This document shows positions 1 to 64,000 of a stretch of DNA of 64,000 bases, one piece after another; the stretch's first letter is position 1; the number at the start of each line of letters is the position of its first letter. The notes beneath the pieces were generated by a model. It saw only the letters and a list, made by a program, of their open reading frames with translations, was not told where the DNA came from and made no database searches. The stretch comes from Mesorhizobium sp. WSM3626 (lineage in GTDB: Bacteria; Pseudomonadota; Alphaproteobacteria; Rhizobiales; Rhizobiaceae), in assembly GCF_000513935.1 (NCBI RefSeq), contig NZ_AZUY01000003.1, forward strand, positions 167,466-231,465, written 5' to 3'. The translations under genes were made by a program, and so were the position numbers.

Positions 1-444
1 GCACTCGCCTTCGACGGCTGGGACACGCATGTCAACGAGGGTGGCGCGACCGGCCGGCTCGCCACTTTGCTCGGCGGCCTCGACGGCGCGTTTGAGGAAT
101 TCGAAAAAGGTCTCGGCGAACGCTGGAAGGATACGGCCATCGTCGCGATCACCGAATTCGGCCGCACGGCGCGGATCAACGGCACGGTCGGCACCGATCA
201 CGGCACCGGCACCGTGGTGCTGCTCGCCGGCGGCGCGATCAAGGGCGGGCGCGTCATCGCCGACTGGCCGGGGCTGAAGCCCGCGCAACTTTACCAGCAA
301 CGTGACCTTGCGCCGACCAGCGATGTCAGGGCGGTGCTGAAAGGCCTGCTCGCCGACCAGTTCGGACTTTCGGCCGCGGTGCTCGGCGAGAAGGTGTTTC
401 CGGACTCAGGTGCGGTGAAGCCTATGATGAACCTGATTGTCTGA
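1..444 (+). CDS. DUF1501 domain protein, C-terminal part (truncated by window start)
   Basis: The reading frame is open from base 1 and ends at TGA 442-444, so only the last 147 codons are present. The visible part has WDTHVNE near the start and the block ITEFGRTARINGTVGTDHGT, which is typical of DUF1501 proteins (sulfatase/alkaline phosphatase-like fold, often exported by Tat). Family members are usually about 400 residues, so roughly two thirds is missing. Genes of this family often sit beside a DUF1800 gene, but that side lies outside the window. The biochemical role is unknown. It converges on the next gene, which is on the minus strand. Confidence 0.8.
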   Translation, partial: ALAFDGWDTHVNEGGATGRLATLLGGLDGAFEEFEKGLGERWKDTAIVAITEFGRTARINGTVGTDHGTGTVVLLAGGAIKGGRVIADWPGLKPAQLYQQRDLAPTSDVRAVLKGLLADQFGLSAAVLGEKVFPDSGAVKPMMNLIV

Positions 445-449
445 CGTCT

Positions 450-479
450 GGCGACGCCGCGTTTTCTGCCGCGGCGCCG
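450..479. terminator. Possible bidirectional hairpin between convergent genes
   Basis: The inverted repeat CGCCGCG (455-461) and CGCGGCG (470-476) encloses an 8-base loop containing TTTT. It lies in the 53-bp gap between two convergent genes. There is no clear T-run after the stem, so it is only a candidate terminator. Confidence 0.35.
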
Positions 480-497
480 TCTCGCTCTTGCCGGTGA

Positions 498-3400
498 TCA
501 GGCGGCCTCGACCTTGGCGGGCGCGAAGTCTTCGCCGCGCACCAGCCTGGTCACGCCGACGAAATCGATCTTGCCCGAGCCAAGCACCGGCACATGCGCC
601 ACGACGCGCACCTCGGCCGGTACCATCAGGTCCATGGCGCCGTTTGCCTTGGCGAAGGCCAGAAACTGGGCGCGCGTCGCCTTTTCGGCTTCGGTAATGA
701 GCACCAGCTTTTCGCCCTTGCGCAGGTCCGGCACGGTCGCGACCGCCGAGAGCGATCCTTTCCACAGCTCGCCCGCCAAGGCTTCGACGGCAGCCAGCGA
801 AATCATCTCGCCGCCGATCTTGGCGAAGCGCTTGGCGCGGCCGCGGATGCTGACGAAGCCGGCATCGTCGATGCTGACGATGTCGCCGGTGTCGTGCCAG
901 CCGTCTTGCAGCGGCTCGAGCACACCAGGCTTTTCGGCCCTGAGATAGCCCGCCATGACGTTGGGGCCGCGCACGAACAGCCGTCCGCCACCTTCGACGC
1001 CGATCACCGGTTCCAGGCGGTATTCCATGCCGGGCATGATTTTTCCGACCGTGCCTGATTTGTTGTACATCGGCGTGTTGATGGAGATCACCGGCGCCGT
1101 CTCGGTAACGCCATAGCCTTCGAGAATGCGCAGGCCGAACTTCTCCATATAGGTTTCGCGGGTCGAGGCCTTGACCGGCTCGGCACCGGAAAAGCAATAG
1201 CGCACCGAGCGGAAATCATAGGGATGGGCGGTGCGCGCATAGCCGCTGAGGAAGGTGTCGGTGCCGAAGATGATCGTCGCGTTCGAGGCATAGACCAGTT
1301 CCGGCACGATGCGGTAGTGCAGCGGCGACGGATAGAAATAGACGGGAACGCCGGACACCAGCGGCAGCACCGTGCCCGCCGTCAGGCCGAACGAATGGAA
1401 GATCGGCAGTACGTTGAACACTTTGTCGCCCGAATGAAAATCGATGCGCGAGGCGGCCTGCGCGGCATTGGCCAGGATGTTGCGATGGGTCAGCACCACG
1501 CCCTTCGGCGTGCCTTCGGAGCCCGAGGTGAACAGGATCACGGCCGGGTCGGTGGCCTTGCGCGCAACCCTGGGCGTGCTCTTGCGCAACAGGCCAAGCA
1601 GCTTGTCCTTGAGGCCGATGGTTGCACGCAGATCATCGAGCCAGACGATGTTGACCGACCGGCCGACCTCCTCGACGATTGCGCCAAGCTTGGCCTGCTC
1701 GACAAAAGCCCGAGAGGTCAGGATGGTGGCTACCCGCGCCGCCTGGCAGGCGGACAGGATGTTGGTGGCACCGGCGGTGAAGTTGATCATCGCCGGGACC
1801 TTGCCTGCGGACATGACGCCGAGCAGCGCGGCACAGGCGCCATTGGCGTTGGGCAGCATGATACCGAGCGTGTCCTGTCCGGCATAAAGCGTCTCGAATT
1901 TCTCGCCGAGCACCGCGACGCCAGTGAGCAGCTTGCCGTAGCTCAGCGAACCGGCGACCGGATCCTGCACGGCAAGTTGCTTCATGCCGCGCTCGGTCGC
2001 CGTCTCGATGATCCTTTCGAGCACGGTCTTGTCGATATGCTGGGTGCGGAAGACGAGATCTGACATCACCTGGTAGAGCGCGGCACCGGCGGCGGCCCGG
2101 CGCTTGCGTCCCTTCAGCCCGTCGTCGACCTTGAGCTTGACCGGCGGCAGTATGGTCACCCTGACCTTCGGGAACAGACGGCGGCGCACGTGCTGCGCCG
2201 TCAGCCGCGAGAAGGGGCTTTTCTCCAGCCCCTCGATACGGATCGGCACCACCATCGAGCCGGTCTTGTCGGCCACCATGGCGGCGCCGTCATAGACCTT
2301 CATCAGCCCGCCGGTGACGGTGATGCGGCCCTCGGGAAAGATGACCAGCGGATCGCCGTTCTGCACGATCTTGATCAGCGTGCGCGTCGACATCGGCTTG
2401 GCCGGATTGAGCGGCAGGGCGCGGGTCAATTTGAGGAACGGCTTCATCCACCAGGCCTGCGCGATCGTGTAGTCGATGGCGAAGACCGGCTCTTCATCGG
2501 TCAGCGTCAGCGCCAGCGGGCCGTCGAGGAAGCTGACATGGTTGAGCGCCAGGATCGGCGCCGGGCCCGCGGCCTTGAGGTTTTCCAGGCCCTCCACTTC
2601 CAGACGATGGAAGGCACGGAACAGAATGGAGACGAAGTCGCGGAAGGCGTTGGTCGGCAGATATTTCAACATCAGCCAGGCGGCCACGGCATTGAAGGCG
2701 GCAAGCCCGAACAGCACGCTGGCAATAGAGACGCCCGCGGCTTGGATGGCGGCGACGAGGATGCCGCCCATCGTCATGAAGCCGGCGTTGACGATGCTGA
2801 CAGCGGCGACGACGCGGGCGCGGCGCGCCTCGGGCGACCAGGCCTGCACGGCGGCGAAGGTCGGCACCACCAGGAAGGCGCTGGAAATGGCCATGCCGGC
2901 AAGGTCGATCGCAACGCGGATCGTGTTCGGCCCTGCGAAGAAGAGGCCAAGGGTTTCGGCTTTTGGCGAGGGCTGCATGCTCCAGATCGTCCAGGCAAGG
3001 TGCAAGCCGAACAGCGCCAGCAGCGCCGTGCCGACCGGCGCCGGGAGCAGCACCATGCGGCCCTGCGACATCCAGGCGGCGATCGCCGAGCCGATGGCGA
3101 TGGAGACGGCGAACACCGCGAGATAGGCGGTGACCGCGATCTCGTTGCCACCGAGCTGATCCTTGATCAGCGTGGGCAGGATCGAAAGCACGATGGCGCC
3201 GATCAACCAGAACCACGAGGTCATCAATCCGGCGCGCCAGATGCGCGTGTCGGTGCGCAATTCGCTGACCTGCCGCCATGTCGAGCGGAAGATGTTCCAG
3301 TCGATGACAAGGTTCGGCGCGGCGGAGCCGGTCGAAGGGATGGAGCGGCTGACGGCCCAGCAGCCGACCGCCAGGATCATCATCATCGGGCCGAAGACGG

Positions 3401-3908
3401 CGACACCAATGCCGTCGGCGGAGACCACGCCGCCAACAATCGTGCCGCCAAGGATGGCGGCGAAGGTCGCCGACTCGATCCAGGCGTTGGCGCGGGGCAA
3501 TTCCCTGCGCTCGAGATGATCGGGCAGGATGCCGTATTTGATCGGCCCAAACAGTGCCGAGATGACGCCGAACATCAACAGCGCGGTCATCAGCACGGGA
3601 ATGGAGGACAGCGCAATGCCGACGACCGCGACCGCCGCGGCGCCGATCTCGGCAAATTTCAGCCGGCGGGCGATGAGCGCCTTGTCGAAGCGGTCGGCAA
3701 TCTCGCCGCCCAGCGCCGACAGGAGCAGGAACGGAGCCATGAACACGGCGCCGGCCAAGGTGACCAGCGAAGCCGCCTGGTCGGCGGCCAGTGTGAAGAG
3801 GATCAGGAACACCAGAGTGTTCTTGAGGAAATTGTCGTTGAAGGCGGACAGGAACTGCGTCCAGAAAAGCGGCGCGAAGCGCCGCGAAAGCATGAGATGC
3901 GTGTTCAT
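498..3908 (-). CDS. aas: Aas-like fusion: MFS transporter + PlsC acyltransferase + AMP-dependent acyl-ACP/acyl-CoA ligase
   Basis: The 1136-residue protein has three parts. Residues 1-420 are a multi-span MFS/LplT-like lysophospholipid transporter. Residues 430-600 are a PlsC-type acyltransferase with the H(X)4D box NHVSFLD (H456, D461) and the FPEGR box (about 524-528). The rest is an AMP-binding acyl-activating enzyme with the P-loop-like FTSGSEGTPKG, GYGVTET and the DGWHDTGD stretch. In enterobacteria LplT and Aas are separate proteins that recycle lysophospholipids at the inner membrane. Here transporter and enzymes are one chain, an arrangement also seen in other proteobacteria. I chose the ATG at 3908 because the MFS domain starts right there. 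An in-frame ATG at 3980 would add 24 basic, proline-rich residues. It is likely controlled by the palindromes at 4116-4185. Confidence 0.85.
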   Translation of the reverse strand: MNTHLMLSRRFAPLFWTQFLSAFNDNFLKNTLVFLILFTLAADQAASLVTLAGAVFMAPFLLLSALGGEIADRFDKALIARRLKFAEIGAAAVAVVGIALSSIPVLMTALLMFGVISALFGPIKYGILPDHLERRELPRANAWIESATFAAILGGTIVGGVVSADGIGVAVFGPMMMILAVGCWAVSRSIPSTGSAAPNLVIDWNIFRSTWRQVSELRTDTRIWRAGLMTSWFWLIGAIVLSILPTLIKDQLGGNEIAVTAYLAVFAVSIAIGSAIAAWMSQGRMVLLPAPVGTALLALFGLHLAWTIWSMQPSPKAETLGLFFAGPNTIRVAIDLAGMAISSAFLVVPTFAAVQAWSPEARRARVVAAVSIVNAGFMTMGGILVAAIQAAGVSIASVLFGLAAFNAVAAWLMLKYLPTNAFRDFVSILFRAFHRLEVEGLENLKAAGPAPILALNHVSFLDGPLALTLTDEEPVFAIDYTIAQAWWMKPFLKLTRALPLNPAKPMSTRTLIKIVQNGDPLVIFPEGRITVTGGLMKVYDGAAMVADKTGSMVVPIRIEGLEKSPFSRLTAQHVRRRLFPKVRVTILPPVKLKVDDGLKGRKRRAAAGAALYQVMSDLVFRTQHIDKTVLERIIETATERGMKQLAVQDPVAGSLSYGKLLTGVAVLGEKFETLYAGQDTLGIMLPNANGACAALLGVMSAGKVPAMINFTAGATNILSACQAARVATILTSRAFVEQAKLGAIVEEVGRSVNIVWLDDLRATIGLKDKLLGLLRKSTPRVARKATDPAVILFTSGSEGTPKGVVLTHRNILANAAQAASRIDFHSGDKVFNVLPIFHSFGLTAGTVLPLVSGVPVYFYPSPLHYRIVPELVYASNATIIFGTDTFLSGYARTAHPYDFRSVRYCFSGAEPVKASTRETYMEKFGLRILEGYGVTETAPVISINTPMYNKSGTVGKIMPGMEYRLEPVIGVEGGGRLFVRGPNVMAGYLRAEKPGVLEPLQDGWHDTGDIVSIDDAGFVSIRGRAKRFAKIGGEMISLAAVEALAGELWKGSLSAVATVPDLRKGEKLVLITEAEKATRAQFLAFAKANGAMDLMVPAEVRVVAHVPVLGSGKIDFVGVTRLVRGEDFAPAKVEAA

Positions 3909-4011
3909 GGCGATTTCCCATTTGGGCGGAACCACGCGGCGATGCTCCGGTGGTCCCCGCGGTTTCATGCGCTGTTTCAATCGTTGTAATAATGTGAGCT
4001 GGTTAAACTTC

Positions 4012-4101
4012 TTACCGGGTCTGATCTTCGCAGCGATCGCAAGTCCAGGCTCGTTTCGGCCAGCGGCCCTGCCCGGTGTCTGTTGTGGAGCCGTTCAACA
4101 T
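4012..4101 (-). CDS. Possible 29-residue leader peptide upstream of the Aas-like gene
   Basis: On the minus strand an ATG at 4101 is preceded by the good ribosome site AGGGAGAAG and opens a 29-codon frame ending in TAA at 4012. The product contains a CxxC pair (WTCDRCED). It lies between the operator array and the Aas-like start, about 100 bp ahead of it. It could be a leader peptide, a small protein or chance. No homology is recognised. Confidence 0.3.
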   Translation of the reverse strand: MLNGSTTDTGQGRWPKRAWTCDRCEDQTR

Positions 4102-4115
4102 TTCCGCTTCTCCCT

Positions 4116-4185
4116 ATGAACAATGTTCATGACCTCAACTTACCACACCGTGAACGATGTTCAAGCGCAAAATGAACGACGTTCA
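4116..4185. promoter_or_regulatory. Three palindromic TGAAC-N3-GTTCA operators
   Basis: Three near-identical palindromes lie in 70 bp: ATGAAC-AAT-GTTCAT (4116-4130, 6-bp arms), TGAACGATGTTCA (4151-4163) and TGAACGACGTTCA (4173-4185). Their centres are 34 and 22 bp apart. The shape (5-bp arms, 3-bp spacer) is typical of TetR-family operators, including fatty-acid-responsive ones. They lie upstream of the Aas-like gene, so regulation of that gene is the simplest reading. No TetR gene is present in the window. The remaining part of the 392-bp gap up to 4300 shows no convincing gene. Confidence 0.65.
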
Positions 4186-4299
4186 CAAGAGAGCGGATTG
4201 ATGAGCGAGGAGATGCGACGGTGGCGCCAGCCGTGTTGCCGTGGCCAGAGTCACGAAGGCGGTTGGTCGGCGCGATCGGCGGAGGTCACCCGCTGAAAC

Positions 4300-5880
4300 T
4301 CAGGTGATTGGAGATGACCCCAGCGTCGCCACGGTCTTCAGCGCGCCGTCGAGCATATCGCCCTTCTCGTCCTTCAGCGCCGCCTCGCGCAGGCGGCGTA
4401 TCCAGTCGGCGGCATCGTCGCGGCCCTTGAGCAGGTCGAGAGCAGAGAGTACGCGGTCGAATTTCGACTGGGCGCGCACATGGGTGTCGCTGTAGCCTTT
4501 GATCAGCCGGCGGCAGTTGAGGATTTCGACGGCAACGGCATAGTCGACCGGCACGTAGCCAAGCGCCAGTGCGTACCAGCGATCGAGATGGGCAAGCTCG
4601 ACCTTATGGCGCAGCAGGCCGCGGCGCCAGCGCCGCAGGCCGCCGATGAGCCACAGGGCGGCAAAGCCGGCAAAACTGTCGGTGCGGATGCGGCGGCCAC
4701 GGTTGATGCGGCGGTCGAGAAACCCGGCGAGCTTGGGCCGGTTCTCTATGTAGCCGCCGAGCCCCGCCGGCAGCGTGCCGCAGAACTCCTCGATGCGGGG
4801 ATGGAAATATTCGGTCACCTGCAGGACCGAACCGTCCTTGACGCCAACCTCCTTGCGGACCCGCCTGTCGCGGGTCGAGCGCGTTTTCAGATCGGCGACG
4901 CGGATCACGTCGTCATAGCACATGGCATTGGCCAGATGCTTGGCGGCGGCGATGGACAGAACATGAGCGTGGCCGGCGCTGTCCAGCGCGACGGCCTTGT
5001 CCAGCCGGTCGAGATATTCGCGGCCATAGGCGATGTCCTGATAGTCGACGACCTTTCTCAGGCCGCGAAGCGCCATGTCGCGCACGGCCAGGGGCATCAG
5101 GTCGATGCGAGCAACCAGCGCCTGCCATCCCTGCAGCAGATTTTGCGGACCGCTCACGCGCCCGGTACCCTGGGCGGATTCGACAATCGCTGGCTCCGCC
5201 GGCTTTGACGAAGGTGCTGCCGCCAGGCCCCGCGCACGATCGAACGCCGCGCTAAAGGCGGCGAGGCTGGCCTTGACGCCACGGCCGCCGGTGCCGATCG
5301 CCTGTTCATAACTTTCACGGGTAAACGGCAGTGCGTCGGAGCCGGCCAGCGCGCCAAGCAGGCTGGCCGAGATCATCGAGCCGTTGTCGGCGGCGATCTT
5401 TTCCATGTCGAAAGCGATGAAGCGCTTCGACGCGGTTTCCGCCGTGGCGTGAACCTTGGACGACGAGGCGCGGCCGTCGCCCGGTTCGATCTTTTCCGCG
5501 ACGGCGGCGATGCGGTGCGAGGAGGCGATCAGCGTCGTGCGGTTGGGGGTGACGAACCCCCTGATGATCGCACGGCCGGCTTCCATCAATTCGGCGGCGA
5601 TCAAGATGTCGACATCGCCCTGCGAGGGCGACAGCGCGAAGACCGGCAGGCGGCCGGTGTCGCGGGCCATTTCGACATAGTAGATGGTGGCGCCGGTGCG
5701 CTGGGCGACGCCGGCGACCGAGGTCGATTGCGCGACATAGCCATTGCGCTCGGCGACATCGGTGATCCAGTCGGCCAGCACGCCGCCGCCCTGGCCGCCG
5801 ACGGCCAGCACCGCGAGCTTGATGACTTGCTCATCGGCAGCACCGGACCGGGGATGCAAGGAAGGAACAGGCTCAAGCAT
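4300..5880 (-). CDS. iorB: Indolepyruvate oxidoreductase subunit beta family protein (2-oxoacid:ferredoxin oxidoreductase)
   Basis: The 526-residue protein opens with the gamma-type fold of 2-oxoacid oxidoreductases (VGGQGGGVLADWI near residue 32, then SVAGVAQRTGAT). The second half is a long extension found in the large proteobacterial IorB type. With IorA it should oxidatively decarboxylate an aryl 2-oxoacid to an acyl-CoA, reducing ferredoxin. The ATG at 5880 overlaps the iorA stop by 8 bp, indicating translational coupling. A longer frame up to 5994 would run deep inside iorA and is unlikely. Classical IorAB uses indolepyruvate. The neighbourhood makes other aryl oxoacids such as 2-aminophenylglyoxylate possible (inference). 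Confidence 0.87.
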   Translation of the reverse strand: MLEPVPSLHPRSGAADEQVIKLAVLAVGGQGGGVLADWITDVAERNGYVAQSTSVAGVAQRTGATIYYVEMARDTGRLPVFALSPSQGDVDILIAAELMEAGRAIIRGFVTPNRTTLIASSHRIAAVAEKIEPGDGRASSSKVHATAETASKRFIAFDMEKIAADNGSMISASLLGALAGSDALPFTRESYEQAIGTGGRGVKASLAAFSAAFDRARGLAAAPSSKPAEPAIVESAQGTGRVSGPQNLLQGWQALVARIDLMPLAVRDMALRGLRKVVDYQDIAYGREYLDRLDKAVALDSAGHAHVLSIAAAKHLANAMCYDDVIRVADLKTRSTRDRRVRKEVGVKDGSVLQVTEYFHPRIEEFCGTLPAGLGGYIENRPKLAGFLDRRINRGRRIRTDSFAGFAALWLIGGLRRWRRGLLRHKVELAHLDRWYALALGYVPVDYAVAVEILNCRRLIKGYSDTHVRAQSKFDRVLSALDLLKGRDDAADWIRRLREAALKDEKGDMLDGALKTVATLGSSPIT

Positions 5881-8026
5881 CGGCGAATACCAGGCGCCGG
5901 CTTTCGCGCCGCCTCTGCAGCAAGCCGATCGTCGCGCGGCGCGTCGCTTCCAGGAAGCGGTCCCAGCGGCTTGGATTGTGCACGACATCGGCACGGTAGA
6001 AGGACGGGCAGAGCACGGCGGCGTCCGCCACCTCGCCGCAATTGCCGCAGCCGACGCAGTTCTGGTCGATCGATGCGACCGGATCGTCGCGCAGCGGATC
6101 GTCGAGCGATTTCACCGACAGCGACGGGCAGCCGGAGAGCCGCATGCAGGCGTGATCGCCGGTGCAGATGTCCTCGTCGACGCCGAACTTCGGCTTGACG
6201 ACCCTTGTCCCACCCTTGATCGCCTTGTCGACCAGCGGCCTTTCGCGGCGCTGGCGATTGAGCATGCACTCCGACGAAGCGACGATGACTTTTGGCCCCT
6301 TCTCGTCCGTCGTCAGCGCCTCGCGCAACGTGTCCTGCATCTTGCCGACATCATAGGTGCGGTCGACATGGCGCAGCCATTTGACGCCCATGCCTTTCAC
6401 CGCCTCGGTGATCGGATGCTTGGTCGACTTGGTCCTATTGCCGGCACGCGACGACAGTATGTCCTGCCCGCCGGTGGCTGCCGAATAAAAATTATCGACG
6501 ATGACGATGACGCCGTCATTCTTGTTGAACACCGCATTGCCGATCGAGGAGGTCAGGCCATTGTGCCAGAAGCCGCCGTCGCCGACGAAGGAGATCGAGC
6601 GGCGCTTGGCGTCGGGCGAATTGAACGCCGAGGCCGAGGCGGGCCCCAGCCCGTAGCCCATCGTGGTGGAGCCGAGCTCGAAAGGCGGCATGATCGAGAA
6701 CAAATGGCAACCGATATCGGAAGCGATGTGATGCTTGCCGAGTTCCTGCTCGACCAGTTTGGTCGCCGCGAAGATCGGCCGCTCGGGGCAACCGATGCAG
6801 AAGCCGGGCGGCCGGCCCGGCACGACGTTGACCAGATCCGCCGTGTCGACGCCGTCGCCGACCTTGTTGGGCGCGCGCACCTCGCCCGGCAAAAGATGCG
6901 GGGCTTCTGCGCGCAGGAAGGCGCCGATGCCGTCGAGCATGACCTGGCCAGTATATTCGCCGGCCATCGGCAGATGCTCCTTGCCGACCAGCCTGGTGCC
7001 GCGCCCCGCCTTGTGCAACATCGCGGCAAAGGCCTGCTCGATATAGTTGGGCTGGCCTTCCTCGACCACCAGCACCGCCTGCTTGCCCTCGCAAAAGGCG
7101 AGGAACTCGTCGTCGATCAGCGGATAGACGGCGTTGAGCACGTAGAGCGGCACATCCGTGTCGCCATAGGTGTCGGCAAGGCCGAGCCGCTGCAGTGCAC
7201 GGATGACCGAATTGTACATGCCGCCCTGCATGACGATGCCGACCGAGCCGTGGTCCGAGCCGAAGAACTCGTTGATCTTGTTCCTGGTGATGAAATCCAC
7301 CGCCGCCGGCCAGCGCTTTTGTACCTTCTCCTTCTCGTGCAGGAAGGAGGCGGGCGGCAGCACGATGCGTCCGGTGTCGCGGCGCGGCGCGTCGAGCGCA
7401 TCGGCCACCGTCATCGGCGGGCGCTTGTTGTCCTTGGCGATGAAATGGCCGTGCACGTGGCAGCAACGGATGCGCACCTGCAGCATGACCGGCGTGTTGG
7501 AGATTTCCGACAGCTCGAAACCATCCTCCACCGCCTTGACGATGGATGGCAGGTTGGGGCGCGGGTCGAGCAGCCAGACCTGGCTCTTCATGGCGAAGGC
7601 ATGGCTGCGCTCCTGCATGATGGAGGAGCCCTCGCCATAGTCCTCGCCGACGATGAGCAGCGCGCCGCCGGTGACGCCGCCGGACGCGAGATTGGCCAGC
7701 GCGTCGGAAGCGACATTGGTGCCGACGGTGGATTTGAAGGTCGCGGCACCACGGATCGGGTAATGCACCGAGGCGGCCAGCATGGCTGTGGCGGTAGCTT
7801 CCGAGGCGCTGGCCTCGAAATGCACGCCGAGCTCGCCCAGAATGTCCTGCGCATCGGCCAACACATCCATCAGATGGCTGATCGGCGCGCCCTGATAGCC
7901 GCCGACATAGCCGACGCCGCATTGCAGCAGCGCCTTGGTGATGGCGAGGATGCCTTCGCCGGCAAATTCCTCGCCGGCGCCGAGCCTCAGCTTTTCGACT
8001 TCCTTGGCAAAAGACCGTTCAGCCAT
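5873..8026 (-). CDS. iorA: Indolepyruvate ferredoxin oxidoreductase subunit alpha (TPP- and Fe-S-binding)
   Basis: The 717-residue protein has the pyrimidine-binding/core oxoacid oxidoreductase domain first (GGYQGAPISH near 43), then a TPP-binding domain with GDG at 482-484 and the paired N512. The C-terminal ferredoxin-like region has C621, C627, C633-P and a canonical cluster C657, C660, C663, C673-P. A CIGCPERP motif (410-413) is also typical. The first Fe-S motif is spaced unusually (C-x5-C-x5-CP). The start at 8026 has a strong ribosome site (GGAAGGAGG). It follows a marR gene by 44 bp in a minus-strand operon whose first gene is the cyclase at 11233. It forms the enzyme with iorB. Confidence 0.9.
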   Translation of the reverse strand: MAERSFAKEVEKLRLGAGEEFAGEGILAITKALLQCGVGYVGGYQGAPISHLMDVLADAQDILGELGVHFEASASEATATAMLAASVHYPIRGAATFKSTVGTNVASDALANLASGGVTGGALLIVGEDYGEGSSIMQERSHAFAMKSQVWLLDPRPNLPSIVKAVEDGFELSEISNTPVMLQVRIRCCHVHGHFIAKDNKRPPMTVADALDAPRRDTGRIVLPPASFLHEKEKVQKRWPAAVDFITRNKINEFFGSDHGSVGIVMQGGMYNSVIRALQRLGLADTYGDTDVPLYVLNAVYPLIDDEFLAFCEGKQAVLVVEEGQPNYIEQAFAAMLHKAGRGTRLVGKEHLPMAGEYTGQVMLDGIGAFLRAEAPHLLPGEVRAPNKVGDGVDTADLVNVVPGRPPGFCIGCPERPIFAATKLVEQELGKHHIASDIGCHLFSIMPPFELGSTTMGYGLGPASASAFNSPDAKRRSISFVGDGGFWHNGLTSSIGNAVFNKNDGVIVIVDNFYSAATGGQDILSSRAGNRTKSTKHPITEAVKGMGVKWLRHVDRTYDVGKMQDTLREALTTDEKGPKVIVASSECMLNRQRRERPLVDKAIKGGTRVVKPKFGVDEDICTGDHACMRLSGCPSLSVKSLDDPLRDDPVASIDQNCVGCGNCGEVADAAVLCPSFYRADVVHNPSRWDRFLEATRRATIGLLQRRRESRRLVFADA

Positions 8027-8070
8027 CTCTGCCTCCTTCCGTTGCCGCCGACAGCCGGCGGCGCGTACAT

Positions 8071-8553
8071 CTAGATGTCGTGCTTGCGAATGTTCTTCAG
8101 CATCTTCAAAAGCGTCGCGATAAGCGCTGCGTATTCGACGTCGTCGATATCGTCGAACATGGCCTCGAACGCATCGTGCATGGCCGGCCAGGCGCGGGTG
8201 AACTCGGCTCGGCCCTCGTCGGTCAGGAACACGTGGCGGATGCGGCTGTCGGTGACGCCCTGCTCGCGCCGCACGAACCCTTGCCCCTCCAGCGTGTCCA
8301 GCGTGCGGCTCAAGGTCGACTGCTCGATGACCGTATAGACCGAGAGGTCGTTGACGGTGACGCCGTCGGCGACCGACAGCACGGCGAGCGTGCGCACCTG
8401 CGAAATCGTCAGGCCCTGCCTGCGGAAATCATCCCGCAAGGTGGCGTTGTAGCGGCCCATGATGCGGTTCATCAGATAGGGCGCGAATTGCTGCAGGCCG
8501 ATCTGACCGAGGGTCGAAATGCGTTGGCGTTTTTCGGCGACCTTCTGTTCCAT
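8071..8553 (-). CDS. MarR family transcriptional regulator
   Basis: The 160-residue protein has a winged helix-turn-helix: TISQVRTLAVLSVADGVTVN, then QSTLSRTLDTLEGQGFV and the wing RREQGVTDSRIRHVFLTDEG. MarR proteins of aromatic catabolic clusters are commonly repressors released by CoA thioesters or aromatic ligands. The ATG at 8553 shares one base with the stop of the FAD oxidoreductase gene before it (TGATG), so the two are translationally coupled. It is a candidate reader of the YTTYAAGCWTRAAR sites; a second marR lies at 22143. Which of the two binds these sites cannot be told from sequence. Confidence 0.88.
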   Translation of the reverse strand: MEQKVAEKRQRISTLGQIGLQQFAPYLMNRIMGRYNATLRDDFRRQGLTISQVRTLAVLSVADGVTVNDLSVYTVIEQSTLSRTLDTLEGQGFVRREQGVTDSRIRHVFLTDEGRAEFTRAWPAMHDAFEAMFDDIDDVEYAALIATLLKMLKNIRKHDI

Positions 8554-10124
8554 CACAGTTTCCCCGCCAGCAGGAAACCCGAGCCGCCGCCGAGGCCGGC
8601 ACCGGGATGGGTCGAGGCACCGATATGGTAGAGCCCCTTGATGCCGGTCTGGTGGTTGCGGCTGGTCTTGAACGGCCGCCACAGGAACGACTGGTCGATA
8701 ACCGAGGAGCCGCCATAGGGGTCGCCGCCGACCAGGTTGATGTTCATCGTTTCGAGATCGGCCGGCGAATAGGCGCGGCGCGCGACGATGCTGTCCTTGA
8801 AGCCGTCGATATGGCTGGCGAGGATCGCTTCGGCGCGATCGGCATAGGCCTCGCGCAGCGCCTCGGTCCATTGCCCGTCAGCCGGTGCCTGCAGCTTGCC
8901 GGCGGCGTCGCCCTTGATGTGGCGCGGCGCCTCGGGCAGTTGCAGCCACAGGATCGCCTTGCCTTCCGGGCAGCGCGACGGGTCGAGCGCATGCGGCTGG
9001 CCGACACAGATGGTCGGCACTTCGGGCAGCATGCCGCGCGCCGCCTCGTTGCAGGCCTTCGACACGCCGTCCAGTCCAGGCGTCAGATGCAGCAGCGCCA
9101 CCTTGTCGAGGCCCTCGCCGCGCCAGGACGGCGGCTTGTCGAGGGCGTAGTGGATCTGGAAATTGCCTTTGCCATAGCGGTATTTCCGCGTCGCTTCGAC
9201 GTCGCCCTTCGGAGCGTCCTTGCCGAGCAGGCGGCCGTAAAGCTGCGTCGGCGTGACCGAGCAGATGACGCTCTTGGTGGCGTGAACCGTTTCGCCCGAG
9301 GCCAGCCGCACGCCCGTGGCGCGACCTCCGGCCAGGAGGATGGAGGCAACGTCCGCTTCGGTGGAAATGACGCCGCCGCGCTCCTTGATGAGCGCCTCGA
9401 AAGCCGACAGCAGGTTCTGCGCCCCGCCCCTGACGATCGGCGCGCCGGCCGCCTCCAGCGCGAAGGCGATCACCTTGGCGATCTGGCCGGAAAAGGCGTC
9501 TTCGGGGCCAAGCCCGGCATGCAGCACCCACGGCGCCCAGAGCGCGCGGACTGTCTCCGACTGATACGTGCCTTCCAGCCAGCTACGCGCCGGCACCAGG
9601 GCGTCGCCGAGAAAGGCGGCAAGCCCGCGCGGACCACGCCGCCAGGCATCGCCGGCCAGCAGCTTCGCGGTCGGGTACGACCACAGGCTACCGCCCAGCA
9701 GGCCGAACAGCAGGCCGGCGTTGCGCTCGATGCCGCCGACATCTTCCGCGTGGCGGTCGCCGTCGCCAGCAGCGATCCTGTTAAGCGCGGCGATGTTGGC
9801 GGCACGGTCGGTGGTGAGCACCGCGTGGCTGCCATCGGGCCGCAGCACTCCGGTCGGCGTGCCGGTATGGCAGAATTCCAGCCCGTGCCGGGCGAGATCG
9901 GCGCCCAGTGCGGAAAAGGCCGGAGAGGTGATGAACAGAACGAAAGTCGTCGCCATCACGTCGTGGATGAAGCCGGGCGCGGTGATCTCCTCGGTGCGCA
10001 TGCAGCCGCCGATGCGGTCGTTGCGCTCCAGCACGAGCACCTTGGCGCCCTTGCCGCCGAGCATCGCCGCGCAGACCAGCGCATTGATGCCGCTGCCGAC
10101 GATGATGTGATCCGGGGCGTTCAT
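8553..10124 (-). CDS. NAD(P)/FAD-dependent oxidoreductase, CrtI/PYROXD2-like
   Basis: The 523-residue protein starts with a Rossmann FAD motif (IIVGSGINALVCAAMLGGKG, residues 8-27, followed by the acid in VLVLERN) and ends with the flavin-contacting LYHIGASTHPGAGLGGGSG. The architecture is that of phytoene-desaturase-like amine/alkene oxidoreductases. No carotenoid genes are nearby, so carotenoid work is unlikely. A paralogue of almost the same length lies divergently at 11351, on the other side of the cyclase gene. In this cluster either could oxidise a pathway intermediate, but the substrate is unknown. It sits between the cyclase and marR in the minus-strand operon, with a palindromic repeat upstream. 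Confidence 0.8.
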   Translation of the reverse strand: MNAPDHIIVGSGINALVCAAMLGGKGAKVLVLERNDRIGGCMRTEEITAPGFIHDVMATTFVLFITSPAFSALGADLARHGLEFCHTGTPTGVLRPDGSHAVLTTDRAANIAALNRIAAGDGDRHAEDVGGIERNAGLLFGLLGGSLWSYPTAKLLAGDAWRRGPRGLAAFLGDALVPARSWLEGTYQSETVRALWAPWVLHAGLGPEDAFSGQIAKVIAFALEAAGAPIVRGGAQNLLSAFEALIKERGGVISTEADVASILLAGGRATGVRLASGETVHATKSVICSVTPTQLYGRLLGKDAPKGDVEATRKYRYGKGNFQIHYALDKPPSWRGEGLDKVALLHLTPGLDGVSKACNEAARGMLPEVPTICVGQPHALDPSRCPEGKAILWLQLPEAPRHIKGDAAGKLQAPADGQWTEALREAYADRAEAILASHIDGFKDSIVARRAYSPADLETMNINLVGGDPYGGSSVIDQSFLWRPFKTSRNHQTGIKGLYHIGASTHPGAGLGGGSGFLLAGKL

Positions 10125-10180
10125 TGAAGGTCGCTCCCCGCCGGGAGGCGGGGCTCATTTGCGCGGGGTAGCGTTCCTTC

Positions 10181-10340
10181 GCGCCCCCCTCTGTCCTGCC
10201 GGACATCTCCCCCTCTAGGGGGGAGATCGGCCGTCGTAGCGGATTTCGCCAATCTCCTACGCAGAAGAGGTGAGTGGGGCGCCAGAACTGCCAATCTCCC
10301 CCCTAGAGGGGGAGATGTCCGGCAGGACAGAGGGGGGCGC
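10181..10340. repeat. 160-bp RIME-like palindromic element (copy 1)
   Basis: Perfect 47-bp inverted arms lie at 10181-10227 and 10294-10340, enclosing 66 bp. Each arm itself carries a small hairpin (CTCCCCC...GGGGGAG). A second copy with the same arm length and spacing is at 23444-23603. This fits the intergenic mosaic elements of rhizobia. It lies in the 317-bp gap between the cyclase and FAD oxidoreductase genes of one operon. I see no gene in that gap. Confidence 0.85.
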
Positions 10341-10441
10341 CGTAGAGCGCCAGCGCCACGCGGCCGGCGCTCTCCCTTTGTTCCCTCTGTCACTACAACA
10401 TCACCTGCAACCATGATCTTCTCCCGAAGACCGCCCTCGAC

Positions 10442-11233
10442 CTATTTGCCCGCCACCAGCGCCAGGGCGCGGATCGGGCTGCCGGTGCCGTGCTCGATCT
10501 TGAGCGGGGCCGCGATCAGGATCGCGCCTTTCGGCGGCAGCTGGTCGAGATTGCAGAGACTGGCGAGGCCGTAGCGGTTGGCCTTGTGCATCAGCGTGTG
10601 CGCCGGGAATGGCGGCTCCATGCCGCCGGCCTTGCCGGCATCGGTGCCGATGGTCTCCGAGCCCCAGCCCTTGATGTCCTTGGTGATCAGGAACTGGATG
10701 GCTTCCGCCGTCGGGCCGGGCGTGTGCGGGCCGGTCTCGTTGGCATTGAGGAATTCGGCTTCCGAGCCGTTGCGCTTGTACCAGTCGGTGCGCATCACCA
10801 CCCACTCGCCGGCGTTGATCGCGCCATGCTTGGCTTCCCAGGCCTTGATGTGGTCGACGGTGAGCAGGAAATCGTGATCGGCGGCGGCTTCCTTCGAACA
10901 GTCGATGACATTGACCGGCCCGATGAAATTCTGCGCCGGAATGGTGTCGGTGGCGCCGTCCGGATAATCCTTGCCGGAGATCCAATGCTGCGGGGCGTCG
11001 AAATGCGTGCCGGAATGCTCGCCGAGCTTCAGCCAGTTCCACGCCCACCATGGACCGTTCTTGTCATAGCGGGAGATTGAGTGGATCTCGACCTTCGGCG
11101 TGTCGACGGCAAGTTCCGGCGGCAGCTTGATCAGCGGTGTGTCCGGCCCGAGCGGCGCCGTCAGGTCGACCACCTTGATGGCGCCGGAAAGAAGCTGGGC
11201 GGCGACTTCGCCGAGGAGTTTTTGGCTGTCCAT
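10442..11233 (-). CDS. Cyclase family metal-dependent hydrolase (KynB / isatin hydrolase-like)
   Basis: The 263-residue protein carries the family metal motif HSGTHFDAPQH (H73, H77, D79, H83), then HTPGPTAEA (170-178), IGTD (195-198) and HTLMHKANRYGLASL (212-226), in the order seen in KynB-type kynurenine formamidases and isatin hydrolases. These enzymes hydrolyse an amide/lactam with a bound divalent metal. KynB substrates belong to tryptophan breakdown. Isatin hydrolase opens isatin to isatinate. The company of iorAB and an aminobenzoyl-CoA monooxygenase makes the isatin option attractive, but this is inference. It is the first gene of the minus-strand operon and diverges from 11351 with an operator between. 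Confidence 0.82.
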   Translation of the reverse strand: MDSQKLLGEVAAQLLSGAIKVVDLTAPLGPDTPLIKLPPELAVDTPKVEIHSISRYDKNGPWWAWNWLKLGEHSGTHFDAPQHWISGKDYPDGATDTIPAQNFIGPVNVIDCSKEAAADHDFLLTVDHIKAWEAKHGAINAGEWVVMRTDWYKRNGSEAEFLNANETGPHTPGPTAEAIQFLITKDIKGWGSETIGTDAGKAGGMEPPFPAHTLMHKANRYGLASLCNLDQLPPKGAILIAAPLKIEHGTGSPIRALALVAGK

Positions 11234-11320
11234 GGTCTCTGTTCCCTCTGTCTGACATGATCAAGGCTCGTCTCGGCCCTTAATATCCTACTAGACGAAA
11301 ACATATGCATCTGCAATTAT

Positions 11321-11334
11321 CTTTAAGCATAAAG
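11321..11334. promoter_or_regulatory. MarR-type operator, site 1 (divergent promoter)
   Basis: CTTTA-AGCA-TAAAG has perfect 5-bp arms. It lies in the 117-bp gap between the divergent cyclase gene (start 11233) and FAD oxidoreductase gene (start 11351). It belongs to the YTTYAAGCWTRAAR family with the sites at 19016, 26416 and 27295. Confidence 0.65.
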
Positions 11335-11350
11335 GATATGGGAACGGGGC

Positions 11351-12924
11351 GTGAGCGAGTTCGACGCCATCTTTGTCGGGGCGGGCCACAACACTCTGGC
11401 ATGCGCCGCGCATCTGGCGCTCAAGGGCTGGAAAACCGGGGTTTTCGAACGCGGCGCAACAATCGGCGGCGCCGTCCAGACCCGCGAATTCACCCTCCCC
11501 GGCTTCCGCCACGATTTCGGCGCGATGAATCTGAGCCTGTTCGCCGGCTCGGCGTTCCATCGGAAATATGCAAATGAATTGAAAGCGCAGGGGCTGGAAT
11601 TCGCCCCGGTCGCCGACTGTTTCGCCAGCGCCTTTCCGGATGGACGCTGGTTCGGGGTCAGCAACGATCTGGAAAAGACCGCCGGCCGCATGGCTGCCTT
11701 TTCGGCCGCCGATGCCGCGACATGGCGCAGGCTGGTTGCCGCCTTCCCGGCCGAAGCCGAGCATTTGTTCAAGCTGCTGGGCTCGCCGATGAGCGCCCGG
11801 GCGCTTGCGGGCACCGCATGGAACCTGTGGCGCAAGAAGGGTGTATCGGGCGCGCTCGACACCGGCCGGCTGCTGTTGTCTTCGCCGCGTGCCTGGCTGG
11901 AGGAAAATTTCGAGTCTCCACACATCAGGGCGACGCTCGCCACCTGGGGCATGCATCTCGACTTCGCGCCCGACACCGCCGGCGGTGCCGTGTTTCCCTA
12001 TCTGGAATCGATGGCCAACCAGAGTTTTGGCATGGTGCTGGGCAAGGGCGGCGCCGATACGATCATCCGGGCACTGGCCGGCATGGTGACATCCGCCGGC
12101 GGCAGGATCGTCACCGGCGCCGAGGTGACCGAGATCACGGTCTCCGGCGGCAAGGCGACAGGTGTGCGGCTTGTTTCCGGCGAAACGCATACGGCCACCA
12201 GGGCGGTGATTGCAGGCGTGGCGCCCAAGGCGCTGTCCGGCAAGCTGCTGCCCGGCGGTTCCGGCGACGCCGGCTTCGACATGGCGATGCAGAAGTTTCG
12301 ACATGCGCCGGGCACGATGATGATCCACCTGGCGCTGGACGATCTGCCGGACTGGCGCGCCGGGGCAGAGTTGCGCCAGTTCGCCTATGTGCATCTGGCG
12401 CCGTCGCTCGACCAGATGTCGCGCACCTATCAGCAGGCGGTGGCAGGCATGCTGCCGGACGAACCGGTGCTGGTCGTCGGCCAGCCGACCGCGGTCGATC
12501 CGTCGCGTGCGCCCGCGGGCAAACATGTTCTGTGGGTGCAGGTGCGCATGCTGCCCGCCGAAATCGTGGGCGACGCCTCGGCCAAGATCGCGCCAGCGCA
12601 TTGGGACGAGGTCAAGGATGCCTATGCCGACCGCGTGCTCGACATCATCGAAACCCACGCGCCTGGCCTGCGCGCAAAATCCTCGATCGCGCGGTGTTTT
12701 CGCCCATCGATCTCGAGCGCGAGAACCCGAACCTCGTCGGTGGAGACCAGCTCTGCGGCAGCCATCATCTGGCGCAGAATTTCCTGTTCCGTCCGGCGCG
12801 CGGCTATGCCGGCTGGAACACGCCGGTAACCAATCTGCATCTCACCGGCGCCGCGACATGGCCCGGTGCCGGCATGGGTGCCGCCTCGGGCTTCATGCTC
12901 GCGCAACAGCTTGGCGGGAGATAG
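11351..12924 (+). pseudogene. FAD-dependent oxidoreductase, CrtI/PYROXD2-like, broken by a -1 frameshift
   Basis: The frame from GTG 11351 carries the FAD motif (FVGAGHNTLACAAHLALKG) and runs in frame 2 to about 12675. The family C-terminus (VFSPIDLERENPNLVGG, then LTGAATWPGAGMGAASGFML) continues in frame 1 to TAG 12922-12924. One extra A in the AAAA run at 12676-12679 would join both parts into about 524 residues, almost the length of the 523-residue paralogue at 8553, which shares NLVGGD and the final GAGxGxxSGFxLA block. The gene is therefore a recent pseudogene, a sequencing error or a slippage-read gene. The uncorrected frame ends at 12829 with a nonsense tail. It heads the plus-strand arm, just ahead of the ABC importer. 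Confidence 0.75.
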
Positions 12925-13028
12925 ACGATTTCATGAGGGCGACGACAGGCAAGGCGCTGCTGCCGACGAAGCCGAACCAATGACCGGACGAAGCTGCGCG
13001 AAGACAATAACCAACAAGGGGAACGACC

Positions 13029-14558
13029 ATGACAATCAACAGACGCGAATTGCTGGGATACAGTGCCGCGGCACTTGGCGTGGCCGCCGTCGGCCTGCCG
13101 AAGATCGCCAAAGCCGCCGCCGGCGAACTGACCATCGCCTACAACGTCAACCTGCCGTCCTGGGATCCGACCACCGGACCGTCCGCCGTCAACCCGACCA
13201 TCCAGGGCCTCTACCAGTCGGTGTTCGATCAGTTCATCCCGCAGAAGCCTGACCTGTCCTTCGCGCCTGGCCTTTTGACGGAATGGGGCTGGAACGAGGA
13301 CCGCACCAAGATCATGATGACGGTGCGCGAAGGCGTGAAATGGCATGACGGCACGCCGTTCACGCCGGAAGACGTGGTCTGGTCGCTGCAGCGGGCGGGT
13401 GACGAGAAGACCGGGAACCCGATCCAGTTCGTCTGGAAGAACGTCAGCAATTTCAAGATCGACGGCAACAAGATCACAGGCGACGTCGTGCAGTTCGACC
13501 CGGTTTATTTCAAATGGATGTCGTTCCTGACCGGCTACATCATGCCCAAGGCCTATTACGAGAAGGTCGGCGCCGAAGGGTTCGAGAAGGCGCCGATCGG
13601 TACCGGCCCCTACATGGTCGAAAAATTCGAGCGCAACGCCTTCCTGCGGCTGAAAGCCAATCCCAACTACTGGGGCGGCAAGCCCGCCTTCGAGAATGTG
13701 ACGATCAAGTTCGTCACCGATGCGGCGAGCCGCGTGGCAGAGATTGAATCCGGCTCCTCGCAGGTGACGCTCGAAATCCCCTACGAGGAGTATGACCGGC
13801 TGATCGCCAAGGAGGGGCTCGCCGGCTCGATCAAGAATGTTTCCGATATCGGCATGATCTTCTTCAACGACATCGAAGCCATGCTCGACAAGAACGTGCG
13901 CCAGGCAGCCGTCATGGCGGTGGACAAGGAGCTTCTGGTCAAGCGGCTGCTGCGCGGCTATGGCCAGCCGATCGCCACGCTGGAAACACCGGAATACACG
14001 GCGTTCGACGCCTCGATCAAGGTGGAGCACAATCCGGAGAAGGCCAAGGAACTGCTGGCCGCCTCAGGCTATTCGCCGGAAAAGCCGATCAAGTTCACCA
14101 TCCAGACGACCAAGGGCTTCAAGCCCAAGGACTACGAGATGATCCAGGCGATCGTCGGCATGTGGCGCAAGGTCGGCATCGAGGCGACGATCGAGGTCTA
14201 CGAGATTGCCAAGCACTACGAGCTGCGCGCCGCCGACAAGCTCGCGCCCGCGGCCTTCTACAATTGGGGCAACGCCATTGGCGATCCGACCACCTCGACC
14301 GGCTTTGCCATGTATGGACCGAGCCCGCATTCGATCTGGGACAGCCAGGACCTGATCGACATGATCAACCCGCTGTGGGGAGAGAAGGACGAGGCCAAGC
14401 GCATCGCCGGCTGGAAGGCGGTCGACAAATACATCGCCGAGCAGGCCTATGTGCTGCCGCTGATGCAGTACGCACAGCCCATCGTGCATGCCAAGGGCGT
14501 CAACGTGGTGCAGCATATTTCAGGCGCGCTGCTGCCGGCGCTGATGACCCCGGCCTGA
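13029..14558 (+). CDS. ABC transporter substrate-binding protein, family 5 (Dpp/Opp type)
   Basis: The 509-residue protein starts with a twin-arginine-like signal (NRRELLGYSAAALGVAAVG) cut near AKAAAG. It then has the family-5 binding fold: SVFDQFIPQKPDLSFAPGLLTEW, REGVKWHDGTPFTPEDVVWS and GTGPYMVEKFERNAFLRLKA. Such proteins capture oligopeptides, but many in catabolic islands bind other solutes. The gene leads an ABCDF-type set that follows without another promoter being obvious. Its position inside the aromatic island suggests uptake of the pathway substrate (inference). The ribosome site AAGGGGAA precedes the ATG. Confidence 0.88.
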   Translation: MTINRRELLGYSAAALGVAAVGLPKIAKAAAGELTIAYNVNLPSWDPTTGPSAVNPTIQGLYQSVFDQFIPQKPDLSFAPGLLTEWGWNEDRTKIMMTVREGVKWHDGTPFTPEDVVWSLQRAGDEKTGNPIQFVWKNVSNFKIDGNKITGDVVQFDPVYFKWMSFLTGYIMPKAYYEKVGAEGFEKAPIGTGPYMVEKFERNAFLRLKANPNYWGGKPAFENVTIKFVTDAASRVAEIESGSSQVTLEIPYEEYDRLIAKEGLAGSIKNVSDIGMIFFNDIEAMLDKNVRQAAVMAVDKELLVKRLLRGYGQPIATLETPEYTAFDASIKVEHNPEKAKELLAASGYSPEKPIKFTIQTTKGFKPKDYEMIQAIVGMWRKVGIEATIEVYEIAKHYELRAADKLAPAAFYNWGNAIGDPTTSTGFAMYGPSPHSIWDSQDLIDMINPLWGEKDEAKRIAGWKAVDKYIAEQAYVLPLMQYAQPIVHAKGVNVVQHISGALLPALMTPA

Positions 14559-14571
14559 GACAGACGCCAAG

Positions 14572-14595
14572 GCACGCCGTCGCAAGACGGCGTGC
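14572..14595 (+). terminator. Strong GNRA-loop hairpin after the binding-protein gene
   Basis: A perfect 10-bp stem (GCACGCCGTC / GACGGCGTGC) carries a GCAA tetraloop and begins 14 bp after the stop codon. There is no T-run, so it more likely blocks 3' decay or attenuates read-through, giving more binding protein than permease. That is common in ABC operons. Confidence 0.6.
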
Positions 14596-14607
14596 AACTT
14601 GCGCAGG

Positions 14608-14677
14608 CCCTCTCATCCGGCCCTTCGGGCCACCTTCCCTCGGAGAGAAGGTGGCCGCGAAGCGTCCGGATGAAGGG
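14608..14677. repeat. Small palindromic intergenic repeat (CTCATCCGG...CCGGATGA type)
   Basis: The outer arms CATCCGG (14614-14620) and CCGGATG (14666-14672) enclose GGCCACCTTC / GAAGGTGGCC. It resembles the short mosaic repeats scattered in rhizobial genomes and differs from the 160-bp element at 10181. It fills most of the 153-bp gap before the first permease gene. Confidence 0.6.
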
Positions 14678-14711
14678 GCTGCTCGTTAGAACACGCTAGG
14701 CCAACGCCAGA

Positions 14712-15719
14712 ATGCTCCTGCAACGATTCCTGATCCGTCTTGCGACGATGCTGATCACGCTGTTCGGCGTGGCCGTCGTCGTATTCGTGGTCATCCGCGT
14801 CGCACCCGGCGACCCGATCGCCATGATGCTGCCGCCCGGCGCAACCAATGACGACATCGCCCGGCTGCGCGCGCTATACGGGCTCGACAAGACGATCGTA
14901 CAGCAGTTCTTCATCTGGCTGGCCGGTGTCGCCAGGGGCGATTTCGGCACCTCGATCTCGCTGCGGCAAGATGTGCTCGGCCTCGTCTTCAACCGGCTGC
15001 CGGCGACGCTGGAGCTTGCCATCGTCGCGCTTGTCATGGCGGTGGCGATTGGCGGCACGACGGCGATCCTCGGCGCGCGCGAACGCGGTACCGCGGTCGA
15101 AGCGGGCATCGACATCGCCAGCGGTGCAGCGCTCTCCATTCCCGATTTCCTCTGGGGCCTCGTGCTGATCCTGCTGTTCGGCGTGCTGGTGCCGATCTTC
15201 GACATTTCGGGCCGCGTGTCGCCGCAACTCGACCTGCCCTTCGTCTCCCAGTTCTATTTGTTCGAGAGCCTGCTTCGGCTGCGCTTCGACCTCACCTGGG
15301 ATCTCTTGAAGCACATGCTGATGCCGGCGATTGCCTTGGCGCTGCCGTTGGCGGCAATCATCTCGCAGCTGTTGAAACAGTCGCTGAAGGAAGTGCTCGA
15401 CCTCGATTATGTCGTGCTGGCGCGGGTCAAAGGGTTTTCGGAAACGCAAGTCATCCTGCGCGAGGCGCTGAAGAACGCCGCCCTGCCGACACTGACGCTG
15501 GTCGGCGTGCAATTCACTTTCCTCATCGGCGGCACGGTCATCGTCGAGCGGCTGTTTTCCTATGAGGGCCTCGGCAACATGGCCATCGATGCCGTCATCA
15601 ACCGCGACCTGCCGCTGATCCAGGGCATCGTGCTGGTCTTCGCGCTGCTGTTCGTGCTGATCAACCTTGCCGTCGACATGATGTATGCGCTGCTCAATCC
15701 GAGGCTGCGCCATGGATGA
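14712..15719 (+). CDS. ABC transporter permease, DppB/OppB type
   Basis: The 335-residue inner-membrane protein has an N-terminal helix followed by RVAPGDPIAMMLPPGATNDD, the periplasmic stretch typical of DppB-like permeases. The EAA-type cytoplasmic loop lies near VLARVKGFSETQVILREALKNAALPTLTLVG, and GGTVIVERLFSYEGLG comes near the end. It pairs with the next permease to form the channel. Its stop overlaps the start of that permease by 8 bp. The ribosome site is weak, so translation may depend on upstream coupling. Confidence 0.88.
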   Translation: MLLQRFLIRLATMLITLFGVAVVVFVVIRVAPGDPIAMMLPPGATNDDIARLRALYGLDKTIVQQFFIWLAGVARGDFGTSISLRQDVLGLVFNRLPATLELAIVALVMAVAIGGTTAILGARERGTAVEAGIDIASGAALSIPDFLWGLVLILLFGVLVPIFDISGRVSPQLDLPFVSQFYLFESLLRLRFDLTWDLLKHMLMPAIALALPLAAIISQLLKQSLKEVLDLDYVVLARVKGFSETQVILREALKNAALPTLTLVGVQFTFLIGGTVIVERLFSYEGLGNMAIDAVINRDLPLIQGIVLVFALLFVLINLAVDMMYALLNPRLRHG

Positions 15720-16559
15720 GGCACGCATCTCGCGACATGGCTCAGGCGCAAAGCTATGGCTGGCGGGAGGCTGGCTGCTGCTGGCGCTGCTGGCAGCGAT
15801 CTTCGCCCCGCTGGTCGCCCCGCAGGATCCGCTGGCGCAGGACCTGATGCTGGAGCGGTTGCCGCCGTTCTGGCTCGATGGCGCCGAGCCTGGTTATTGG
15901 CTCGGCACCGACAGCCTCGGCCGCGACCTGCTCTCGCGCCTGATTTTTGGTGGCCGCATCGCGTTCATCGTTGCTTTCGCGGCGGCCATCGCCGCCTGCG
16001 TCGTTGGCTCAACGCTTGGGCTGATCGCTGGCTATTTCGGCGGCTGGGCGGATCGCATCATCTCGCGCATCGTCGACGTCTGGATGGCTTTCCCGCCGGT
16101 GCTGTTCGCCATTCTGCTGGTTGCCGTGCTGGGGACAGGATTAAGTTCCGTCATTCTCGCCATCGCGATCATCGACTGGACGCGCTTCTGCCGCGTGATC
16201 CGCGCCGAAGCCATGGGCCAGTCGCGCATGGACTATGTCGAGAACGCCCGCATCGCCGGCTACGGCCGCATCGGCATCATGCTGCGCGAGGTGCTGCCCA
16301 ACGTGGTGCCCTCGGTCGTGGCGCTGCTGTCGCTTGAAATGGGTATCGCCGTCATCGTCGAGGCGATCCTGTCCTTCGTCATCTGTCGATCTCGACCGAC
16401 GACCCGACTTGGGGCGGCATCATCGCCGAGGGCCGTCTCTCGATCCACCAGGCATGGTGGGTGCTGGTTTTCCCGCTGATCACGCTGATCCTCACAGTGC
16501 TGTCTTTCAGCCAGTTCGGCGAAGCTCTGAAGACGCGTTTCGATCCGGTGCTGCGATGA
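15712..16559 (+). pseudogene. ABC transporter permease, DppC/OppC type, broken by a -1 frameshift
   Basis: Frame 1 from ATG 15712 gives a normal DppC start (GYWLGTDSLGRDLLSRLIFGGR) and the loop FCRVIRAEAMGQSRMDYVENARIAG, up to AILSFV. From CTG 16383 the expected C-terminus (LSISTDDPTWGGIIAEGR, then [14 protein letters not shown]) continues in frame 3 to TGA 16557-16559. One base is missing around 16379-16383, in GTC-AT-CTG where GTC-GGN-CTG is expected. Corrected length is about 282 residues, normal for the family. The corrected stop overlaps the next ATG as ATGA, which supports the reconstruction. If the lesion is real, the importer is probably inactive. Confidence 0.78.
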
Positions 16560-17434
16560 GCGCCTGTCTCGACATCGCCAATCTGAGCGCCGTGCTGGCC
16601 AACGGCCAGCGCGTGCTGCGTTCTGTTTCGCTCGCCCTGCAACCCGGCGAGGTGCGTGCCCTGGTCGGCGAAAGCGGCGCCGGCAAGACAATGATCGGCA
16701 AGGCGGTGCTCGGCGTGCTGCCATCGAGCGTGCGCATCGTCGAAGGCGATATGCGGCTCGAGGGCGAAGACCTCGGCAAACTCCAGCCCAGGGCGCGGCG
16801 CACGCTGATCGGCGCGCGCACGGCGCTGATCCCGCAGGATCCGCTGACCGCGCTCAACCCCTCGCGCCGCATCGGCCCGCAGATGACCGACCGGCTGGTG
16901 CGCATCCTCGGCTGGAGCGGCGACAAGGCCGACCGGCGTATCCGGCAATTGCTGGACGAGGTGCAGATCCGCGACCCCGACCGCGTGCTGAAGACTTATC
17001 CGCACGAACTGTCCGGTGGCATGCGCCAACGCGTGCTGATTGCCGCCGCATTCGCCGCCGAGCCACGGCTGATCGTCGCCGACGAGCCGACCACGGCGCT
17101 CGACGTCACCGTACAGAAGCAGATCCTTCGGCTGATCGGCGCGTTGCAGCGCGAGCACGGCACCGCGATCCTGTTCGTCACCCATGATCTCGGCGTCGTC
17201 GCCAAGATCAGCCAGAAAGTGTCGGTGCTCTATGCCGGCAAGGTGGTGGAAGAGGCCGAGACCGCAGCGCTGTTCGCGGCACCTCGGCACCCCTATACCC
17301 GGGCACTGATGGCTGCGACGCCGCGCTACACCGATCCCTTCGCTTCGTTGAGACCCGTGGACGAGACGGTGCTGGCCGGTCTCGCCGCCGAGATCGCGTC
17401 CGCCGACCAGGCCTGGAGGCGTCCGCATGGCTGA
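16556..17434 (+). CDS. ABC transporter ATP-binding protein, DppD/OppD type
   Basis: The 292-residue ATPase has Walker A GESGAGKT (about residues 39-46), the signature [16 protein letters not shown], Walker [13 protein letters not shown] and the switch histidine in FVTHDLGV. The C-terminal [16 protein letters not shown] is typical of the oligopeptide subclass. It overlaps the permease before it (ATGA) and the next ATPase by 8 bp, so translation is tightly coupled. It energises import through the two permeases. Confidence 0.92.
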
Positions 17435-18263
17435 GCCGCTGTTTTCCGTGCGCGGACTTAAGGTTGCGCTGCCCGACATGACGCGCAAGCCGCTGATCGG
17501 CCGCGCACCGCTGGCCGAGATTCTGAAAGGCCTGGATTTCGACCTGCCCAGCGGCTCGGTGACCGGCATAGTCGGCGAATCCGGGTCCGGCAAATCGACG
17601 CTCGGCCGCACGCTGGTGCGGCTGCTGGAGCCGAGCGCCGGCAGCGTCCGTTTCGAGGGCCGTGACATCACCCATCTGCCCGAAGCGGCACTGCGGCCAC
17701 TGCGCCGCGACCTGCAGATGATCTTCCAGGATCCGATGTCGTCGCTCAACCCTCGCCGCACCATTGCCAGCATCATCGCCGCACCGCTCAGGCAGAACGG
17801 GCTTGGCGACAATCTGAAAGCGCGCGTCGCGGAGGCACTGCAACGCGTCGGCCTGCCGCAAAGCTTCGCCGGCCGCTACCGCCACGAATTGTCGGGCGGC
17901 CAACGCCAGCGCGTCGGCATTGCGCGCGCGCTGGCGCTGTCGCCGAAATTCGTGCTGGCCGACGAGATCGTCTCCGGGCTCGACGTCTCGACGCAGGCCC
18001 AGATCCTCACCTTGCTGGAGAAGCTTGCCGCGGAGATGGGCCTGACAGTCGCCTTCATCAGCCACGATCTGTCGGTGATCCGGCGGCTTTGCCAACAGGT
18101 GATCGTCATGCGCGAGGGCAGCATCGTCGAAGCCAGCGCCACCGACGCCTTGTTCGACAAGCCGCGGCAGGCCTACACGCGCGATCTCATCGCAGCCATT
18201 CCGCTGCCGGAAATCGATGCGGGCTGGCTGGACATGCCTTCCACAGGCAAGGCGCCGATATGA
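17427..18263 (+). CDS. ABC transporter ATP-binding protein, DppF/OppF type
   Basis: The 278-residue ATPase has Walker [10 protein letters not shown], a Q-loop in MIFQDPMSSLNPRRTI, the signature LSGGQRQRVGIARALAL, Walker B FVLADEIVSGLD and the switch ISHDLSV. Walker B reads DEIVSGLD rather than the usual DEPxSALD, a small deviation. It is the last gene of the importer set. The secreted VOC gene starts 80 bp later. Confidence 0.9.
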   Translation: MAEPLFSVRGLKVALPDMTRKPLIGRAPLAEILKGLDFDLPSGSVTGIVGESGSGKSTLGRTLVRLLEPSAGSVRFEGRDITHLPEAALRPLRRDLQMIFQDPMSSLNPRRTIASIIAAPLRQNGLGDNLKARVAEALQRVGLPQSFAGRYRHELSGGQRQRVGIARALALSPKFVLADEIVSGLDVSTQAQILTLLEKLAAEMGLTVAFISHDLSVIRRLCQQVIVMREGSIVEASATDALFDKPRQAYTRDLIAAIPLPEIDAGWLDMPSTGKAPI

Positions 18264-18343
18264 ATGCGAACGCACGCCGAGAAGCGGGCCTCGGACGTGC
18301 GACTGGAAAAGGATTAAGTCCCGCCAAATGGAGGAGGACTGAC

Positions 18344-18943
18344 ATGAAGACAACAATCGCAATTGCAACGCTCGCCGCTGCTATCCTTGGTAGTGCCGGC
18401 ATGGCCTCGGCGGATTCGATCCCCGGCATGCACGGCCACGACCATACCGGCGTCACGGTTCCCGACATGAAGCAGGCGGTCGACTTCTTCACCGAGGTCG
18501 TCGGCTGCAAGAAGGCGATGTCGTTCGGACCGTTCGCCGACGACAAGGGCACCTTCATGCAGGACCTGCTCGGCGTCGATCCGAAGGCTGTCATCGAGCA
18601 GGTCACCATGGTCCGCTGCGGCTATGGATCAAACATCGAGCTGTTCAAGTACACCGCGCCCGACCAGAAGGACCTGACACCGAAGAACAGCGACATTGGC
18701 GGCTTCCACATCGCCTTCTATGTCGATGATGTCGTCGCCGCGAAAGCCTATCTCGATGGCAAGAGCGTCAAGACAAGGATGGGGCCGCTGCCGGTCAAGG
18801 AAGGGCCCGCCGCTGGCCAGACCATCCTCTATTTCCAGGCACCTTGGGGCCTGCAATTGGAAGCGATCAGTTATCCCTCTGGCATGGCTTATGAGAAGAC
18901 CGCCGAGACCGTGCTGTGGAGCCCGAAGAATCCGGAGAAATGA
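18344..18943 (+). CDS. Secreted VOC (glyoxalase/dioxygenase fold) protein
   Basis: The 199-residue protein has a clear Sec signal (MKTTIAIATLAAAILGSAGMASADS, cut after ASA), then one VOC module: HDHTGVTVPDMKQAVDFFTEVVG and later GFHIAFYVDDVVAAKAYL, ending YFQAPWGLQLEAISYP. The putative metal ligands are the His in HDHTG, the His in GFHIAF and the Glu in QLEAI. A strong ribosome site (GGAGGAGG, 18330-18337) fixes the start. Periplasmic VOC proteins are uncommon. A role in ring cleavage, detoxification or binding of the pathway substrate is conceivable, but none can be assigned. Confidence 0.8.
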   Translation: MKTTIAIATLAAAILGSAGMASADSIPGMHGHDHTGVTVPDMKQAVDFFTEVVGCKKAMSFGPFADDKGTFMQDLLGVDPKAVIEQVTMVRCGYGSNIELFKYTAPDQKDLTPKNSDIGGFHIAFYVDDVVAAKAYLDGKSVKTRMGPLPVKEGPAAGQTILYFQAPWGLQLEAISYPSGMAYEKTAETVLWSPKNPEK

Positions 18944-19015
18944 TCTCTCGCGGCGCGCCTGCAGGACGTTACGGCAAGCGCGCCACCCAGGCCGCATAAT
19001 CATTTCGACATAAAA

Positions 19016-19029
19016 CTTTAAGCTTGAAA
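19016..19029. promoter_or_regulatory. MarR-type operator, site 2
   Basis: CTTTA-AGCT-TGAAA lies 55 bp ahead of the monooxygenase/reductase start at 19085, in a 141-bp gap that otherwise shows only AT-rich promoter-like sequence. It matches YTTYAAGCWTRAAR. Confidence 0.6.
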
Positions 19030-19084
19030 TATCCTACCTCCGGCGCGATACTGAGGCATAGCAAGCGAAGAGGAGATCGCACGG

Positions 19085-21379
19085 ATGAAGGTTGCGGTTC
19101 TCGGCGGCGGACCAGCCGGCCTCTACTTTGCCATTTCGATGAAGCTGAGAGACGCCGCGCACGACGTGACGGTTTTCGAGCGCAATCGCGCCGACGACAC
19201 GTTCGGCTGGGGCGTCGTGCTGTCGGCCGAGACGCTCGATAATCTTGCGAAGAACGATCCTGTCAGCGCCGTCTGGATCAAGAAGCATTTTGCCTATTGG
19301 GACGACATCGCCGTCATCCATGACGGCGTGCGCACGGTCTCGTCAGGCCACGGCTTCTGCGGCATCGGCCGCAAGCGGCTGTTGATCCTGCTGCAGCGCC
19401 GCGCGCGCGAACTCAGCGTCAAGCTGATGTTCGAAACCGACATCGCCGACCCAAAACCCTATATGGAAACGCATGACCTGGTCGTCGCCGCCGACGGGTT
19501 GAACTCCAGGGCGCGCAACAGCTTCATCGATATCTTCAAGCCCGACATCGATACGCGCAAATGCAAGTTCGTCTGGCTCGGCACCAACCAGAAATTCGAC
19601 GACGCCTTCACCTTTATCTTCGAGAAGACCGAGCATGGCTGGGTGTGGGCGCACGCCTATCAGTTCGACAGCGATACCGCGACCTTCATCGTCGAGTGCA
19701 GCGAACAGACCTGGGCCGACTTCGGCTTCGGCGCGATGTCGCAGCAGGAGTCCATCGCGGTGTGCGAGCGCATCTTTGCCAAACATCTTGGCGACCACGC
19801 GCTGATGACCAACGCCAACCACATCAGGGGCTCGGCCTGGATCAATTTCCCGCGCGTGCTTTGCGAGCGCTGGTCCTACAGGAATCTGGCGCTGATGGGC
19901 GACGCCGCGGCCTCGGCGCATTTCTCGATCGGCTCCGGCACCAAACTCGCCTTGGAGAGTGCGGTGGCGCTGGCCGACTATGTCGAGACCGAGCCGGACC
20001 TCGAGGCCGCCTTCCGCAAATATGAGGACGCCCGCCGCACCGAAGTGCTGAAGCTGCAGTCGGCGGCGCGCAATTCTCTGGAATGGTTCGAGGAGGTCGA
20101 GCGCTATCTCGGCCTCGATCCGGTGCAGTTCAACTATTCGCTTTTGACCCGTTCGCAACGCATCAGCCACGAGAATCTGCGGCTGCGCGATGCCGAGTGG
20201 CTGGGCGGCGCGGAAGAGTGGTTCCAGCGGCAGGCCGGTGCCGGCGGCGATAGGCTGCGCCGGGCGCCGATGTTCGCGCCCTTCAAGCTGCGCGACATGG
20301 TGCTCAACAACCGCGTCGTCGTTTCGCCGATGGCGCAGTACAAGGCCGTCGACGGCCGCCCGACCGACTGGCATTTCACCCATTATGCCGAGCGGGCGAA
20401 GGGCGGTGCGGGACTCGTCTATATCGAGATGACCTGCGTCAGCCCGGAAGGGCGCATCACGCCCGGCTGCCCCGGCTTCTACGCGCCCGAACATGAGGTG
20501 GCGTGGAAGCGACTGGTCGATTTCGTCCATACCGAAACCGAAGCGAAGATCTGTGCCCAGATCGGCCATTCCGGCGCCAAGGGTTCGACCCGCGTCGGTT
20601 GGGAAGGCACCGACGTGCCGCTGGCCTCGGGCAACTGGCCTGTCATGGCGGCATCGGCCGTCGCCTGGTCGCCTGAGAACCAGGTGCCGAAGGCGATGGA
20701 CCGCGCCGACATGGATTTGGTGCGCGATCAATTCGTGGCCTCGGCCGAAATGGCCGATCGCTGCTGCTTCGACATGCTCGAGATCCACGCCGCGCACGGC
20801 TATCTCTTGTCGTCGTTCATCACGCCGGTCACCAACCAGCGCACGGACGCCTATGGCGGCTCACTGGAAAACCGCATGCGTTATCCCCTGGAAATCTTCC
20901 ACGCGGTGCGCGCCGCCTGGCCCGCGGAAAAACCGATCTCGATGCGCATTTCGGCCAATGACTGGGTCGGCATCGAAGGCGTGACGCCGGCGGACGCCGT
21001 CGAGATCGCGCGGATGCTGCACGAGGCCGGCGTCGACATTTGCGATGTTTCGGCCGGCCAGACGTCGGTTGCCGCCAAGCCGGTCTATGGTCGCATGTTC
21101 CAGACGCCGTTCTCCGACCGTATCCGCAACGAGGTCGGCATGGCGACGATGGCGGTCGGCAACATCTACGAGCCCGACCATGTCAATTCGATCCTGATGG
21201 CCGGCCGCGCCGATCTGGTGGCGCTGGCACGGCCGCATCTCGCCGATCCCTACTGGATGCTGCATGCGGCGGTGACGCTCGGCGACCGTGGCGTCAAATG
21301 GCCGGATCCCTATCTGCCCGGGCGCGATCAGCTCTACCGGCTGGCCGAGCGTGACGCCGCTGCGGGGCTGAAAGTATGA
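19085..21379 (+). CDS. 2-Aminobenzoyl-CoA monooxygenase/reductase (bifunctional salicylyl-CoA 5-hydroxylase-like)
   Basis: The 764-residue protein fuses two flavoproteins. Residues 1 to about 380 are an FAD aromatic hydroxylase (GGGPAG at 7-12; [22 protein letters not shown]). From about 398 there is an old-yellow-enzyme FMN reductase ([50 protein letters not shown]). The fusion is characteristic of enzymes that hydroxylate and then reduce 2-aminobenzoyl-CoA, or hydroxylate salicylyl-CoA. It dearomatises the ring for beta-oxidation-like cleavage. It heads a tightly overlapping set with SDR, MarR and enoyl-CoA hydratase, and a MarR-type operator lies just upstream. Confidence 0.9.
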
Positions 21380-22149
21380 CGGCCGCGACAACGATTCCCG
21401 GCAAGCACGCGCTGGTCACCGGCGGCGGATCCGGCGTCGGCCGGGCCATCGCGCTCACTTTGGCCGCGGCTGGTATCGACGTGACCATTTGTGGGCGCAG
21501 CGAAGCTGAGCTCACCAAGGTTGCCGGCGAAAACGGCCGCATCCATGGCATCGTCGCAGACGTCACCAGCGAGGCGGCGATGGCGGCGCTTTACGAGATG
21601 GCGGAGGCCGCGCGCGGACCATTCAACATCGTCGTTGCCAATGCCGGCATGGCCGGCAGCACGCCGGCGCACAAGACCACGCTTGCCGACTGGCAGCGAA
21701 CGCTCGACGTCAATCTGACCGGGGCGTTCCTGACGGTGAGACCGGCGCTGGCCGGCATGGCCGCGCGCAAGGCAGGCCGCATCGTCTTCATCGCCTCCAC
21801 CGCCGGATTGAAAGGCTATCCCTATGTTGCGCCTTATGTGGCGGCCAAACATGGCGTCGTCGGCCTGATGCGGGCGCTGGCCGCAGAGACGGCGAAATCC
21901 GGCGTCACCGTCAATGCGGTGTGTCCGGGCTTCGTCGAGACCGACATGTTGGAGGAATCCATCCAGCGCATCGTCGAAAAGACCGGCCGCTCGGCCGGCG
22001 AGGCGCGAGCCAGCCTCGTCTCGACCAACCCGCAAGGCCGCTTCATCCAGCCGCAAGAAATTGCCGAAGCCGTGCTGTGGTTGTGCGGCGACGCGGCGGC
22101 GTCGATCACCGGACAGGCGATTTCGATCTCGGGAGGTGAAACATGGTAG
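21376..22149 (+). CDS. SDR family NAD(P)-dependent oxidoreductase
   Basis: The 257-residue classical short-chain dehydrogenase has the [13 protein letters not shown] cofactor motif (about residues 15-27), NAG in VVANAGMAG, catalytic Ser in IVFIASTAG and the YVAAK catalytic pair, then [12 protein letters not shown]. It probably works as the 3-hydroxyacyl-CoA dehydrogenase step of the pathway (inference from position). Start and stop overlap its neighbours (ATGA with the monooxygenase stop, 7 bp with marR). Confidence 0.9.
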
Positions 22150-22613
22150 CCGGCCCCCTGCCCGTGCCATCGGGACCCGGCAAGGACCGGTTGCGTCTTT
22201 GGATAAGGCTGCTGCGGGCTTCACGCACGATCGAGGCCGAATTGCGCGAGCGCCTGAAGAAGGAATTCGACACGACGCTGCCGCGTTTCGACGTCATGGC
22301 AGCGCTTTACCGGGCGCCGGAAGGCATGCTGATGAGCGACCTGTCGCGCTTCCTGCTGGTGTCCAACGGCAATGTCACCGGCATTGTCGACCGGCTGGTG
22401 TCGGAAGGACTTGTCGCCCGGGCCCGCCGCAATGGCGACCGCCGTACCTCGATGGTGCGGTTGACCGAGGAAGGCACGAAGTCCTTTGCCACCATCGCCG
22501 CGGCGCATGAGGGCTGGATCGGCGAATTGCTGGGCAAGGTCAGCGAGGAGGATGCGCACCGACTGACCGGCATGCTGACCTCGTTCCGCAGCAACTGGGA
22601 GGGACGCGAATGA
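22143..22613 (+). CDS. MarR family transcriptional regulator (second in the island)
   Basis: The 156-residue winged-helix protein has [20 protein letters not shown], the recognition-helix region [20 protein letters not shown] and the wing [18 protein letters not shown]. It lies inside the catabolic transcript between SDR and enoyl-CoA hydratase, overlapping both genes, so its level would track pathway expression. Regulators embedded this way are often repressors that sense a CoA-thioester intermediate. It is the other candidate for the YTTYAAGCWTRAAR sites. Confidence 0.88.
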
Positions 22614-23422
22614 CTGCAATGGCCGGCCTCAAGCCGAAGCATTTCCTGTGGGAAGTCGAGGGCCGGATCGCCAGGGTCCGGCTCGACCGGCCGGAGCGCA
22701 AGAACCCGCTGACCTTCGATAGCTATGCCGAGCTGCGCGACACGTTCCGCGATCTCGTCTATGCCGAGGACGTCGACGCCGTGGTGTTCCTCTCCAATGG
22801 CGGCAATTTCTGCTCCGGCGGCGATGTCCACGACATCATCGGTCCGCTGGTCAAGATGGACATGAAGCAGCTCTTGGCCTTCACCCGCATGACCGGCGAT
22901 TTCGTCAAGGCAATGCTCAACTGCGGCAAGCCGATCATCGCGGCGGTGGACGGCGTGGCGGTTGGCGCCGGCGCCATCATCGCCATGAGCGCCGACATCC
23001 GCATCGCCACGCCGGAAGCCAAGACCGCCTTCCTGTTCACCCGCGTCGGCCTTGCCGGCTGCGACATGGGCGCCTGCGCGATCCTGCCGCGCATCATCGG
23101 CCAGGGCCGCGCCGCCGAACTGCTTTACACGGGCCGAACCATGACGGCTACGGAAGGCGAGCGCTGGGGATTCTACAACAGGCTGGTCGATGCGGCGGCT
23201 CTGGAGACCGACGCGCTGGAGATGGCGGCCCGCATCGTCTCCGGCCCGACCTTCGCCCACGGCATCACCAAGACGCAGCTCAACCAGGAATGGTCGATGG
23301 GCCTCGACCAGGCGATCGAGGCCGAGGCGCAGGCGCAGGCTATCTGCATGCAGACGCGCGATTTCGAGCGGGCGTATCTGGCTTTCGTGGCCAAGGAAAA
23401 GCCGGTGTTCGAGGGGAATTGA
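22610..23422 (+). CDS. Enoyl-CoA hydratase/isomerase family protein
   Basis: The 270-residue crotonase-fold protein has oxyanion-hole segments [17 protein letters not shown] (near residue 60) and [22 protein letters not shown] (near 110), and a [18 protein letters not shown] stretch where catalytic residues of hydratases usually lie. The typical second Glu (GLxPE) position reads GCDMGA, so hydratase chemistry is not certain. A ring-opening hydrolase or isomerase is also possible. It overlaps the marR stop by 4 bp (ATGA). Confidence 0.85.
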
Positions 23423-23443
23423 GGATGATCGGTTTGCGCCCAG

Positions 23444-23603
23444 GCACCCCCCTCTGGCCTGCCGGCCATCTCCCCCGCAAGGGGGGAGATCAGCTGATTG
23501 CGTCGCTTTCGCCAATCGCCAGCGTTGCAAGATGGGCGGGAAGATTGAAGCTGCCAATCTCCCCCCTTGCGGGGGAGATGCCCGGCAGGGCAGAGGGGGG
23601 TGC
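23444..23603. repeat. 160-bp RIME-like palindromic element (copy 2)
   Basis: The 47-bp inverted arms are at 23444-23490 and 23557-23603, with the same arm length and 66-bp spacer as the copy at 10181-10340 and closely similar sequence. It fills the gap between the enoyl-CoA hydratase and acyl-CoA dehydrogenase genes. Confidence 0.85.
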
Positions 23604-23635
23604 AACGGATCGCGACCAAGATCAAGGGCGCATCC

Positions 23636-24784
23636 ATGCCTGACCGTTCCTTCCTCAACTGGCCGTTCTTCGAGGACCGGCATCGCGAGCTCGCCGAGCA
23701 CCTGGACACTTGGTGCGCCAAAAACCTTCCCGTCGACCATCATGACGTCGACGCCGCCTGCCGCGAGCTGGTGGACAAGCTCGGCAAGGATGGCTGGCTG
23801 AAGCCGACGGCGCTCGATACCGACAATCCTGGACCGCTCGACGTACGCACCTTGTGCATCACGCGCGAGACGCTGGCTCGCCACGATGGGTTGGCCGACT
23901 TCGCCTTTGCCATGCAGGGGCTGGGCACCGGTGCACTCAGCCTGTTCGGGGCGCCTGACCAGCAGCAATGGCTTTCGAAGACCCGCGCCGGCAAGGCGAT
24001 CTCAGCGTTTGCCCTGTCAGAACCGCGCTCTGGCTCGGATGTCGCCAATACCGAAATGACGGCGACCCGCGATGGCGACGGCTACGTTCTCACGGGCGAA
24101 AAAACCTGGATCTCCAATGGCGGCATCGCCGACCTTTATGTCGTCTTTGCCCGCACCGGAGAAGCACCGGGTGCCAAGGGGCTTTCCGCCTTCCTGGTGC
24201 CGGGCGACGCCAAGGGGCTCGGTATTGCCGAACGGCTGGAAGTGATCGCGCCGCATCCGCTGGCGCGGCTTTCGTTCGACCAGGTCCGGCTGCCTGCCTC
24301 GGCGCTGATCGGCAAGCCGGGCGACGGCTTCCGCATCGCCATGTCGGTGCTCGACGTATTCCGCTCGACGGTCGGCGCGGCGGCGCTCGGCTTTGCCCGC
24401 CGCGCGCTCGATGAAAGCATCAAGCGCGTGGCCGAGCGCAAACTGTTCGGCGCACCGATGGCCGAGTTGCAGATGGTGCAGGGCCATATCGCCGACATGG
24501 CGCTCGACGTCGATGCGGCGGCCCTTCTGGTCTATCGCGCCGCCTGGACCAAGGACATGGGCGCGGCGCGAGTGACGCGCGAGGCGGCGATGGCCAAGCT
24601 GTTCGCCACCGACAAGGCGCAGGAGGTGATCGACAAAGCGGTGCAACTGCATGGCGGCGACGGTGTCCGCAAAGGCCACATCGTCGAGAGCCTGTACCGC
24701 GAAATCCGCGCGCTGCGCATCTATGAGGGCGCATCGGACGTGCAGAAGGTGGTGATCGCGCGGCAAGTGATGGGCGCGGCCTGA
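23636..24784 (+). CDS. Acyl-CoA dehydrogenase family protein
   Basis: The 382-residue flavoprotein has [23 protein letters not shown] and [21 protein letters not shown] in the FAD/substrate-binding middle domain, [41 protein letters not shown] near the C-terminus, and Glu in YEGAS at the catalytic-base position. It likely oxidises a cyclic or dicarboxylic acyl-CoA intermediate. The start at 23636 is chosen because the upstream extension to 23567 lies in the palindromic repeat. The ribosome site is poor, so the repeat may affect its translation. Confidence 0.9.
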
Positions 24785-24857
24785 ACAGGTCGCATTGATA
24801 GGATTGCTTTGAGACACGGATATTGCGGACCCGATATTGGAAAGGCGGAGAGACGAC

Positions 24858-25253
24858 ATGCACGAGATCCTGCAGCCGGAAGGCTGGGCAAAACCGGTCG
24901 GCTACGCCAACGGCGTGGCGGCGCGCGGCAGGCTCGTTTTCGTCGGCGGACAGGTCGGCTGGAACGGGCAATGTCAGTTCGAGACCGACGATTTCGCCGG
25001 CCAGGTGCGGCAGACGCTCCAGAACATCGTCGCGGTGCTGGCCGAGGCCGGCGCGGAGCCACGGCACATCACCTCGATGACCTGGTATTTCACCGACAAG
25101 GCCGAATATCTCGGTAACCTCAAGGGGATCGGCGAGGCTTATCGCGAGGTGATCGGCCGGCATTTTCCGGCGATGGCCGCCATGCAGGTGGTGGCGCTGG
25201 TGGAGGACCGCGCCAAGGTGGAGATCCAGGCGACCGCCGTCGTTCCGGAATAA
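24858..25253 (+). CDS. RidA family (YjgF/YER057c/UK114) protein
   Basis: The 131-residue protein has the RidA core: GRLVFVGGQVGWNG near residue 24, QTLQNIVAVLAEAGAEPRHITSMTWYFTDK and MAAMQVVALVEDRAKVEIQATAVV. The arginine usual for imine hydrolysis is shifted or replaced in this copy (LVEDRAKVEIQA), so it may belong to a non-archetypal Rid subgroup. RidA-type genes accompany aminobenzoyl-CoA clusters, where removal of an enamine/imine nitrogen is needed after ring reduction. The ATG at 24858 follows GGCGGAGAG. The frame could start at TTG 24837. Confidence 0.87.
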   Translation: MHEILQPEGWAKPVGYANGVAARGRLVFVGGQVGWNGQCQFETDDFAGQVRQTLQNIVAVLAEAGAEPRHITSMTWYFTDKAEYLGNLKGIGEAYREVIGRHFPAMAAMQVVALVEDRAKVEIQATAVVPE

Positions 25254-25276
25254 AGAATTCGTCTCTCCGGAATATT

Positions 25277-26368
25277 TTATTCGCGAAGCCCAGCCTGCCT
25301 CAGCAACGGCAGCACGTGGTCGCAAAAATAGGGCAATTCCCTGGTGTAGTTGACGAAGGATAGCGCAATGCCCTGGTAGCCGTGCGCGGCAATGGCGGCC
25401 ATCTCGGCGGCAATCGTCTCCGGCGTTCCAACCAGCGGATAGGTGCCGGCGCCGCCGGCGAAACGCTGGCGATAGCGCTCATAGGCATGCGGGTCGTGCG
25501 ATTGCGAGAATTCCTTCTTGCCGGCCATATGCGCATCGACCGCCTCGTGGTCGGCCAGATCGACGGCATAGCGTGTGTAGTAGGCCTGCGCCTCTTCCAT
25601 GGTCGGGCGGCAGACGACATGGGCCACGGTGTAGACGCCGACCTCCCGGCCAACCTTGTCGGCCCGTTCGCCGATGTCGGCGACATGCTTGCCGGCATCG
25701 CCCATCTCGGAAAAGGTCGTGAACAGATAATCGCATCTGGCGGCGGCGAAATCGCGGCCCGGGCCGCCGAAAGCGGCGTTCATGGTCACCGGGCGCGGAA
25801 CCTGCAGGCTGGCCGGCCGGCTGACCGCCTCCTTGAGGTGATAATAGGTCCCTTCATAGTCGAGCGGCTCCGCCGATGCGTAGAGCTTCTCCAGAATCTC
25901 GATCCATTCGACCGCCTGGTCGTAACCCTTCTCGACCAGCGGCGTGCCGAACATGCCGAATTCCTTCGGGTTCCAGCCGCAGACGATGTTGAGGCCGGCA
26001 CGGCCCTGGCTGATGTGGTCGACCGTCGCCAGCGCCTTGGCGGCATAGAGCGGGTGCACCAGCGGCACATGCACGGTCATGAACAGGCCGATGCGGTCGG
26101 TGGCCATGCTGAGCGCCGCCGCCCAGGTGAAGGTCTCGAACGACCGCTCGCGCACCTTGTTGCGGCCGCCAAAGCCGCGCCAGCGGGCGATCGGCAGCAG
26201 GAACTCCAGCCCGGCGCGGTCGGCGATCTGGGCTGCCGTCAGATTGTCCTGCCAGCTTGCCGTCCAGCGCTCCGGCACATCCGATATGGCAAGGCCGCCA
26301 TCGGCATTGGTCGAGAAGACGCCAAGCTTCAGTTTGTTGGAGCCGTGCAACGGATGTGCCTTGTTCAT
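25277..26368 (-). CDS. LLM class flavin-dependent oxidoreductase (luciferase-like monooxygenase)
   Basis: The 363-residue TIM-barrel flavoprotein starts KLKLGVFSTNADGGLAIS, with GLEFLLPIARWRGFGG, the RIGLFMTVHVPLVHPLYAAKALATVDHISQGR block and NIVCGWNPKEFGMFG. These match the RutA/alkanesulfonate-monooxygenase-like group, which uses reduced FMN and oxygen to cleave C-N or C-S bonds. The start at 26368 has GGGAGG ahead of it. The longer frame to 26491 crosses the divergent promoter. It diverges from the aldolase gene with an operator between. A role in nitrogen-containing ring chemistry fits but is unproven. Confidence 0.88.
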   Translation of the reverse strand: MNKAHPLHGSNKLKLGVFSTNADGGLAISDVPERWTASWQDNLTAAQIADRAGLEFLLPIARWRGFGGRNKVRERSFETFTWAAALSMATDRIGLFMTVHVPLVHPLYAAKALATVDHISQGRAGLNIVCGWNPKEFGMFGTPLVEKGYDQAVEWIEILEKLYASAEPLDYEGTYYHLKEAVSRPASLQVPRPVTMNAAFGGPGRDFAAARCDYLFTTFSEMGDAGKHVADIGERADKVGREVGVYTVAHVVCRPTMEEAQAYYTRYAVDLADHEAVDAHMAGKKEFSQSHDPHAYERYRQRFAGGAGTYPLVGTPETIAAEMAAIAAHGYQGIALSFVNYTRELPYFCDHVLPLLRQAGLRE

Positions 26369-26414
26369 GTCGCGACCTCCCGGCGAAGATCGCACGCTAC
26401 GGCTCCGCGAAAAT

Positions 26415-26430
26415 ATTTCAAGCATGAAAT
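26415..26430. promoter_or_regulatory. MarR-type operator, site 3 (best copy, divergent promoter)
   Basis: ATTTCA-AGCA-TGAAAT has perfect 6-bp arms. It lies in the 121-bp gap between the LLM oxidoreductase (start 26368) and the aldolase (start 26490). Its core 26416-26429 fits YTTYAAGCWTRAAR. Confidence 0.7.
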
Positions 26431-26489
26431 AGCTTCGCCGGGCACTGGTTTGCCGATATGAATTTGGCGGGATGAAAAAGAGGATCGGC

Positions 26490-27266
26490 ATGAGCGAGTT
26501 CCGTCAGAAGTGCATCGGCAAGAGCAGCCTTGTCGGTTCCTTCGCCGCCATTCCTCACCCCGTCGCAGTCGAGGTGATGGCGTTGTCCGGCCTCGACTTC
26601 CTCTGCATTGACTGGGAGCATGCCCAGATCTCGCGCGAGATGATCGAGAGCATGGTACGCGCCGCCGATGTGCATCGCGTGCCGGCGATGGTGCGCGTTC
26701 CCGGCCATGCGCCCGAAGCCATCCAGGCGGCATTGGACAGCGGCGCGCAAGGTGTGCTGGTGCCACGCGTCTCGACACCGGCACAGGCGGCAATGGCGGT
26801 GAAAGCATCGCGCTATCCGCCACGAGGCGAGCGCGGTGTCGGACCCGGCCGCGCGGCCGGCTATGGCTATCGCATTCCCGAATACCTGGCTGGCGCCAAT
26901 GAGCGGACCGCCGTCGCGATCCAGGTCGAAACCGTCGAAGGGTTGGCCAACATCGACGCGATCGCCGCGGTGGAGGGCGTCGACGTGGTCTTCGTCGGAC
27001 CCGGCGATCTCTCCGTGTCGATCGATGCGATCGGACCGAAGGGCGCCGAGAAGCTCGCGGATGCGATCCGCAGGATCATCGGCGTGACGATCGCGCACGA
27101 CAAGACCTCCGGCATATTTTGCGCCAGCCCGCAGACCGTCGGCCAATGGGCAGCCGTCGGCGCCAGCTTTTTCGTGCTGGCCAGCGACACGATGTTTCTC
27201 GGTGCGGGCGCCGCGGCCAATTATGCCGCCGCCCGGGCCGAACTGGCGCGGGAAGACCCGCGCTAG
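26490..27266 (+). CDS. HpcH/HpaI aldolase/citrate lyase family protein
   Basis: The 258-residue TIM-barrel class II aldolase has DFLCIDWEHAQIS (near residue 39), MVRVPGHAPEAIQAALDSGAQGVLVPRVST, QVETVEGLANIDAI and VFVGPGDLSVSI, which hold the usual metal ligands Glu and Asp. Such enzymes cleave hydroxy-oxo-acids to pyruvate and an aldehyde, a natural last step in aromatic breakdown. The ATG at 26490 has AGAGG upstream. The in-frame ATG at 26472 has a ribosome site that is too close. Confidence 0.87.
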   Translation: MSEFRQKCIGKSSLVGSFAAIPHPVAVEVMALSGLDFLCIDWEHAQISREMIESMVRAADVHRVPAMVRVPGHAPEAIQAALDSGAQGVLVPRVSTPAQAAMAVKASRYPPRGERGVGPGRAAGYGYRIPEYLAGANERTAVAIQVETVEGLANIDAIAAVEGVDVVFVGPGDLSVSIDAIGPKGAEKLADAIRRIIGVTIAHDKTSGIFCASPQTVGQWAAVGASFFVLASDTMFLGAGAAANYAAARAELAREDPR

Positions 27267-27685
27267 CGCCCCAGTCGAGTATGCCGAGCACTTTTTTTAA
27301 GCTTAAAACTTTTGTCTTGAAAAGCGCGGCACTTTGGATAAGCATTCAGGATCAACGGCCGCCGTCGGGCTGGAAGGTTTCCGGGCATTTCATCATTCTG
27401 CTCCGGGTAGGAGGGGTTTCAGTCCTTGTCGTTTGTACTGCCCCAGTCATCGTCCAGCGCACGCTACGCTTGCGATGCGTGCGCCCAGGAACCCGCACAC
27501 CGAAACCATCGCCAACCTTGCCGCGCGCGTGAACACGCATGCGATCGCGACCAGATCGCGTCCGCGCTCGAGCGCATGGTCGCCACCATGAATTGACGGC
27601 CCGCTGGGAGGCGGGACGGCAACAAACCGTGCGGGGCAGCCCGCCCGATCAACAACCAGAGGGAACAACCCCAGAGGGACCACCA
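27267..27685. other. 419-bp intergenic region with an operator and a possible gene remnant
   Basis: Apart from the operator at 27295, the stretch 27490-27548 reads, in frame 1, an alpha-helical sequence (NPHTETIANLAARVNTHAIA). This seems to continue in frame 3 from 27549 (DQIASALERMVATMN) to TGA 27594-27596. It looks like the C-terminal tail of a lost gene joined by a one-base shift, but I recognise no family. The rest up to the ribosome site of the binding-protein gene shows nothing else. Confidence 0.3.
27295..27308. promoter_or_regulatory. MarR-type operator, site 4
   Basis: TTTTA-AGCT-TAAAA is a perfect 14-bp palindrome, 29 bp after the aldolase stop. A second looser copy (CTTTTG...TTGAAAAG, 27309-27324) abuts it. 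It may control the binding protein and permease downstream (27686, 28648). Confidence 0.55.
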
Positions 27686-28483
27686 ATGAACCTGACCCGT
27701 CGCAATCTCATCCTTTTCGCCGCGGCAATCGGCATCGCCGCCGGACCGGCAACCGCCTATGCCGCCGATGTGCTCAATGTCGGCGCCTACCCGACCAACC
27801 CGCCCTTCGAATACAAGAACGAGAGCGGCACGTTCGAGGGTTTTGAGGTCGACATCGTCAACGAGGCGGCCAAGCGCGTCGGCATGACCACCGACATCGC
27901 CGATCTCGGCTTCCAGGCGCTGTTCGCCGCGACCACCTCCAAGCGCATCGACGTCGCCATCTCCTCGATCACGATCACGCCGGAGCGGCTGAAGTCGCAG
28001 TCGTTCACTCAGCCCTACTATGATTCCGACATGGGCATCGCCACTAAGACCGACAGCGCGGTCAACACCGAGGCGGACCTCAAGGGCAAGATCGTCGGCG
28101 TGCTCTCGGGCTCGACCGGCGAGACCTGGGTCAAGGCGCACCAGGAAGCCGACGGCTTCAGCGACGTGAAGGGCTATGACACGCAGCAGAACCTGCTGCT
28201 CGACCTCAGCGCCGGCCGTGTCGACGCCGCCGTCAGCGACATTCCCGGCATGGAATATTCCTTCACCAAGATGAAGGACCTGAAGGTCAAGCAGCGCATC
28301 AAGACCGGCGAGCAGTACGGCCTGATGATGACCAAGGATCATCCGTTGGTCGGCAAGCTCAACGACGCGCTGACGGCGATGAAGAAGGACGGCGCGCTGG
28401 CCGCGATCCACAAGAAGTGGTTCGGCAGCGACGCGCCGGCCGATTCCTCGACCGTCAAGGAAATGCCGCTGCCCAAGGCCTGA
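27686..28483 (+). CDS. ABC transporter substrate-binding protein, family 3 (polar amino acid type)
   Basis: The 265-residue periplasmic protein has a signal peptide (MNLTRRNLILFAAAIGIAAG, cut after AYA). It then has the family-3 fold: LNVGAYPTNPPFEYKNESG, FEGFEVDIVNEAAKRVGM, RIDVAISSITITPERLKSQSF and GKIVGVLSGSTGETWV. The start at 27686 lies behind GAGGGACC. It is followed by one permease but no ATPase gene in the window. The ligand is probably an amino acid or related small acid. Confidence 0.9.
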   Translation: MNLTRRNLILFAAAIGIAAGPATAYAADVLNVGAYPTNPPFEYKNESGTFEGFEVDIVNEAAKRVGMTTDIADLGFQALFAATTSKRIDVAISSITITPERLKSQSFTQPYYDSDMGIATKTDSAVNTEADLKGKIVGVLSGSTGETWVKAHQEADGFSDVKGYDTQQNLLLDLSAGRVDAAVSDIPGMEYSFTKMKDLKVKQRIKTGEQYGLMMTKDHPLVGKLNDALTAMKKDGALAAIHKKWFGSDAPADSSTVKEMPLPKA

Positions 28484-28507
28484 GCGCCGGCCGACAGGAC
28501 GAAAGGC

Positions 28508-28542
28508 GTGCCGGCTCCAAAGGGGTCGGCACCTCCCGTTTT
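28508..28542 (+). terminator. Hairpin with short T-run between binding protein and permease
   Basis: An 11-bp stem with two G-T pairs (28508-28518 with 28522-28532) has an AAA loop and is followed by TTTT at 28539-28542. It sits 25 bp after the binding-protein stop, suggesting partial termination so that the permease is made at a lower level. Confidence 0.55.
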
Positions 28543-28647
28543 CACGCATAACCTTCCCGGGACCAGCATCCGTTCGGCAAAGCCGATCTTGATATTCCGG
28601 GTTGGGCCCTGGCGTCAGATGACGCAACACCATTCGGGAATGCCCTG

Positions 28648-29322
28648 ATGTCGCTGATCGACACTTTCTTCAACGCCGATGTCATCGCGTCGAGCCTGCC
28701 GGCGCTGCTGCGCGGCTTCCTGAACACGCTGCTGCTGGGCCTGCTCAGCATCGGCATCGGCATTCCCATCGGCCTGGTGATCAGCCTTTTGCGGCTCTAT
28801 GCGCCGAAGCCGCTGCGCTGGCTGGCGGTTGGCTACACCGACGTCTTCCGCGCCTTGCCGGTTCTCGTCGTGCTGATCCTGATCTACTATGCGCTGCCTT
28901 TCCTCGGCATTCGCCTGTCGTCCTGGGCGTCGGCGGTGACCGCGTTCGCCATCATCATGTCGGCCTATTCGGCCGAAGTGTTCCGGTCCGGCATAGAGAG
29001 CATTCCGCGCGGTCAGTTCGAGGCGTCGCAGGCGCTTGGCCTGCCGTTCCTTTTGACCTTGCGCAAGGTGGTGCTGCCGCAGGCGGTGCGCGTCGTCATC
29101 CCGCCGATGACCAGCAACTGCGTCTCGATGTTCAAGGACACTTCGCTGGCCTCCACCGTGGCCCTGCCGGAACTGCTCAAGGAAGCGACCAACGCACAGT
29201 CACTCTACGCCAATCCCTCGCCGCTGATCGGCGCGGCGCTCGTCTATCTCATCTTTCTTTGGCCGATGGTTCGTCTCGTCAGCCTGCTTGAAGCCCGCTT
29301 CAAGGACGAGAAAGCCCGCTAG
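28648..29322 (+). CDS. ABC transporter permease, HisM/GlnP amino acid type
   Basis: The 224-residue inner-membrane protein has the N-terminal segment [23 protein letters not shown], then [20 protein letters not shown], and the EAA loop [20 protein letters not shown] with [17 protein letters not shown]. It is the only permease here, so the channel may be a homodimer. The usual ATPase and second permease genes are absent from the next genes, and the reading ends directly at a repeat. Confidence 0.9.
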
Positions 29323-29424
29323 AGCGGTTCAGTGTTTGTTGGAATCCCCGAACCGCCCCAACTCTTTGTTTTCACGCAATTCCGGACGGAAAACCGCTAC
29401 GCACTTTTCCTGGAATTGCTCTAG
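29319..29424. repeat. AGAGCGGTTCA...TTGCTCTAG intergenic repeat
   Basis: About 106 bp run from CTAGAGCGGTTCA to GAATTGCTCTAG, with GCGGTTC...GAACCGC inverted inside the first half. The outer CTAGAGC / GCTCTAG pair is inverted. It resembles a repeat family common between genes in Mesorhizobium genomes. It overlaps the stop codon of the permease gene. Confidence 0.6.
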
Positions 29425-29462
29425 CCACCCACCACCCCGCAAGCACTTCGCAGGAGATATTC

Positions 29463-30725
29463 TTGAGCAATCCCCAGGCCACCGGCGGCTTCCCCGTCGA
29501 CACCATCCGCGCCATGTTTCCTGCCCTGCAACGGGCCGGCGATTTCATTTTCATGGACAATGCCGCCGGCGCGCAGATCCCGCAGAGCGTGCTCGACGCG
29601 GTGACCAACCACCTGGTCTCGCACAATGTCCAGCGCGGCGGCCGCTATGGCCGCAGCGTCACCGTCGACCAGTCGGTCGCCGACGCTCGGACAAGCGTCG
29701 CCTTGCTGATCAATGCCTACAGCCCGGCGGAAATCTGCTTCGGCATGAACGCCACCTCCTTCATCCGCCTAGTCAGCCTCGGCATCGGCCAGATGCTGCA
29801 AGAGCGCGATGAGATCGTCATCACCGACATGGACCATGATGCCAACATCGCCACCTGGCTGGCGCTGGAATCCGCGGGCGCCAAGTTCAAGTGGTGGCGC
29901 ATGCGCGAGGACGGAAATCTGCATGTCGACGATTTGCGTCCGCTGGTCTCCGACCGCACCCGTCTTGTCGCTTGCACGGTCACCGCACACTCGATCGGTT
30001 CGATCGTGGACGTCGCATCCGTCGCGAAAATCGCGCATGCCGCCGGCGGCGAAGTGTTTCTCGACTGCGTGCATTACGGACCGCACGGACTGATCGACGT
30101 GCAAGCCTGGGACTGCGACTATCTCGTCTGCTCCGGCTACAAGAACTTTTCGCCGCATATGGGCTTCCTGTGGGGCCGCTTCGAAACGCTGAAACGCTTG
30201 CCGACCTTCCGCGAGGATTTCATCCCGGACGAGCCGCCCTACAAGGTCGAGGCCGGCACCTTCATCTATGAGAACGTGTCGGGCATGGATGCCGCCGTAC
30301 AGTATCTGGAACTGATCGGCCGCAATCTCGCGCCGTCCAACAACCGCTCGCGGCGCGAGAACATCGTCGCCGGCATGGGCGCCATCCGCGACTATGAGCT
30401 GGTGCTGGCGCGCGAGATGATGGGCGTGCTGAAGGGTTGCGGCGCGACCATCTACGGCGTCGCCGACGAAGCCCGCATCAACGAGCGCGTGCCGACCTTC
30501 TGCTTCAACATCGGCAAGCTGTCGCCACAGCGGGTCGTCGAGGAAATGGCCGAGATGCAGATCGGCATCCGCGACGGCCACATGTACGCACCGCGGCTGA
30601 TGAAGCGGCTCAACCTGTCGATGGACAGCGGCGCCATCCGCGCCTCGCTGGTGCACTACAACACGGTCGAGGAGATCCACAAGTTCGGCGAGGCGCTGCG
30701 GGCAATCATTGCGAAGTTGTCGTGA
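29463..30725 (+). CDS. Cysteine desulfurase-like class V aminotransferase family protein
   Basis: The 420-residue PLP enzyme of fold type I has [20 protein letters not shown] near residue 30, [54 protein letters not shown] and the PLP lysine in [10 protein letters not shown]. It matches the cysteine-desulfurase-like subgroup of unknown substrate, not the Fe-S assembly IscS/SufS, since the mobile catalytic Cys loop is not evident. It starts at TTG 29463 behind AGGAGAT. It follows the amino-acid ABC genes, so it may process the imported compound (inference). Confidence 0.83.
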
Positions 30726-30777
30726 TCTCGGACCCTGGTCGGAACCTTTCCGTGGGAGTCGCGGCTACCTCGAGGTC

Positions 30778-30832
30778 GTCATCCTATGGCGAAGCAAGGA
30801 GCGAAGCGACGCGGCGCAGACCATAGGATGAC
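30778..30832. repeat. GTCATCCTATGG inverted repeat between convergent genes
   Basis: The arms GTCATCCTATGG (30778-30789) and CCATAGGATGAC (30821-30832) enclose GAAGCAAGGAGCGAAGCGAC and ten more bases. The sequence resembles a widely scattered Mesorhizobium repeat. Lying between two convergent genes, it may also act as a terminator. Confidence 0.65.
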
Positions 30833-30841
30833 GAAGAGACG

Positions 30842-31672
30842 TCAGGCAGCCTTCTTCTTCGCTAACCTCGCCTTGATGCTGGCTACATCGGCACGCGGCG
30901 TGGCGGCGAACAGCGTCCTGGTGTAGCTGTGCTTGGGGTCGGCAAAGACCTCGTCGCGCGAGCCGTATTCGACGGCCTCGCCGAAATACATCACCATCAC
31001 ATCGTCGGCGATGTAGCGCACCACCGAAAGGTCATGGCTGATGAATACATAGGTCAGCTGGAATTCATCCTGCAGGTCGGCCAGCAGGTTGAGCACCTGC
31101 GCCTGCACCGACAGGTCGAGTGCGGAGACCGGCTCGTCCAGCACCAGCAGGCTCGGGTTGAGCATCAGCGCGCGGGCAATCGCGATGCGCTGGCGCTGGC
31201 CGCCCGAGAACATGTGCGGATAGCGGTTGTAGTGCTCGTGACCGAGGCCGACCTTCTTCAGCATTTGCATGGCGAGGTCGCGCCGCTCGGCGGCCGATCT
31301 GTCGGTGTTGATCAGCAGCGGTTCGCCCAGCACGTCGCCGATCTTCTGGCGCGGATTGAGCGATCCGTAAGGGTTCTGGAAGACGATCTGCACCTTGCGG
31401 CGCATCTCCCTGGTCAATCCGCCCTTGGCGATATCGACCTTGTTGCCGTCGATGAACAATTCGCCTGACGTCGCCGGATCGATCAAGGTGATGATGCGGG
31501 CGAGCGTGGACTTGCCGCAGCCGCTTTCGCCGACGATGGCGAGCGTCTTGCCCTTGTCCACCGTGAACGAAACGCCCTTGACCGCATGCACGGTGCGCGG
31601 TCCGGTGAACAGGCCGCCGCCGATATGGTAGTCGCGAACGATGTTCTTGCCTTCGAGGACCGTGGTGCTCAT
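30842..31672 (-). CDS. dppF: Dipeptide/oligopeptide ABC transporter ATP-binding protein, DppF type
   Basis: The 276-residue ATPase has Walker A GESGCGKST, the Q-loop IVFQNPYGSLNPRQKIGDVLGEP, the signature FSGGQRQRIAIARALML, Walker B LLVLDEPVSALD and the switch FISHDLSV, followed by GEAVEYGSRDEVFADPKHSYTRTL. It is the last gene of a minus-strand dppABCDF-type operon. Its start overlaps the dppD-like stop by 4 bp. Confidence 0.92.
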   Translation of the reverse strand: MSTTVLEGKNIVRDYHIGGGLFTGPRTVHAVKGVSFTVDKGKTLAIVGESGCGKSTLARIITLIDPATSGELFIDGNKVDIAKGGLTREMRRKVQIVFQNPYGSLNPRQKIGDVLGEPLLINTDRSAAERRDLAMQMLKKVGLGHEHYNRYPHMFSGGQRQRIAIARALMLNPSLLVLDEPVSALDLSVQAQVLNLLADLQDEFQLTYVFISHDLSVVRYIADDVMVMYFGEAVEYGSRDEVFADPKHSYTRTLFAATPRADVASIKARLAKKKAA

Positions 31673-32526
31673 GCGGAGGCTCCCGCTGCCGAGGGAGCTG
31701 GCTCGAACAGCATGTCGGAAACGGTCGGCAGCCGGTCGCCGACGGCGTTTTCCGGCAACGCCGACAGGAGCGCGCGCGTGTAATTGCTCTTCGGCGATTC
31801 AAACAGCGACAGCACGTCGGCCTCTTCCATCTTGCGGCCCTTGTACTGGACGATGACGCGATCGGCGGTCTCGGCCACCACGCCCATATTGTGAGTGATC
31901 ATGATCAGGCCCATGCCGTATTTGGCCTGCAGCGACACCAGCAGATCGAGGATCTGCTTCTGGATGGTGACGTCGAGCGCGGTCGTCGGCTCGTCCGCGA
32001 TCAAAAGCTTCGGATTGCAGGCAATGGCGATCGCGATCATGACACGCTGGCACTGGCCGCCCGACATCTGGTGCGGAAACGAGCTCAGCCGTTCTTCCGG
32101 ATCGGCAATGCCGACCAGCTTCATCAGCTCTATGGCGCGGGCCCTGCGCTGAGCGCGATCCATGCCCATGTGGAAGCGCAGCACTTCCTCGATCTGGAAG
32201 CCGACCGTGAAGCACGGGTTGAGGCTGGCGATCGGCTCCTGGAAGATCATCGAGATGTCCTTGCCGACGATCTTGCGGCGTTCGGACGGGCTGAGCTTCA
32301 ACAGGTCGACGCCGTCGAAGGCCATGCGGTCGGCCTTGACCGTCGCGGTGTTGGGCAACAGCCCCATGACCGCCAGCATCGACACCGACTTGCCGGAGCC
32401 GGACTCGCCGACGATGGCCAGCACCTCGCGCGGCTCGACCGAAAGATCGATACCTTGCACGGCCATGAACGGTCCGGCGGCGGTGTCGAAGGAAACGGTG
32501 AGGTTCTTGATCTCAAGCAGGGACAT
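31669..32526 (-). CDS. dppD: Dipeptide/oligopeptide ABC transporter ATP-binding protein, DppD type
   Basis: The 285-residue ATPase has Walker [15 protein letters not shown], the signature [16 protein letters not shown] (Cys in place of the usual Arg after Q), Walker [13 protein letters not shown] and the switch ITHNMGV. The start at 32526 is chosen because [13 protein letters not shown] opens the domain. The longer frame to 32685 lies inside the upstream permease gene, whose stop is only 2 bp away. Confidence 0.92.
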
Positions 32527-32528
32527 GC

Positions 32529-33452
32529 TCACGACCTCTTCAGCTTGGGGTCGAGGGCGTCGCGCAGGCCGTCGCCGATCAGGTTGATGGCAAAGACGGT
32601 GATCAGGATGGCGAGGCCGGGAAAGGTCACCACCCACCATGCGCGCAGAATGAACTCGCGCGCTTCGGCGAGCATCGTGCCCCATTCGGGTGTCGGCGGC
32701 TGCGCGCCCATGCCGAGGAAGCCGAGTGCGGCCGCCTCGAGGATGGCGTTGGAGAAGGACAGCGTCGCCTGCACGATCAGAGGGGCGATACAGTTGGGCA
32801 GGATGGTGACCATCATCAGCCTAAGATGGCTGGCGCCGGCGACCTTGGCCGAGACGACATATTCGCGGGTCTTCTCCGCCATCACAGCGGCTCGGGTAAG
32901 CCGGGCGAAGTGTGGCTGCAGCACGAAGGCGATGGCGATCATGGCGTTGACGAGGCCAGGGCCGAGCACCGCGACCAGCACCAGTGCCAGCAGCAGCGAC
33001 GGGAAGGCCAGGATGATGTCCATGATGCGCATGATCAGCGTGTCGACCCAGCCACGGCAGTAGCCGGCGAGCAGGCCGAGGATGACGCCGGAGATTAGCG
33101 CCGTGGTGACGACGACGAAGCCGATGGCGAGCGAGAAACGCGAGCCATAGATCAGGCGCGAAAGCATATCGCGGCCGACGGCGTCGGTGCCGAGCAGGAA
33201 CTGCGCGTTGCCGCCCGTCTGCCAAGCCGGCGGCGTCAGGAAGAAGTCGCGGAACTGATCGTCCGGCGAATGCGGGGCGAGCAGAGGCGCGAAGATGGCG
33301 ATCAGGATCAGCAGGGCGAAGACGAAGAGACCGATCACCGCGCCCTTGTTGATCGAGAAATAGTGCCAGAATTCGCCGAACATCTGCAGCCGCGCGTCCT
33401 GCGGCTTGACGACGGTCGCGGCTTCGATGGCGGCTGGGCCTTCATTGGTCAT
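32529..33452 (-). CDS. dppC: Dipeptide/oligopeptide ABC transporter permease, DppC type
   Basis: The 307-residue inner-membrane protein has the N-terminal tail and helix GAVIGLFVFALLILIAIFAP, then FLLGTDAVGRDMLSRLIYGSR. The EAA loop region is ARLTRAAVMAEKTREYVVSAKVAGAS, and the end reads PEWGTMLAEAREFILRAWWV. Unlike its frameshifted relative at 15712, it is intact. The ATG at 33452 starts 1 bp after the dppB-like stop. Confidence 0.92.
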   Translation of the reverse strand: MTNEGPAAIEAATVVKPQDARLQMFGEFWHYFSINKGAVIGLFVFALLILIAIFAPLLAPHSPDDQFRDFFLTPPAWQTGGNAQFLLGTDAVGRDMLSRLIYGSRFSLAIGFVVVTTALISGVILGLLAGYCRGWVDTLIMRIMDIILAFPSLLLALVLVAVLGPGLVNAMIAIAFVLQPHFARLTRAAVMAEKTREYVVSAKVAGASHLRLMMVTILPNCIAPLIVQATLSFSNAILEAAALGFLGMGAQPPTPEWGTMLAEAREFILRAWWVVTFPGLAILITVFAINLIGDGLRDALDPKLKRS

Positions 33453-33453
33453 G

Positions 33454-34461
33454 TCAATTCGCCCGGATACGCGGGTTGATGACGGCATAGAGCACGTCGA
33501 CGATAAGGTTCACCGACATGACGATCAGCGCGATCAAAAGCAACCCGCCCTGCACTGTGAAATAGTCGCGCTTGGAAATGGCGTCGATCATCCACTTGCC
33601 GATGCCCGGCCACGAAAAGATGCTCTCGGTCAGGATGGCGCCGGTGAGCAGCGTGCCGACCTGCAGGCCGATGGTGGTGACGACCGGGATCAGCGCATTG
33701 CGGAAGGCATGCAGACCGATGACACGGCGCGGCGCCAAGCCCTTGGCGCGCGCGGTGCGTACATAATCCTCGCCCAGCACTTCGAGCATGGCCGAGCGCG
33801 TCTGCCTGGCGATGACCGCCAGCGGAATGGTGCCGAGCACGATGGTGGGCAGAATGAGGTGCGACACCGCCGAGCGGAAGGCGCCCTTCTGGCCCGAAAT
33901 GAGGGAATCGATGGTCATGAAGCCGGTCACCGGCTTGAAGAAGTAGAGAAGGTCGATGCGGCCCGAGACCGGTGTCCAGTGCAGCGTACCGGAGAAGACG
34001 ATAATCAGCAGCAGGCCCCACCAGAAGATCGGCATGGAATAGCCGGCGAGCGCGGTCCCCATGGTCAGCTGGTCGAACCAGGAGCCGCGGCGGATGGCGG
34101 CGAAAATGCCGAAGGCGACACCGAAGATGATGGCGAAGATCATGGCGAAGATGGCGAGTTCGACCGTCGCCGGGAACCGCACCAGGAAATCCTTGAGCAC
34201 CGGCGTCTTGGTGGAAAACGAGGTGCCGAAATCGCCGCTGAGGATGTTGGTCAGATAGGTCAGATATTGTTGCCAGATCGGCAGGTCGAAACCGAACTGA
34301 TGCATCAGCGCCGTGTGGCGTTCGGGCGACAGGCCACGTTCGCCCGCAAGCACCAGCACCGGATCACCGGGCAGGATGCGCACGAAGCCGAAAGCGAGGA
34401 TGGTTATCCCGATGAAGGTCGGGATGATGAGGGCGAGCTTGCCGAGGATATAACGCAGCAT
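33454..34461 (-). CDS. dppB: Dipeptide/oligopeptide ABC transporter permease, DppB type
   Basis: The 335-residue protein has the DppB start MLRYILGKLALIIPTFIGIT, then RILPGDPVLVLAGERGLSPE, a GTSFSTKTPVL periplasmic segment, the EAA loop VRTARAKGLAPRRVIGLHAFRN and the final helix before YAVINPRIR. It begins 50 bp after the binding-protein gene and forms the channel with dppC. Confidence 0.92.
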   Translation of the reverse strand: MLRYILGKLALIIPTFIGITILAFGFVRILPGDPVLVLAGERGLSPERHTALMHQFGFDLPIWQQYLTYLTNILSGDFGTSFSTKTPVLKDFLVRFPATVELAIFAMIFAIIFGVAFGIFAAIRRGSWFDQLTMGTALAGYSMPIFWWGLLLIIVFSGTLHWTPVSGRIDLLYFFKPVTGFMTIDSLISGQKGAFRSAVSHLILPTIVLGTIPLAVIARQTRSAMLEVLGEDYVRTARAKGLAPRRVIGLHAFRNALIPVVTTIGLQVGTLLTGAILTESIFSWPGIGKWMIDAISKRDYFTVQGGLLLIALIVMSVNLIVDVLYAVINPRIRAN

Positions 34462-34511
34462 GGCGGGCGAGGTGGGGCGGCGCCCTGTGGCGCCGCCCCG
34501 TTTCGCGAACC

Positions 34512-36104
34512 TTATTCGGCGATATCGACGCCGTCAAAGCGATGGATGCCGAGCGGATCCATCGCAAAGCCGGAGACTGTCTTCTGCATCGGCATGAACA
34601 CCTTGGAGTGGGCGAGCGTCGCCCACGGTGCCTGCTCCTTGAAGATGACCTGTGCCTGTTCGTAGAGCTTGGTGCGCTCGGCCTGATCGGAAACGGTCTT
34701 GGCCTTGTTGATGAGCGCATCGAAGTCCTTGTTGCACCATTCCGCGCGGTTGTTCGAACCGACGGAAGCGCAGCTCAGGAGCACGCCGAGGAAGTTGTCC
34801 GGATCGCCATTGTCGCCGGTCCAGCCGACGATGACGGCGCCGTCGTGATCGACCGCCGAAGCGCGCTTGAGGTATTCACCCCAATCATAGCTGACGATGT
34901 TGACGGTGACGCCGACCTTGGCGAAGTCGGCCTGGATCAGCTCGGCGGTGCGGCGCGCGTTCGGCATGTACGGACGCGACACGGGCATGGCCCAGACGTT
35001 CATCTTGAGGTCCTTGACGCCGGCCTCTTCAAGCATCTTCTTGGCCGCCTCCGGATCGTACGGATCGTCCTTCACGTCCTTGTTGTAGGACCACATGGTC
35101 GGCGGGATCGGGTTGATCGCCACCTGGCCGGCGCCCTGGAACACGGCGTCGATAATGGCCTTCTTGTTGATGGCCATGTTGAGCGCCTTGCGGACGCGCA
35201 CGTCGTCGAACGGCTTCTGCTGGGTGTTGTACATCAGCGCGCCGACGTTGAGGCCTTCCTGCTCCGCGACCGTCAGGTTCGCATCAGCCTGCAGGCCGGC
35301 GATGTCGGCCGGTGCCGGATACGACATGATGTTGCATTCGCCGGCCTTCAGCTTCTGCGCGCGCACCGCCGGATCGGTTGTGATGGCGAAGACCAGATCG
35401 TCGATCTTCTGCTTGCCGCCCCAATAGTCCGGGTTGGCCTTGTAGCGGATGGCGGCGTCGGTCTGGTAGTCGACGAAGATGAACGGGCCGGTGCCGACCG
35501 GCTTCTGGTTGAACAATTCAGGCGTCTTGTCGGCCTGCAGCTTGTCGGCATATTCCTTCGAGACGATCGAGGCGAAATCCATGCCCAGCGTCGGAATGAA
35601 GGTGATCGCCGGCTCCTTGAGGGTGAACTTCACCGTGAGGTCGTCGACCTTCTCGACCTTGGTGATGTTGTCGCCGAACTGATCATTGTAATACTGATAG
35701 GCAATGCCCGGTATGTACTGGAACCAGGGGCCGTTCTTGTCGACCTGGCGCTGGAACGAGAACACCACGTCGTCGGCGTTCAGGTCGCGCGTCGGGGTGA
35801 AGTAGTCGGTGGGCGCGAACTTGACGCCCTTGCGCAGCTTGAAAGTATATTCCTTGCCGTCGTCGGAAATCGCCCAGCTGTCAGCAAGGCCGGGCGAGAC
35901 CGAGGTCTTGCCGTGATCGAATTCGACGAGGCGGTTGAAGACGGTACGCGAGGACGCATCGAACGTCTGTCCCGCAGTGTACGGCGCCGGATCGAAACCT
36001 TCTGGCGACGCCTCCGCGCAATAGACCAGAGTTTTCGCGTTGGCCACGCCGCCCAGGACGCTTGCAGCCAGCAACGCGGCTGCAAAAGTCAATTTCTTCT
36101 TCAT
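34512..36104 (-). CDS. dppA: Dipeptide ABC transporter substrate-binding protein, DppA type
   Basis: The 530-residue periplasmic protein has signal peptide MKKKLTFAAALLAASVLGGV, cut after ANA. It then has TLVYCAEASPEGFDPAPYTA, close to the start of classical DppA, RKGVKFAPTDYFTPTRDLNADDVVFSFQR, PVGTGPFIFVDYQ and GWTGDNGDPDNFL. The conserved DppA features suggest dipeptide binding (possibly also haem precursors such as aminolevulinate, as in other DppA). The start at 36104 begins the signal peptide. It is the first gene of the operon; see the promoter at 36158-36186. Confidence 0.93.
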   Translation of the reverse strand: MKKKLTFAAALLAASVLGGVANAKTLVYCAEASPEGFDPAPYTAGQTFDASSRTVFNRLVEFDHGKTSVSPGLADSWAISDDGKEYTFKLRKGVKFAPTDYFTPTRDLNADDVVFSFQRQVDKNGPWFQYIPGIAYQYYNDQFGDNITKVEKVDDLTVKFTLKEPAITFIPTLGMDFASIVSKEYADKLQADKTPELFNQKPVGTGPFIFVDYQTDAAIRYKANPDYWGGKQKIDDLVFAITTDPAVRAQKLKAGECNIMSYPAPADIAGLQADANLTVAEQEGLNVGALMYNTQQKPFDDVRVRKALNMAINKKAIIDAVFQGAGQVAINPIPPTMWSYNKDVKDDPYDPEAAKKMLEEAGVKDLKMNVWAMPVSRPYMPNARRTAELIQADFAKVGVTVNIVSYDWGEYLKRASAVDHDGAVIVGWTGDNGDPDNFLGVLLSCASVGSNNRAEWCNKDFDALINKAKTVSDQAERTKLYEQAQVIFKEQAPWATLAHSKVFMPMQKTVSGFAMDPLGIHRFDGVDIAE

Positions 36105-36157
36105 TGAGCACTCCCTGATGTTCTTCCAAGCCCCTCTATCAGGCTCGCGAAGCGCGC

Positions 36158-36186
36158 ATATAAGCACCGTTTTTCCGGCTTTGGAA
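36158..36186 (-). promoter_or_regulatory. Candidate promoter of the dpp operon
   Basis: Reading the minus strand, TTCCAA (36186-36181) and TTATAT (36163-36158) are 17 bp apart, which would give an untranslated leader of about 50 nt before ATG 36104. The -10 box is good and the -35 box weak. Confidence 0.35.
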
Positions 36187-36573
36187 CACCCCGTTTGCTT
36201 ACCCCGCGGGAAGCAGGAAAAAAATCCGCGATTTTGCTAAATGGCAGAAAAAATTAGCAGTTTTTTCTATTCACGATATTATTAACGACCGCATTTTTTT
36301 ATTGATCCGACGTCCGGTACCAAGGGTGCCGCGCGCCGTCTTCATCCGGGCATCGATGCGGAAAAATGCCGGTTCCAAGTACAGCCGGCGGGAACGATTT
36401 CCGACGGCAAATCTTTCGGGGTCTTGCCGCAAGGGCAAGACTTGCACCGCCGCCGATAGAGGCAATACATAGGCGGACATGCTGGCGGCAGCGGAGGACG
36501 TCTCCATCAATCCGGAGGCGGCGCGGCGCGGGCCAACGAGAAACAGACGACCAGGGTTGTCGAGGAGGAACGG
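36187..36573. other. AT-rich divergent intergenic region
   Basis: The 469-bp gap between dppA (start 36104) and the acyl-CoA ligase (start 36574) is markedly AT-rich at 36210-36300, unlike its surroundings. It holds the inverted pair TGCTAA (36235-36240) and TTAGCA (36254-36259) spaced by 13 bp, plus runs of A and T that suggest bent DNA or a global-regulator site. From 36310 to 36560 I see no gene or clear signal, though a long leader is possible. Confidence 0.45.
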
Positions 36574-38559
36574 GTGGCAAAAGCATCGAAGGCGTCGGCC
36601 AAGGCGGTCTCGAAACCAGCGGCCGGTGGGCAAGGCAAAGCCGCAGCCGCGAAAGCGGCGGCCAAACCCGCCAAGAGCACCCCCACGGCGAAAGCAGCGG
36701 CCACCGCCAGTACCGGCAAGAAGCCGGCGACGAAAGCCGCATCGGCAAAGGCATCCGCGACCAAGGCCGGACCGGGCAAGGCCGGAACGACGAAGAGTTC
36801 GCCACCCGCGAAGGCTGTACCTGTATCGAAACCGGCGACCGCGGCCAGCCAGCGGCTGCCGAAGGCGCTCACCGAACTCGCCGCCGGCCTGCCGCAAAAG
36901 CCATGGCTCAACAGCTATCCCAAGAACATGCCGGCCGAGATCGGCGCCCTTCCCTACAGTTCCATCGGCGACTTCCTCGTTGGCGCCTGCAAGCAGTTCG
37001 CCGGTCAGCCGGCTTTCACCTGCATGGGCAAGTCCATCACCTACGCTGAACTCGAACGGCTATCGGCGGCCTTCGGTGCCTATCTGCAGTCCACCGGATT
37101 GCAGAAGGGGGCGCGCGTCGCCCTGATGATGCCGAACGTGCTGCAGTATCCCGTGGCGATGATGGCGGTCGCCCGCGCCGGCTTCACGGTGGTGAACGTC
37201 AATCCGCTCTACACGCCGCGCGAACTGGAGCATCAGCTCAAGGATTCCGGGGCGCAGGCCATCGTCATCCTCGAAAACTTCGCCAGCACCTTGCAGGCGG
37301 TCGTCGCCAGGACCTCGGTCAAGCATGTCATGGTCGCCGCCATGGGCGACCTGCTCGGCGGCCTGAAGGGCTCGATCGTCAATCTGGTCGTGCGCCGCGT
37401 CAAGAAAATGGTGCCGGCCTGGTCATTGCCCGGCCATGTCAAGTTCAATGCCGCCCTGAAGGCTGGCCGCGGCATGGCCTTCAAGCCGGCCACGGTGGCC
37501 GCCAGTGACGTCGCCTTCCTGCAATATACCGGCGGCACCACCGGAATCTCGAAAGGCGCGACCCTCTCGCACAGCAATGTGCTGGCCAATGTCGCGCAGA
37601 ATGCGCTGTGGCTGCAGGACGCCTACACCGTCAAGCCAAAGCCGGCGCATCTCAACCTCGTCTGCGCATTGCCGCTCTACCATATCTTCGCGCTGACGGT
37701 GAATGCGCTGATGGGCATGCAAATGGGCGGCCAGAACATACTGATCCCCAATCCGCGCGACATTCCCAGCTTCGTCAAGGAAATGGGCAAATATCCGATC
37801 CATATCTTTCCGGGCCTCAACACGCTGTTCAATGCGCTCTTGAACAATGAGGACTTCCGCAAGCTCGACTTCAGGCCGCTGCTGCTGACGCTGGGCGGCG
37901 GCATGGCGGTGCAGAAGGGCGTCGCCGAGCGCTGGAAGGCGCTGACCGGGTGCCCGATCAGCGAAGGCTACGGCCTTTCGGAGACCTCGCCGGTGGCGAC
38001 GGCCAACAAATTCAGTTCCGGCGACTTCACCGGCACCATCGGCCTGCCGCTGCCCTCGACCGAAATCACCATCCGCGACGACGACGGCAACAACGTGCCG
38101 CTCGGCGAGGTCGGCGAGATCTGCATCAGGGGACCGCAGGTGATGGCGGGTTACTGGAACCGGCCGGACGAGACCGCCAAGGTGATGACCGAGGACGGCT
38201 TCTTCAAATCGGGCGACATGGGCTTCATGGACGAACGCGGCTACACCAAGATCGTCGATCGCAAGAAGGACATGATCCTCGTTTCCGGCTTCAACGTCTA
38301 TCCGACCGAACTCGAGGAGGTCGTGGCGGCGCATCCCGGCGTGCTCGAAGTGGCGGCGATCGGCGTGCCGGACGAGCATTCGGGCGAAGTGCCGAAGCTG
38401 TTCATCGTCAAGAAGGATCCGGCCCTGACGGCCGAAGCCATCACCGCCTTTTGCCGTGAGAACCTGACCGGCTACAAGCGTCCCAGATACATCGAGTTCA
38501 GGACCGAATTGCCGAAGACGCCGGTCGGCAAGATCCTGCGGCGGGCTTTGCGCGAGTAG
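36574..38559 (+). CDS. fadD: Long-chain fatty acid-CoA ligase with lysine/alanine-rich N-terminal tail
   Basis: The 661-residue protein is an AMP-forming acyl-CoA ligase from about residue 100: TYAELERLSAAFGAYL, the P-loop YTGGTTGISKGATLSHSN, GYGLSETSPV, the FKSGDMGFMDERGYTKIVDRKKD hinge and the catalytic Lys in LPKTPVGKILRR. It activates fatty acids for beta-oxidation. Unusually, residues 1-95 are almost only Ala, Lys, Pro, Ser and Thr in AKAAAKPAKS-like repeats, like histone H1/AlgP/PhaF tails. A strong ribosome site GAGGAGGAA (36562-36570) right before GTG 36574 supports translation of the tail. Family members without a tail are about 560 residues. Confidence 0.9.
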   Translation: MAKASKASAKAVSKPAAGGQGKAAAAKAAAKPAKSTPTAKAAATASTGKKPATKAASAKASATKAGPGKAGTTKSSPPAKAVPVSKPATAASQRLPKALTELAAGLPQKPWLNSYPKNMPAEIGALPYSSIGDFLVGACKQFAGQPAFTCMGKSITYAELERLSAAFGAYLQSTGLQKGARVALMMPNVLQYPVAMMAVARAGFTVVNVNPLYTPRELEHQLKDSGAQAIVILENFASTLQAVVARTSVKHVMVAAMGDLLGGLKGSIVNLVVRRVKKMVPAWSLPGHVKFNAALKAGRGMAFKPATVAASDVAFLQYTGGTTGISKGATLSHSNVLANVAQNALWLQDAYTVKPKPAHLNLVCALPLYHIFALTVNALMGMQMGGQNILIPNPRDIPSFVKEMGKYPIHIFPGLNTLFNALLNNEDFRKLDFRPLLLTLGGGMAVQKGVAERWKALTGCPISEGYGLSETSPVATANKFSSGDFTGTIGLPLPSTEITIRDDDGNNVPLGEVGEICIRGPQVMAGYWNRPDETAKVMTEDGFFKSGDMGFMDERGYTKIVDRKKDMILVSGFNVYPTELEEVVAAHPGVLEVAAIGVPDEHSGEVPKLFIVKKDPALTAEAITAFCRENLTGYKRPRYIEFRTELPKTPVGKILRRALRE

Positions 38560-39311
38560 TGGGTGATAGGCCTGCCGACGGCGAGGCGCCGGACAACGGT
38601 TTGCCGGGCCGGCACCTCCGCCTCGACCCGGCAGCGTTCATCAAGGCGAATATGCGCCTTGTCCCGATACCGGCGCTTCCCGAAATCCAGCTGTACACCG
38701 CTCACCCGGGCAGCGGCCTGAGGCGCCTCGTCGACCCTGAAGAGCATCACGATGACACGCGGGAACCGCAGCCGCCCTACTGGGCCTATGCGTGGGCCGG
38801 CGGCGCCGTGCTGGCGCGCTATATCCTCGACAATCCGAAGATCGTGACGGGCCGCCGCGTGCTCGACCTCGGAGCCGGGTCCGGCATTGTCGGCATCGCC
38901 GCCGCGAAAGCCGGCGCGCGTGAGGTGATAGCCGCCGAGATCGACCGCAACGGCATTGCCGCGCTCGCGCTGAACGCAGCGGCCAACGACGTCACGATCA
39001 CGATAATGGGCAACGACATCACCACGGGGCCGCCGCCCGCCGCGGACCTGGTGCTCGCCGGCGACGTGTTCTACGGGCAGGAAGTCGCCTTGGGGGTGAT
39101 GCCTTTCCTCGACCGCTGCCTCGCCGCCGGCATCGAGATCCTCGTCGGCGATCCAGGCCGAGCCTATCTGCCGCGGTCGCGGCTGCGGCTGCTTGCCGAA
39201 TACAAGGTGCCGGATTTCGGCGAGGCGAAAGACGCCACGCTGAAGCCGAGTGGTGTCTTTCGCCTCGGGACCGAACAGTCCCTCGTCTTGGCGATCAGGC
39301 CGTCTCCTTGA
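38559..39311 (+). CDS. Class I SAM-dependent methyltransferase (ETF-beta lysine / PrmA-like)
   Basis: The 250-residue protein has a substrate-side motif PPYWAYAWAGGAVLARYIL before the SAM motif VLDLGAGSGIVGIAAAKAGA (about residues 107-126), then AAEIDRNGIAALALNAAAN and DLVLAGDVFY. This is the pattern of electron-transfer-flavoprotein beta-subunit lysine methyltransferases and L11-methyltransferase-like proteins. Its GTG overlaps the ligase stop by one base, and a link with fatty-acid oxidation would fit an ETF target (inference). Its 3' end overlaps the convergent HAD gene by 17 bp. Confidence 0.8.
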   Translation: MGDRPADGEAPDNGLPGRHLRLDPAAFIKANMRLVPIPALPEIQLYTAHPGSGLRRLVDPEEHHDDTREPQPPYWAYAWAGGAVLARYILDNPKIVTGRRVLDLGAGSGIVGIAAAKAGAREVIAAEIDRNGIAALALNAAANDVTITIMGNDITTGPPPAADLVLAGDVFYGQEVALGVMPFLDRCLAAGIEILVGDPGRAYLPRSRLRLLAEYKVPDFGEAKDATLKPSGVFRLGTEQSLVLAIRPSP

Positions 39312-40026
39312 CCCGCGCCGACAGGAGATCCGGCAGGTCGGCAACCGAATCGAGGATGACGTCGGCGATCTCGGCCAGCGATTCGCGGGTGCCGGTGCCG
39401 GAAAGCACGCCGACCGCGAGGCCGCAGCCGCCGGCACGCGCCATTTCGAGATCGTGCCTGTTATCACCGACCATGGCGATCTCCGCCGGCTTCAGCCCGG
39501 TAAGATCGCAAAAGGCCTGGATGGTGTCGGGGGCTGGCTTGGGGTTCGCCACCGCATCATAACCATAGGCGGCATCGAACAGTTGCGCGACGCCCAGCGT
39601 GACCAAGGTCTTCTCCGCGCCGCTGGTCGAATCGTTGGTGGCGACGCCAAGCCGGTAGGATCGCTTGTGCAGCAGAGCCAGCGTGTCGACGATATCGGGC
39701 AGCGCCACCGCCATCGCCGAGCCCTGCACCGAAGTGATCTCGTTGAAGCGGGCGACGGCCAGCATCTGGTCCTCGTTGGATAGGCGCGGAAACCACAGTT
39801 CGACGACGTCGAGATTGGTGCCGGAGGCAAAGATGGAGTCGGGTTTGAAGCGCCGGTTGGCGAAATCGAAACCGGCGGCCGCCAGCAGCCTGTCGGCCTT
39901 CCAGCGGTCGCCCTCGGCTGCGTCCATGGCCATGAAATCGGCAACGCCGAGCCAGGTCGCGTTGAAATCGACAAGTGTACCGTCCTTGTCGAACAATATG
40001 CCCTTGATGTCTGCCAAACTTTTCAC
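39295..40026 (-). CDS. HAD family hydrolase (phosphoglycolate phosphatase-like)
   Basis: The 243-residue HAD hydrolase has motif [17 protein letters not shown], a cap domain, motif [11 protein letters not shown], a lysine in [12 protein letters not shown] and the motif IV acid in [15 protein letters not shown]. Such enzymes dephosphorylate small sugar phosphates or phosphoglycolate. GTG 40026 overlaps the pgi stop (GTGA), so the two are co-translated, which may hint at a sugar-phosphate substrate. A longer frame to 40158 lies inside pgi. Confidence 0.85.
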
Positions 40027-41666
40027 TCCGAACCACGCAATTGGTGGATGTATCCCACAAGGCCAGCGGTCGACGCGTCGCGCTTGGCGGCACTTTCCTT
40101 GCCTTCCACGACAGGCAGGAGGCCGGTGGCCAGTTCCTTGCCGAGTTCGACGCCCCACTGGTCGAAAGAGTTGATGTTGAACAGCGTTCCCTCGACGAAG
40201 ACGCGGTGCTCGTAGAGCGCGATCAGCCGGCCAAAGGTGCGCGGGTCGAGCTTGCGGTAGAGGATGGTCACCGAAGGCCGGTTGCCGGAAAAGACGCGGT
40301 GTGGCGCGATACGGTCGACGTCCGCCGGCTTCATGCCCTTGGCCAGCATCTGCGCGCGCGCCTCTTGTAGCGTACGGCCCTTCATCAAGGCTTCCGACTG
40401 CGCCAGGCAGTTGGCGAGCAGCAGGTCATGCTGGTGTTTGAGATCGGGCTCATGGCCGACGGCGGCGGCGAGGAACTCGACAGGGATCAAATCGGTGCCC
40501 TGGTGCAGCAGCTGGAAAAAGGCGTGCTGACCGTTGGTGCCTGGCTCCCCCCACACCAGCGGCCCGGTCGGCGTCGTCACCGGCGTGCCGTCGAGGGTGA
40601 CGCTCTTGCCGTTCGATTCCATATCGAGCTGCTGCAGATAGGCCGGCAGCCTGGACAGGCGCTGGTCATAAGGGATGACCGCGCGGGCCGGATAGCCGCA
40701 GATCACGCGGTGCCACCAGCCGACAAGCCCCAGGAGCGCCGGCAGGTTCTTCTGGAGCGGCGCGGAACGGAAATGCTCGTCCATCTCGTGCGCACCGTCG
40801 AGGAAGGCGCGGAAATTGCGCGGGCCGATGGCGATCATGACCGGAAGGCCGATCGCGCCCCATAGCGAATAGCGGCCGCCGACCCAGTCCCAGAAGCCGA
40901 AGACGCGATCCTGCTCGATGCCGAACCTGGCCACCAGGTCGAGCGCGGTCGAGACGGCGGCGAAATGCTTGCCCACGGCCTCCTTGCCCAAAGCCTTCTC
41001 GATCCATTGCCGCGCGGTCTGCGCATTGGTCATCGTCTCGACCGTGGTGAAGGTCTTGGAGGCGATGATGAACAGCGTGGTTTCGGCGGACAATCCCTTC
41101 AGCGTGTCGTGGATATGAGCGCCGTCGATGTTGGAGACATAATGCGCGTGCGGGCCGTCATGATAGGGGGCGAGCGCCAGGGTCGCCATGGCCGGACCAA
41201 GGTCCGAGCCGCCGATGCCGATATTGACGATGTCGGTGATCTTCTTGCCGGTGGCGCCTGTCGCCTTGCCGGAGCGGACGGCATCGGCGAAGGCGCCCAT
41301 GGCGTCGAGCACGGAAATGACATCCGCCTTGACGTCCTGGCCGTCGACCGTGACACCCTTGCCGCTGAGGTTTCGCAGTGCCGTGTGCAGAACGGCGCGG
41401 TCTTCGGTGACGTTGATCTTCTTGCCGGCGAACATGGCGGCGCGGCGGCCTTCGAGATCGGCGGCGGCGGCGAGCTTTTCCAGGATATCCATAGTCGCCG
41501 CGTCGACGGCGCATTTCGACCAGTCGAGCAGGAGGTCGCCATCGGTAGCGGAGAATGTCTTGAAGCGCTGCGGATCGGCGGCGAAGACCTGGCGCATGTC
41601 GCCAGGTGCGGCGGCGCGATGATCGCGCAGGGCGGCAAGCTGTTTCTGGAAGGCTGACTGATCCAC
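40023..41666 (-). CDS. pgi: Glucose-6-phosphate isomerase
   Basis: The 547-residue protein is the classical [100 protein letters not shown] and the final [13 protein letters not shown]. It interconverts glucose-6-phosphate and fructose-6-phosphate in the cytoplasm. I prefer GTG 41666 (AGGAGT about 8 bases upstream) over ATG 41699, which lacks a ribosome site and would add 11 residues. Confidence 0.95.
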
Positions 41667-41980
41667 TGGCGGGGACTCCTGGCGTTTTAGACGCACCATA
41701 TCAGACCGGATGTTTCCGGCGCGTGTCGTCGCGCCGAAACTATTGAGCCGAATTCCATGCGGTCAATACGCGGCGATGACGCAGCGCATCACGATGCCAT
41801 GACACAATGTATCAGCAGGGATCGAGCAGCGAGGCGCCAGCGTCCTGTGTTTCAGGCCCGAAGGATCACTGGCATAAATCCCAAAGATCAGAAAAATTGA
41901 TTGGCGCAACCCCTTGTGCCACGGTTACGTTCGGCTGGTCCAGCCAAGCAAAAAAAGCTGGCCATCGAGGAACATCTTCC

Positions 41981-43474
41981 ATGCCACAGAGAAACGACAC
42001 GGCGATATGGTCCGGCCTGTTCCGGATTTCGGCTGAATCCGGCCAGACCCTGCAGGCGCAGATCCGCCAAGCCATCGTGGCCGCCATTCTCGACCGCCAG
42101 ATCGCCGCTTCGATGCCACTTCCTTCCTGCCGCATCCTGGCCGAAAAACTCGGCGTGGCGCGCGGAACGGTGGTGCTGGCCTTCCAGCAGCTCGTCGACC
42201 AGGGTTTCCTGGTGGCGCGCGAGCGGCGCGGCCATTTCGTCAATCCGGACGTGCTGGCGACACCGGCCAAGCCGCACCAGAAGGCGCCCGACCAAGCCAA
42301 TGAGATCGACTGGAAGGCACGCCGGCAGATCGCCGCCAGCGACATGCCGCCGCCGGCCAAGCACGAGAACTGGATCAAGTCGTCCTACCCCTTCGTCTAC
42401 GGCCAGTTCGACCCGGCGCTGTTCCCGACCGCCGAGTGGCGCGAGTGCAACCGCATGGCGCTGGCCGTACTGGAGATCCGCAACTGGGCGTCCGACATGG
42501 TCGACCGCGACGATCCGCTGCTGATCGAGCAAATCCAGGCCCGGCTGCTGCCCAGGCGCGGCATTTTCGCCAATCCCGACGAGATCATCGTCACGCTGGG
42601 CGCCCAGAACGCGCTCTATATGCTCGCTTCGCTCTTGATGACCAAGGGCTCGAAAGTGGCGATGGAGGATCCGGGCTACCCTGACGCGCGCTCGATCTTC
42701 CGGCTCGCGGGCGCCGATATCGAGCCGGTGCCGGTGGACCAGTCCGGCATCGTAACCTCTTCTATTCCCAATGATTCCGGGTTCGTGTTTGTCACGCCGA
42801 GCCATCATTGCCCGACCATGGTGCCGTTGTCGGCGGAGCGGCGGCAGGATCTTCTGGCGCGCGCCAACCGGCACAACCAGATCATCATCGAGGACGGCTA
42901 TGACAGCCAGCTTCTCGACGAGGCGCCGCAGCAGGCGCTGAAGAGCCTCGACCGCTCCGGCCGCGTCGTTTATGTCGGCTCGATGTCGAAGACGCTGGCC
43001 CCCGGTCTGCGGCTTGGCTACATCGTGGCCTCGGCTGGACTAATCGCCGAACTCAGGGCCCTGCGCCGCTTCATGCTGCGCCATCCGCCGGCGAACAACC
43101 AGCGCGCCGTGGCGCTGTTCCTGTCGCTCGGCCATCACGAAGCGCTGGTGCGGCGGCTGTCGAGCGCCTTCGACGAGCGGCGCAAGCGTCTGGTCCATGC
43201 GATTTCCGCCTTCCTGCCGGAGTGGCGCTCGACGGATTCGGCCGGCGGCACATCGCTTTGGCTGGAGGGGCCACGCGGCACCGATTCGCGCGGTTTGGCC
43301 GAGGCCGCCGCCTCGCGCAGCGTCATCATCGAGCCGGGCGACCGGTTCTTCGATCGCACCGAAAAGCCTTCGCGTTTCATGCGGTTGGGCATTTCCTCGA
43401 TCGCGCTGCAGCACATCGAGCCCGGCATCCGGGAACTGGCCACCGCCGCCGGCCGCAGGCCCGCAGCCGCCTGA
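41981..43474 (+). CDS. MocR/PdxR-type GntR regulator with aminotransferase domain
   Basis: The 497-residue protein has an N-terminal winged helix (QIRQAIVAAILDRQIAASMPLPSCRILAEKLGVARGTVVLAFQQL, residues 28-72). It also has a fold-type I aminotransferase-like domain with EIIVTLGAQNALYMLASLLM, MEDPGYPDARSIFRLAGA, IIEDGYDSQL and the PLP lysine in YVGSMSKTLAPGLRLGY. MocR regulators respond to PLP-amine ligands and usually control a neighbouring gene. The next gene is an MttB-family methyltransferase, a likely target. The start at 41981 follows GAGGAA. The 281-bp region upstream shows no gene. Confidence 0.9.
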   Translation: MPQRNDTAIWSGLFRISAESGQTLQAQIRQAIVAAILDRQIAASMPLPSCRILAEKLGVARGTVVLAFQQLVDQGFLVARERRGHFVNPDVLATPAKPHQKAPDQANEIDWKARRQIAASDMPPPAKHENWIKSSYPFVYGQFDPALFPTAEWRECNRMALAVLEIRNWASDMVDRDDPLLIEQIQARLLPRRGIFANPDEIIVTLGAQNALYMLASLLMTKGSKVAMEDPGYPDARSIFRLAGADIEPVPVDQSGIVTSSIPNDSGFVFVTPSHHCPTMVPLSAERRQDLLARANRHNQIIIEDGYDSQLLDEAPQQALKSLDRSGRVVYVGSMSKTLAPGLRLGYIVASAGLIAELRALRRFMLRHPPANNQRAVALFLSLGHHEALVRRLSSAFDERRKRLVHAISAFLPEWRSTDSAGGTSLWLEGPRGTDSRGLAEAAASRSVIIEPGDRFFDRTEKPSRFMRLGISSIALQHIEPGIRELATAAGRRPAAA

Positions 43475-43485
43475 TTCCACTGACC

Positions 43486-43515
43486 GGAGCCGCGCAATCG
43501 CGGCTTCGGCTCCTT
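43486..43515 (+). terminator. Hairpin after the MocR gene
   Basis: AGCCGCG-CAAT-CGCGGCT forms a 7-bp stem. An alternative pairing GGAGCCG with CGGCTCC ends in CTTTAG. It is a weak terminator or a two-state hairpin in the 180-bp gap before the methyltransferase gene. Confidence 0.45.
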
Positions 43516-43654
43516 TAGCTCTGGCATATGCAACCGGACCGGCTGGCTCATAGGCTGTGCCAATGCCGGCGGCATAGTCGTGGCACAAAGGGGAAGAAGC
43601 AGCCGATGGTGGACCAACCGCCGCGCTGTTTCTCGTGAAAGGTGGAGTGCTTCG

Positions 43655-45244
43655 ATGTCTGTGGTTCTTGAAAAGCAGGAAGCGGCAGCGGATCAACGCT
43701 CGCGCCGCTCCGGCGGACGCGAAGCGCGCCGCGCGATGCGGGCAGCGCCATTGGCCGACGACATCAAACCGGTGCGCGCCGGGCTCGAGGGTGGCAGTTA
43801 CGGACCACTCAAGGGCAATGATCGCGAGCGCATCCACGAAGCGGTGCTGATGCTCCTGGAGACAGTCGGCTTCGCCAACGCCATCCCCTCCTGCATCGAG
43901 GCGCTGACCCAGGCCGGCGCCACCTATGGCGACGATGGCCGCATCCGGTTCCCGCGCTCGCTGGTGCTCGAGACGATCAAGAAGGCGGCACGGAATTTCA
44001 CCTTGCACGGCCAGGATCCCAAACACGACATGGTGATCCAGGGCAAGCGCGTGCACTACGGAACGGCCGGCGCCGCGGTTCATCTGGTGGACGTCGAGAA
44101 GCGCGAATACCGCGAGTCGCTGCTGCAGGACATCTATGACGCCGCCCGCATCGTCGAAGGGCTCGACAACATCCATTTCTTCCAGCGGCCGATGGTGCCG
44201 CGCGACATTCCCGATCCGCTCGAAATGGATTTCAACACGCTCTACGCCTGCGTGATGGGCACGTCCAAGCATGTCGGCACCTCGTTTACGGTGCGCGAGA
44301 ACGTGCAACCGGCGCTCGAAATGCTCTATGCCATTGCCGGCGGCGAAGAGAATTTCCGCGCCCGGCCGTTCGTGTCGAACTCGAACTGCTTCGTCGTGCC
44401 GCCGATGAAATTCGCCGAGGACGCCTGCGGCGTGCTTGAGGCCTGCGTCGAGGGCGGCATTCCGATCCTGCTTTTGTCGGCGGGACAGGCCGGAGCCACG
44501 GCACCGGCGGCGATTGCCGGCGCCGTGGTCCAAGCGGTCGCCGAAGTGCTGGCTGGCCTGGTCTATGTCAACGCCATCAAACCAGGGCATCCGGCGATCT
44601 TCGGCACCTGGCCGTTCGTGTCGGATCTGCGCACAGGCGCCATGTCGGGCGGCTCCGCCGAGCAGGCCGTGCTGACCGCGGCCTGCGCCCAGATGGCGCA
44701 ATTCTACGATTTGCCGGGCGGTTCCGCCGCCGGCATGACGGATTCGAAACTGCCCGACATCCAGTCCGGCTATGAAAAGGGCATCACCGACGTGATGGCG
44801 GGCCTTGCCGGGCTCAACCTGGTCTACGAATCGGCCGGCATGCACGCCTCGCTGCTCGGCTTCTGCCTGGAAAGCCTGATCATCGACAACGACATGCTCG
44901 GCCATTGCCTGCGCTGCGTGCGCGGCATCGAGGTGACCGACGAAGCGCTGTCGATCGACACCATCGCCGATGTCTGCCTGAAAGGCCCGGGGCACTATCT
45001 CGGCAACGAGCAGACGCTGCGCCTGATGCAGACGGAATATTTCTATCCTGCCGTCGGCGATCGCTTTTCGCCGAAGGAGTGGAACGAGAAGGGTCGGCCC
45101 GACATCCTGCAACGCGCGGTCATCGAGAAGAAGCGTGTCCTTGCCGAGCGCTTTCCGCGCCATGTGCCGAAGCTGCTCGATGACAAATTACGCGCCCGCT
45201 TCGGCGACATGATCAAGCTGCCGCGCGGCGGCATGGGCGGCTGA
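43655..45244 (+). CDS. Trimethylamine methyltransferase (MttB) superfamily protein, non-pyrrolysine type
   Basis: The 529-residue protein belongs to the MttB superfamily: IHEAVLMLLETVGF, RNFTLHGQDPKHDMVIQGKRVHYGTAGAAVHLVD, EGGIPILLLSAGQAGATAPAAIAG and HLGNEQTLRLMQTEYFYPAVGDR-like end motifs. There is no in-frame TAG, so it lacks pyrrolysine. Such members demethylate betaines or related quaternary amines and pass the methyl group to a corrinoid protein, or have other roles. No corrinoid protein or methyl acceptor gene lies beside it. ATG 43655 follows GGTGGAG. The first 45 residues are a charged extension rich in Arg. Confidence 0.87.
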   Translation: MSVVLEKQEAAADQRSRRSGGREARRAMRAAPLADDIKPVRAGLEGGSYGPLKGNDRERIHEAVLMLLETVGFANAIPSCIEALTQAGATYGDDGRIRFPRSLVLETIKKAARNFTLHGQDPKHDMVIQGKRVHYGTAGAAVHLVDVEKREYRESLLQDIYDAARIVEGLDNIHFFQRPMVPRDIPDPLEMDFNTLYACVMGTSKHVGTSFTVRENVQPALEMLYAIAGGEENFRARPFVSNSNCFVVPPMKFAEDACGVLEACVEGGIPILLLSAGQAGATAPAAIAGAVVQAVAEVLAGLVYVNAIKPGHPAIFGTWPFVSDLRTGAMSGGSAEQAVLTAACAQMAQFYDLPGGSAAGMTDSKLPDIQSGYEKGITDVMAGLAGLNLVYESAGMHASLLGFCLESLIIDNDMLGHCLRCVRGIEVTDEALSIDTIADVCLKGPGHYLGNEQTLRLMQTEYFYPAVGDRFSPKEWNEKGRPDILQRAVIEKKRVLAERFPRHVPKLLDDKLRARFGDMIKLPRGGMGG

Positions 45245-45250
45245 GCGCAG

Positions 45251-45649
45251 CTATTCGGCTGCGAGCCCATAGCGCTCGACGACCTCGGCGTTGATCAGCT
45301 TGGCGTGCAGCGCCATCAGCACGATCCGCGCATCGAAGCTGTCGCCGGTTTCAAGAGCCGCCTCGATCCGGCGCTCCGCGTCAAGCCGCTGCAGCGGACC
45401 TTGCGCACGCTCGAAGGTCTCCGGTCCGGCGATGCAATAGCCGAACAGGTTCGCCACCTGTGGATAGGCTTGGGGCGGTGGCTCCTCGGGCCAGTGATCC
45501 TTCATCAGATTGACGATGGTGAGTTTCACCCCTTCCGGCACAAGGGCGGGATGCAGGTCGGCGCCCCGCAAGGCGGCGTCGAGTTGCCGCAAATCACCCG
45601 AGCGGCCGAACAGACCGAGAAAGCCGAGGGAAGAGCGTCGTCCCGCCAT
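45251..45649 (-). CDS. Conserved-looking small hypothetical protein
   Basis: The 132-residue protein is not recognised. It starts MAGRRSSLGFLGLFGRSG and has a hydrophilic, mostly helical body (LRQLDAALRGADLHPALVPEGVKLTIVNLMKDHW, cut here for length), with no signal peptide or membrane span. The codon use matches its neighbours, the third position is GC-rich, and its end fits 6 bp from the convergent methyltransferase gene, so I believe it is real. The longer open frame up to 46060 is antisense-like sequence inside chrA and should be ignored. Confidence 0.65.
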   Translation of the reverse strand: MAGRRSSLGFLGLFGRSGDLRQLDAALRGADLHPALVPEGVKLTIVNLMKDHWPEEPPPQAYPQVANLFGYCIAGPETFERAQGPLQRLDAERRIEAALETGDSFDARIVLMALHAKLINAEVVERYGLAAE

Positions 45650-45714
45650 TGATGGTCCAATCCGTTTTCCACCAGTTAGGTGGTTCGGAAGCGGAATACA
45701 AACGAACCGGAAAT

Positions 45715-47106
45715 CTAGCCGCCCGCCGCCAACAGCAACACGCCGGCAAGAGCGCACCCCGCAAGCGTCGGCAGCACACCGCTTTTCAGCCTCAGGACGG
45801 CGACCATGGCGGCCAGGGAAAGCAGCGCGGCCCGCCAGTCGATCGACGAAAGCACCGGCACATTCATGCCAAGGTCCGTCATGCGCACCTCGCGGAATAC
45901 GACGTGCAAGGCGAACCACAGAGCAAGATTCATGACGACACCGACAACAGCGGCGGTGATCGCGCCCAGCGCGGCCGACAACGCCTTGTTGCCGCGCAGA
46001 GCCTCGATATAGGGCGCGCCGAGGAATATCCAGAAGAAGCAGGGCGTGAACGTGACCCATAAGGTCAGCAGCGCTCCAAGCGATCCGCCAAGCAACGGGT
46101 TCAGCGCGCCGGCGTGGCGAAACGCGGCGATGAAGCCGACAAACTGCAAAACCAGAATGAGCGGACCCGGCGTGGTCTCGGCAAGCCCGAGGCCATCGAC
46201 CATTTCACCGGGGGTGAGCCAGCCGAACGATTCGACCGCCGCCTGTGCGACATAAGCAAGGACCGCGTAGGCGCCGCCGAAGGTGACGACCGCCATGACG
46301 CTGAAGAACCCGCCGATCTGCGTCCACACGCTGCTTGTACCGGTGAGCGCCCAGAGCAGCAGAACCGGCCCGAGCCAGGTCGGCAGCCAGATCGCAACGG
46401 TGCGCGGCGCATGCCATCGTGTCGGCCTGGTATGGGCCAGTTCGCCGCGTTCGAACATCAGGTCGACCGCGCCCCTGATATCGGGGGCCTCGTTCTTGCC
46501 GTGCGCCGCGCCGGAAAACAAGGCTGGCGCGACGCGGTTTCCGACCCATCCCACCAATCCCGCGAGCAGGACGATGAGTGGGAACGGGATGCTGAGCACA
46601 TAGATGCCGAGAAAAGCGCAAACCGCGATCGCCACCATCACCCGGTTCTTCAAGGCGCGGCGGCCGATGCGGATCACCGCCTCCACGACAACGGCGAGCA
46701 CTGCCGCCTTGACACCGAAGAACAGCGCCGCGACGAGTGGCACATCGCCATAGAGCGCATAGAAGATGCTCAAGGTGAGCATGACGAGTGCGCCGGGCAC
46801 CACGAACAGGACACCGGCGACAAGGCCGCCGATCGTCCTGTGCAGCAGCCAGCCTATATAGATGGCGAGCTGCTGGGCCTCGGGACCGGGCAGCAGCATG
46901 CAGTAATTCAAGGCATGCAGGAAACGCTGTTCGCCGATCCACCGCCTCTCCTCGACCAGCTCCTTGTGCATGAGCGCAATCTGCCCCGCCGGCCCGCCGA
47001 AGCTCAGCAATCCGATCTTCGCCCAGAGTTTCGTAGCCTCGCGGAAGCTCGGAACCGCCGATGTCTCGACGATATCGGGATCTTTCCCCGAAATGAGGCT
47101 GCTCAT
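45715..47106 (-). CDS. chrA: Chromate efflux transporter ChrA
   Basis: The 463-residue membrane protein has two homologous CHR halves. The first has FREATKLWAKIGLLSFGGPAGQIALMHKELVEERRWI and LNYCMLLPGPEAQQLAIYIG. The second has FFSVMAVVTFGGAYAVLAYVAQ and MVDGLGLAETTPGPLILVLQFVGF. The paired FGGP/FGGA and PGPE/TPGP motifs are diagnostic. It exports chromate (or sulfate-like oxyanions). ATG 47106 overlaps the chrB stop (ATGA). Confidence 0.93.
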   Translation of the reverse strand: MSSLISGKDPDIVETSAVPSFREATKLWAKIGLLSFGGPAGQIALMHKELVEERRWIGEQRFLHALNYCMLLPGPEAQQLAIYIGWLLHRTIGGLVAGVLFVVPGALVMLTLSIFYALYGDVPLVAALFFGVKAAVLAVVVEAVIRIGRRALKNRVMVAIAVCAFLGIYVLSIPFPLIVLLAGLVGWVGNRVAPALFSGAAHGKNEAPDIRGAVDLMFERGELAHTRPTRWHAPRTVAIWLPTWLGPVLLLWALTGTSSVWTQIGGFFSVMAVVTFGGAYAVLAYVAQAAVESFGWLTPGEMVDGLGLAETTPGPLILVLQFVGFIAAFRHAGALNPLLGGSLGALLTLWVTFTPCFFWIFLGAPYIEALRGNKALSAALGAITAAVVGVVMNLALWFALHVVFREVRMTDLGMNVPVLSSIDWRAALLSLAAMVAVLRLKSGVLPTLAGCALAGVLLLAAGG

Positions 47107-47921
47107 GACGGCTTCACCCCGCTCGGCCAGTTGTGCGTCTCGTCGGTGGCGTCGCGGCACCACCGGAAGAACGCGTCATAGAGCAGCATTCCCGCCTCCA
47201 GCTGCTCCAGATCGTCGCGGAACATGCGGGACAGGCCGAGCGAGGCGGCGAGAAATCCGGCGGCCTGGGGAGCCAGGTCAAGCCGTGCGGTGTCGGCCGC
47301 GCGCACGATCGTGGCAAGGCGATCGAGCGCCTGGGATTCCAACCCGAACTCCTCGATCATCGTGTCGAAGGTGCAGCGCTCGCCGCGATGGCTCCAGAAC
47401 ACATTGTCGATGTCGAAGGATACGGCCTGAAAGCGGTCGGCGACGGCAGGCACTTCGGCCGCGTCGACAAAGAGAAAGACCGCGTGCGGATCGATGAAAC
47501 GCCGGATCAGCCAGGGGCAGGCGATGCGATCGATCTTGGGGCGAGCCCGCGTCACCCAGACGGTGCGGCCTTTTTCATCGGGGGACGGTATCTTGTCGGC
47601 GCGAACCAGAAGGCCGCCGGCATCGCGCCAGGCCTCGAAACCGCCTTCGAGGGATTCGGCGGCAACGCCTTGGTGTCGCAGCCAGGCGGCCACGCCTTGA
47701 GAGAGCTTTTGCCCTTTCTGGCAGACGACGGCCACTTGGCTGCCGGCAAGGTCGTTTGCCCAGGCCGAGACGGTTTTGAAGCTGCGCCGGTGCGAGGCCG
47801 GCAGCAGGCGCGGATCGGCGTCGTAATCGTCATCGATGCGGACATCGACGATCACAGGTGCGCCGGGCAGACCAATCAGACGGGATAGTTGCTGTACGGT
47901 GATAGCGGTTGTTGACGGCAT
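47103..47921 (-). CDS. chrB: Chromate resistance protein ChrB with N-terminal rhodanese domain
   Basis: In the 272-residue protein, residues 1-105 are a rhodanese-like domain with VIVDVRIDDDYDADP and the Cys loop VVCQKGQKLSQGVA, followed by LEGGFEAW. Residues 115-272 match the ChrB C-terminal domain (RPKIDRIACPWLIRRFIDPHAVFLFV, then FDIDNVFWSHRGERCTFDTMIEEF). ChrB senses or reduces chromate, but the usual N-terminal half is replaced here by rhodanese. AGGAGGTGG precedes ATG 47921. It forms a coupled pair with chrA. Confidence 0.88.
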   Translation of the reverse strand: MPSTTAITVQQLSRLIGLPGAPVIVDVRIDDDYDADPRLLPASHRRSFKTVSAWANDLAGSQVAVVCQKGQKLSQGVAAWLRHQGVAAESLEGGFEAWRDAGGLLVRADKIPSPDEKGRTVWVTRARPKIDRIACPWLIRRFIDPHAVFLFVDAAEVPAVADRFQAVSFDIDNVFWSHRGERCTFDTMIEEFGLESQALDRLATIVRAADTARLDLAPQAAGFLAASLGLSRMFRDDLEQLEAGMLLYDAFFRWCRDATDETHNWPSGVKPS

Positions 47922-48125
47922 GGCGTCCACCTCCTGAACAGAGAAGCCTGGACGCGAACATTGGGCTGACGCCTCACGGGGTCGTCGCGATGCACCCCTT
48001 GGCATGATGGTGGAATTGTTGGGCAGACTTGTCAAGGACCGAGCGTTCCCGGCCTATGGCGGGGGACCGGCGGCCTGATCAATCAAGCCGCCGGTGTTCG
48101 CCCATTCATCGTCCGTGACCAGCCA

Positions 48126-48193
48126 GGAATAATCGATGACTATTCCGGGGAATAATCGATGATTATTGCGGGGAATAATCAGTGATTGTCGCG
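48126..48193. repeat. Three tandem 23-bp palindromic repeats
   Basis: Units at 48126-48148, 48149-48171 and 48172-48193 (partly degenerate) each approach a palindrome with arms GGAATAATC and GATTATTCC around GAT. Units 1 and 2 each have one mismatch. They overlap the last codons of the dehydratase gene and lie 205 bp upstream of chrB. They could be operators of the chrBA pair or a terminator array. The region between 47922 and 48125 shows nothing else. Confidence 0.7.
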
Positions 48194-49984
48194 AGGCACG
48201 CCCATGGTGTGGGCGACATCCTGGTATTTCACCGCCGGCTTCAGCACCATGCCGGCCGAGAACTGGTCGACCATGCCGCGCTGGATCTCCTGCCATGGCG
48301 TCTGGTGCTGGGGATAATGATAGCCGCCATCTTTCTGCAGCTCGGCGCGCCGCCGCGTGATCTCGTCGTGGCTGACGAGGATGTTCGCGGTGCCTTTCCG
48401 CAGGTCGATGCGGACGCGGTCGCCGGTCTTGAGCAGCGCCAGACCGCCGCCGACGGCGGCTTCCGGCGAGGCGTTGAGGATCGACGGCGAGCCCGACGTG
48501 CCGGACTGGCGGCCGTCGCCGATGCAGGCCAGCGCGTGGATACCCTTCTTGATGAGGTAGGCCGGCGGCTGCATGTTGACGACCTCGGCGCCGCCGGGAT
48601 AGCCGACGGGACCGGCGCCGCGCATGAACAGGATGGTGTGCTCGTCGATGCCTTGCGCCGGGTCGTCGATGCGGGCGTGGTAATCCTCCGGGCCATCGAA
48701 GACCATGGCGTTGCCCTCGAAGGCTTCCGGATCGTTCGGGTTGGACAGATAGCGCTCGCGGAATTCCGGCGAGATGCCGCTCATCTTCATGATCGCCGAA
48801 TCGAACAGATTGCCCTTGAAGTTGATGAAGCCGGCATTGGCCTTCAGCGGCTCGGCCACGGTGCGGATGACGTCGGTGTTCTCGTTGGCGACGCCCTCGC
48901 AGTTGACGCCGATCGACTTGCCGTTGACGGTCAGGGCATCGGGATGCGGCAGCATTCCGGCCTTCATCAGTTCGGCCACGACCGCCGGCACGCCACCGGC
49001 GTGGTGATAGTCTTCGCCGAGATATTCGCCCGACGGCTGCAGGTTGACGATGAGCGGCACGTTGAGGCCGACCTTCTGCCAGTCGTCATTGTCGAGCGGC
49101 ACCCCGAGATGGCGGGCGATTGCGTTGAGGTGGATCGGCGCGTTGGTGGAGCCGCCGATCGCCGAATTGACGACGATGGCGTTTTCGAAGGCCGCGCGGG
49201 TCATGATGTCGGACGGTTTCAGGTCCTCGTGCACCATGTCGACGATGCGCTTTCCCGTCTCATAGGCGATCTGGCCGCGCTCACGGTACGGCGCCGGGAT
49301 GGCGGCCGAACCGGGCAGCTGCATGCCGAGCGCCTCGGCCAGCGAATTCATCGTCGTGGCGGTGCCCATCGTGTTGCAGTAGCCCGTGGACGGCGCCGAG
49401 GAGGCGACAATGTCCATGAACTCGTCATAGTCGATCTCGCCGGCCGACAGGCGCTGACGCGATTCCCAGACGATGGTGCCCGAGCCCGTGCGCTTGCCCT
49501 TATGCCAGCCATTGAGCATCGGGCCGACCGACAGCGCGATGGCCGGGATGTTGACGGTCGCCGCCGCCATCAGCAAGGCAGGCGTGGTCTTGTCGCAGCC
49601 GATGGTCAGCACGACGCCGTCAAGCGGATAGCCGTAGAGCACTTCGACGAGGCCGAGATAGGCGAGGTTGCGGTCAAGGGCCGCAGTCGGCCGCTTGCCG
49701 GTCTCCTGGATCGGGTGACAGGGGAATTCGAAAGGAATGCCGCCCATCGAGACGATGCCTTCGCGCACGCGCTTGGCGAGCTCGATGTGGTGCCGGTTGC
49801 AAGGCGAGAGATCAGAGCCGGTCTGGGCGATGCCGATCAGCGGTTTGCCCGACGTCAGCTCGGCGCGTGTCAGCCCGTAATTCAGGTAACGCTCGAGATA
49901 GAGCGCCGTCATTCCCGGATTGTCGGGATTGTCGAACCACTCCTGCGAGCGGAACTTTTTCTTTTTCGTGGGGGCGCCGGCCAT
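48179..49984 (-). CDS. IlvD/Edd family dehydratase (sugar-acid or dihydroxy-acid dehydratase)
   Basis: The 601-residue Fe-S dehydratase has [21 protein letters not shown], Cys in [18 protein letters not shown] and [31 protein letters not shown], and the end block [34 protein letters not shown]. Three Cys ligands of an iron-sulfur cluster are visible. The sequence style and length are those of aldonate dehydratases (such as L-arabinonate/xylonate), rather than the biosynthetic IlvD of about 560-615 residues. The substrate is open. The start is 49984 or the adjacent ATG 49987; GGAG is 6 bases from the second. It diverges from coxG. Confidence 0.88.
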
Positions 49985-50135
49985 CATGGTCTCCGTATTT
50001 GTATGACAAATCGATATGACAACGCGCGGATGCAGGCAAGGGGCACGCGTGATCTGAATCCGGACTTTGGTGCGATAGACAGCTATCGAACCGCGCGCTA
50101 CGACCAATCCGACATCGGCAATGGGGGAGGTTTAG

Positions 50136-50585
50136 ATGGCTTTGGTGATCGAGGGCGAGGAACGTATCGCCGCACCCGTGAAGAAAGTGTGGGAAGCGCT
50201 GAATGACCCAATCGTCCTGAAGGACGCCATTCCGGGCTGTCAGAGCCTGGAAATGAAATCGGCGACCGAGATGGCGGCAACGGTGGTGCTGAAGATCGGT
50301 CCGATCAAGGCGACCTTCAACGGCGAAGTGACGCTCAGGAATCTCAAGCCGCCGCATGCCTACACCATCCAGGGCGAAGGCAAGGGTGGCATTGCCGGCT
50401 TCGCCAAGGGCGGTGCCGACGTCACCCTCACCGCCGACGGGCCGGACGCGACGGTCCTCAAATACGCGGCCAAGGCAGAAGTCGGCGGCAAGATCGCGCA
50501 GCTCGGCAGCCGGCTGATCGAATCGACCTCGAAGAAACTGGCCGGACAGTTCTTTTCGGCATTCGGCGAAAAAGTGGGCGGCTGA
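50136..50585 (+). CDS. CoxG-like SRPBCC family protein (CO dehydrogenase subunit G family)
   Basis: The 149-residue protein has the CoxG start EGEERIAAPVKKVWEALNDPIVLKDAIPGCQSLE, then ATVVLKIGPIKATFNGEV and IQGEGKGGIAGFAKGGADVTL. CoxG proteins take part in membrane anchoring or maturation of molybdenum hydroxylases. No coxLMS genes lie nearby, so this is a stand-alone member of unclear role. It converges on mrp with only 18 bp between. Confidence 0.88.
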   Translation: MALVIEGEERIAAPVKKVWEALNDPIVLKDAIPGCQSLEMKSATEMAATVVLKIGPIKATFNGEVTLRNLKPPHAYTIQGEGKGGIAGFAKGGADVTLTADGPDATVLKYAAKAEVGGKIAQLGSRLIESTSKKLAGQFFSAFGEKVGG

Positions 50586-50603
50586 TCGCTCCTCTTGGGG
50601 GGG

Positions 50604-51773
50604 TTACTCAAACACGATGTTCGGCACCGCCGCTTCGGCCGCGCCGCGTTCCTCATTGACCCTGTCCCAAACCTTGGAAGCGATATCGCGGTAGATTTTC
50701 GCTTCGGCGCCATCCGGTTTCGAGACGACCACCGGCGTGCCGGCGTCCGAGCTTTCGCGAATGCCCATTTCCAGCGGCACCTCGCCGAGGAAGGTGACGC
50801 CCAGCCTCTCGGCCTCGCGGCGCGCGCCGCCATGGCCGAAAATATCGTAGCGCTTGCCGGTGTCAGGGGCGAGGAAGTAGCTCATGTTCTCGACAATGCC
50901 GAGCAGCGGCACATCGACTTTTTTGAACATATTGAGACCTTTGCGGGCATCGATCAGCGCCAGGTCCTGCGGCGTCGAGACGATGACCGCGCCGGCCAGC
51001 GGTACCTGCTGGGCCATGGTGAGCTGGGCATCGCCGGTGCCGGGCGGCATGTCGACGACGAGCACGTCGAGCCGCCCCCATTCGACTTCGCGCAGCATCT
51101 GGGTGAGCGCCGACATAACCATCGGCCCGCGCCAGATCATCGGCGTCTCCTCATCGACGAGGAAACCCATCGACATCACCTTGAGGCCGTAATTCTCCAT
51201 GGGTTTCAGGATCTTGCCGTCGACCGTCTGCGGCCGGCCGTGGATGTTGAGCAGCCTGGGCATCGACGGGCCATAGATGTCGGCATCGAGCACGCCGACC
51301 CGCAAGCCGTTGGCGGCAAGGCCGAGCGCCAGATTGACGGCCGTGGTCGACTTGCCGACGCCGCCCTTGCCCGAAGCAACCGCGATGATCGCCTCGATGC
51401 CGGGGACGCCGCGCTTGCCATGGCTCTGAGAAGCAGGAGCATGCGGAGCCGCCCGCGGTACGGCGGCGGGCGGAGCCGGCCTGGGTGCGGGGCGCGATGG
51501 AACCGGCGCCTCCATGCCGCCGCCTTTCTTTTCAGCCGTCAGCGCGACGACCGCACCGGCGACGCCGGGAATGGCCTTCACCACCCGCTCGGCGGCGGCG
51601 CGCAACGGCTCCATCTCCTGGGCCCGGGCGGCGGGAACGGTGATCGAGAAGAAGACTTTCGAATCGGCGATGAAAATCTCCGAAACCATGCCGAGATCGA
51701 CGATGTTGCCGGTGAAGTCCGGCCCGTTGACGGTCTTCAGGCGCTCGACGACGATTTCCTTGGTGACGGCCAT
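50604..51773 (-). CDS. apbC: Mrp/ApbC/NBP35 family iron-sulfur cluster carrier ATPase
   Basis: The 389-residue protein has an N-terminal MIP18 (DUF59) domain (VVERLKTVNGPDFTGNIVDLGMVSEI), then a proline/alanine-rich linker (about 95-130), then the P-loop ATPase ASGKGGVGKSTTAVNLALGLA with DADIYGPSMP, GPMVMSALTQMLREVEWG and DMPPGTGDAQLTMAQ, and IVENMSYF. The CxxC of some members is absent in the usual place (MSYFLAPDTG), as in many alphaproteobacteria. It transfers Fe-S clusters in the cytoplasm. ATG 51773 is chosen at the domain start. Confidence 0.93.
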   Translation of the reverse strand: MAVTKEIVVERLKTVNGPDFTGNIVDLGMVSEIFIADSKVFFSITVPAARAQEMEPLRAAAERVVKAIPGVAGAVVALTAEKKGGGMEAPVPSRPAPRPAPPAAVPRAAPHAPASQSHGKRGVPGIEAIIAVASGKGGVGKSTTAVNLALGLAANGLRVGVLDADIYGPSMPRLLNIHGRPQTVDGKILKPMENYGLKVMSMGFLVDEETPMIWRGPMVMSALTQMLREVEWGRLDVLVVDMPPGTGDAQLTMAQQVPLAGAVIVSTPQDLALIDARKGLNMFKKVDVPLLGIVENMSYFLAPDTGKRYDIFGHGGARREAERLGVTFLGEVPLEMGIRESSDAGTPVVVSKPDGAEAKIYRDIASKVWDRVNEERGAAEAAVPNIVFE

Positions 51774-51848
51774 AACAATTCTTCCTCGGCTTAAGGTGCT
51801 GCTCACATAGTGCAGATCGGCGGCTGGTCCAAGCGCCACGCCGCGACA

Positions 51849-52853
51849 TCACCGGGCCAGGCTGAGCGCCAGGTAGGTGAGAGCGGAAATCGCCGCCGTC
51901 GCCGGCAAGGTCACGACCCAGGCGACGACGATGTTGCCGGCGATGCCCCAGCGGACTGCGGAAACCCGGCGGGCAGCGCCGACGCCGATGATGGCACCGG
52001 TGATGGTGTGCGTGGTCGAAACCGGGATGCCGAGCCAGGTGGCGGCGAACAGGGTGATCGCGCCGCCGGTCTCGGCGCAGAAGCCCTGCATCGGATTGAG
52101 GCGCGTGATCTTCGAGCCCATTGTGTGGACGATGCGCCAGCCGCCCAAAAGCGTGCCCAGCGCCAGCGCCGACTGGCAGGTGAGGACAACCCACAATGGC
52201 ACATAGAACGAGGTGCCGAGCATGCCTTGCGAATAGAGCAGCACGGCGATGATGCCCATGGTTTTCTGGGCGTCGTTGCCGCCATGGCCGAGCGAATAGA
52301 GCGAGGCCGAAAAGAACTGCAGGACGCGAAATGTGCTGTCGACGGCGAATGGCGTCTGGCGCACGAACAGCCATGAAACCACCAGGACCAGGAGAAGCGC
52401 CAGGACGAAACCGGTTGCCGGCGACAGCACGATCGCGGCGACGGTCTTGCCGAGGCCCGACCAGACGATGGCGCCGAAGCCCGCCTTCGCGACCCCGGCC
52501 CCGACCAGCCCGCCGATCAGCGCGTGCGAGCTGCTCGACGGAATACCGGCGATCCAGGTTACGATGTTCCAGACAATGGCGCCGACCAGCGCCGAGAAGA
52601 TCACCGCCGGGGTGACGACGCCGACGTCGACGATGCCCTTGCCGACGGTCTCGGCGACATGAAGGCCGAAGAACAGGAAGGCGATGAAATTGAAGAAGGC
52701 TGCCCACAGCACCGCATAATGAGGCCGCAGCACCCGCGTGGAGACGATGGTGGCGATGGAGTTGGCGGCGTCGTGCAGGCCATTGAGAAAATCGAAGAAC
52801 AGCGCCACGGCAACGAGGCCGGCGAGCAGGGGAAAGGCGATGGTCGCTTCCAT
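51849..52853 (-). CDS. pit: Inorganic phosphate transporter, PiT family
   Basis: The 334-residue membrane protein has the PiT signature twice: DFLNGLHDAANSIATIVSTRVL near the N-terminus and the GSKITRLNPMQGFCAETGGAITLFAATWLGIPVSTTHTITGAIIGVG stretch near the C-terminus (shown in part). It imports metal-phosphate with protons at low affinity. It starts 3 bp after the stop of the DUF47 gene. Confidence 0.94.
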   Translation of the reverse strand: MEATIAFPLLAGLVAVALFFDFLNGLHDAANSIATIVSTRVLRPHYAVLWAAFFNFIAFLFFGLHVAETVGKGIVDVGVVTPAVIFSALVGAIVWNIVTWIAGIPSSSSHALIGGLVGAGVAKAGFGAIVWSGLGKTVAAIVLSPATGFVLALLLVLVVSWLFVRQTPFAVDSTFRVLQFFSASLYSLGHGGNDAQKTMGIIAVLLYSQGMLGTSFYVPLWVVLTCQSALALGTLLGGWRIVHTMGSKITRLNPMQGFCAETGGAITLFAATWLGIPVSTTHTITGAIIGVGAARRVSAVRWGIAGNIVVAWVVTLPATAAISALTYLALSLAR

Positions 52854-52856
52854 CGC

Positions 52857-53498
52857 CTAGACGTTCTCGATGACGATGCCGCTGATCTCGTTGGCGACGT
52901 CCTCGAAACGATCGACCACCTTCTCGAGCTGACCATAGATCTCCGAGCCGATCAAATAGGCCATCGCGTCACCGCCATTGTGGCGCTTGAACAGGTCCTT
53001 CAAACCCTGCTCATGCAGGTCGTCGGCCCGGCCCTCGGCACGCATGACCTCCTCGGCGAGTTCATTGAGGCGTGCGCTGTTGGCGCCGACCTTGGCGAGC
53101 AGCGGGATCGCCTCCGCGACCAGCTTGGCAGCGTCGACGATGACGCCACCCATTTCCTGCATCAGCGGATCGAATTCGTGCTTTTCGAACAGCCGCACCG
53201 TCTTGACGGTCTTGTGCATCGTGTCGATGGCATCATCCATCGACTGGATCAGATCCTTGATGTCGCCGCGGTCGAAAGGCGTGATGAAAGACCGCCGCAC
53301 CGCAAGCAGCACCTGCGCGGTTATGTCGTCCGCCTCGTTTTCGAGATCGATGATCTCCCGGCACCTGCGTTCGATATCCTTGCCCTGAAGAAGCAGCTGG
53401 AGTGCCTCGGCGCCGGCGACCACGGTACGGGAATGCTGTTCGAACAGGTCGAAGAAGCGATCTTCGCGCGGCAACAGCTTGCGGAACCAGCCCAGCAT
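52857..53498 (-). CDS. DUF47 family protein (PhoU-like Pit accessory regulator)
   Basis: The 213-residue helical protein starts MLGWFRKLLPREDRFFDLFEQHS and has PFDRGDIKDLIQSMDDAIDTMHKT with the metal-binding-like Glu/Asp repeats in CREIIDLENEADDIT and VMRAEGRADDLHEQGL. DUF47 genes next to pit modulate phosphate uptake. ATG 53498 follows GGAGGGA. The long upstream frame to 53777 is not part of the gene. Confidence 0.92.
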   Translation of the reverse strand: MLGWFRKLLPREDRFFDLFEQHSRTVVAGAEALQLLLQGKDIERRCREIIDLENEADDITAQVLLAVRRSFITPFDRGDIKDLIQSMDDAIDTMHKTVKTVRLFEKHEFDPLMQEMGGVIVDAAKLVAEAIPLLAKVGANSARLNELAEEVMRAEGRADDLHEQGLKDLFKRHNGGDAMAYLIGSEIYGQLEKVVDRFEDVANEISGIVIENV

Positions 53499-53724
53499 GT
53501 TCGTCCCTCCCTGCGCACCAGTTGCATCCACATAGCGCCGCACGCGCCCGCAGGAAACAGTAAGCCGGCTGAAAGATGTGGATCGGCGCCGTTTGAAGTC
53601 ACAACTTGCAGCAACGCGCATGTCCTTGACGCTCGTCAAGCGGCTGGGCGACCCTACTTCAGCAATGGCACGTTCGACGCGGACAGGTTCAATGACGAGG
53701 GAACAATCAGGAAAGGAGACGATC

Positions 53725-54102
53725 ATGCTTGAAAACAGCAACGCAACGGCCAATCTCGCGGTCAGGGACCTGGCCAAGGCAAAGGCTTTCTATGCGGGAA
53801 CGCTCGGCCTGAAACAGGTGCACGATGAGGGCGGCGAACTGATCGTGTACAAAAGCGGCAACACCACCATCAATGTCTATCGCTCCCAGTTCGCCGGAAC
53901 CAACAAGGCGACAGCGGTGACGTGGACGGTCGGCGACGCGATCGGCACCGTCGTCGCCGCGCTGAAATCGAAGGGCGTCGTCTTTGAACACTACGAGATG
54001 CCCGGTTTGACGCTGGAAGGCGATGTCCATGTCGGGCAGGGCATGAAGGTCGCTTGGTTCAAGGATCCGGACGGCAACATCCTGAATCTCGTCGACAGGT
54101 AG
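53725..54102 (+). CDS. VOC family protein (glyoxalase/bleomycin resistance fold)
   Basis: The 125-residue single-module VOC protein has ATANLAVRDLAKAKAFYAGTLGLKQVHDEGGELIVYKSG, and AWFKDPDGNILNLVDR, with the metal ligand Asn/Asp replaced relative to glyoxalase I. The function is probably small-molecule detoxification or regulation. A strong AAAGGAGA precedes ATG 53725. The 226 bp between it and the DUF47 gene show no other gene. Confidence 0.85.
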   Translation: MLENSNATANLAVRDLAKAKAFYAGTLGLKQVHDEGGELIVYKSGNTTINVYRSQFAGTNKATAVTWTVGDAIGTVVAALKSKGVVFEHYEMPGLTLEGDVHVGQGMKVAWFKDPDGNILNLVDR

Positions 54103-54195
54103 TTTTTTGCGATTGCGCAACGGCGGGGGCGGCACGATTGTCGGCTGTAGCAGCAACCATCTGGCGCGGCGCGGCTGCGCCGGTTAGCTTCACCT

Positions 54196-55098
54196 ATGAT
54201 CGACAAGCTGGAATTCTTCATCGCACTGGCCAAGGAGGAGCATTTCGGCCGGGCGGCTGAAGCGTGCGGCGTTACGCAGCCGACCCTGTCGGCCGGGATC
54301 AAACAGCTCGAGGGCCAGCTCGGCGTCATGCTGGTCAATCGCGGCTCGCGCTTTCAGGGGCTGACGCCGGAGGGCAAGCAGGTGTTGGTCTGGGCGCGCC
54401 GCATCGTCGGCGACTCCAGGACGATGCGCGAGGAGATGCGCGCCGCCCGCCACGGCCTTTCCGGCCGCATCCGCATTGCCGCCATCCCGACAGCGTTGGC
54501 CATGGTGGCCCGATTGACGACGCCCTTTCGAGACAAGCACCCCGGTGTCACTTTTTCGGTGCTGTCGCGAACCTCGATCGAAGTGCTGTCGCTGCTCGGC
54601 AATTTCGATGTCGATGCCGGCATCACCTATCTTGACAACGAGCCGCTCGGGCGGGTGACCAGCGTGCCGCTTTATGACGAGCGCTACCAGTTGATCACCG
54701 CTATCGGCACTCCCTATTCCGACCGCGACAAAGTGACATGGGCGGAGATCAGCCATTTGCCGCTGTGCCTGTTGACGCCGGACATGCAGAACCGCCGCAT
54801 CATCGACCAGCACCTGGCGGAAGCCGGCGTGCAGGTGCGGCCGACGCTGGAATCGAACTCGATGATCGTGCTGTTCTCGCACATCCGGACCGGCAAATGG
54901 TCGTCGATCATGCCGCTCAACCTTGCGGAAACATTCGGCTTTTCCGAACCGATCCGTGCCATTCCGATCGTCGAGCCCGATGCCAGCCACACGGTCGGGC
55001 TGGTCGCCGCGCCGCGTGAGCCGCATACGCCGCTGGTGCAGGCGCTGCTGGACGAGGCGATGGCGCTGGCAGACGATTTCCGCGCACCGCTAGGTTAG
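54196..55098 (+). CDS. LysR family transcriptional regulator of the fds operon (FdsR-like)
   Basis: The 300-residue protein has an N-terminal winged helix (FFIALAKEEHFGRAAEACGVTQPTLSAGIKQLEGQLG, residues 7-43) and an effector domain starting near 90 (GRIRIAAIPTALAMVARLT). LysR genes just upstream of fds formate dehydrogenase genes, as here, usually activate or repress that operon in response to formate. A perfect palindrome at 55116 lies between this gene and fdsG and is a likely binding site. Confidence 0.88.
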   Translation: MIDKLEFFIALAKEEHFGRAAEACGVTQPTLSAGIKQLEGQLGVMLVNRGSRFQGLTPEGKQVLVWARRIVGDSRTMREEMRAARHGLSGRIRIAAIPTALAMVARLTTPFRDKHPGVTFSVLSRTSIEVLSLLGNFDVDAGITYLDNEPLGRVTSVPLYDERYQLITAIGTPYSDRDKVTWAEISHLPLCLLTPDMQNRRIIDQHLAEAGVQVRPTLESNSMIVLFSHIRTGKWSSIMPLNLAETFGFSEPIRAIPIVEPDASHTVGLVAAPREPHTPLVQALLDEAMALADDFRAPLG

Positions 55099-55115
55099 AG
55101 AATTGAGGCGGAAGA

Positions 55116-55140
55116 GCTCGATAGAAAATTTCTATCGAGC
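55116..55140. promoter_or_regulatory. 25-bp perfect palindrome upstream of fdsG
   Basis: The arms GCTCGATAGAAA and TTTCTATCGAGC surround a central A. It contains the LysR-type T-N11-A pattern (ATAG...CTAT). It lies 18 bp after the LysR stop and 86 bp before fdsG. It has no T-run and so is more operator than terminator. Confidence 0.65.
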
Positions 55141-55225
55141 AACGGATCAGCTTTATTGATTTCAGGGGTTTCCTCTGATTTTGTAAAGACTTAGCGATAA
55201 AGCCATCGACCAGGGAGGGCGCTGC

Positions 55226-55705
55226 GTGACGATGCAGCCAGCAAGTACCGAGATCGCATCCCGCACGGCGGCGATTGTCCAGGAGTTGAAGGACCTCGAA
55301 GGTCCGCTGCTGCCGATCCTCCACGGTATCCAGGAAGAATTCGGCCACGTCCCGCAGGACGCCGTGCCGGTCATCGCCGATGGGCTGAACCTCTCCAGGG
55401 CCGAGGTGCACGGCGTCGTCACCTTCTATCACGATTTCCGTTCGCGGCCGGCCGGCCGGCACGTGCTCAAGCTCTGCCAGGCGGAAGCCTGCCAGTCGAT
55501 GGGTTCGGACGCGGTCGCCGCCAGGGTCAAGCAGTTGCTCGGCATCGATTTCCATGAGACCACGCGTGACGGATCGGTTACGCTTGAGCCGGTCTATTGT
55601 CTCGGCCTGTGCGCCTGTTCGCCGTCGGCGATGCTCGACGGCGAGGTGATCGGACGGCTCGATGATGACAAGATCGACGAGATCGTCGCCGAGGTGCGCT
55701 CATGA
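55226..55705 (+). CDS. fdsG: NAD-dependent formate dehydrogenase gamma subunit
   Basis: The 159-residue NuoE-like thioredoxin-fold protein has LLPILHGIQEEFGHVPQDAVPVIADGLNLSRAEVHGVVTFYHDFR (shown in part as the family block) and the [2Fe-2S] ligands in CQAEACQSMG and CLGLCACSPS. It joins FdsB as the diaphorase part of the soluble complex. GTG 55226 has AGGGAGGG 7 bases upstream. ATG 55232 is an alternative. Confidence 0.93.
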   Translation: MTMQPASTEIASRTAAIVQELKDLEGPLLPILHGIQEEFGHVPQDAVPVIADGLNLSRAEVHGVVTFYHDFRSRPAGRHVLKLCQAEACQSMGSDAVAARVKQLLGIDFHETTRDGSVTLEPVYCLGLCACSPSAMLDGEVIGRLDDDKIDEIVAEVRS

Positions 55706-57258
55706 CCCCCCGCATCTACATTCCCGGCGATTCCGGCGCGCTGGCGCTGGGCGCGGAAAAGGTCGCCAAAGCGATCGCAAATGAACTTGCCGAGCGCGGC
55801 ATCGAGGCCAAGATCGTGCGCAACGGCTCGCGCGGCGCCTATTTCCTCGAACCGATGGTCGAAGTGGCGACAGCCAATGGCCGTGTCGCCTACGGGCCGG
55901 TGAAGCCGTCGGACGTGAAGAGCCTTTTCGACAGCGGCTTCCTCAAGGGCGGGCATCACAAGCGCTGGCTCGGCGCGCCCGACAAGATCCCGTTCCTCGC
56001 CAAGCAGACACGGCTGACCTTCGCGCGCTGCGGCATCAACGACCCGCTGTCGCTCGATGCCTACAAATCGCTCGGCGGATTGAAGGGCCTGCAGAATGCG
56101 GTGGCCATGGCGCCCGCCGACATCGTCAAGCAGGTGACGGAGTCCGGGCTGCGCGGCCGTGGCGGCGCGGGCTTTCCGACCGGCATCAAATGGAAGACGG
56201 TGCTCGATACGACATCCGAGCGCAAATACATTGTTTGCAACGCCGATGAGGGCGACAGCGCCACCTTCGCCGACCGCATGATCATGGAAGGCGACCCCTT
56301 CGTGCTCATCGAAGGGATGGCAATCGCCGGCATCGCCACCGGCGCGACCAAGGGTTTTGTCTACATCCGCTCGGAATATCCGCACGCGGTGGCTGTCATG
56401 AACAAGGCCGTCGAGATCGCCCGCAAGGCCGGTGTGCTCGGCGTCAATGTGCTGGGTTCGCCCAACGCCTTCGACATGGAAATCCGCGTCGGTGCCGGTG
56501 CCTATGTCTGCGGCGAGGAAACCTCGTTGCTCAACAGCCTGGAAGGCAAGCGCGGGGTGGTGCGCGCCAAGCCGCCGCTGCCCGCGATACAAGGGTTGTT
56601 CGGCAAGCCGACGGTGATCAACAACGTCATCTCGCTGGCTTCCGTTCCTGTTATCATGGACAAGGGTGCCGCCTTCTACAAGGATTTCGGCATGGGCCGC
56701 TCACGCGGCACGATCCCGATCCAGATCGCCGGCAACGTCAAGCAAGGCGGCCTGTTCGAAACCGCTTTCGGCCTGACGCTGGGCGAGATCGTCGACGAGA
56801 TCGGCGGCGGCACGTCCACCGGACGCCCGGTGAAGGCGGTGCAGGTCGGCGGCCCGCTGGGCGCCTATTTCCCACGCGCGCTGTTCGACACGCCGTTCGA
56901 CTACGAAGAATTCGCCAAGCGCGATGGACTGATCGGCCACGCCGGCATCACGGTTTTCGACGACACCGCCGACATGCTGAAGCAGGCACGCTTCGCCATG
57001 GAATTCTGCGCCATCGAAAGCTGCGGCAAGTGCACGCCTTGCCGCATCGGCTCGACGCGGGGCGTGGAAACCATCGACAGGCTCGCCGCAGGCATCGAGC
57101 CGGAGAAGAACCTCGCTCTGGTCACGGACCTCTGCAACACGATGAAATTCGGTTCGCTCTGCGCGCTGGGCGGCTTCACGCCCTACCCGGTGATGAGCTC
57201 GATCACGCATTTCCCCGAGGATTTCAAGCCCGCGCCAGCGCGCGTGGCTGCTGAATAG
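55702..57258 (+). CDS. fdsB: NAD-dependent formate dehydrogenase beta subunit
   Basis: The 518-residue NuoF-like diaphorase has an N-terminal thioredoxin-like part, then GLRGRGGAGFPTGIKWKT (FMN site), CNADEGDSATFADRM, YICGEETSL-type GAYVCGEETSLLNSLEGKRG, and a [4Fe-4S] motif ESCGKCTPCRIGSTRG. It passes electrons from the Fe-S chain to NAD+. It overlaps fdsG by 4 bp (ATGA). Confidence 0.95.
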   Translation: MTPRIYIPGDSGALALGAEKVAKAIANELAERGIEAKIVRNGSRGAYFLEPMVEVATANGRVAYGPVKPSDVKSLFDSGFLKGGHHKRWLGAPDKIPFLAKQTRLTFARCGINDPLSLDAYKSLGGLKGLQNAVAMAPADIVKQVTESGLRGRGGAGFPTGIKWKTVLDTTSERKYIVCNADEGDSATFADRMIMEGDPFVLIEGMAIAGIATGATKGFVYIRSEYPHAVAVMNKAVEIARKAGVLGVNVLGSPNAFDMEIRVGAGAYVCGEETSLLNSLEGKRGVVRAKPPLPAIQGLFGKPTVINNVISLASVPVIMDKGAAFYKDFGMGRSRGTIPIQIAGNVKQGGLFETAFGLTLGEIVDEIGGGTSTGRPVKAVQVGGPLGAYFPRALFDTPFDYEEFAKRDGLIGHAGITVFDDTADMLKQARFAMEFCAIESCGKCTPCRIGSTRGVETIDRLAAGIEPEKNLALVTDLCNTMKFGSLCALGGFTPYPVMSSITHFPEDFKPAPARVAAE

Positions 57259-57268
57259 GAGCTGGCAG

Positions 57269-60181
57269 ATGAACATCAAGGCCGACTTCCCGACGCTCAT
57301 CGAAGAACTCGATTACGGAACTCCGCAATCGAAGGCTGAGAAGCAGGTCACGCTGACCGTCGATGGCCGCAGCATCAGCGTGCCGGAAGGCACGTCGATC
57401 ATGCGTGCGGCGATGGAAGGCGGAGTGGAAATCCCGAAACTCTGCGCCACCGACATGCTGGACTCCTTCGGTTCCTGCCGCGTCTGCCTCGTCGAGATCG
57501 AAGGGCGCGGCGGCACGCCGGCTTCCTGCACGACGCCTGTCGGCGAAGGCATGGTGGTGCGCACGCAGTCGGACAGGCTCGATGCCATCCGCCGCGGCGT
57601 CATGGAACTCTATGTCTCCGATCATCCGACCGGCTGGAACGAGAAGGCCGGAACCGGCGCCAGCGAGTTCGATGTGGTGGCGAAGTCCGTCGGCCTGACC
57701 GAAAATCGCTACGGCGTCGAGGGCCGCAACCACGTCAAGGAAGAAGGCGGCGTCGCGCCCGGCCATGGCTCGCTCGCGGTCGACTACATCGCGCGCGATG
57801 AGTCCAACCCCTATTTCACCTACGATCCGGCGCAGTGCATCGTCTGCTCGCGCTGCGTGCGCGCCTGCGAGGAGGTGCAAGGCACTTTTGCGCTGACCAT
57901 CGAGGGCCGCGGCTTCGAATCGCGCATGGTCGCCGGCATGCACGAGGATTTCATCGCTTCCGAATGCGTGTCCTGCGGTGCCTGCGTGCAGGCCTGCCCG
58001 ACCGATGCGCTGCGCGAGAAGACCGTGCTCGAAAAGGGCCTGCCGGAGCGCTCCGCCGTCACCACCTGCGCCTATTGCGGCGTCGGCTGCTCGTTCAAGG
58101 CCGAAGTGAAGGGCGACGAGGTCATCCGCATGATGCCCTACAAGGAGGGCATGGCCAACCACGGCCATTCCTGCGTGAAGGGCCGTTTCGCCTATGGCTA
58201 CGCCACCCACAAGGACCGCATCCTGTCGCCGATGATCCGCGAAAAGGTCAGCGATCCCTGGCGGGAGGTGAGCTGGGAAGAGGCGATCGCCCACACGGCC
58301 AAGGAATTCCGCCGCATCCAGTACCAGTACGGCCGTACCGCGATCGGCGGCATCACCTCCTCGCGCTGCACGAATGAGGAGACCTATCTCGTCCAGAAGC
58401 TGGTGCGGCAGGGCTTCCGCAACAACAATGTCGACACCTGCGCGCGCGTCTGCCATTCGCCGACCGGCTATGGGCTCGGCCAGACCTACGGCACCTCGGC
58501 CGGCACGCAGGATTTCGATTCCGTCGAATTCACCGACGTCGCCGTCATCATCGGCGCCAATCCGGCGTCCGCGCACCCGGTGTTCGCCTCGCGGCTGAAG
58601 AAGCGGCTGCGCCAGGGCGCCAAGCTGATCGTGCTCGATCCGCGCCGCACCGAGATGGTCAAGTCGGCGCATGTCGAAGCCGATTATCATTTGCCGCTGA
58701 AGCCGGGCACCAATGTCGCCGTGCTGACGTCGGTGGCGCATGTCATCGTGACCGAAGGCCTTTTCGACGAAGCCTTTATCCGCGAGCGCTGCGACTGGGC
58801 GGAATTCCAGGATTGGGCGTCCTTCGTCGCCCTGCCGGAAAACAGCCCCGAAACCGTGGGCAAGCTGTCCGGCGTCGATCCCGAGCTGATCCGTGGCGCC
58901 GCGCGCCTCTACGCCAAGGGCGGCAATGGTGCGATCTACTACGGCCTCGGCGTCACCGAACACAGCCAGGGCTCGACCACGGTGATGGCGATCGCCAATC
59001 TCGCAATGGCCACCGGCAATATCGGCCGCCCGGGCGTCGGCGTGAACCCGCTGCGCGGCCAGAACAATGTGCAGGGCTCGTGCGACATGGGCTCGTTCCC
59101 GCATGAACTGCCGGGCTACCGGCACATTTCGGGCGACGCGGTGCGCGACATCTATGAGAGCCTGTGGGGTGTGAAGCTGGACGACGAACCGGGCCTGCGC
59201 ATCCCCAACATGCTGGATGCGGCCGTCGACGGATCGTTCAAGGGCATCTACATCCAGGGCGAGGACATCCTGCAGTCCGATCCCGACACCAAGCATGTCG
59301 CCGCCGGCCTTGCCGCGATGGAATGCGTGGTCGTGCACGACCTCTTCCTCAACGAGACGGCGAACTACGCGCATGTCTTCCTGCCCGGCTCGACCTTCCT
59401 CGAGAAGGACGGCACCTTCACCAATGCCGAGCGCCGCATCAACATGGTGCGCAAGGTGCTGGAACCGAAAGCGCGCTACGCCGATTGGGAGGCAACGCAA
59501 GAGCTTGCCCGCGCCATCGGGCTCGACTGGAACTATACGCATCCGTCCGAAATCATGGACGAGATCGCCAAGACGACGCCAAGCTTCGCCAGCGTCTCCT
59601 TCGACCTGCTCGACCGCGTCGGTTCCGTGCAATGGCCCTGCAACGACAAGGCACCGCTCGGCACGCCGATCATGCATGTCGACGGCTTCGTGCGCGGCAA
59701 GGGCAAGTTCATCCGCACCGAATATGTGGCGACGGACGAAAGGACCGGACCGCGCTTCCCGCTGCTGCTGACCACCGGCCGTATCCTCAGCCAATACAAT
59801 GTCGGCGCGCAGACACGGCGTACCGAAAATGTCATGTGGCACGCCGAGGACCGGCTGGAAATCCATCCGCATGACGCCGAAAACCGCGGCCTGCGCGATG
59901 GCGACTGGGTCCGGCTGACCAGCCGTTCGGGCGAGACGACGCTGCGCGCGCTGATCACCGACCGGGTGTCGCCGGGCGTGGTCTACACCACCTTCCACCA
60001 TCCCGACACGCAGGCCAACGTCATCACCACCGACTTCTCCGACTGGGCGACCAATTGTCCTGAATACAAGGTGACCGCGGTGCAGGTCGGCGCTTCCAAC
60101 GGCCCGTCGGAATGGCAGCGCGACTATGACGAACAGGCCAAGCAGAGCCGCCGCATCGCTCCGCTGCAGGCGGCGGAGTAG
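57269..60181 (+). CDS. fdsA: NAD-dependent formate dehydrogenase alpha (catalytic, molybdenum) subunit
   Basis: The 970-residue protein carries a [2Fe-2S] ferredoxin domain (CATDMLDSFGSCRVCLVEI), two [4Fe-4S] clusters (CIVCSRCVRACEEVQ and CVSCGACVQACPTD) and then the molybdopterin oxidoreductase with its cluster motif TTCAYCGVGCSF. The Mo ligand is cysteine, in VDTCARVCHSPTGYGL, so the enzyme needs no selenocysteine. It oxidises formate to CO2. Ten bases separate it from fdsB, and fdhD follows directly. Confidence 0.96.
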   Translation: MNIKADFPTLIEELDYGTPQSKAEKQVTLTVDGRSISVPEGTSIMRAAMEGGVEIPKLCATDMLDSFGSCRVCLVEIEGRGGTPASCTTPVGEGMVVRTQSDRLDAIRRGVMELYVSDHPTGWNEKAGTGASEFDVVAKSVGLTENRYGVEGRNHVKEEGGVAPGHGSLAVDYIARDESNPYFTYDPAQCIVCSRCVRACEEVQGTFALTIEGRGFESRMVAGMHEDFIASECVSCGACVQACPTDALREKTVLEKGLPERSAVTTCAYCGVGCSFKAEVKGDEVIRMMPYKEGMANHGHSCVKGRFAYGYATHKDRILSPMIREKVSDPWREVSWEEAIAHTAKEFRRIQYQYGRTAIGGITSSRCTNEETYLVQKLVRQGFRNNNVDTCARVCHSPTGYGLGQTYGTSAGTQDFDSVEFTDVAVIIGANPASAHPVFASRLKKRLRQGAKLIVLDPRRTEMVKSAHVEADYHLPLKPGTNVAVLTSVAHVIVTEGLFDEAFIRERCDWAEFQDWASFVALPENSPETVGKLSGVDPELIRGAARLYAKGGNGAIYYGLGVTEHSQGSTTVMAIANLAMATGNIGRPGVGVNPLRGQNNVQGSCDMGSFPHELPGYRHISGDAVRDIYESLWGVKLDDEPGLRIPNMLDAAVDGSFKGIYIQGEDILQSDPDTKHVAAGLAAMECVVVHDLFLNETANYAHVFLPGSTFLEKDGTFTNAERRINMVRKVLEPKARYADWEATQELARAIGLDWNYTHPSEIMDEIAKTTPSFASVSFDLLDRVGSVQWPCNDKAPLGTPIMHVDGFVRGKGKFIRTEYVATDERTGPRFPLLLTTGRILSQYNVGAQTRRTENVMWHAEDRLEIHPHDAENRGLRDGDWVRLTSRSGETTLRALITDRVSPGVVYTTFHHPDTQANVITTDFSDWATNCPEYKVTAVQVGASNGPSEWQRDYDEQAKQSRRIAPLQAAE

Positions 60182-60184
60182 CTC

Positions 60185-61015
60185 TTGGCCGCGCGCCGCA
60201 GAGCGACGACGCAGATATCGCGGCTGGCGCACCGCGCCGGCGGCACGGCTGCGGCCGACCGCATGGTTCCGGAGGAGACGCCGGTGGCGTTCTCCTTTGC
60301 CGGCACCACGCATGCGGTGATGATGGCGAGCCCCGCCGATTTCGAGGATTTCGCGCTCGGCTTCTCGCTGACCGAAGGCATCATCGCCGCTCCTGACGAG
60401 ATCGAAGCCATCGAAGTGGAAGATCATGGCGCCGGCATCGATATTCAGATCCGGCTGAAGGACCAGGCCAATACGCGCTTCGAGGCGCGGCGGCGGCGGC
60501 TCGCCGGACCGGTCGGCTGCGGGCTCTGCGGCATCGAATCCATCGAGGAAGCGATGCGCTCGGTCGATGCGGTCGGTGCGTCGAAACTTACGCTTGAGGC
60601 CGACGACATCATCCGCTCGGTCAAGTTGCTGTCGAAGGTGCAGCCGCTGCATACCGAGACGGGCGCCGTGCATGCCGCCGGCTTCTACCTGCCTGGCAAG
60701 GGCGTCGTCATGGCGCGCGAGGATGTCGGTCGCCACAATGCGCTGGACAAGCTGGCGGGGGCGCTGGCCAAAGCCAATATCGATGGCGCATCGGGCGCGG
60801 TCGTGGTGACCAGCCGTGTTTCGGTCGAGATGGTGCAGAAGACGGCAGCGATCGGTTCGGCCTTCATCATCGCCGTTTCCGCTCCCACCGCGCTTGCCAT
60901 CCGCACGGCGCAGGAAGCCGGCATGACGCTGGTGGCCTTGGTGCGCGGCGATGATTTCGATGTTTTTACGCACCCTGACCGGGTGATCTCCGGAGTTACC
61001 CAGCATGTCGCATGA
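60185..61015 (+). CDS. fdhD: Formate dehydrogenase sulfurtransferase FdhD (FdsC)
   Basis: The 276-residue protein has EETPVAFSFAGTTHAVMMASP, DFEDFALGFSLTEGII, the redox pair in GPVGCGLCGIESIEEA and REDVGRHNALDKLAGAL, which are FdhD hallmarks. It delivers sulfur to the molybdenum cofactor of FdsA. The predicted start is TTG 60185, 3 bp after the fdsA stop. No better start exists nearby without losing conserved sequence. Confidence 0.93.
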   Translation: MAARRRATTQISRLAHRAGGTAAADRMVPEETPVAFSFAGTTHAVMMASPADFEDFALGFSLTEGIIAAPDEIEAIEVEDHGAGIDIQIRLKDQANTRFEARRRRLAGPVGCGLCGIESIEEAMRSVDAVGASKLTLEADDIIRSVKLLSKVQPLHTETGAVHAAGFYLPGKGVVMAREDVGRHNALDKLAGALAKANIDGASGAVVVTSRVSVEMVQKTAAIGSAFIIAVSAPTALAIRTAQEAGMTLVALVRGDDFDVFTHPDRVISGVTQHVA

Positions 61016-61316
61016 CGAAGAGCACATCATGAGCACACGGGAAAAGCTGGTGCGCATGGCCAACCAGATCGCCGCCTTTTTCCACTCCAGACCACGCGAG
61101 GAAGGCGTTGCCGGCGTCGCCGAGCATATCAACAAGTTCTGGGAGCCGAGGATGCGGCGCCAGTTTTTCGAGATGCTGGACAGCGGCGGCGAAGGCTTCG
61201 ACGAACTGGTTGTGGTCGCTTCGGCCAGGATCAAGCGGCCGATCACGCCAGCGGAGGCCGATCTCAAGCTTGGGCTCGAGGCTTTTCCGGGTGACGTCGC
61301 GGCACCGCAAGAATAG
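61005..61316 (+). CDS. fdsD: Formate dehydrogenase delta subunit
   Basis: The 103-residue protein has REKLVRMANQIAAFFHSRPREEGVAGVAEHINKFWEPRMR and RQFFEMLD, typical of FdsD, which completes the fdsGBACD set and is needed for active enzyme. ATG 61005 overlaps fdhD by 11 bp. ATG 61029 (MSTREKL) is an alternative. Confidence 0.93.
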   Translation: MSHDEEHIMSTREKLVRMANQIAAFFHSRPREEGVAGVAEHINKFWEPRMRRQFFEMLDSGGEGFDELVVVASARIKRPITPAEADLKLGLEAFPGDVAAPQE

Positions 61317-61379
61317 CCGCGGCGGCCGCACATTCACTTCCGCTAAAATATAAACTGCCGCAGCCGGCGCGGCTCTGCT

Positions 61380-62975
61380 ATGGTTGGCGATCAGAAATCG
61401 TCAGGCCGGGCGGATACCCTCGTGAGGCCGATCGAGACCCGATACGCCCTTAGCGGCGAGGTGCGGATCGCCTATCAGGTGATCGGCCAGGGATCGTTCG
61501 ATCTCGTCTTCGTGCCGGGCTTCATCTCCAATCTCGACCTGCACTGGGAAGACGAGGGCTATACCAGACTCCTGAGGCGGCTTTCGGCGTTCTCACGGCT
61601 GATCCTGTTCGACAAGCGCGGCACGGGTCTCTCCGACCGCGTCGACGTCCATCACCTGCCCAGCCTCGAGACCCGCATGGACGATGTGCGCGCGGTGATG
61701 GATGCGGCCGGCAGCGGCCGTGCCGCCCTGCTTGGCGCTTCCGAAGGCGCGCCGATGGCGATGCTGTTCGCCGCCACCTATCCGGAGCGGGCACGGGCGC
61801 TGGCGCTCTATGGCGGCTATGCCCATTTCCACAAATGGGTGATGCCGCCGGAGCGTCTGGAAGCCTTCATCGCGACGGCCGAGACGGCCTGGGGGACAGG
61901 CGCCACCTTGCCCAATTTCGCGCCGGGCAGGGTCGATGACGCCCGATTTTCAACCTGGTGGGCGCGGTTCGAACGGCTCTCGGCCAGCCCGACGGCAGCG
62001 GCGGCGCTGGCGCGGATGAACGCGGAGATCGATGTACGCGGTATCCTGGCGGCGATCGACGCGCCGACGCTGCTGATCCATCGCCGCAACGACGTGCGGG
62101 TCGATCCCGACGCCAGCCGCTTTCTGGCCAGGAATATCCCCAACGCGCGGCTGGTCGAAATCCCGGGGCGCGACCATCCGATCTGGACCGGCGATGTCGA
62201 TCGGGTGGCCGACCTGATCGAGGAATTCCTGACCGGCGAGCGCGCCGTGGCGGAAGCCGAACGCATTCTGGCGGCACTTCTGGTGACACGCATCTACGAC
62301 ACGGCACGGCTTGGCGACAGGATGTGGAGCGAACGCAGCGAGCATTTCCACGAAACATGGCGGACACTTGTGACGCGCCATGGCGGGCGCTGCGCGGATA
62401 TGCATGGCGAAATGATGATTTCGCGCTTCGACGGCCCCGGACGGGCCTTACGCTGCGCGGCGGCGTTGCGCGACGCGGCGCAGCAAATCGGGGTGGCAAG
62501 CGCGCAAGGGGCGCATGTCGGCGAGATCGAGTTGCGCGGCCCCCCTGCAGGATTGACGAGCCGCGTGACGATACAACTCGCCGCTCTCGCCGGGCGCGGC
62601 GAGATACTGGCATCGAGGCTGGTCGCCGATCTGGCGGTCGGCTCGGGACTTCATTTCGTCGATCGCGGGCGTATCGCCATCGACGAGCTGGACGAGCCGC
62701 TGGCGCTTGTGCTTGCGATGTCCGAACAGCACCTGGAACCGGCCTGCCGGCCCAAGACCAGGGCAACCGAACCGGCCTGCCTGACAGCGCGCGAGAGCGA
62801 AGTCGTGAATTTGATCGCCGATGGCAAGAGCAATGCGGCGATCGCCGCGGAACTCAGGCTGAGCGAGCACACGGTCAAGCGCCACGTCGCCAACATACTG
62901 CTCAAGCTCGACCTGCCATCGCGAGCAGCGGCGGCGGCATTTTCCGCCAGGCAGACTGGCCCGGACGGGCCATGA
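61380..62975 (+). CDS. Alpha/beta hydrolase + degenerate nucleotide cyclase domain + LuxR HTH fusion
   Basis: The 531-residue protein has three domains. Residues 20-290 are an alpha/beta hydrolase with nucleophile elbow GASEG (S121), acid in RRNDVRVD and H266 in GRDHP. Residues 297-446 resemble a class III adenylate/guanylate cyclase (FHETWRTLVTRHGGR, RFDGPGRALRCAAALRDA, AHVGEIELRG), but the first metal Asp is lost (VTRI instead of FTDI, R304) and the second region reads MHGEMM instead of TGDG. Residues 465-525 are a LuxR-type HTH (LTARESEVVNLIADGKSNAAIAAEL, SEHTVKRHVANIL). It is probably a ligand-sensing transcription factor using dead enzyme folds. The gene stands alone downstream of fds. 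Confidence 0.85.
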   Translation: MVGDQKSSGRADTLVRPIETRYALSGEVRIAYQVIGQGSFDLVFVPGFISNLDLHWEDEGYTRLLRRLSAFSRLILFDKRGTGLSDRVDVHHLPSLETRMDDVRAVMDAAGSGRAALLGASEGAPMAMLFAATYPERARALALYGGYAHFHKWVMPPERLEAFIATAETAWGTGATLPNFAPGRVDDARFSTWWARFERLSASPTAAAALARMNAEIDVRGILAAIDAPTLLIHRRNDVRVDPDASRFLARNIPNARLVEIPGRDHPIWTGDVDRVADLIEEFLTGERAVAEAERILAALLVTRIYDTARLGDRMWSERSEHFHETWRTLVTRHGGRCADMHGEMMISRFDGPGRALRCAAALRDAAQQIGVASAQGAHVGEIELRGPPAGLTSRVTIQLAALAGRGEILASRLVADLAVGSGLHFVDRGRIAIDELDEPLALVLAMSEQHLEPACRPKTRATEPACLTARESEVVNLIADGKSNAAIAAELRLSEHTVKRHVANILLKLDLPSRAAAAAFSARQTGPDGP

Positions 62976-63084
62976 GAGCCATGGCGCTTTCGGGCGAAGC
63001 GGAGACACCGATGTAGGCGCTATCAATTCCCCATGCAGGCCAAGGCGGATATCGCCGGGAAAGGCGCTGCGAACGGAGGATGAA

Positions 63085-63564
63085 ATGCCCAAGTCAAAAC
63101 TGAATGTCAGGTCACTTGCAATCGCGGCGGGCATTGGCGCGCTGTTCACGATCACTCCGGCGAAGGCCGAGGATGCGTCGGCGACGGCGGCCTACAAGGA
63201 CATCGAGGCGACGCTCGGCTCCGTGCCGGATATGTTCAAGACACTGCCTGACGTCGCCATCGCCGGCGCCTGGGCCGAGATCAAGGGCGTCCAGCTCAAC
63301 CCCAAGACCGCGCTTGACGGCAAGACCAAGGAGTTGATGGGGCTCGCGGTCGCGTCACAGATCCCGTGCCAGTATTGCATCTATTTCCACACCGGGGCCG
63401 CCAAGCTCAACGGCGCGAGCGACGAGGAGATCAAGGAGACGATCGCGATGGCGGCAATCGTTCGCCATTGGTCGACGATCCTCAACGGCAGCCAGGTCGA
63501 TCTCGCGACCTTCAAGAAACAGACCGACGGCGTATTCGCTGCCGTGAAGGCGAAGTCGCAGTGA
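63085..63564 (+). CDS. Secreted carboxymuconolactone decarboxylase/AhpD-family protein
   Basis: The 159-residue protein has a Sec signal (MPKSKLNVRSLAIAAGIGAL, cut after AKA), then an AhpD/CMD helical fold with the redox CxxC in ASQIPCQYCIYFHTGAAKLNGAS and an EIKETIAMAAIV helix. Most AhpD-like proteins are cytoplasmic peroxidase partners. An exported one suggests periplasmic redox work. CGGAGGA precedes ATG 63085. It may form an operon with the NTF2-like gene. Confidence 0.85.
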   Translation: MPKSKLNVRSLAIAAGIGALFTITPAKAEDASATAAYKDIEATLGSVPDMFKTLPDVAIAGAWAEIKGVQLNPKTALDGKTKELMGLAVASQIPCQYCIYFHTGAAKLNGASDEEIKETIAMAAIVRHWSTILNGSQVDLATFKKQTDGVFAAVKAKSQ

Positions 63565-63648
63565 AGACCTCGGCCCGGCGATGAGTGCCGGGCGACACCA
63601 CAAAGCATCAACCGCCCGATCGTGAAAGACGGGCATATGGAGGATAAA

Positions 63649-64000
63649 ATGCTGACCAAGACCCAAACAGTGGACGGCGCGGCGATCAAAAAGGCGATCG
63701 AAGGGCGTGATGGAAAGATGCTGTCGAGCTTCTATGCCGACGATGCGCTGGTGCGGGTGATCGACCGCAACAACCCGCCGAGCAAGCCACGCGAAATCCG
63801 CGGGCGCGCGGCGATCACGACGTTCTGGGACGATATCTGCAGCCGGGCGATGACCCACAAGGTCGACACCACCATCGCCAATGGCGACAGCCTCGCCTTC
63901 ACCCAGGCCTGCGCCTATCCGGACGGCACGAAAGTGTTCGCCGCGGCAATGCTGGAGCTGAAGAACGGGCAGATCGCACGACAGACCGTCGTGCAGGCCT
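63649..64000 (+). CDS. NTF2-like (SnoaL-type) nuclear transport factor 2 family protein, cut by window end
   Basis: The frame from ATG 63649 is open for 117 codons to the window end. It reads IKKAIEGRDGKMLSSFYADDALVRVIDRNN, REIRGRAAITTFWDDIC and ACAYPDGTKVFAAAMLELKNGQIARQTVVQA, the alpha+beta barrel pattern of SnoaL-like proteins. ATGGAGG at 63637-63643 supports the start. It lies 84 bp after the AhpD-like gene. Probably only a few residues are missing. No function can be given. Confidence 0.8.
   Translation, partial: MLTKTQTVDGAAIKKAIEGRDGKMLSSFYADDALVRVIDRNNPPSKPREIRGRAAITTFWDDICSRAMTHKVDTTIANGDSLAFTQACAYPDGTKVFAAAMLELKNGQIARQTVVQA

What the first reader, a model, noticed from the sequence alone, without database searches (positions are those of the whole stretch)
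4300..26368. Candidate ligase-free isatin/isatinate to 2-aminobenzoyl-CoA pathway
The island joins a KynB/isatin-hydrolase-like cyclase (10442), IorAB (4300-8026) and a 2-aminobenzoyl-CoA monooxygenase/reductase (19085) with SDR, hydratase, acyl-CoA dehydrogenase and RidA, but holds no aminobenzoate-CoA ligase. Isatinate is 2-aminophenylglyoxylate, a 2-oxoacid. An IOR-family enzyme acting on it would directly give 2-aminobenzoyl-CoA, the substrate of the monooxygenase. This would link indole or indole-acetate breakdown to CoA-dependent ring reduction without passing through free anthranilate. I cannot say whether this has been described.
Basis: inference. Interest (0 to 1): 0.88.

Follow-up and report, generated by a model that had tools for sequence, protein, structure and literature searches.

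The report
Ligase-free isatin to aminobenzoyl-CoA route
A gene island conserved in Mesorhizobium places a close homologue of isatin hydrolase beside relatives of a 2-oxoacid oxidoreductase and of a CoA-dependent aromatic-degradation module, and it is predicted to turn isatin, an indole breakdown product, directly into 2-aminobenzoyl-CoA without an ATP-spending ligase, which would give a likely job to the unassigned iadAB genes of bacterial auxin degradation.

Summary
The island is real. Its 'cyclase' is an isatin hydrolase homologue (431 bits to isatin hydrolase B, 31 to kynurenine formamidase). Its IorA belongs to one clade of 30 in a 76-row tree that holds all 20 hydrolase-linked rows. In an even draw of 387 alphaproteobacteria, the 6 hydrolases at 55% identity or more all lie within 10 kb of iorB; the reverse holds less well (6 of 14 genomes with this IorA clade have the hydrolase). 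The third module is the 2-aminobenzoyl-CoA (abm) module: 43 of 76 such loci carry the matching ligase. The island has none, but the genome does: an ortholog (ABL) sits on contig C52 with tryptophan 2,3-dioxygenase and kynureninase. Of 30 genomes with hydrolase, this kind of IorAB and the monooxygenase, 5 lack ABL; one (G664) holds all three in about 8 kb. G624 is the mirror image: hydrolase, monooxygenase and ABL, no IorAB. IorAB probably converts isatinate to 2-aminobenzoyl-CoA; the chemistry is inferred, not shown. An indole-acetate origin is not supported here: no iad-type dioxygenase was found. iadAB are known markers of auxin (iad) loci; the passages I saw give them no step.

The parts
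4300..5994 (-). IorB-like subunit: POR gamma domain + DUF6537 (NF006179); the true start is probably inside the listed ORF, which overlaps iorA by 122 bases
   Evidence: 703.6 bits to NF006179, cut-off 348
5873..8026 (-). IorA-like subunit: thiamine-diphosphate domain and 4Fe-4S cysteines
   Evidence: GDG...DN and CxxCxxC invariant in 12 aligned relatives; motif names recalled
8071..8871 (-). MarR-family regulator (real start probably nearer 8550, inferred from the overlap with FAD1); second-best solved relative is the B. japonicum MarR 7kym, listed among IadR/IacR structures
   Evidence: 3cjn 146 bits, 7kym 81 bits
8553..10124 (-). FAD1, CrtI/CrtO-like FAD oxidoreductase; possible maker of isatin from an imported precursor (inferred)
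   Evidence: in 64 of 64 full-length loci
10442..11233 (-). isatin hydrolase homologue
   Evidence: 431 bits over residues 1-260 to 4j0n isatin hydrolase B; (PF04199)
11351..12829 (+). FAD2, second CrtI/CrtO-like FAD oxidoreductase, divergent from isatin hydrolase
13029..18263 (+). peptide/opine-type ABC transporter (binding protein 13029-14558, permeases 14712-15719 and 15685-16479, ATPases 16235-17434 and 17427-18263)
18089..18943 (+). VOC (glyoxalase-fold) protein; the conserved domain begins near 18440
   Evidence: in 57 of 64 full-length loci
19085..21379 (+). ACMR: FAD monooxygenase fused to an old-yellow-enzyme reductase; NCBIfam name is salicylyl-CoA 5-hydroxylase, context says 2-aminobenzoyl-CoA monooxygenase/reductase
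   Evidence: (1249.8 bits, cut-off 1078)
21376..22149 (+). SDR dehydrogenase of the abm module
22143..22613 (+). second MarR-family regulator
22610..23422 (+). enoyl-CoA hydratase family (NF006107)
23567..24784 (+). acyl-CoA dehydrogenase
24837..25253 (+). RidA-family enamine/imine deaminase, inferred to act on the enamine product of ACMR

Best explanation
The island is likely a route in which an isatin hydrolase homologue would open isatin to isatinate and the IorAB pair, predicted to work as a CoA-acylating 2-oxoacid oxidoreductase, would convert isatinate (2-aminophenylglyoxylate) straight to 2-aminobenzoyl-CoA, CO2 and reduced acceptor, which the neighbouring module likely hydroxylates, reduces, deaminates and degrades by beta-oxidation. 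Shown: the genes, their families, their order, their conservation, and the IorA clade that holds the hydrolase-linked loci. Inferred: IorAB's substrate and product, its electron acceptor, the supply of isatin by the transporter and the two FAD oxidoreductases, and RidA's role. In this genome the same CoA pool is probably also fed by a ligase beside the tryptophan/kynurenine genes on contig C52, so two inputs would run in parallel: ATP-spending for anthranilate, ATP-free and electron-yielding for isatin.
For: (1) Hydrolase identity: 431 bits to 4j0n, 302-319 bits to three other isatin hydrolase sequences, 31 bits to kynurenine formamidase. (2) Class draw of 387 genomes: the 6 hydrolases at 55% identity or more all lie within 10 kb of iorB. 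Plasmids: the 27 records at 60% identity or more all hold iorB within about 6 kb (four named genera and one unnamed Paracoccaceae; 18 of 27 are Sulfitobacter). (3) Tree of 76 IorA: all 20 hydrolase-linked rows in one 30-row clade, SH-aLRT 100, none among the other 46. (4) Phylum draw: of 26 further hydrolase genomes, 24 have an IorA at 64-97% identity, 18 of the 24 within 12 kb of the hydrolase and 21 within 35 kb; 25 of 26 have ACMR. (5) No ABL in 5 of 30 genomes with all three (G170, G430, G642, G664, G595); G664 has iorA-iorB-hydrolase facing ACMR-RidA-acyl-CoA dehydrogenase-hydratase; G170 has iad-type genes, hydrolase, IorAB and the abm module in 17 kb. (6) Mirror case G624: ABL, hydrolase and ACMR adjacent, no IorA at E<=1e-100. 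(7) ABL (47% identity or more) lies in 43 of 76 ACMR loci, in 0 of the 5 with IorA nearby (Fisher p 0.013). (8) B. japonicum iorB and iorA rise 7.64- and 30.70-fold with IAA (PMC3788728, passages; whether they belong to this clade was not tested); iorAB are exclusive markers of iad operons (PMC9613470, passages).
Against: No activity is shown. NCBIfam's IOR-alpha equivalog cut-off is missed (270 of 650.9 bits), so the name gives no substrate. 25 of the 30 genomes also have ABL, this one included. Alloyangia has ABL in the same island. Of the 14 class-draw genomes with clade IorA only 6 have the hydrolase (E<=1e-40). Co-presence of ACMR is not special to the clade: 11 of 14 clade genomes have it, but so do 31 of 48 other genomes with IorB over the cut-off. 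27 of 76 ACMR loci have neither ABL nor IorA nor kynureninase nearby. The 7 class-draw genomes with a 49-54% hydrolase match have only IorAB outside the clade, on other contigs. In Variovorax a nine-gene set without iadAB restores anthranilate (PMC12633357, section 5).
Confidence: 0.67

Rival explanations
1. Isatinate is turned to free anthranilate (decarboxylation to 2-aminobenzaldehyde and oxidation, or an unknown enzyme), and the C52 ligase makes 2-aminobenzoyl-CoA for the island's module; IorAB serves another substrate.
For: ABL is present in 25 of 30 genomes with the three modules, including this one; in G624 ABL, hydrolase and ACMR are adjacent without IorAB; Variovorax makes anthranilate with a nine-gene set that lacks iadAB, and C7H7NO and C8H7NO3 are detected on the way (PMC12633357, section 5).
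Against: Five genomes with all three modules lack ABL; iorAB stays near the hydrolase across families; ABL in this genome sits with tryptophan 2,3-dioxygenase and kynureninase, not with the isatin genes.
Confidence: 0.17
2. IorAB oxidises indolepyruvate or another 2-oxoacid, and sits beside isatin hydrolase only because both serve indole metabolism.
For: Family name and distant similarity to indolepyruvate oxidoreductases; 8 of 14 class-draw genomes with clade IorA have no hydrolase match; IorAB outside the clade occurs in other contexts.
Against: Indolepyruvate oxidation would give indoleacetyl-CoA, for which the island shows no evident follow-up enzyme (inference); hydrolase-linked IorA all fall in one clade; in Caballeronia and G376 (clade members) and G595 (64% identical IorA) iorAB lies next to ACMR with no ligase in the stretch read, though G376 has ABL on another contig.
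Confidence: 0.1
3. The isatin operon and the abm module are neighbours by chance; the isatin arm ends elsewhere, for example with a thioesterase releasing anthranilate, while the abm module serves the kynurenine route.
For: Some clade loci have IorAB plus a thioesterase and no ACMR in about 25 kb (Shinella, Ruegeria, Sagittula); the Sulfitobacter and Tritonibacter loci have no ACMR in the 36.8 kb read.
Against: 63 of 64 full-length Mesorhizobium-type loci keep both, and IorAB and ACMR recur together in different gene orders in Alloyangia, strain La 6, Azospirillum, Caballeronia, Novosphingobium, G170, G664, G595 and G573. An IorAB-plus-thioesterase arm would still run through 2-aminobenzoyl-CoA.
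Confidence: 0.06

Closest known systems
2-aminobenzoyl-CoA (abm) pathway of Azoarcus evansii
   Same: Same kind of monooxygenase/reductase followed by beta-oxidation genes; the review gives ligase, monooxygenase/reductase, beta-oxidation (PMC4539516, passages).
   Different: There 2-aminobenzoyl-CoA comes from anthranilate by an AMP-forming ligase; here the island has no ligase and IorAB is the predicted source.
iad auxin-degradation loci (Variovorax, Achromobacter, Bradyrhizobium)
   Same: iadA/iadB are IorA/IorB; iadI is annotated as a kynurenine formamidase; a MarR regulator; intermediates isatin and isatinic acid (PMC9613470 passages, PMC12633357 one section and passages).
   Different: This island lacks iadCDE and the acyl-CoA synthetase/thiolase genes; two FAD oxidoreductases and a peptide-type transporter stand in their place. 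The iad papers end at free anthranilate and, in what I saw, give iadAB no step.
iaa anaerobic IAA pathway of Aromatoleum
   Same: Reaches 2-aminobenzoyl-CoA from an indole compound (PMC9613470, passage).
   Different: By recall it forms the CoA ester early and releases 2-aminobenzoyl-CoA by thiolysis; no isatin hydrolase or IorAB step.
Phenylglyoxylate:acceptor oxidoreductase (recalled)
   Same: Same chemistry: an arylglyoxylate plus CoA to an aroyl-CoA plus CO2.
   Different: Recalled as a five-subunit enzyme; here a two-subunit IorAB with DUF6537. No sequence comparison was made.

Membership tests
Isatin hydrolase | Closest solved relatives are isatin hydrolases, not kynurenine formamidases | tested here: met
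   431, 319, 318, 302 bits versus 31 bits
Isatin hydrolase | HxGTHxDxPxH metal-binding motif (motif recalled) | tested here: met
   alignment: HSGTHFDAPQH aligned to HSGTHFDAPHH of 4j0n
Isatin hydrolase | Hydrolysis of isatin | not testable with these tools
   needs protein
2-oxoacid:acceptor oxidoreductase (IOR-like, NF006179) | Thiamine-diphosphate domain in the alpha subunit, POR gamma domain in the beta subunit | tested here: met
   NF006179 703.6 bits, cut-off 348
2-oxoacid:acceptor oxidoreductase (IOR-like, NF006179) | Iron-sulfur cysteines kept | tested here: met
   C410/C413 and C657/C660/C663/C673 invariant in 12 rows
Indolepyruvate ferredoxin oxidoreductase (TIGR03336 / TIGR03334 equivalogs) | Score over the curated cut-off | tested here: not met
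   270.3 of 650.9 and 42.2 of 205.8 bits
abm (2-aminobenzoyl-CoA) pathway | Monooxygenase/old-yellow-enzyme fusion with SDR, hydratase, acyl-CoA dehydrogenase, RidA | tested here: met
abm (2-aminobenzoyl-CoA) pathway | 2-aminobenzoate-CoA ligase in the cluster | tested here: not met
   none in the window; ortholog on contig C52
Salicylyl-CoA 5-hydroxylase | NF006101 cut-off | tested here: met
   1249.8 bits; but the same family is linked to ABL in 43 of 76 loci, 5 of them with kynureninase, so the name does not settle the substrate
iad auxin locus | iadDE Rieske dioxygenase | tested here: not met
   three Rieske alpha genes in the genome; two hit iadD at 27-30% identity over about 200 residues, the third gave no hit over 70 bits
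iad auxin locus | iadA/iadB (IorA/IorB) genes | tested here: met
   that iadA/B are IorA/B is from PMC9613470; Variovorax/Bradyrhizobium sequences were not compared
Phenylglyoxylate:acceptor oxidoreductase | Subunit make-up and sequence relation (recalled) | not tested
   no reference sequence fetched

The most novel reading that the evidence does not exclude
The hydrolase-linked, DUF6537-containing IorAB is an isatinate dehydrogenase (2-aminophenylglyoxylate:acceptor oxidoreductase, CoA-acylating). It is the unassigned iadAB step of bacterial auxin degradation and a general ATP-saving entry that turns indole, auxin and related compounds into 2-aminobenzoyl-CoA, exchanged in evolution with the aminobenzoate-CoA ligase.
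Probability: 0.57. Interest if true: 0.82.

Novelty: new variant of a known kind. Interest (0 to 1): 0.72.

Why it matters
The step from isatinate onward in aerobic indole and auxin breakdown has no assigned enzyme in the papers I saw, although iadAB are marker genes of auxin-degrading loci and the B. japonicum iorAB are strongly induced by IAA. If IorAB does this step, the pathway's real product is 2-aminobenzoyl-CoA, and the anthranilate seen in cultures would be a by-product or the work of a thioesterase. Knockouts of iorAB and of the ligase can decide it.

Tried and rejected
KynB reading of the cyclase: rejected. Salicylyl-CoA reading of the monooxygenase: set aside because ABL, and in 5 loci kynureninase, accompany the family. 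'No ligase in the genome': rejected. A kynureninase reading of the aminotransferase at 29463: rejected, cysteine-desulfurase-like. The tally '13 of 13 hydrolase genomes have IorB' (p 1.5e-11) is not used as main evidence, because 7 of the 13 have IorAB only outside the clade; the genome-level tally of ACMR in hydrolase genomes (12 of 13, p 2.8e-8) is weak for the reason given under evidence against. A PDB search with an IorA profile gave no useful template. No structure prediction and no homologous-protein search was run. The tree is a quick search with SH-aLRT support only; hydrolase linkage was judged within the stretch held for each locus, which varies (about 8 to 41 kb); rows not extracted were L157 and L163. 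ACMR census: fragmentary matches of G245, G006, G381:C15, G164, G319, G178 and G096 were left out; ABL was first counted at 200 bits or more (45 of 76), and two of these at 32-36% identity were then dropped (43); the window's IorA, 11 kb from ACMR, lay outside its trimmed stretch and was counted by hand as the fifth IorA-linked locus. For the 26 phylum-draw genomes the ABL cut-off was E<=1e-130; for the 16 others 1e-60. The 30 genomes are 6 of the class draw (placed by tree) and 24 of the phylum draw (IorA identity 64% or more, no tree); G000 and G131 came up in both draws and are counted once. 'Other IorB genomes' (48) include a few whose IorA was not in the tree.
Full report
What is there. 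The window is a stretch of contig C19 of a 6.28 Mb genome, Mesorhizobium-like by its nearest relatives. Its first 25 kb hold a minus-strand row iorB (4300-5994), iorA (5873-8026), a MarR gene (8071-8871), a CrtI-like FAD oxidoreductase (8553-10124) and a cyclase-fold gene (10442-11233); a divergent plus-strand row of a second CrtI-like FAD oxidoreductase (11351-12829), a peptide/opine-type ABC transporter (13029-18263) and a VOC protein; then a fused FAD monooxygenase/old-yellow-enzyme (19085-21379), SDR, MarR, enoyl-CoA hydratase, acyl-CoA dehydrogenase and RidA (to 25253).

Isatin hydrolase. The cyclase matches the isatin hydrolase B chain 4j0n (Labrenzia, recalled) with 431 bits over residues 1-260, and three other isatin hydrolase sequences with 302-319 bits; the best kynurenine formamidase scores 31 bits. 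The metal motif is kept. This gene is the only PF04199 match in its genome at E<=0.001.

IorAB. IorB matches NF006179 at 703.6 bits (cut-off 348), with a POR gamma domain and DUF6537. IorA misses the indolepyruvate equivalog cut-off by far (270 of 650.9 bits), so the name does not give the substrate. The thiamine-diphosphate motif and iron-sulfur cysteines are invariant among 12 aligned relatives. A second, larger IOR-like frame on contig C63 is hit at 59.6 bits.

Co-occurrence. In an even draw of 387 alphaproteobacterial genomes, hydrolase matches (E<=1e-40) occur in 13, split IorB over cut-off in 62, ACMR (E<=1e-150) in 79. All 13 have an IorB and 12 have ACMR, but the telling split is by identity: the 6 hydrolases at 55% or more lie within 10 kb of iorB, while the 7 at 49-54% are on other contigs and their genomes' IorA fall outside the clade described next. 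The reverse is weaker: of 14 draw genomes with clade IorA, 6 have the hydrolase and 11 have ACMR; of 48 other genomes with IorB, 31 have ACMR, so co-presence of ACMR alone is not special. On plasmids, the 27 records with a hydrolase at 60% identity or more all hold iorB within about 6 kb (one across the start of a circular record); 18 of the 27 are Sulfitobacter, and the set is four named genera and one unnamed Paracoccaceae. In a draw of 397 genomes of the phylum, 28 have a hydrolase (E<=1e-60); of the 26 not tested before, 24 have IorA (E<=1e-100), 25 ACMR (E<=1e-150) and 21 ABL (E<=1e-130). Hydrolase-IorA distance is at most 12 kb in 18 of 24 and at most 35 kb in 21; IorA-ACMR at most 12 kb in 7 of 24 and at most 35 kb in 17; 8 of the 26 genomes are of the window's own genus.

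Tree. IorA from 76 loci falls into one clade of 30 rows (SH-aLRT 100) that holds all 20 hydrolase-linked rows (four of them the window and its nearest relatives); none of the 46 others is linked. Ten clade rows have no hydrolase at the locus. Two of them (L131, L190) have ACMR next to IorAB; for L190 the Azospirillum thermophilum hydrolase lies on another plasmid record with the neighbouring accession. The other eight are unexplained or carry other genes; seven of these and L131 come from genomes without any hydrolase match.

Which module follows. 76 ACMR loci of the class draw were read in stretches of up to about 10 kb each side. An ortholog of the window genome's C52 ligase (ABL, 47% identity or more) is present in 43, five of them with kynureninase; 27 have no ABL match at 200 bits, IorA or kynureninase. 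The link ties the family to 2-aminobenzoyl-CoA, as in the Azoarcus evansii pathway (PMC4539516, passages), in spite of the NCBIfam name salicylyl-CoA 5-hydroxylase. None of the four loci with IorA in range has ABL; with the window counted, 0 of 5 against 43 of 71, Fisher p 0.013. Two of these five (L172, L174) carry kynureninase and an IorA outside the clade, so they do not speak for isatin.

The ligase. The window has none, but the genome has ABL at C52:63775-65385, beside tryptophan 2,3-dioxygenase (428.7 bits, cut-off 390.7) and kynureninase (390.6 bits, cut-off 246.4). It likely serves anthranilate from tryptophan. In Alloyangia pacifica an ABL ortholog lies in the same island as hydrolase, IorAB, ACMR and a styrene/indole monooxygenase (annotated whole in one strain, broken in the other record). 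Of 30 genomes with hydrolase, clade-type IorAB and ACMR (6 of the class draw, 24 of the phylum draw), 25 have ABL and 5 do not: G170 (92% complete), G430, G642, G664 and G595 (listed at 100%). In these five the best match to the benzoate-CoA ligase family is 270.5 bits (G430), against 363 bits for the true ABL of G624; true ABLs also stay under that family's cut-off. Contig gaps remain possible.

Natural experiments. G664 has iorA, iorB and hydrolase on one strand facing ACMR, RidA, acyl-CoA dehydrogenase and hydratase on the other, inside about 10 kb, and no ABL. G170 has an acyl-CoA synthetase/thiolase/SDR/Rieske set like iad, then hydrolase, iorA, iorB, RidA, acyl-CoA dehydrogenase, hydratase, MarR, SDR and ACMR in 17 kb, and no ABL. 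Azospirillum thermophilum has iorAB, Rieske genes, an iadF-like AMP-binding gene and the abm module on one strand. In Caballeronia and G595 the order is iorA, iorB, thioesterase, ACMR. G624 is the mirror image: ABL, hydrolase and ACMR together and no IorA. The simplest reading is that IorAB and ABL are exchangeable suppliers of one compound.

Upstream. The feeding modules differ: iad-type genes (L090, L128, L132, L190), a StyA-like monooxygenase (L088, L134) or the two FAD oxidoreductases with the transporter (window, L088, L089, L093, L125, L133, L134); other loci in the same scan showed only parts of these sets or none of them. The window genome has the third kind; its Rieske alpha genes are not iadD-like. 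The isatin source here is unknown, and an indole-acetate origin is unsupported.

Literature. iorAB are described as exclusive markers of iad operons, and IadR binds ahead of iadA (PMC9613470, passages). iorB and iorA of B. japonicum are induced 7.64- and 30.70-fold by IAA (PMC3788728, passages). A 2025 preprint assigns steps to iadC-K2, ends at anthranilate, and its main text holds neither 'iadA' nor 'iadB' (PMC12633357, section 5 and passages). Searches for isatinate, isatinic acid and 2-aminophenylglyoxylate, isatin with indolepyruvate, isatin hydrolase with ferredoxin oxidoreductase (25 of 260 listed), 2-aminobenzoyl-CoA or isatinate, aminobenzoyl-CoA with isatin or indoleacetate (15 of 18 listed) and phenylglyoxylate with indolepyruvate (15 of 21 listed) showed no title or abstract start that states this step; only open-licence papers are held, and most listed papers were not opened.

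Verdict. The isatinate-to-2-aminobenzoyl-CoA step by IorAB is the best explanation, at 0.67, with the ligase present elsewhere as a parallel input. On checking I lowered this from 0.70, and the novel case from 0.60 to 0.57, because only 6 of 14 clade genomes have the hydrolase and ACMR co-presence is common among all IorB genomes. Activity remains to be shown.

Noticed in passing
G000 contig C52, L001:7042-10955: Tryptophan 2,3-dioxygenase, kynureninase and the aminobenzoate-CoA ligase ortholog lie together, a likely tryptophan-to-2-aminobenzoyl-CoA gene set feeding the island's module.
   Followed up: partly
window 10181-10340: A 61-nt inverted repeat (92% complementary, 38 nt between the arms) sits between the isatin hydrolase gene and the FAD1 gene; it looks like a mosaic intergenic repeat (recalled idea).
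   Followed up: partly
L005 (contig C19 upstream of the window): An integrase-like and a tape-measure-like frame suggest a prophage about 6-14 kb upstream of the window (read by eye from translations).
   Followed up: no
L189 (Variovorax boronicumulans plasmid): An IorAB outside the clade sits with an alpha-hydroxy acid oxidase and an enolase-superfamily gene, suggesting mandelate to phenylglyoxylate to benzoyl-CoA; other NF006179 IorAB may also act on arylglyoxylates.
   Followed up: no
L131 (G376 contig C94): Clade IorAB next to ACMR and several FAD monooxygenase-like frames, with no isatin hydrolase in the genome at E<=1e-40: another source of the 2-oxoacid is likely.
   Followed up: no
L185, L186, L187: IorAB followed by a thioesterase and two MarR genes, near fumarylacetoacetate-hydrolase-family, cupin and carbon-nitrogen hydrolase genes, with a racemase gene in all or most: perhaps a gentisate-type continuation with free acid release.
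   Followed up: no
window 498-3980: A 1160-aa fusion of transporter (MFS), acyltransferase and AMP-binding domains, lipid-type, not an aromatic ligase.
   Followed up: no
window 25277-27266: A luciferase-like flavin monooxygenase ORF on the minus strand overlaps by 20 bases the start of an HpcH/HpaI aldolase ORF on the plus strand; their part in the pathway is unknown.
   Followed up: no
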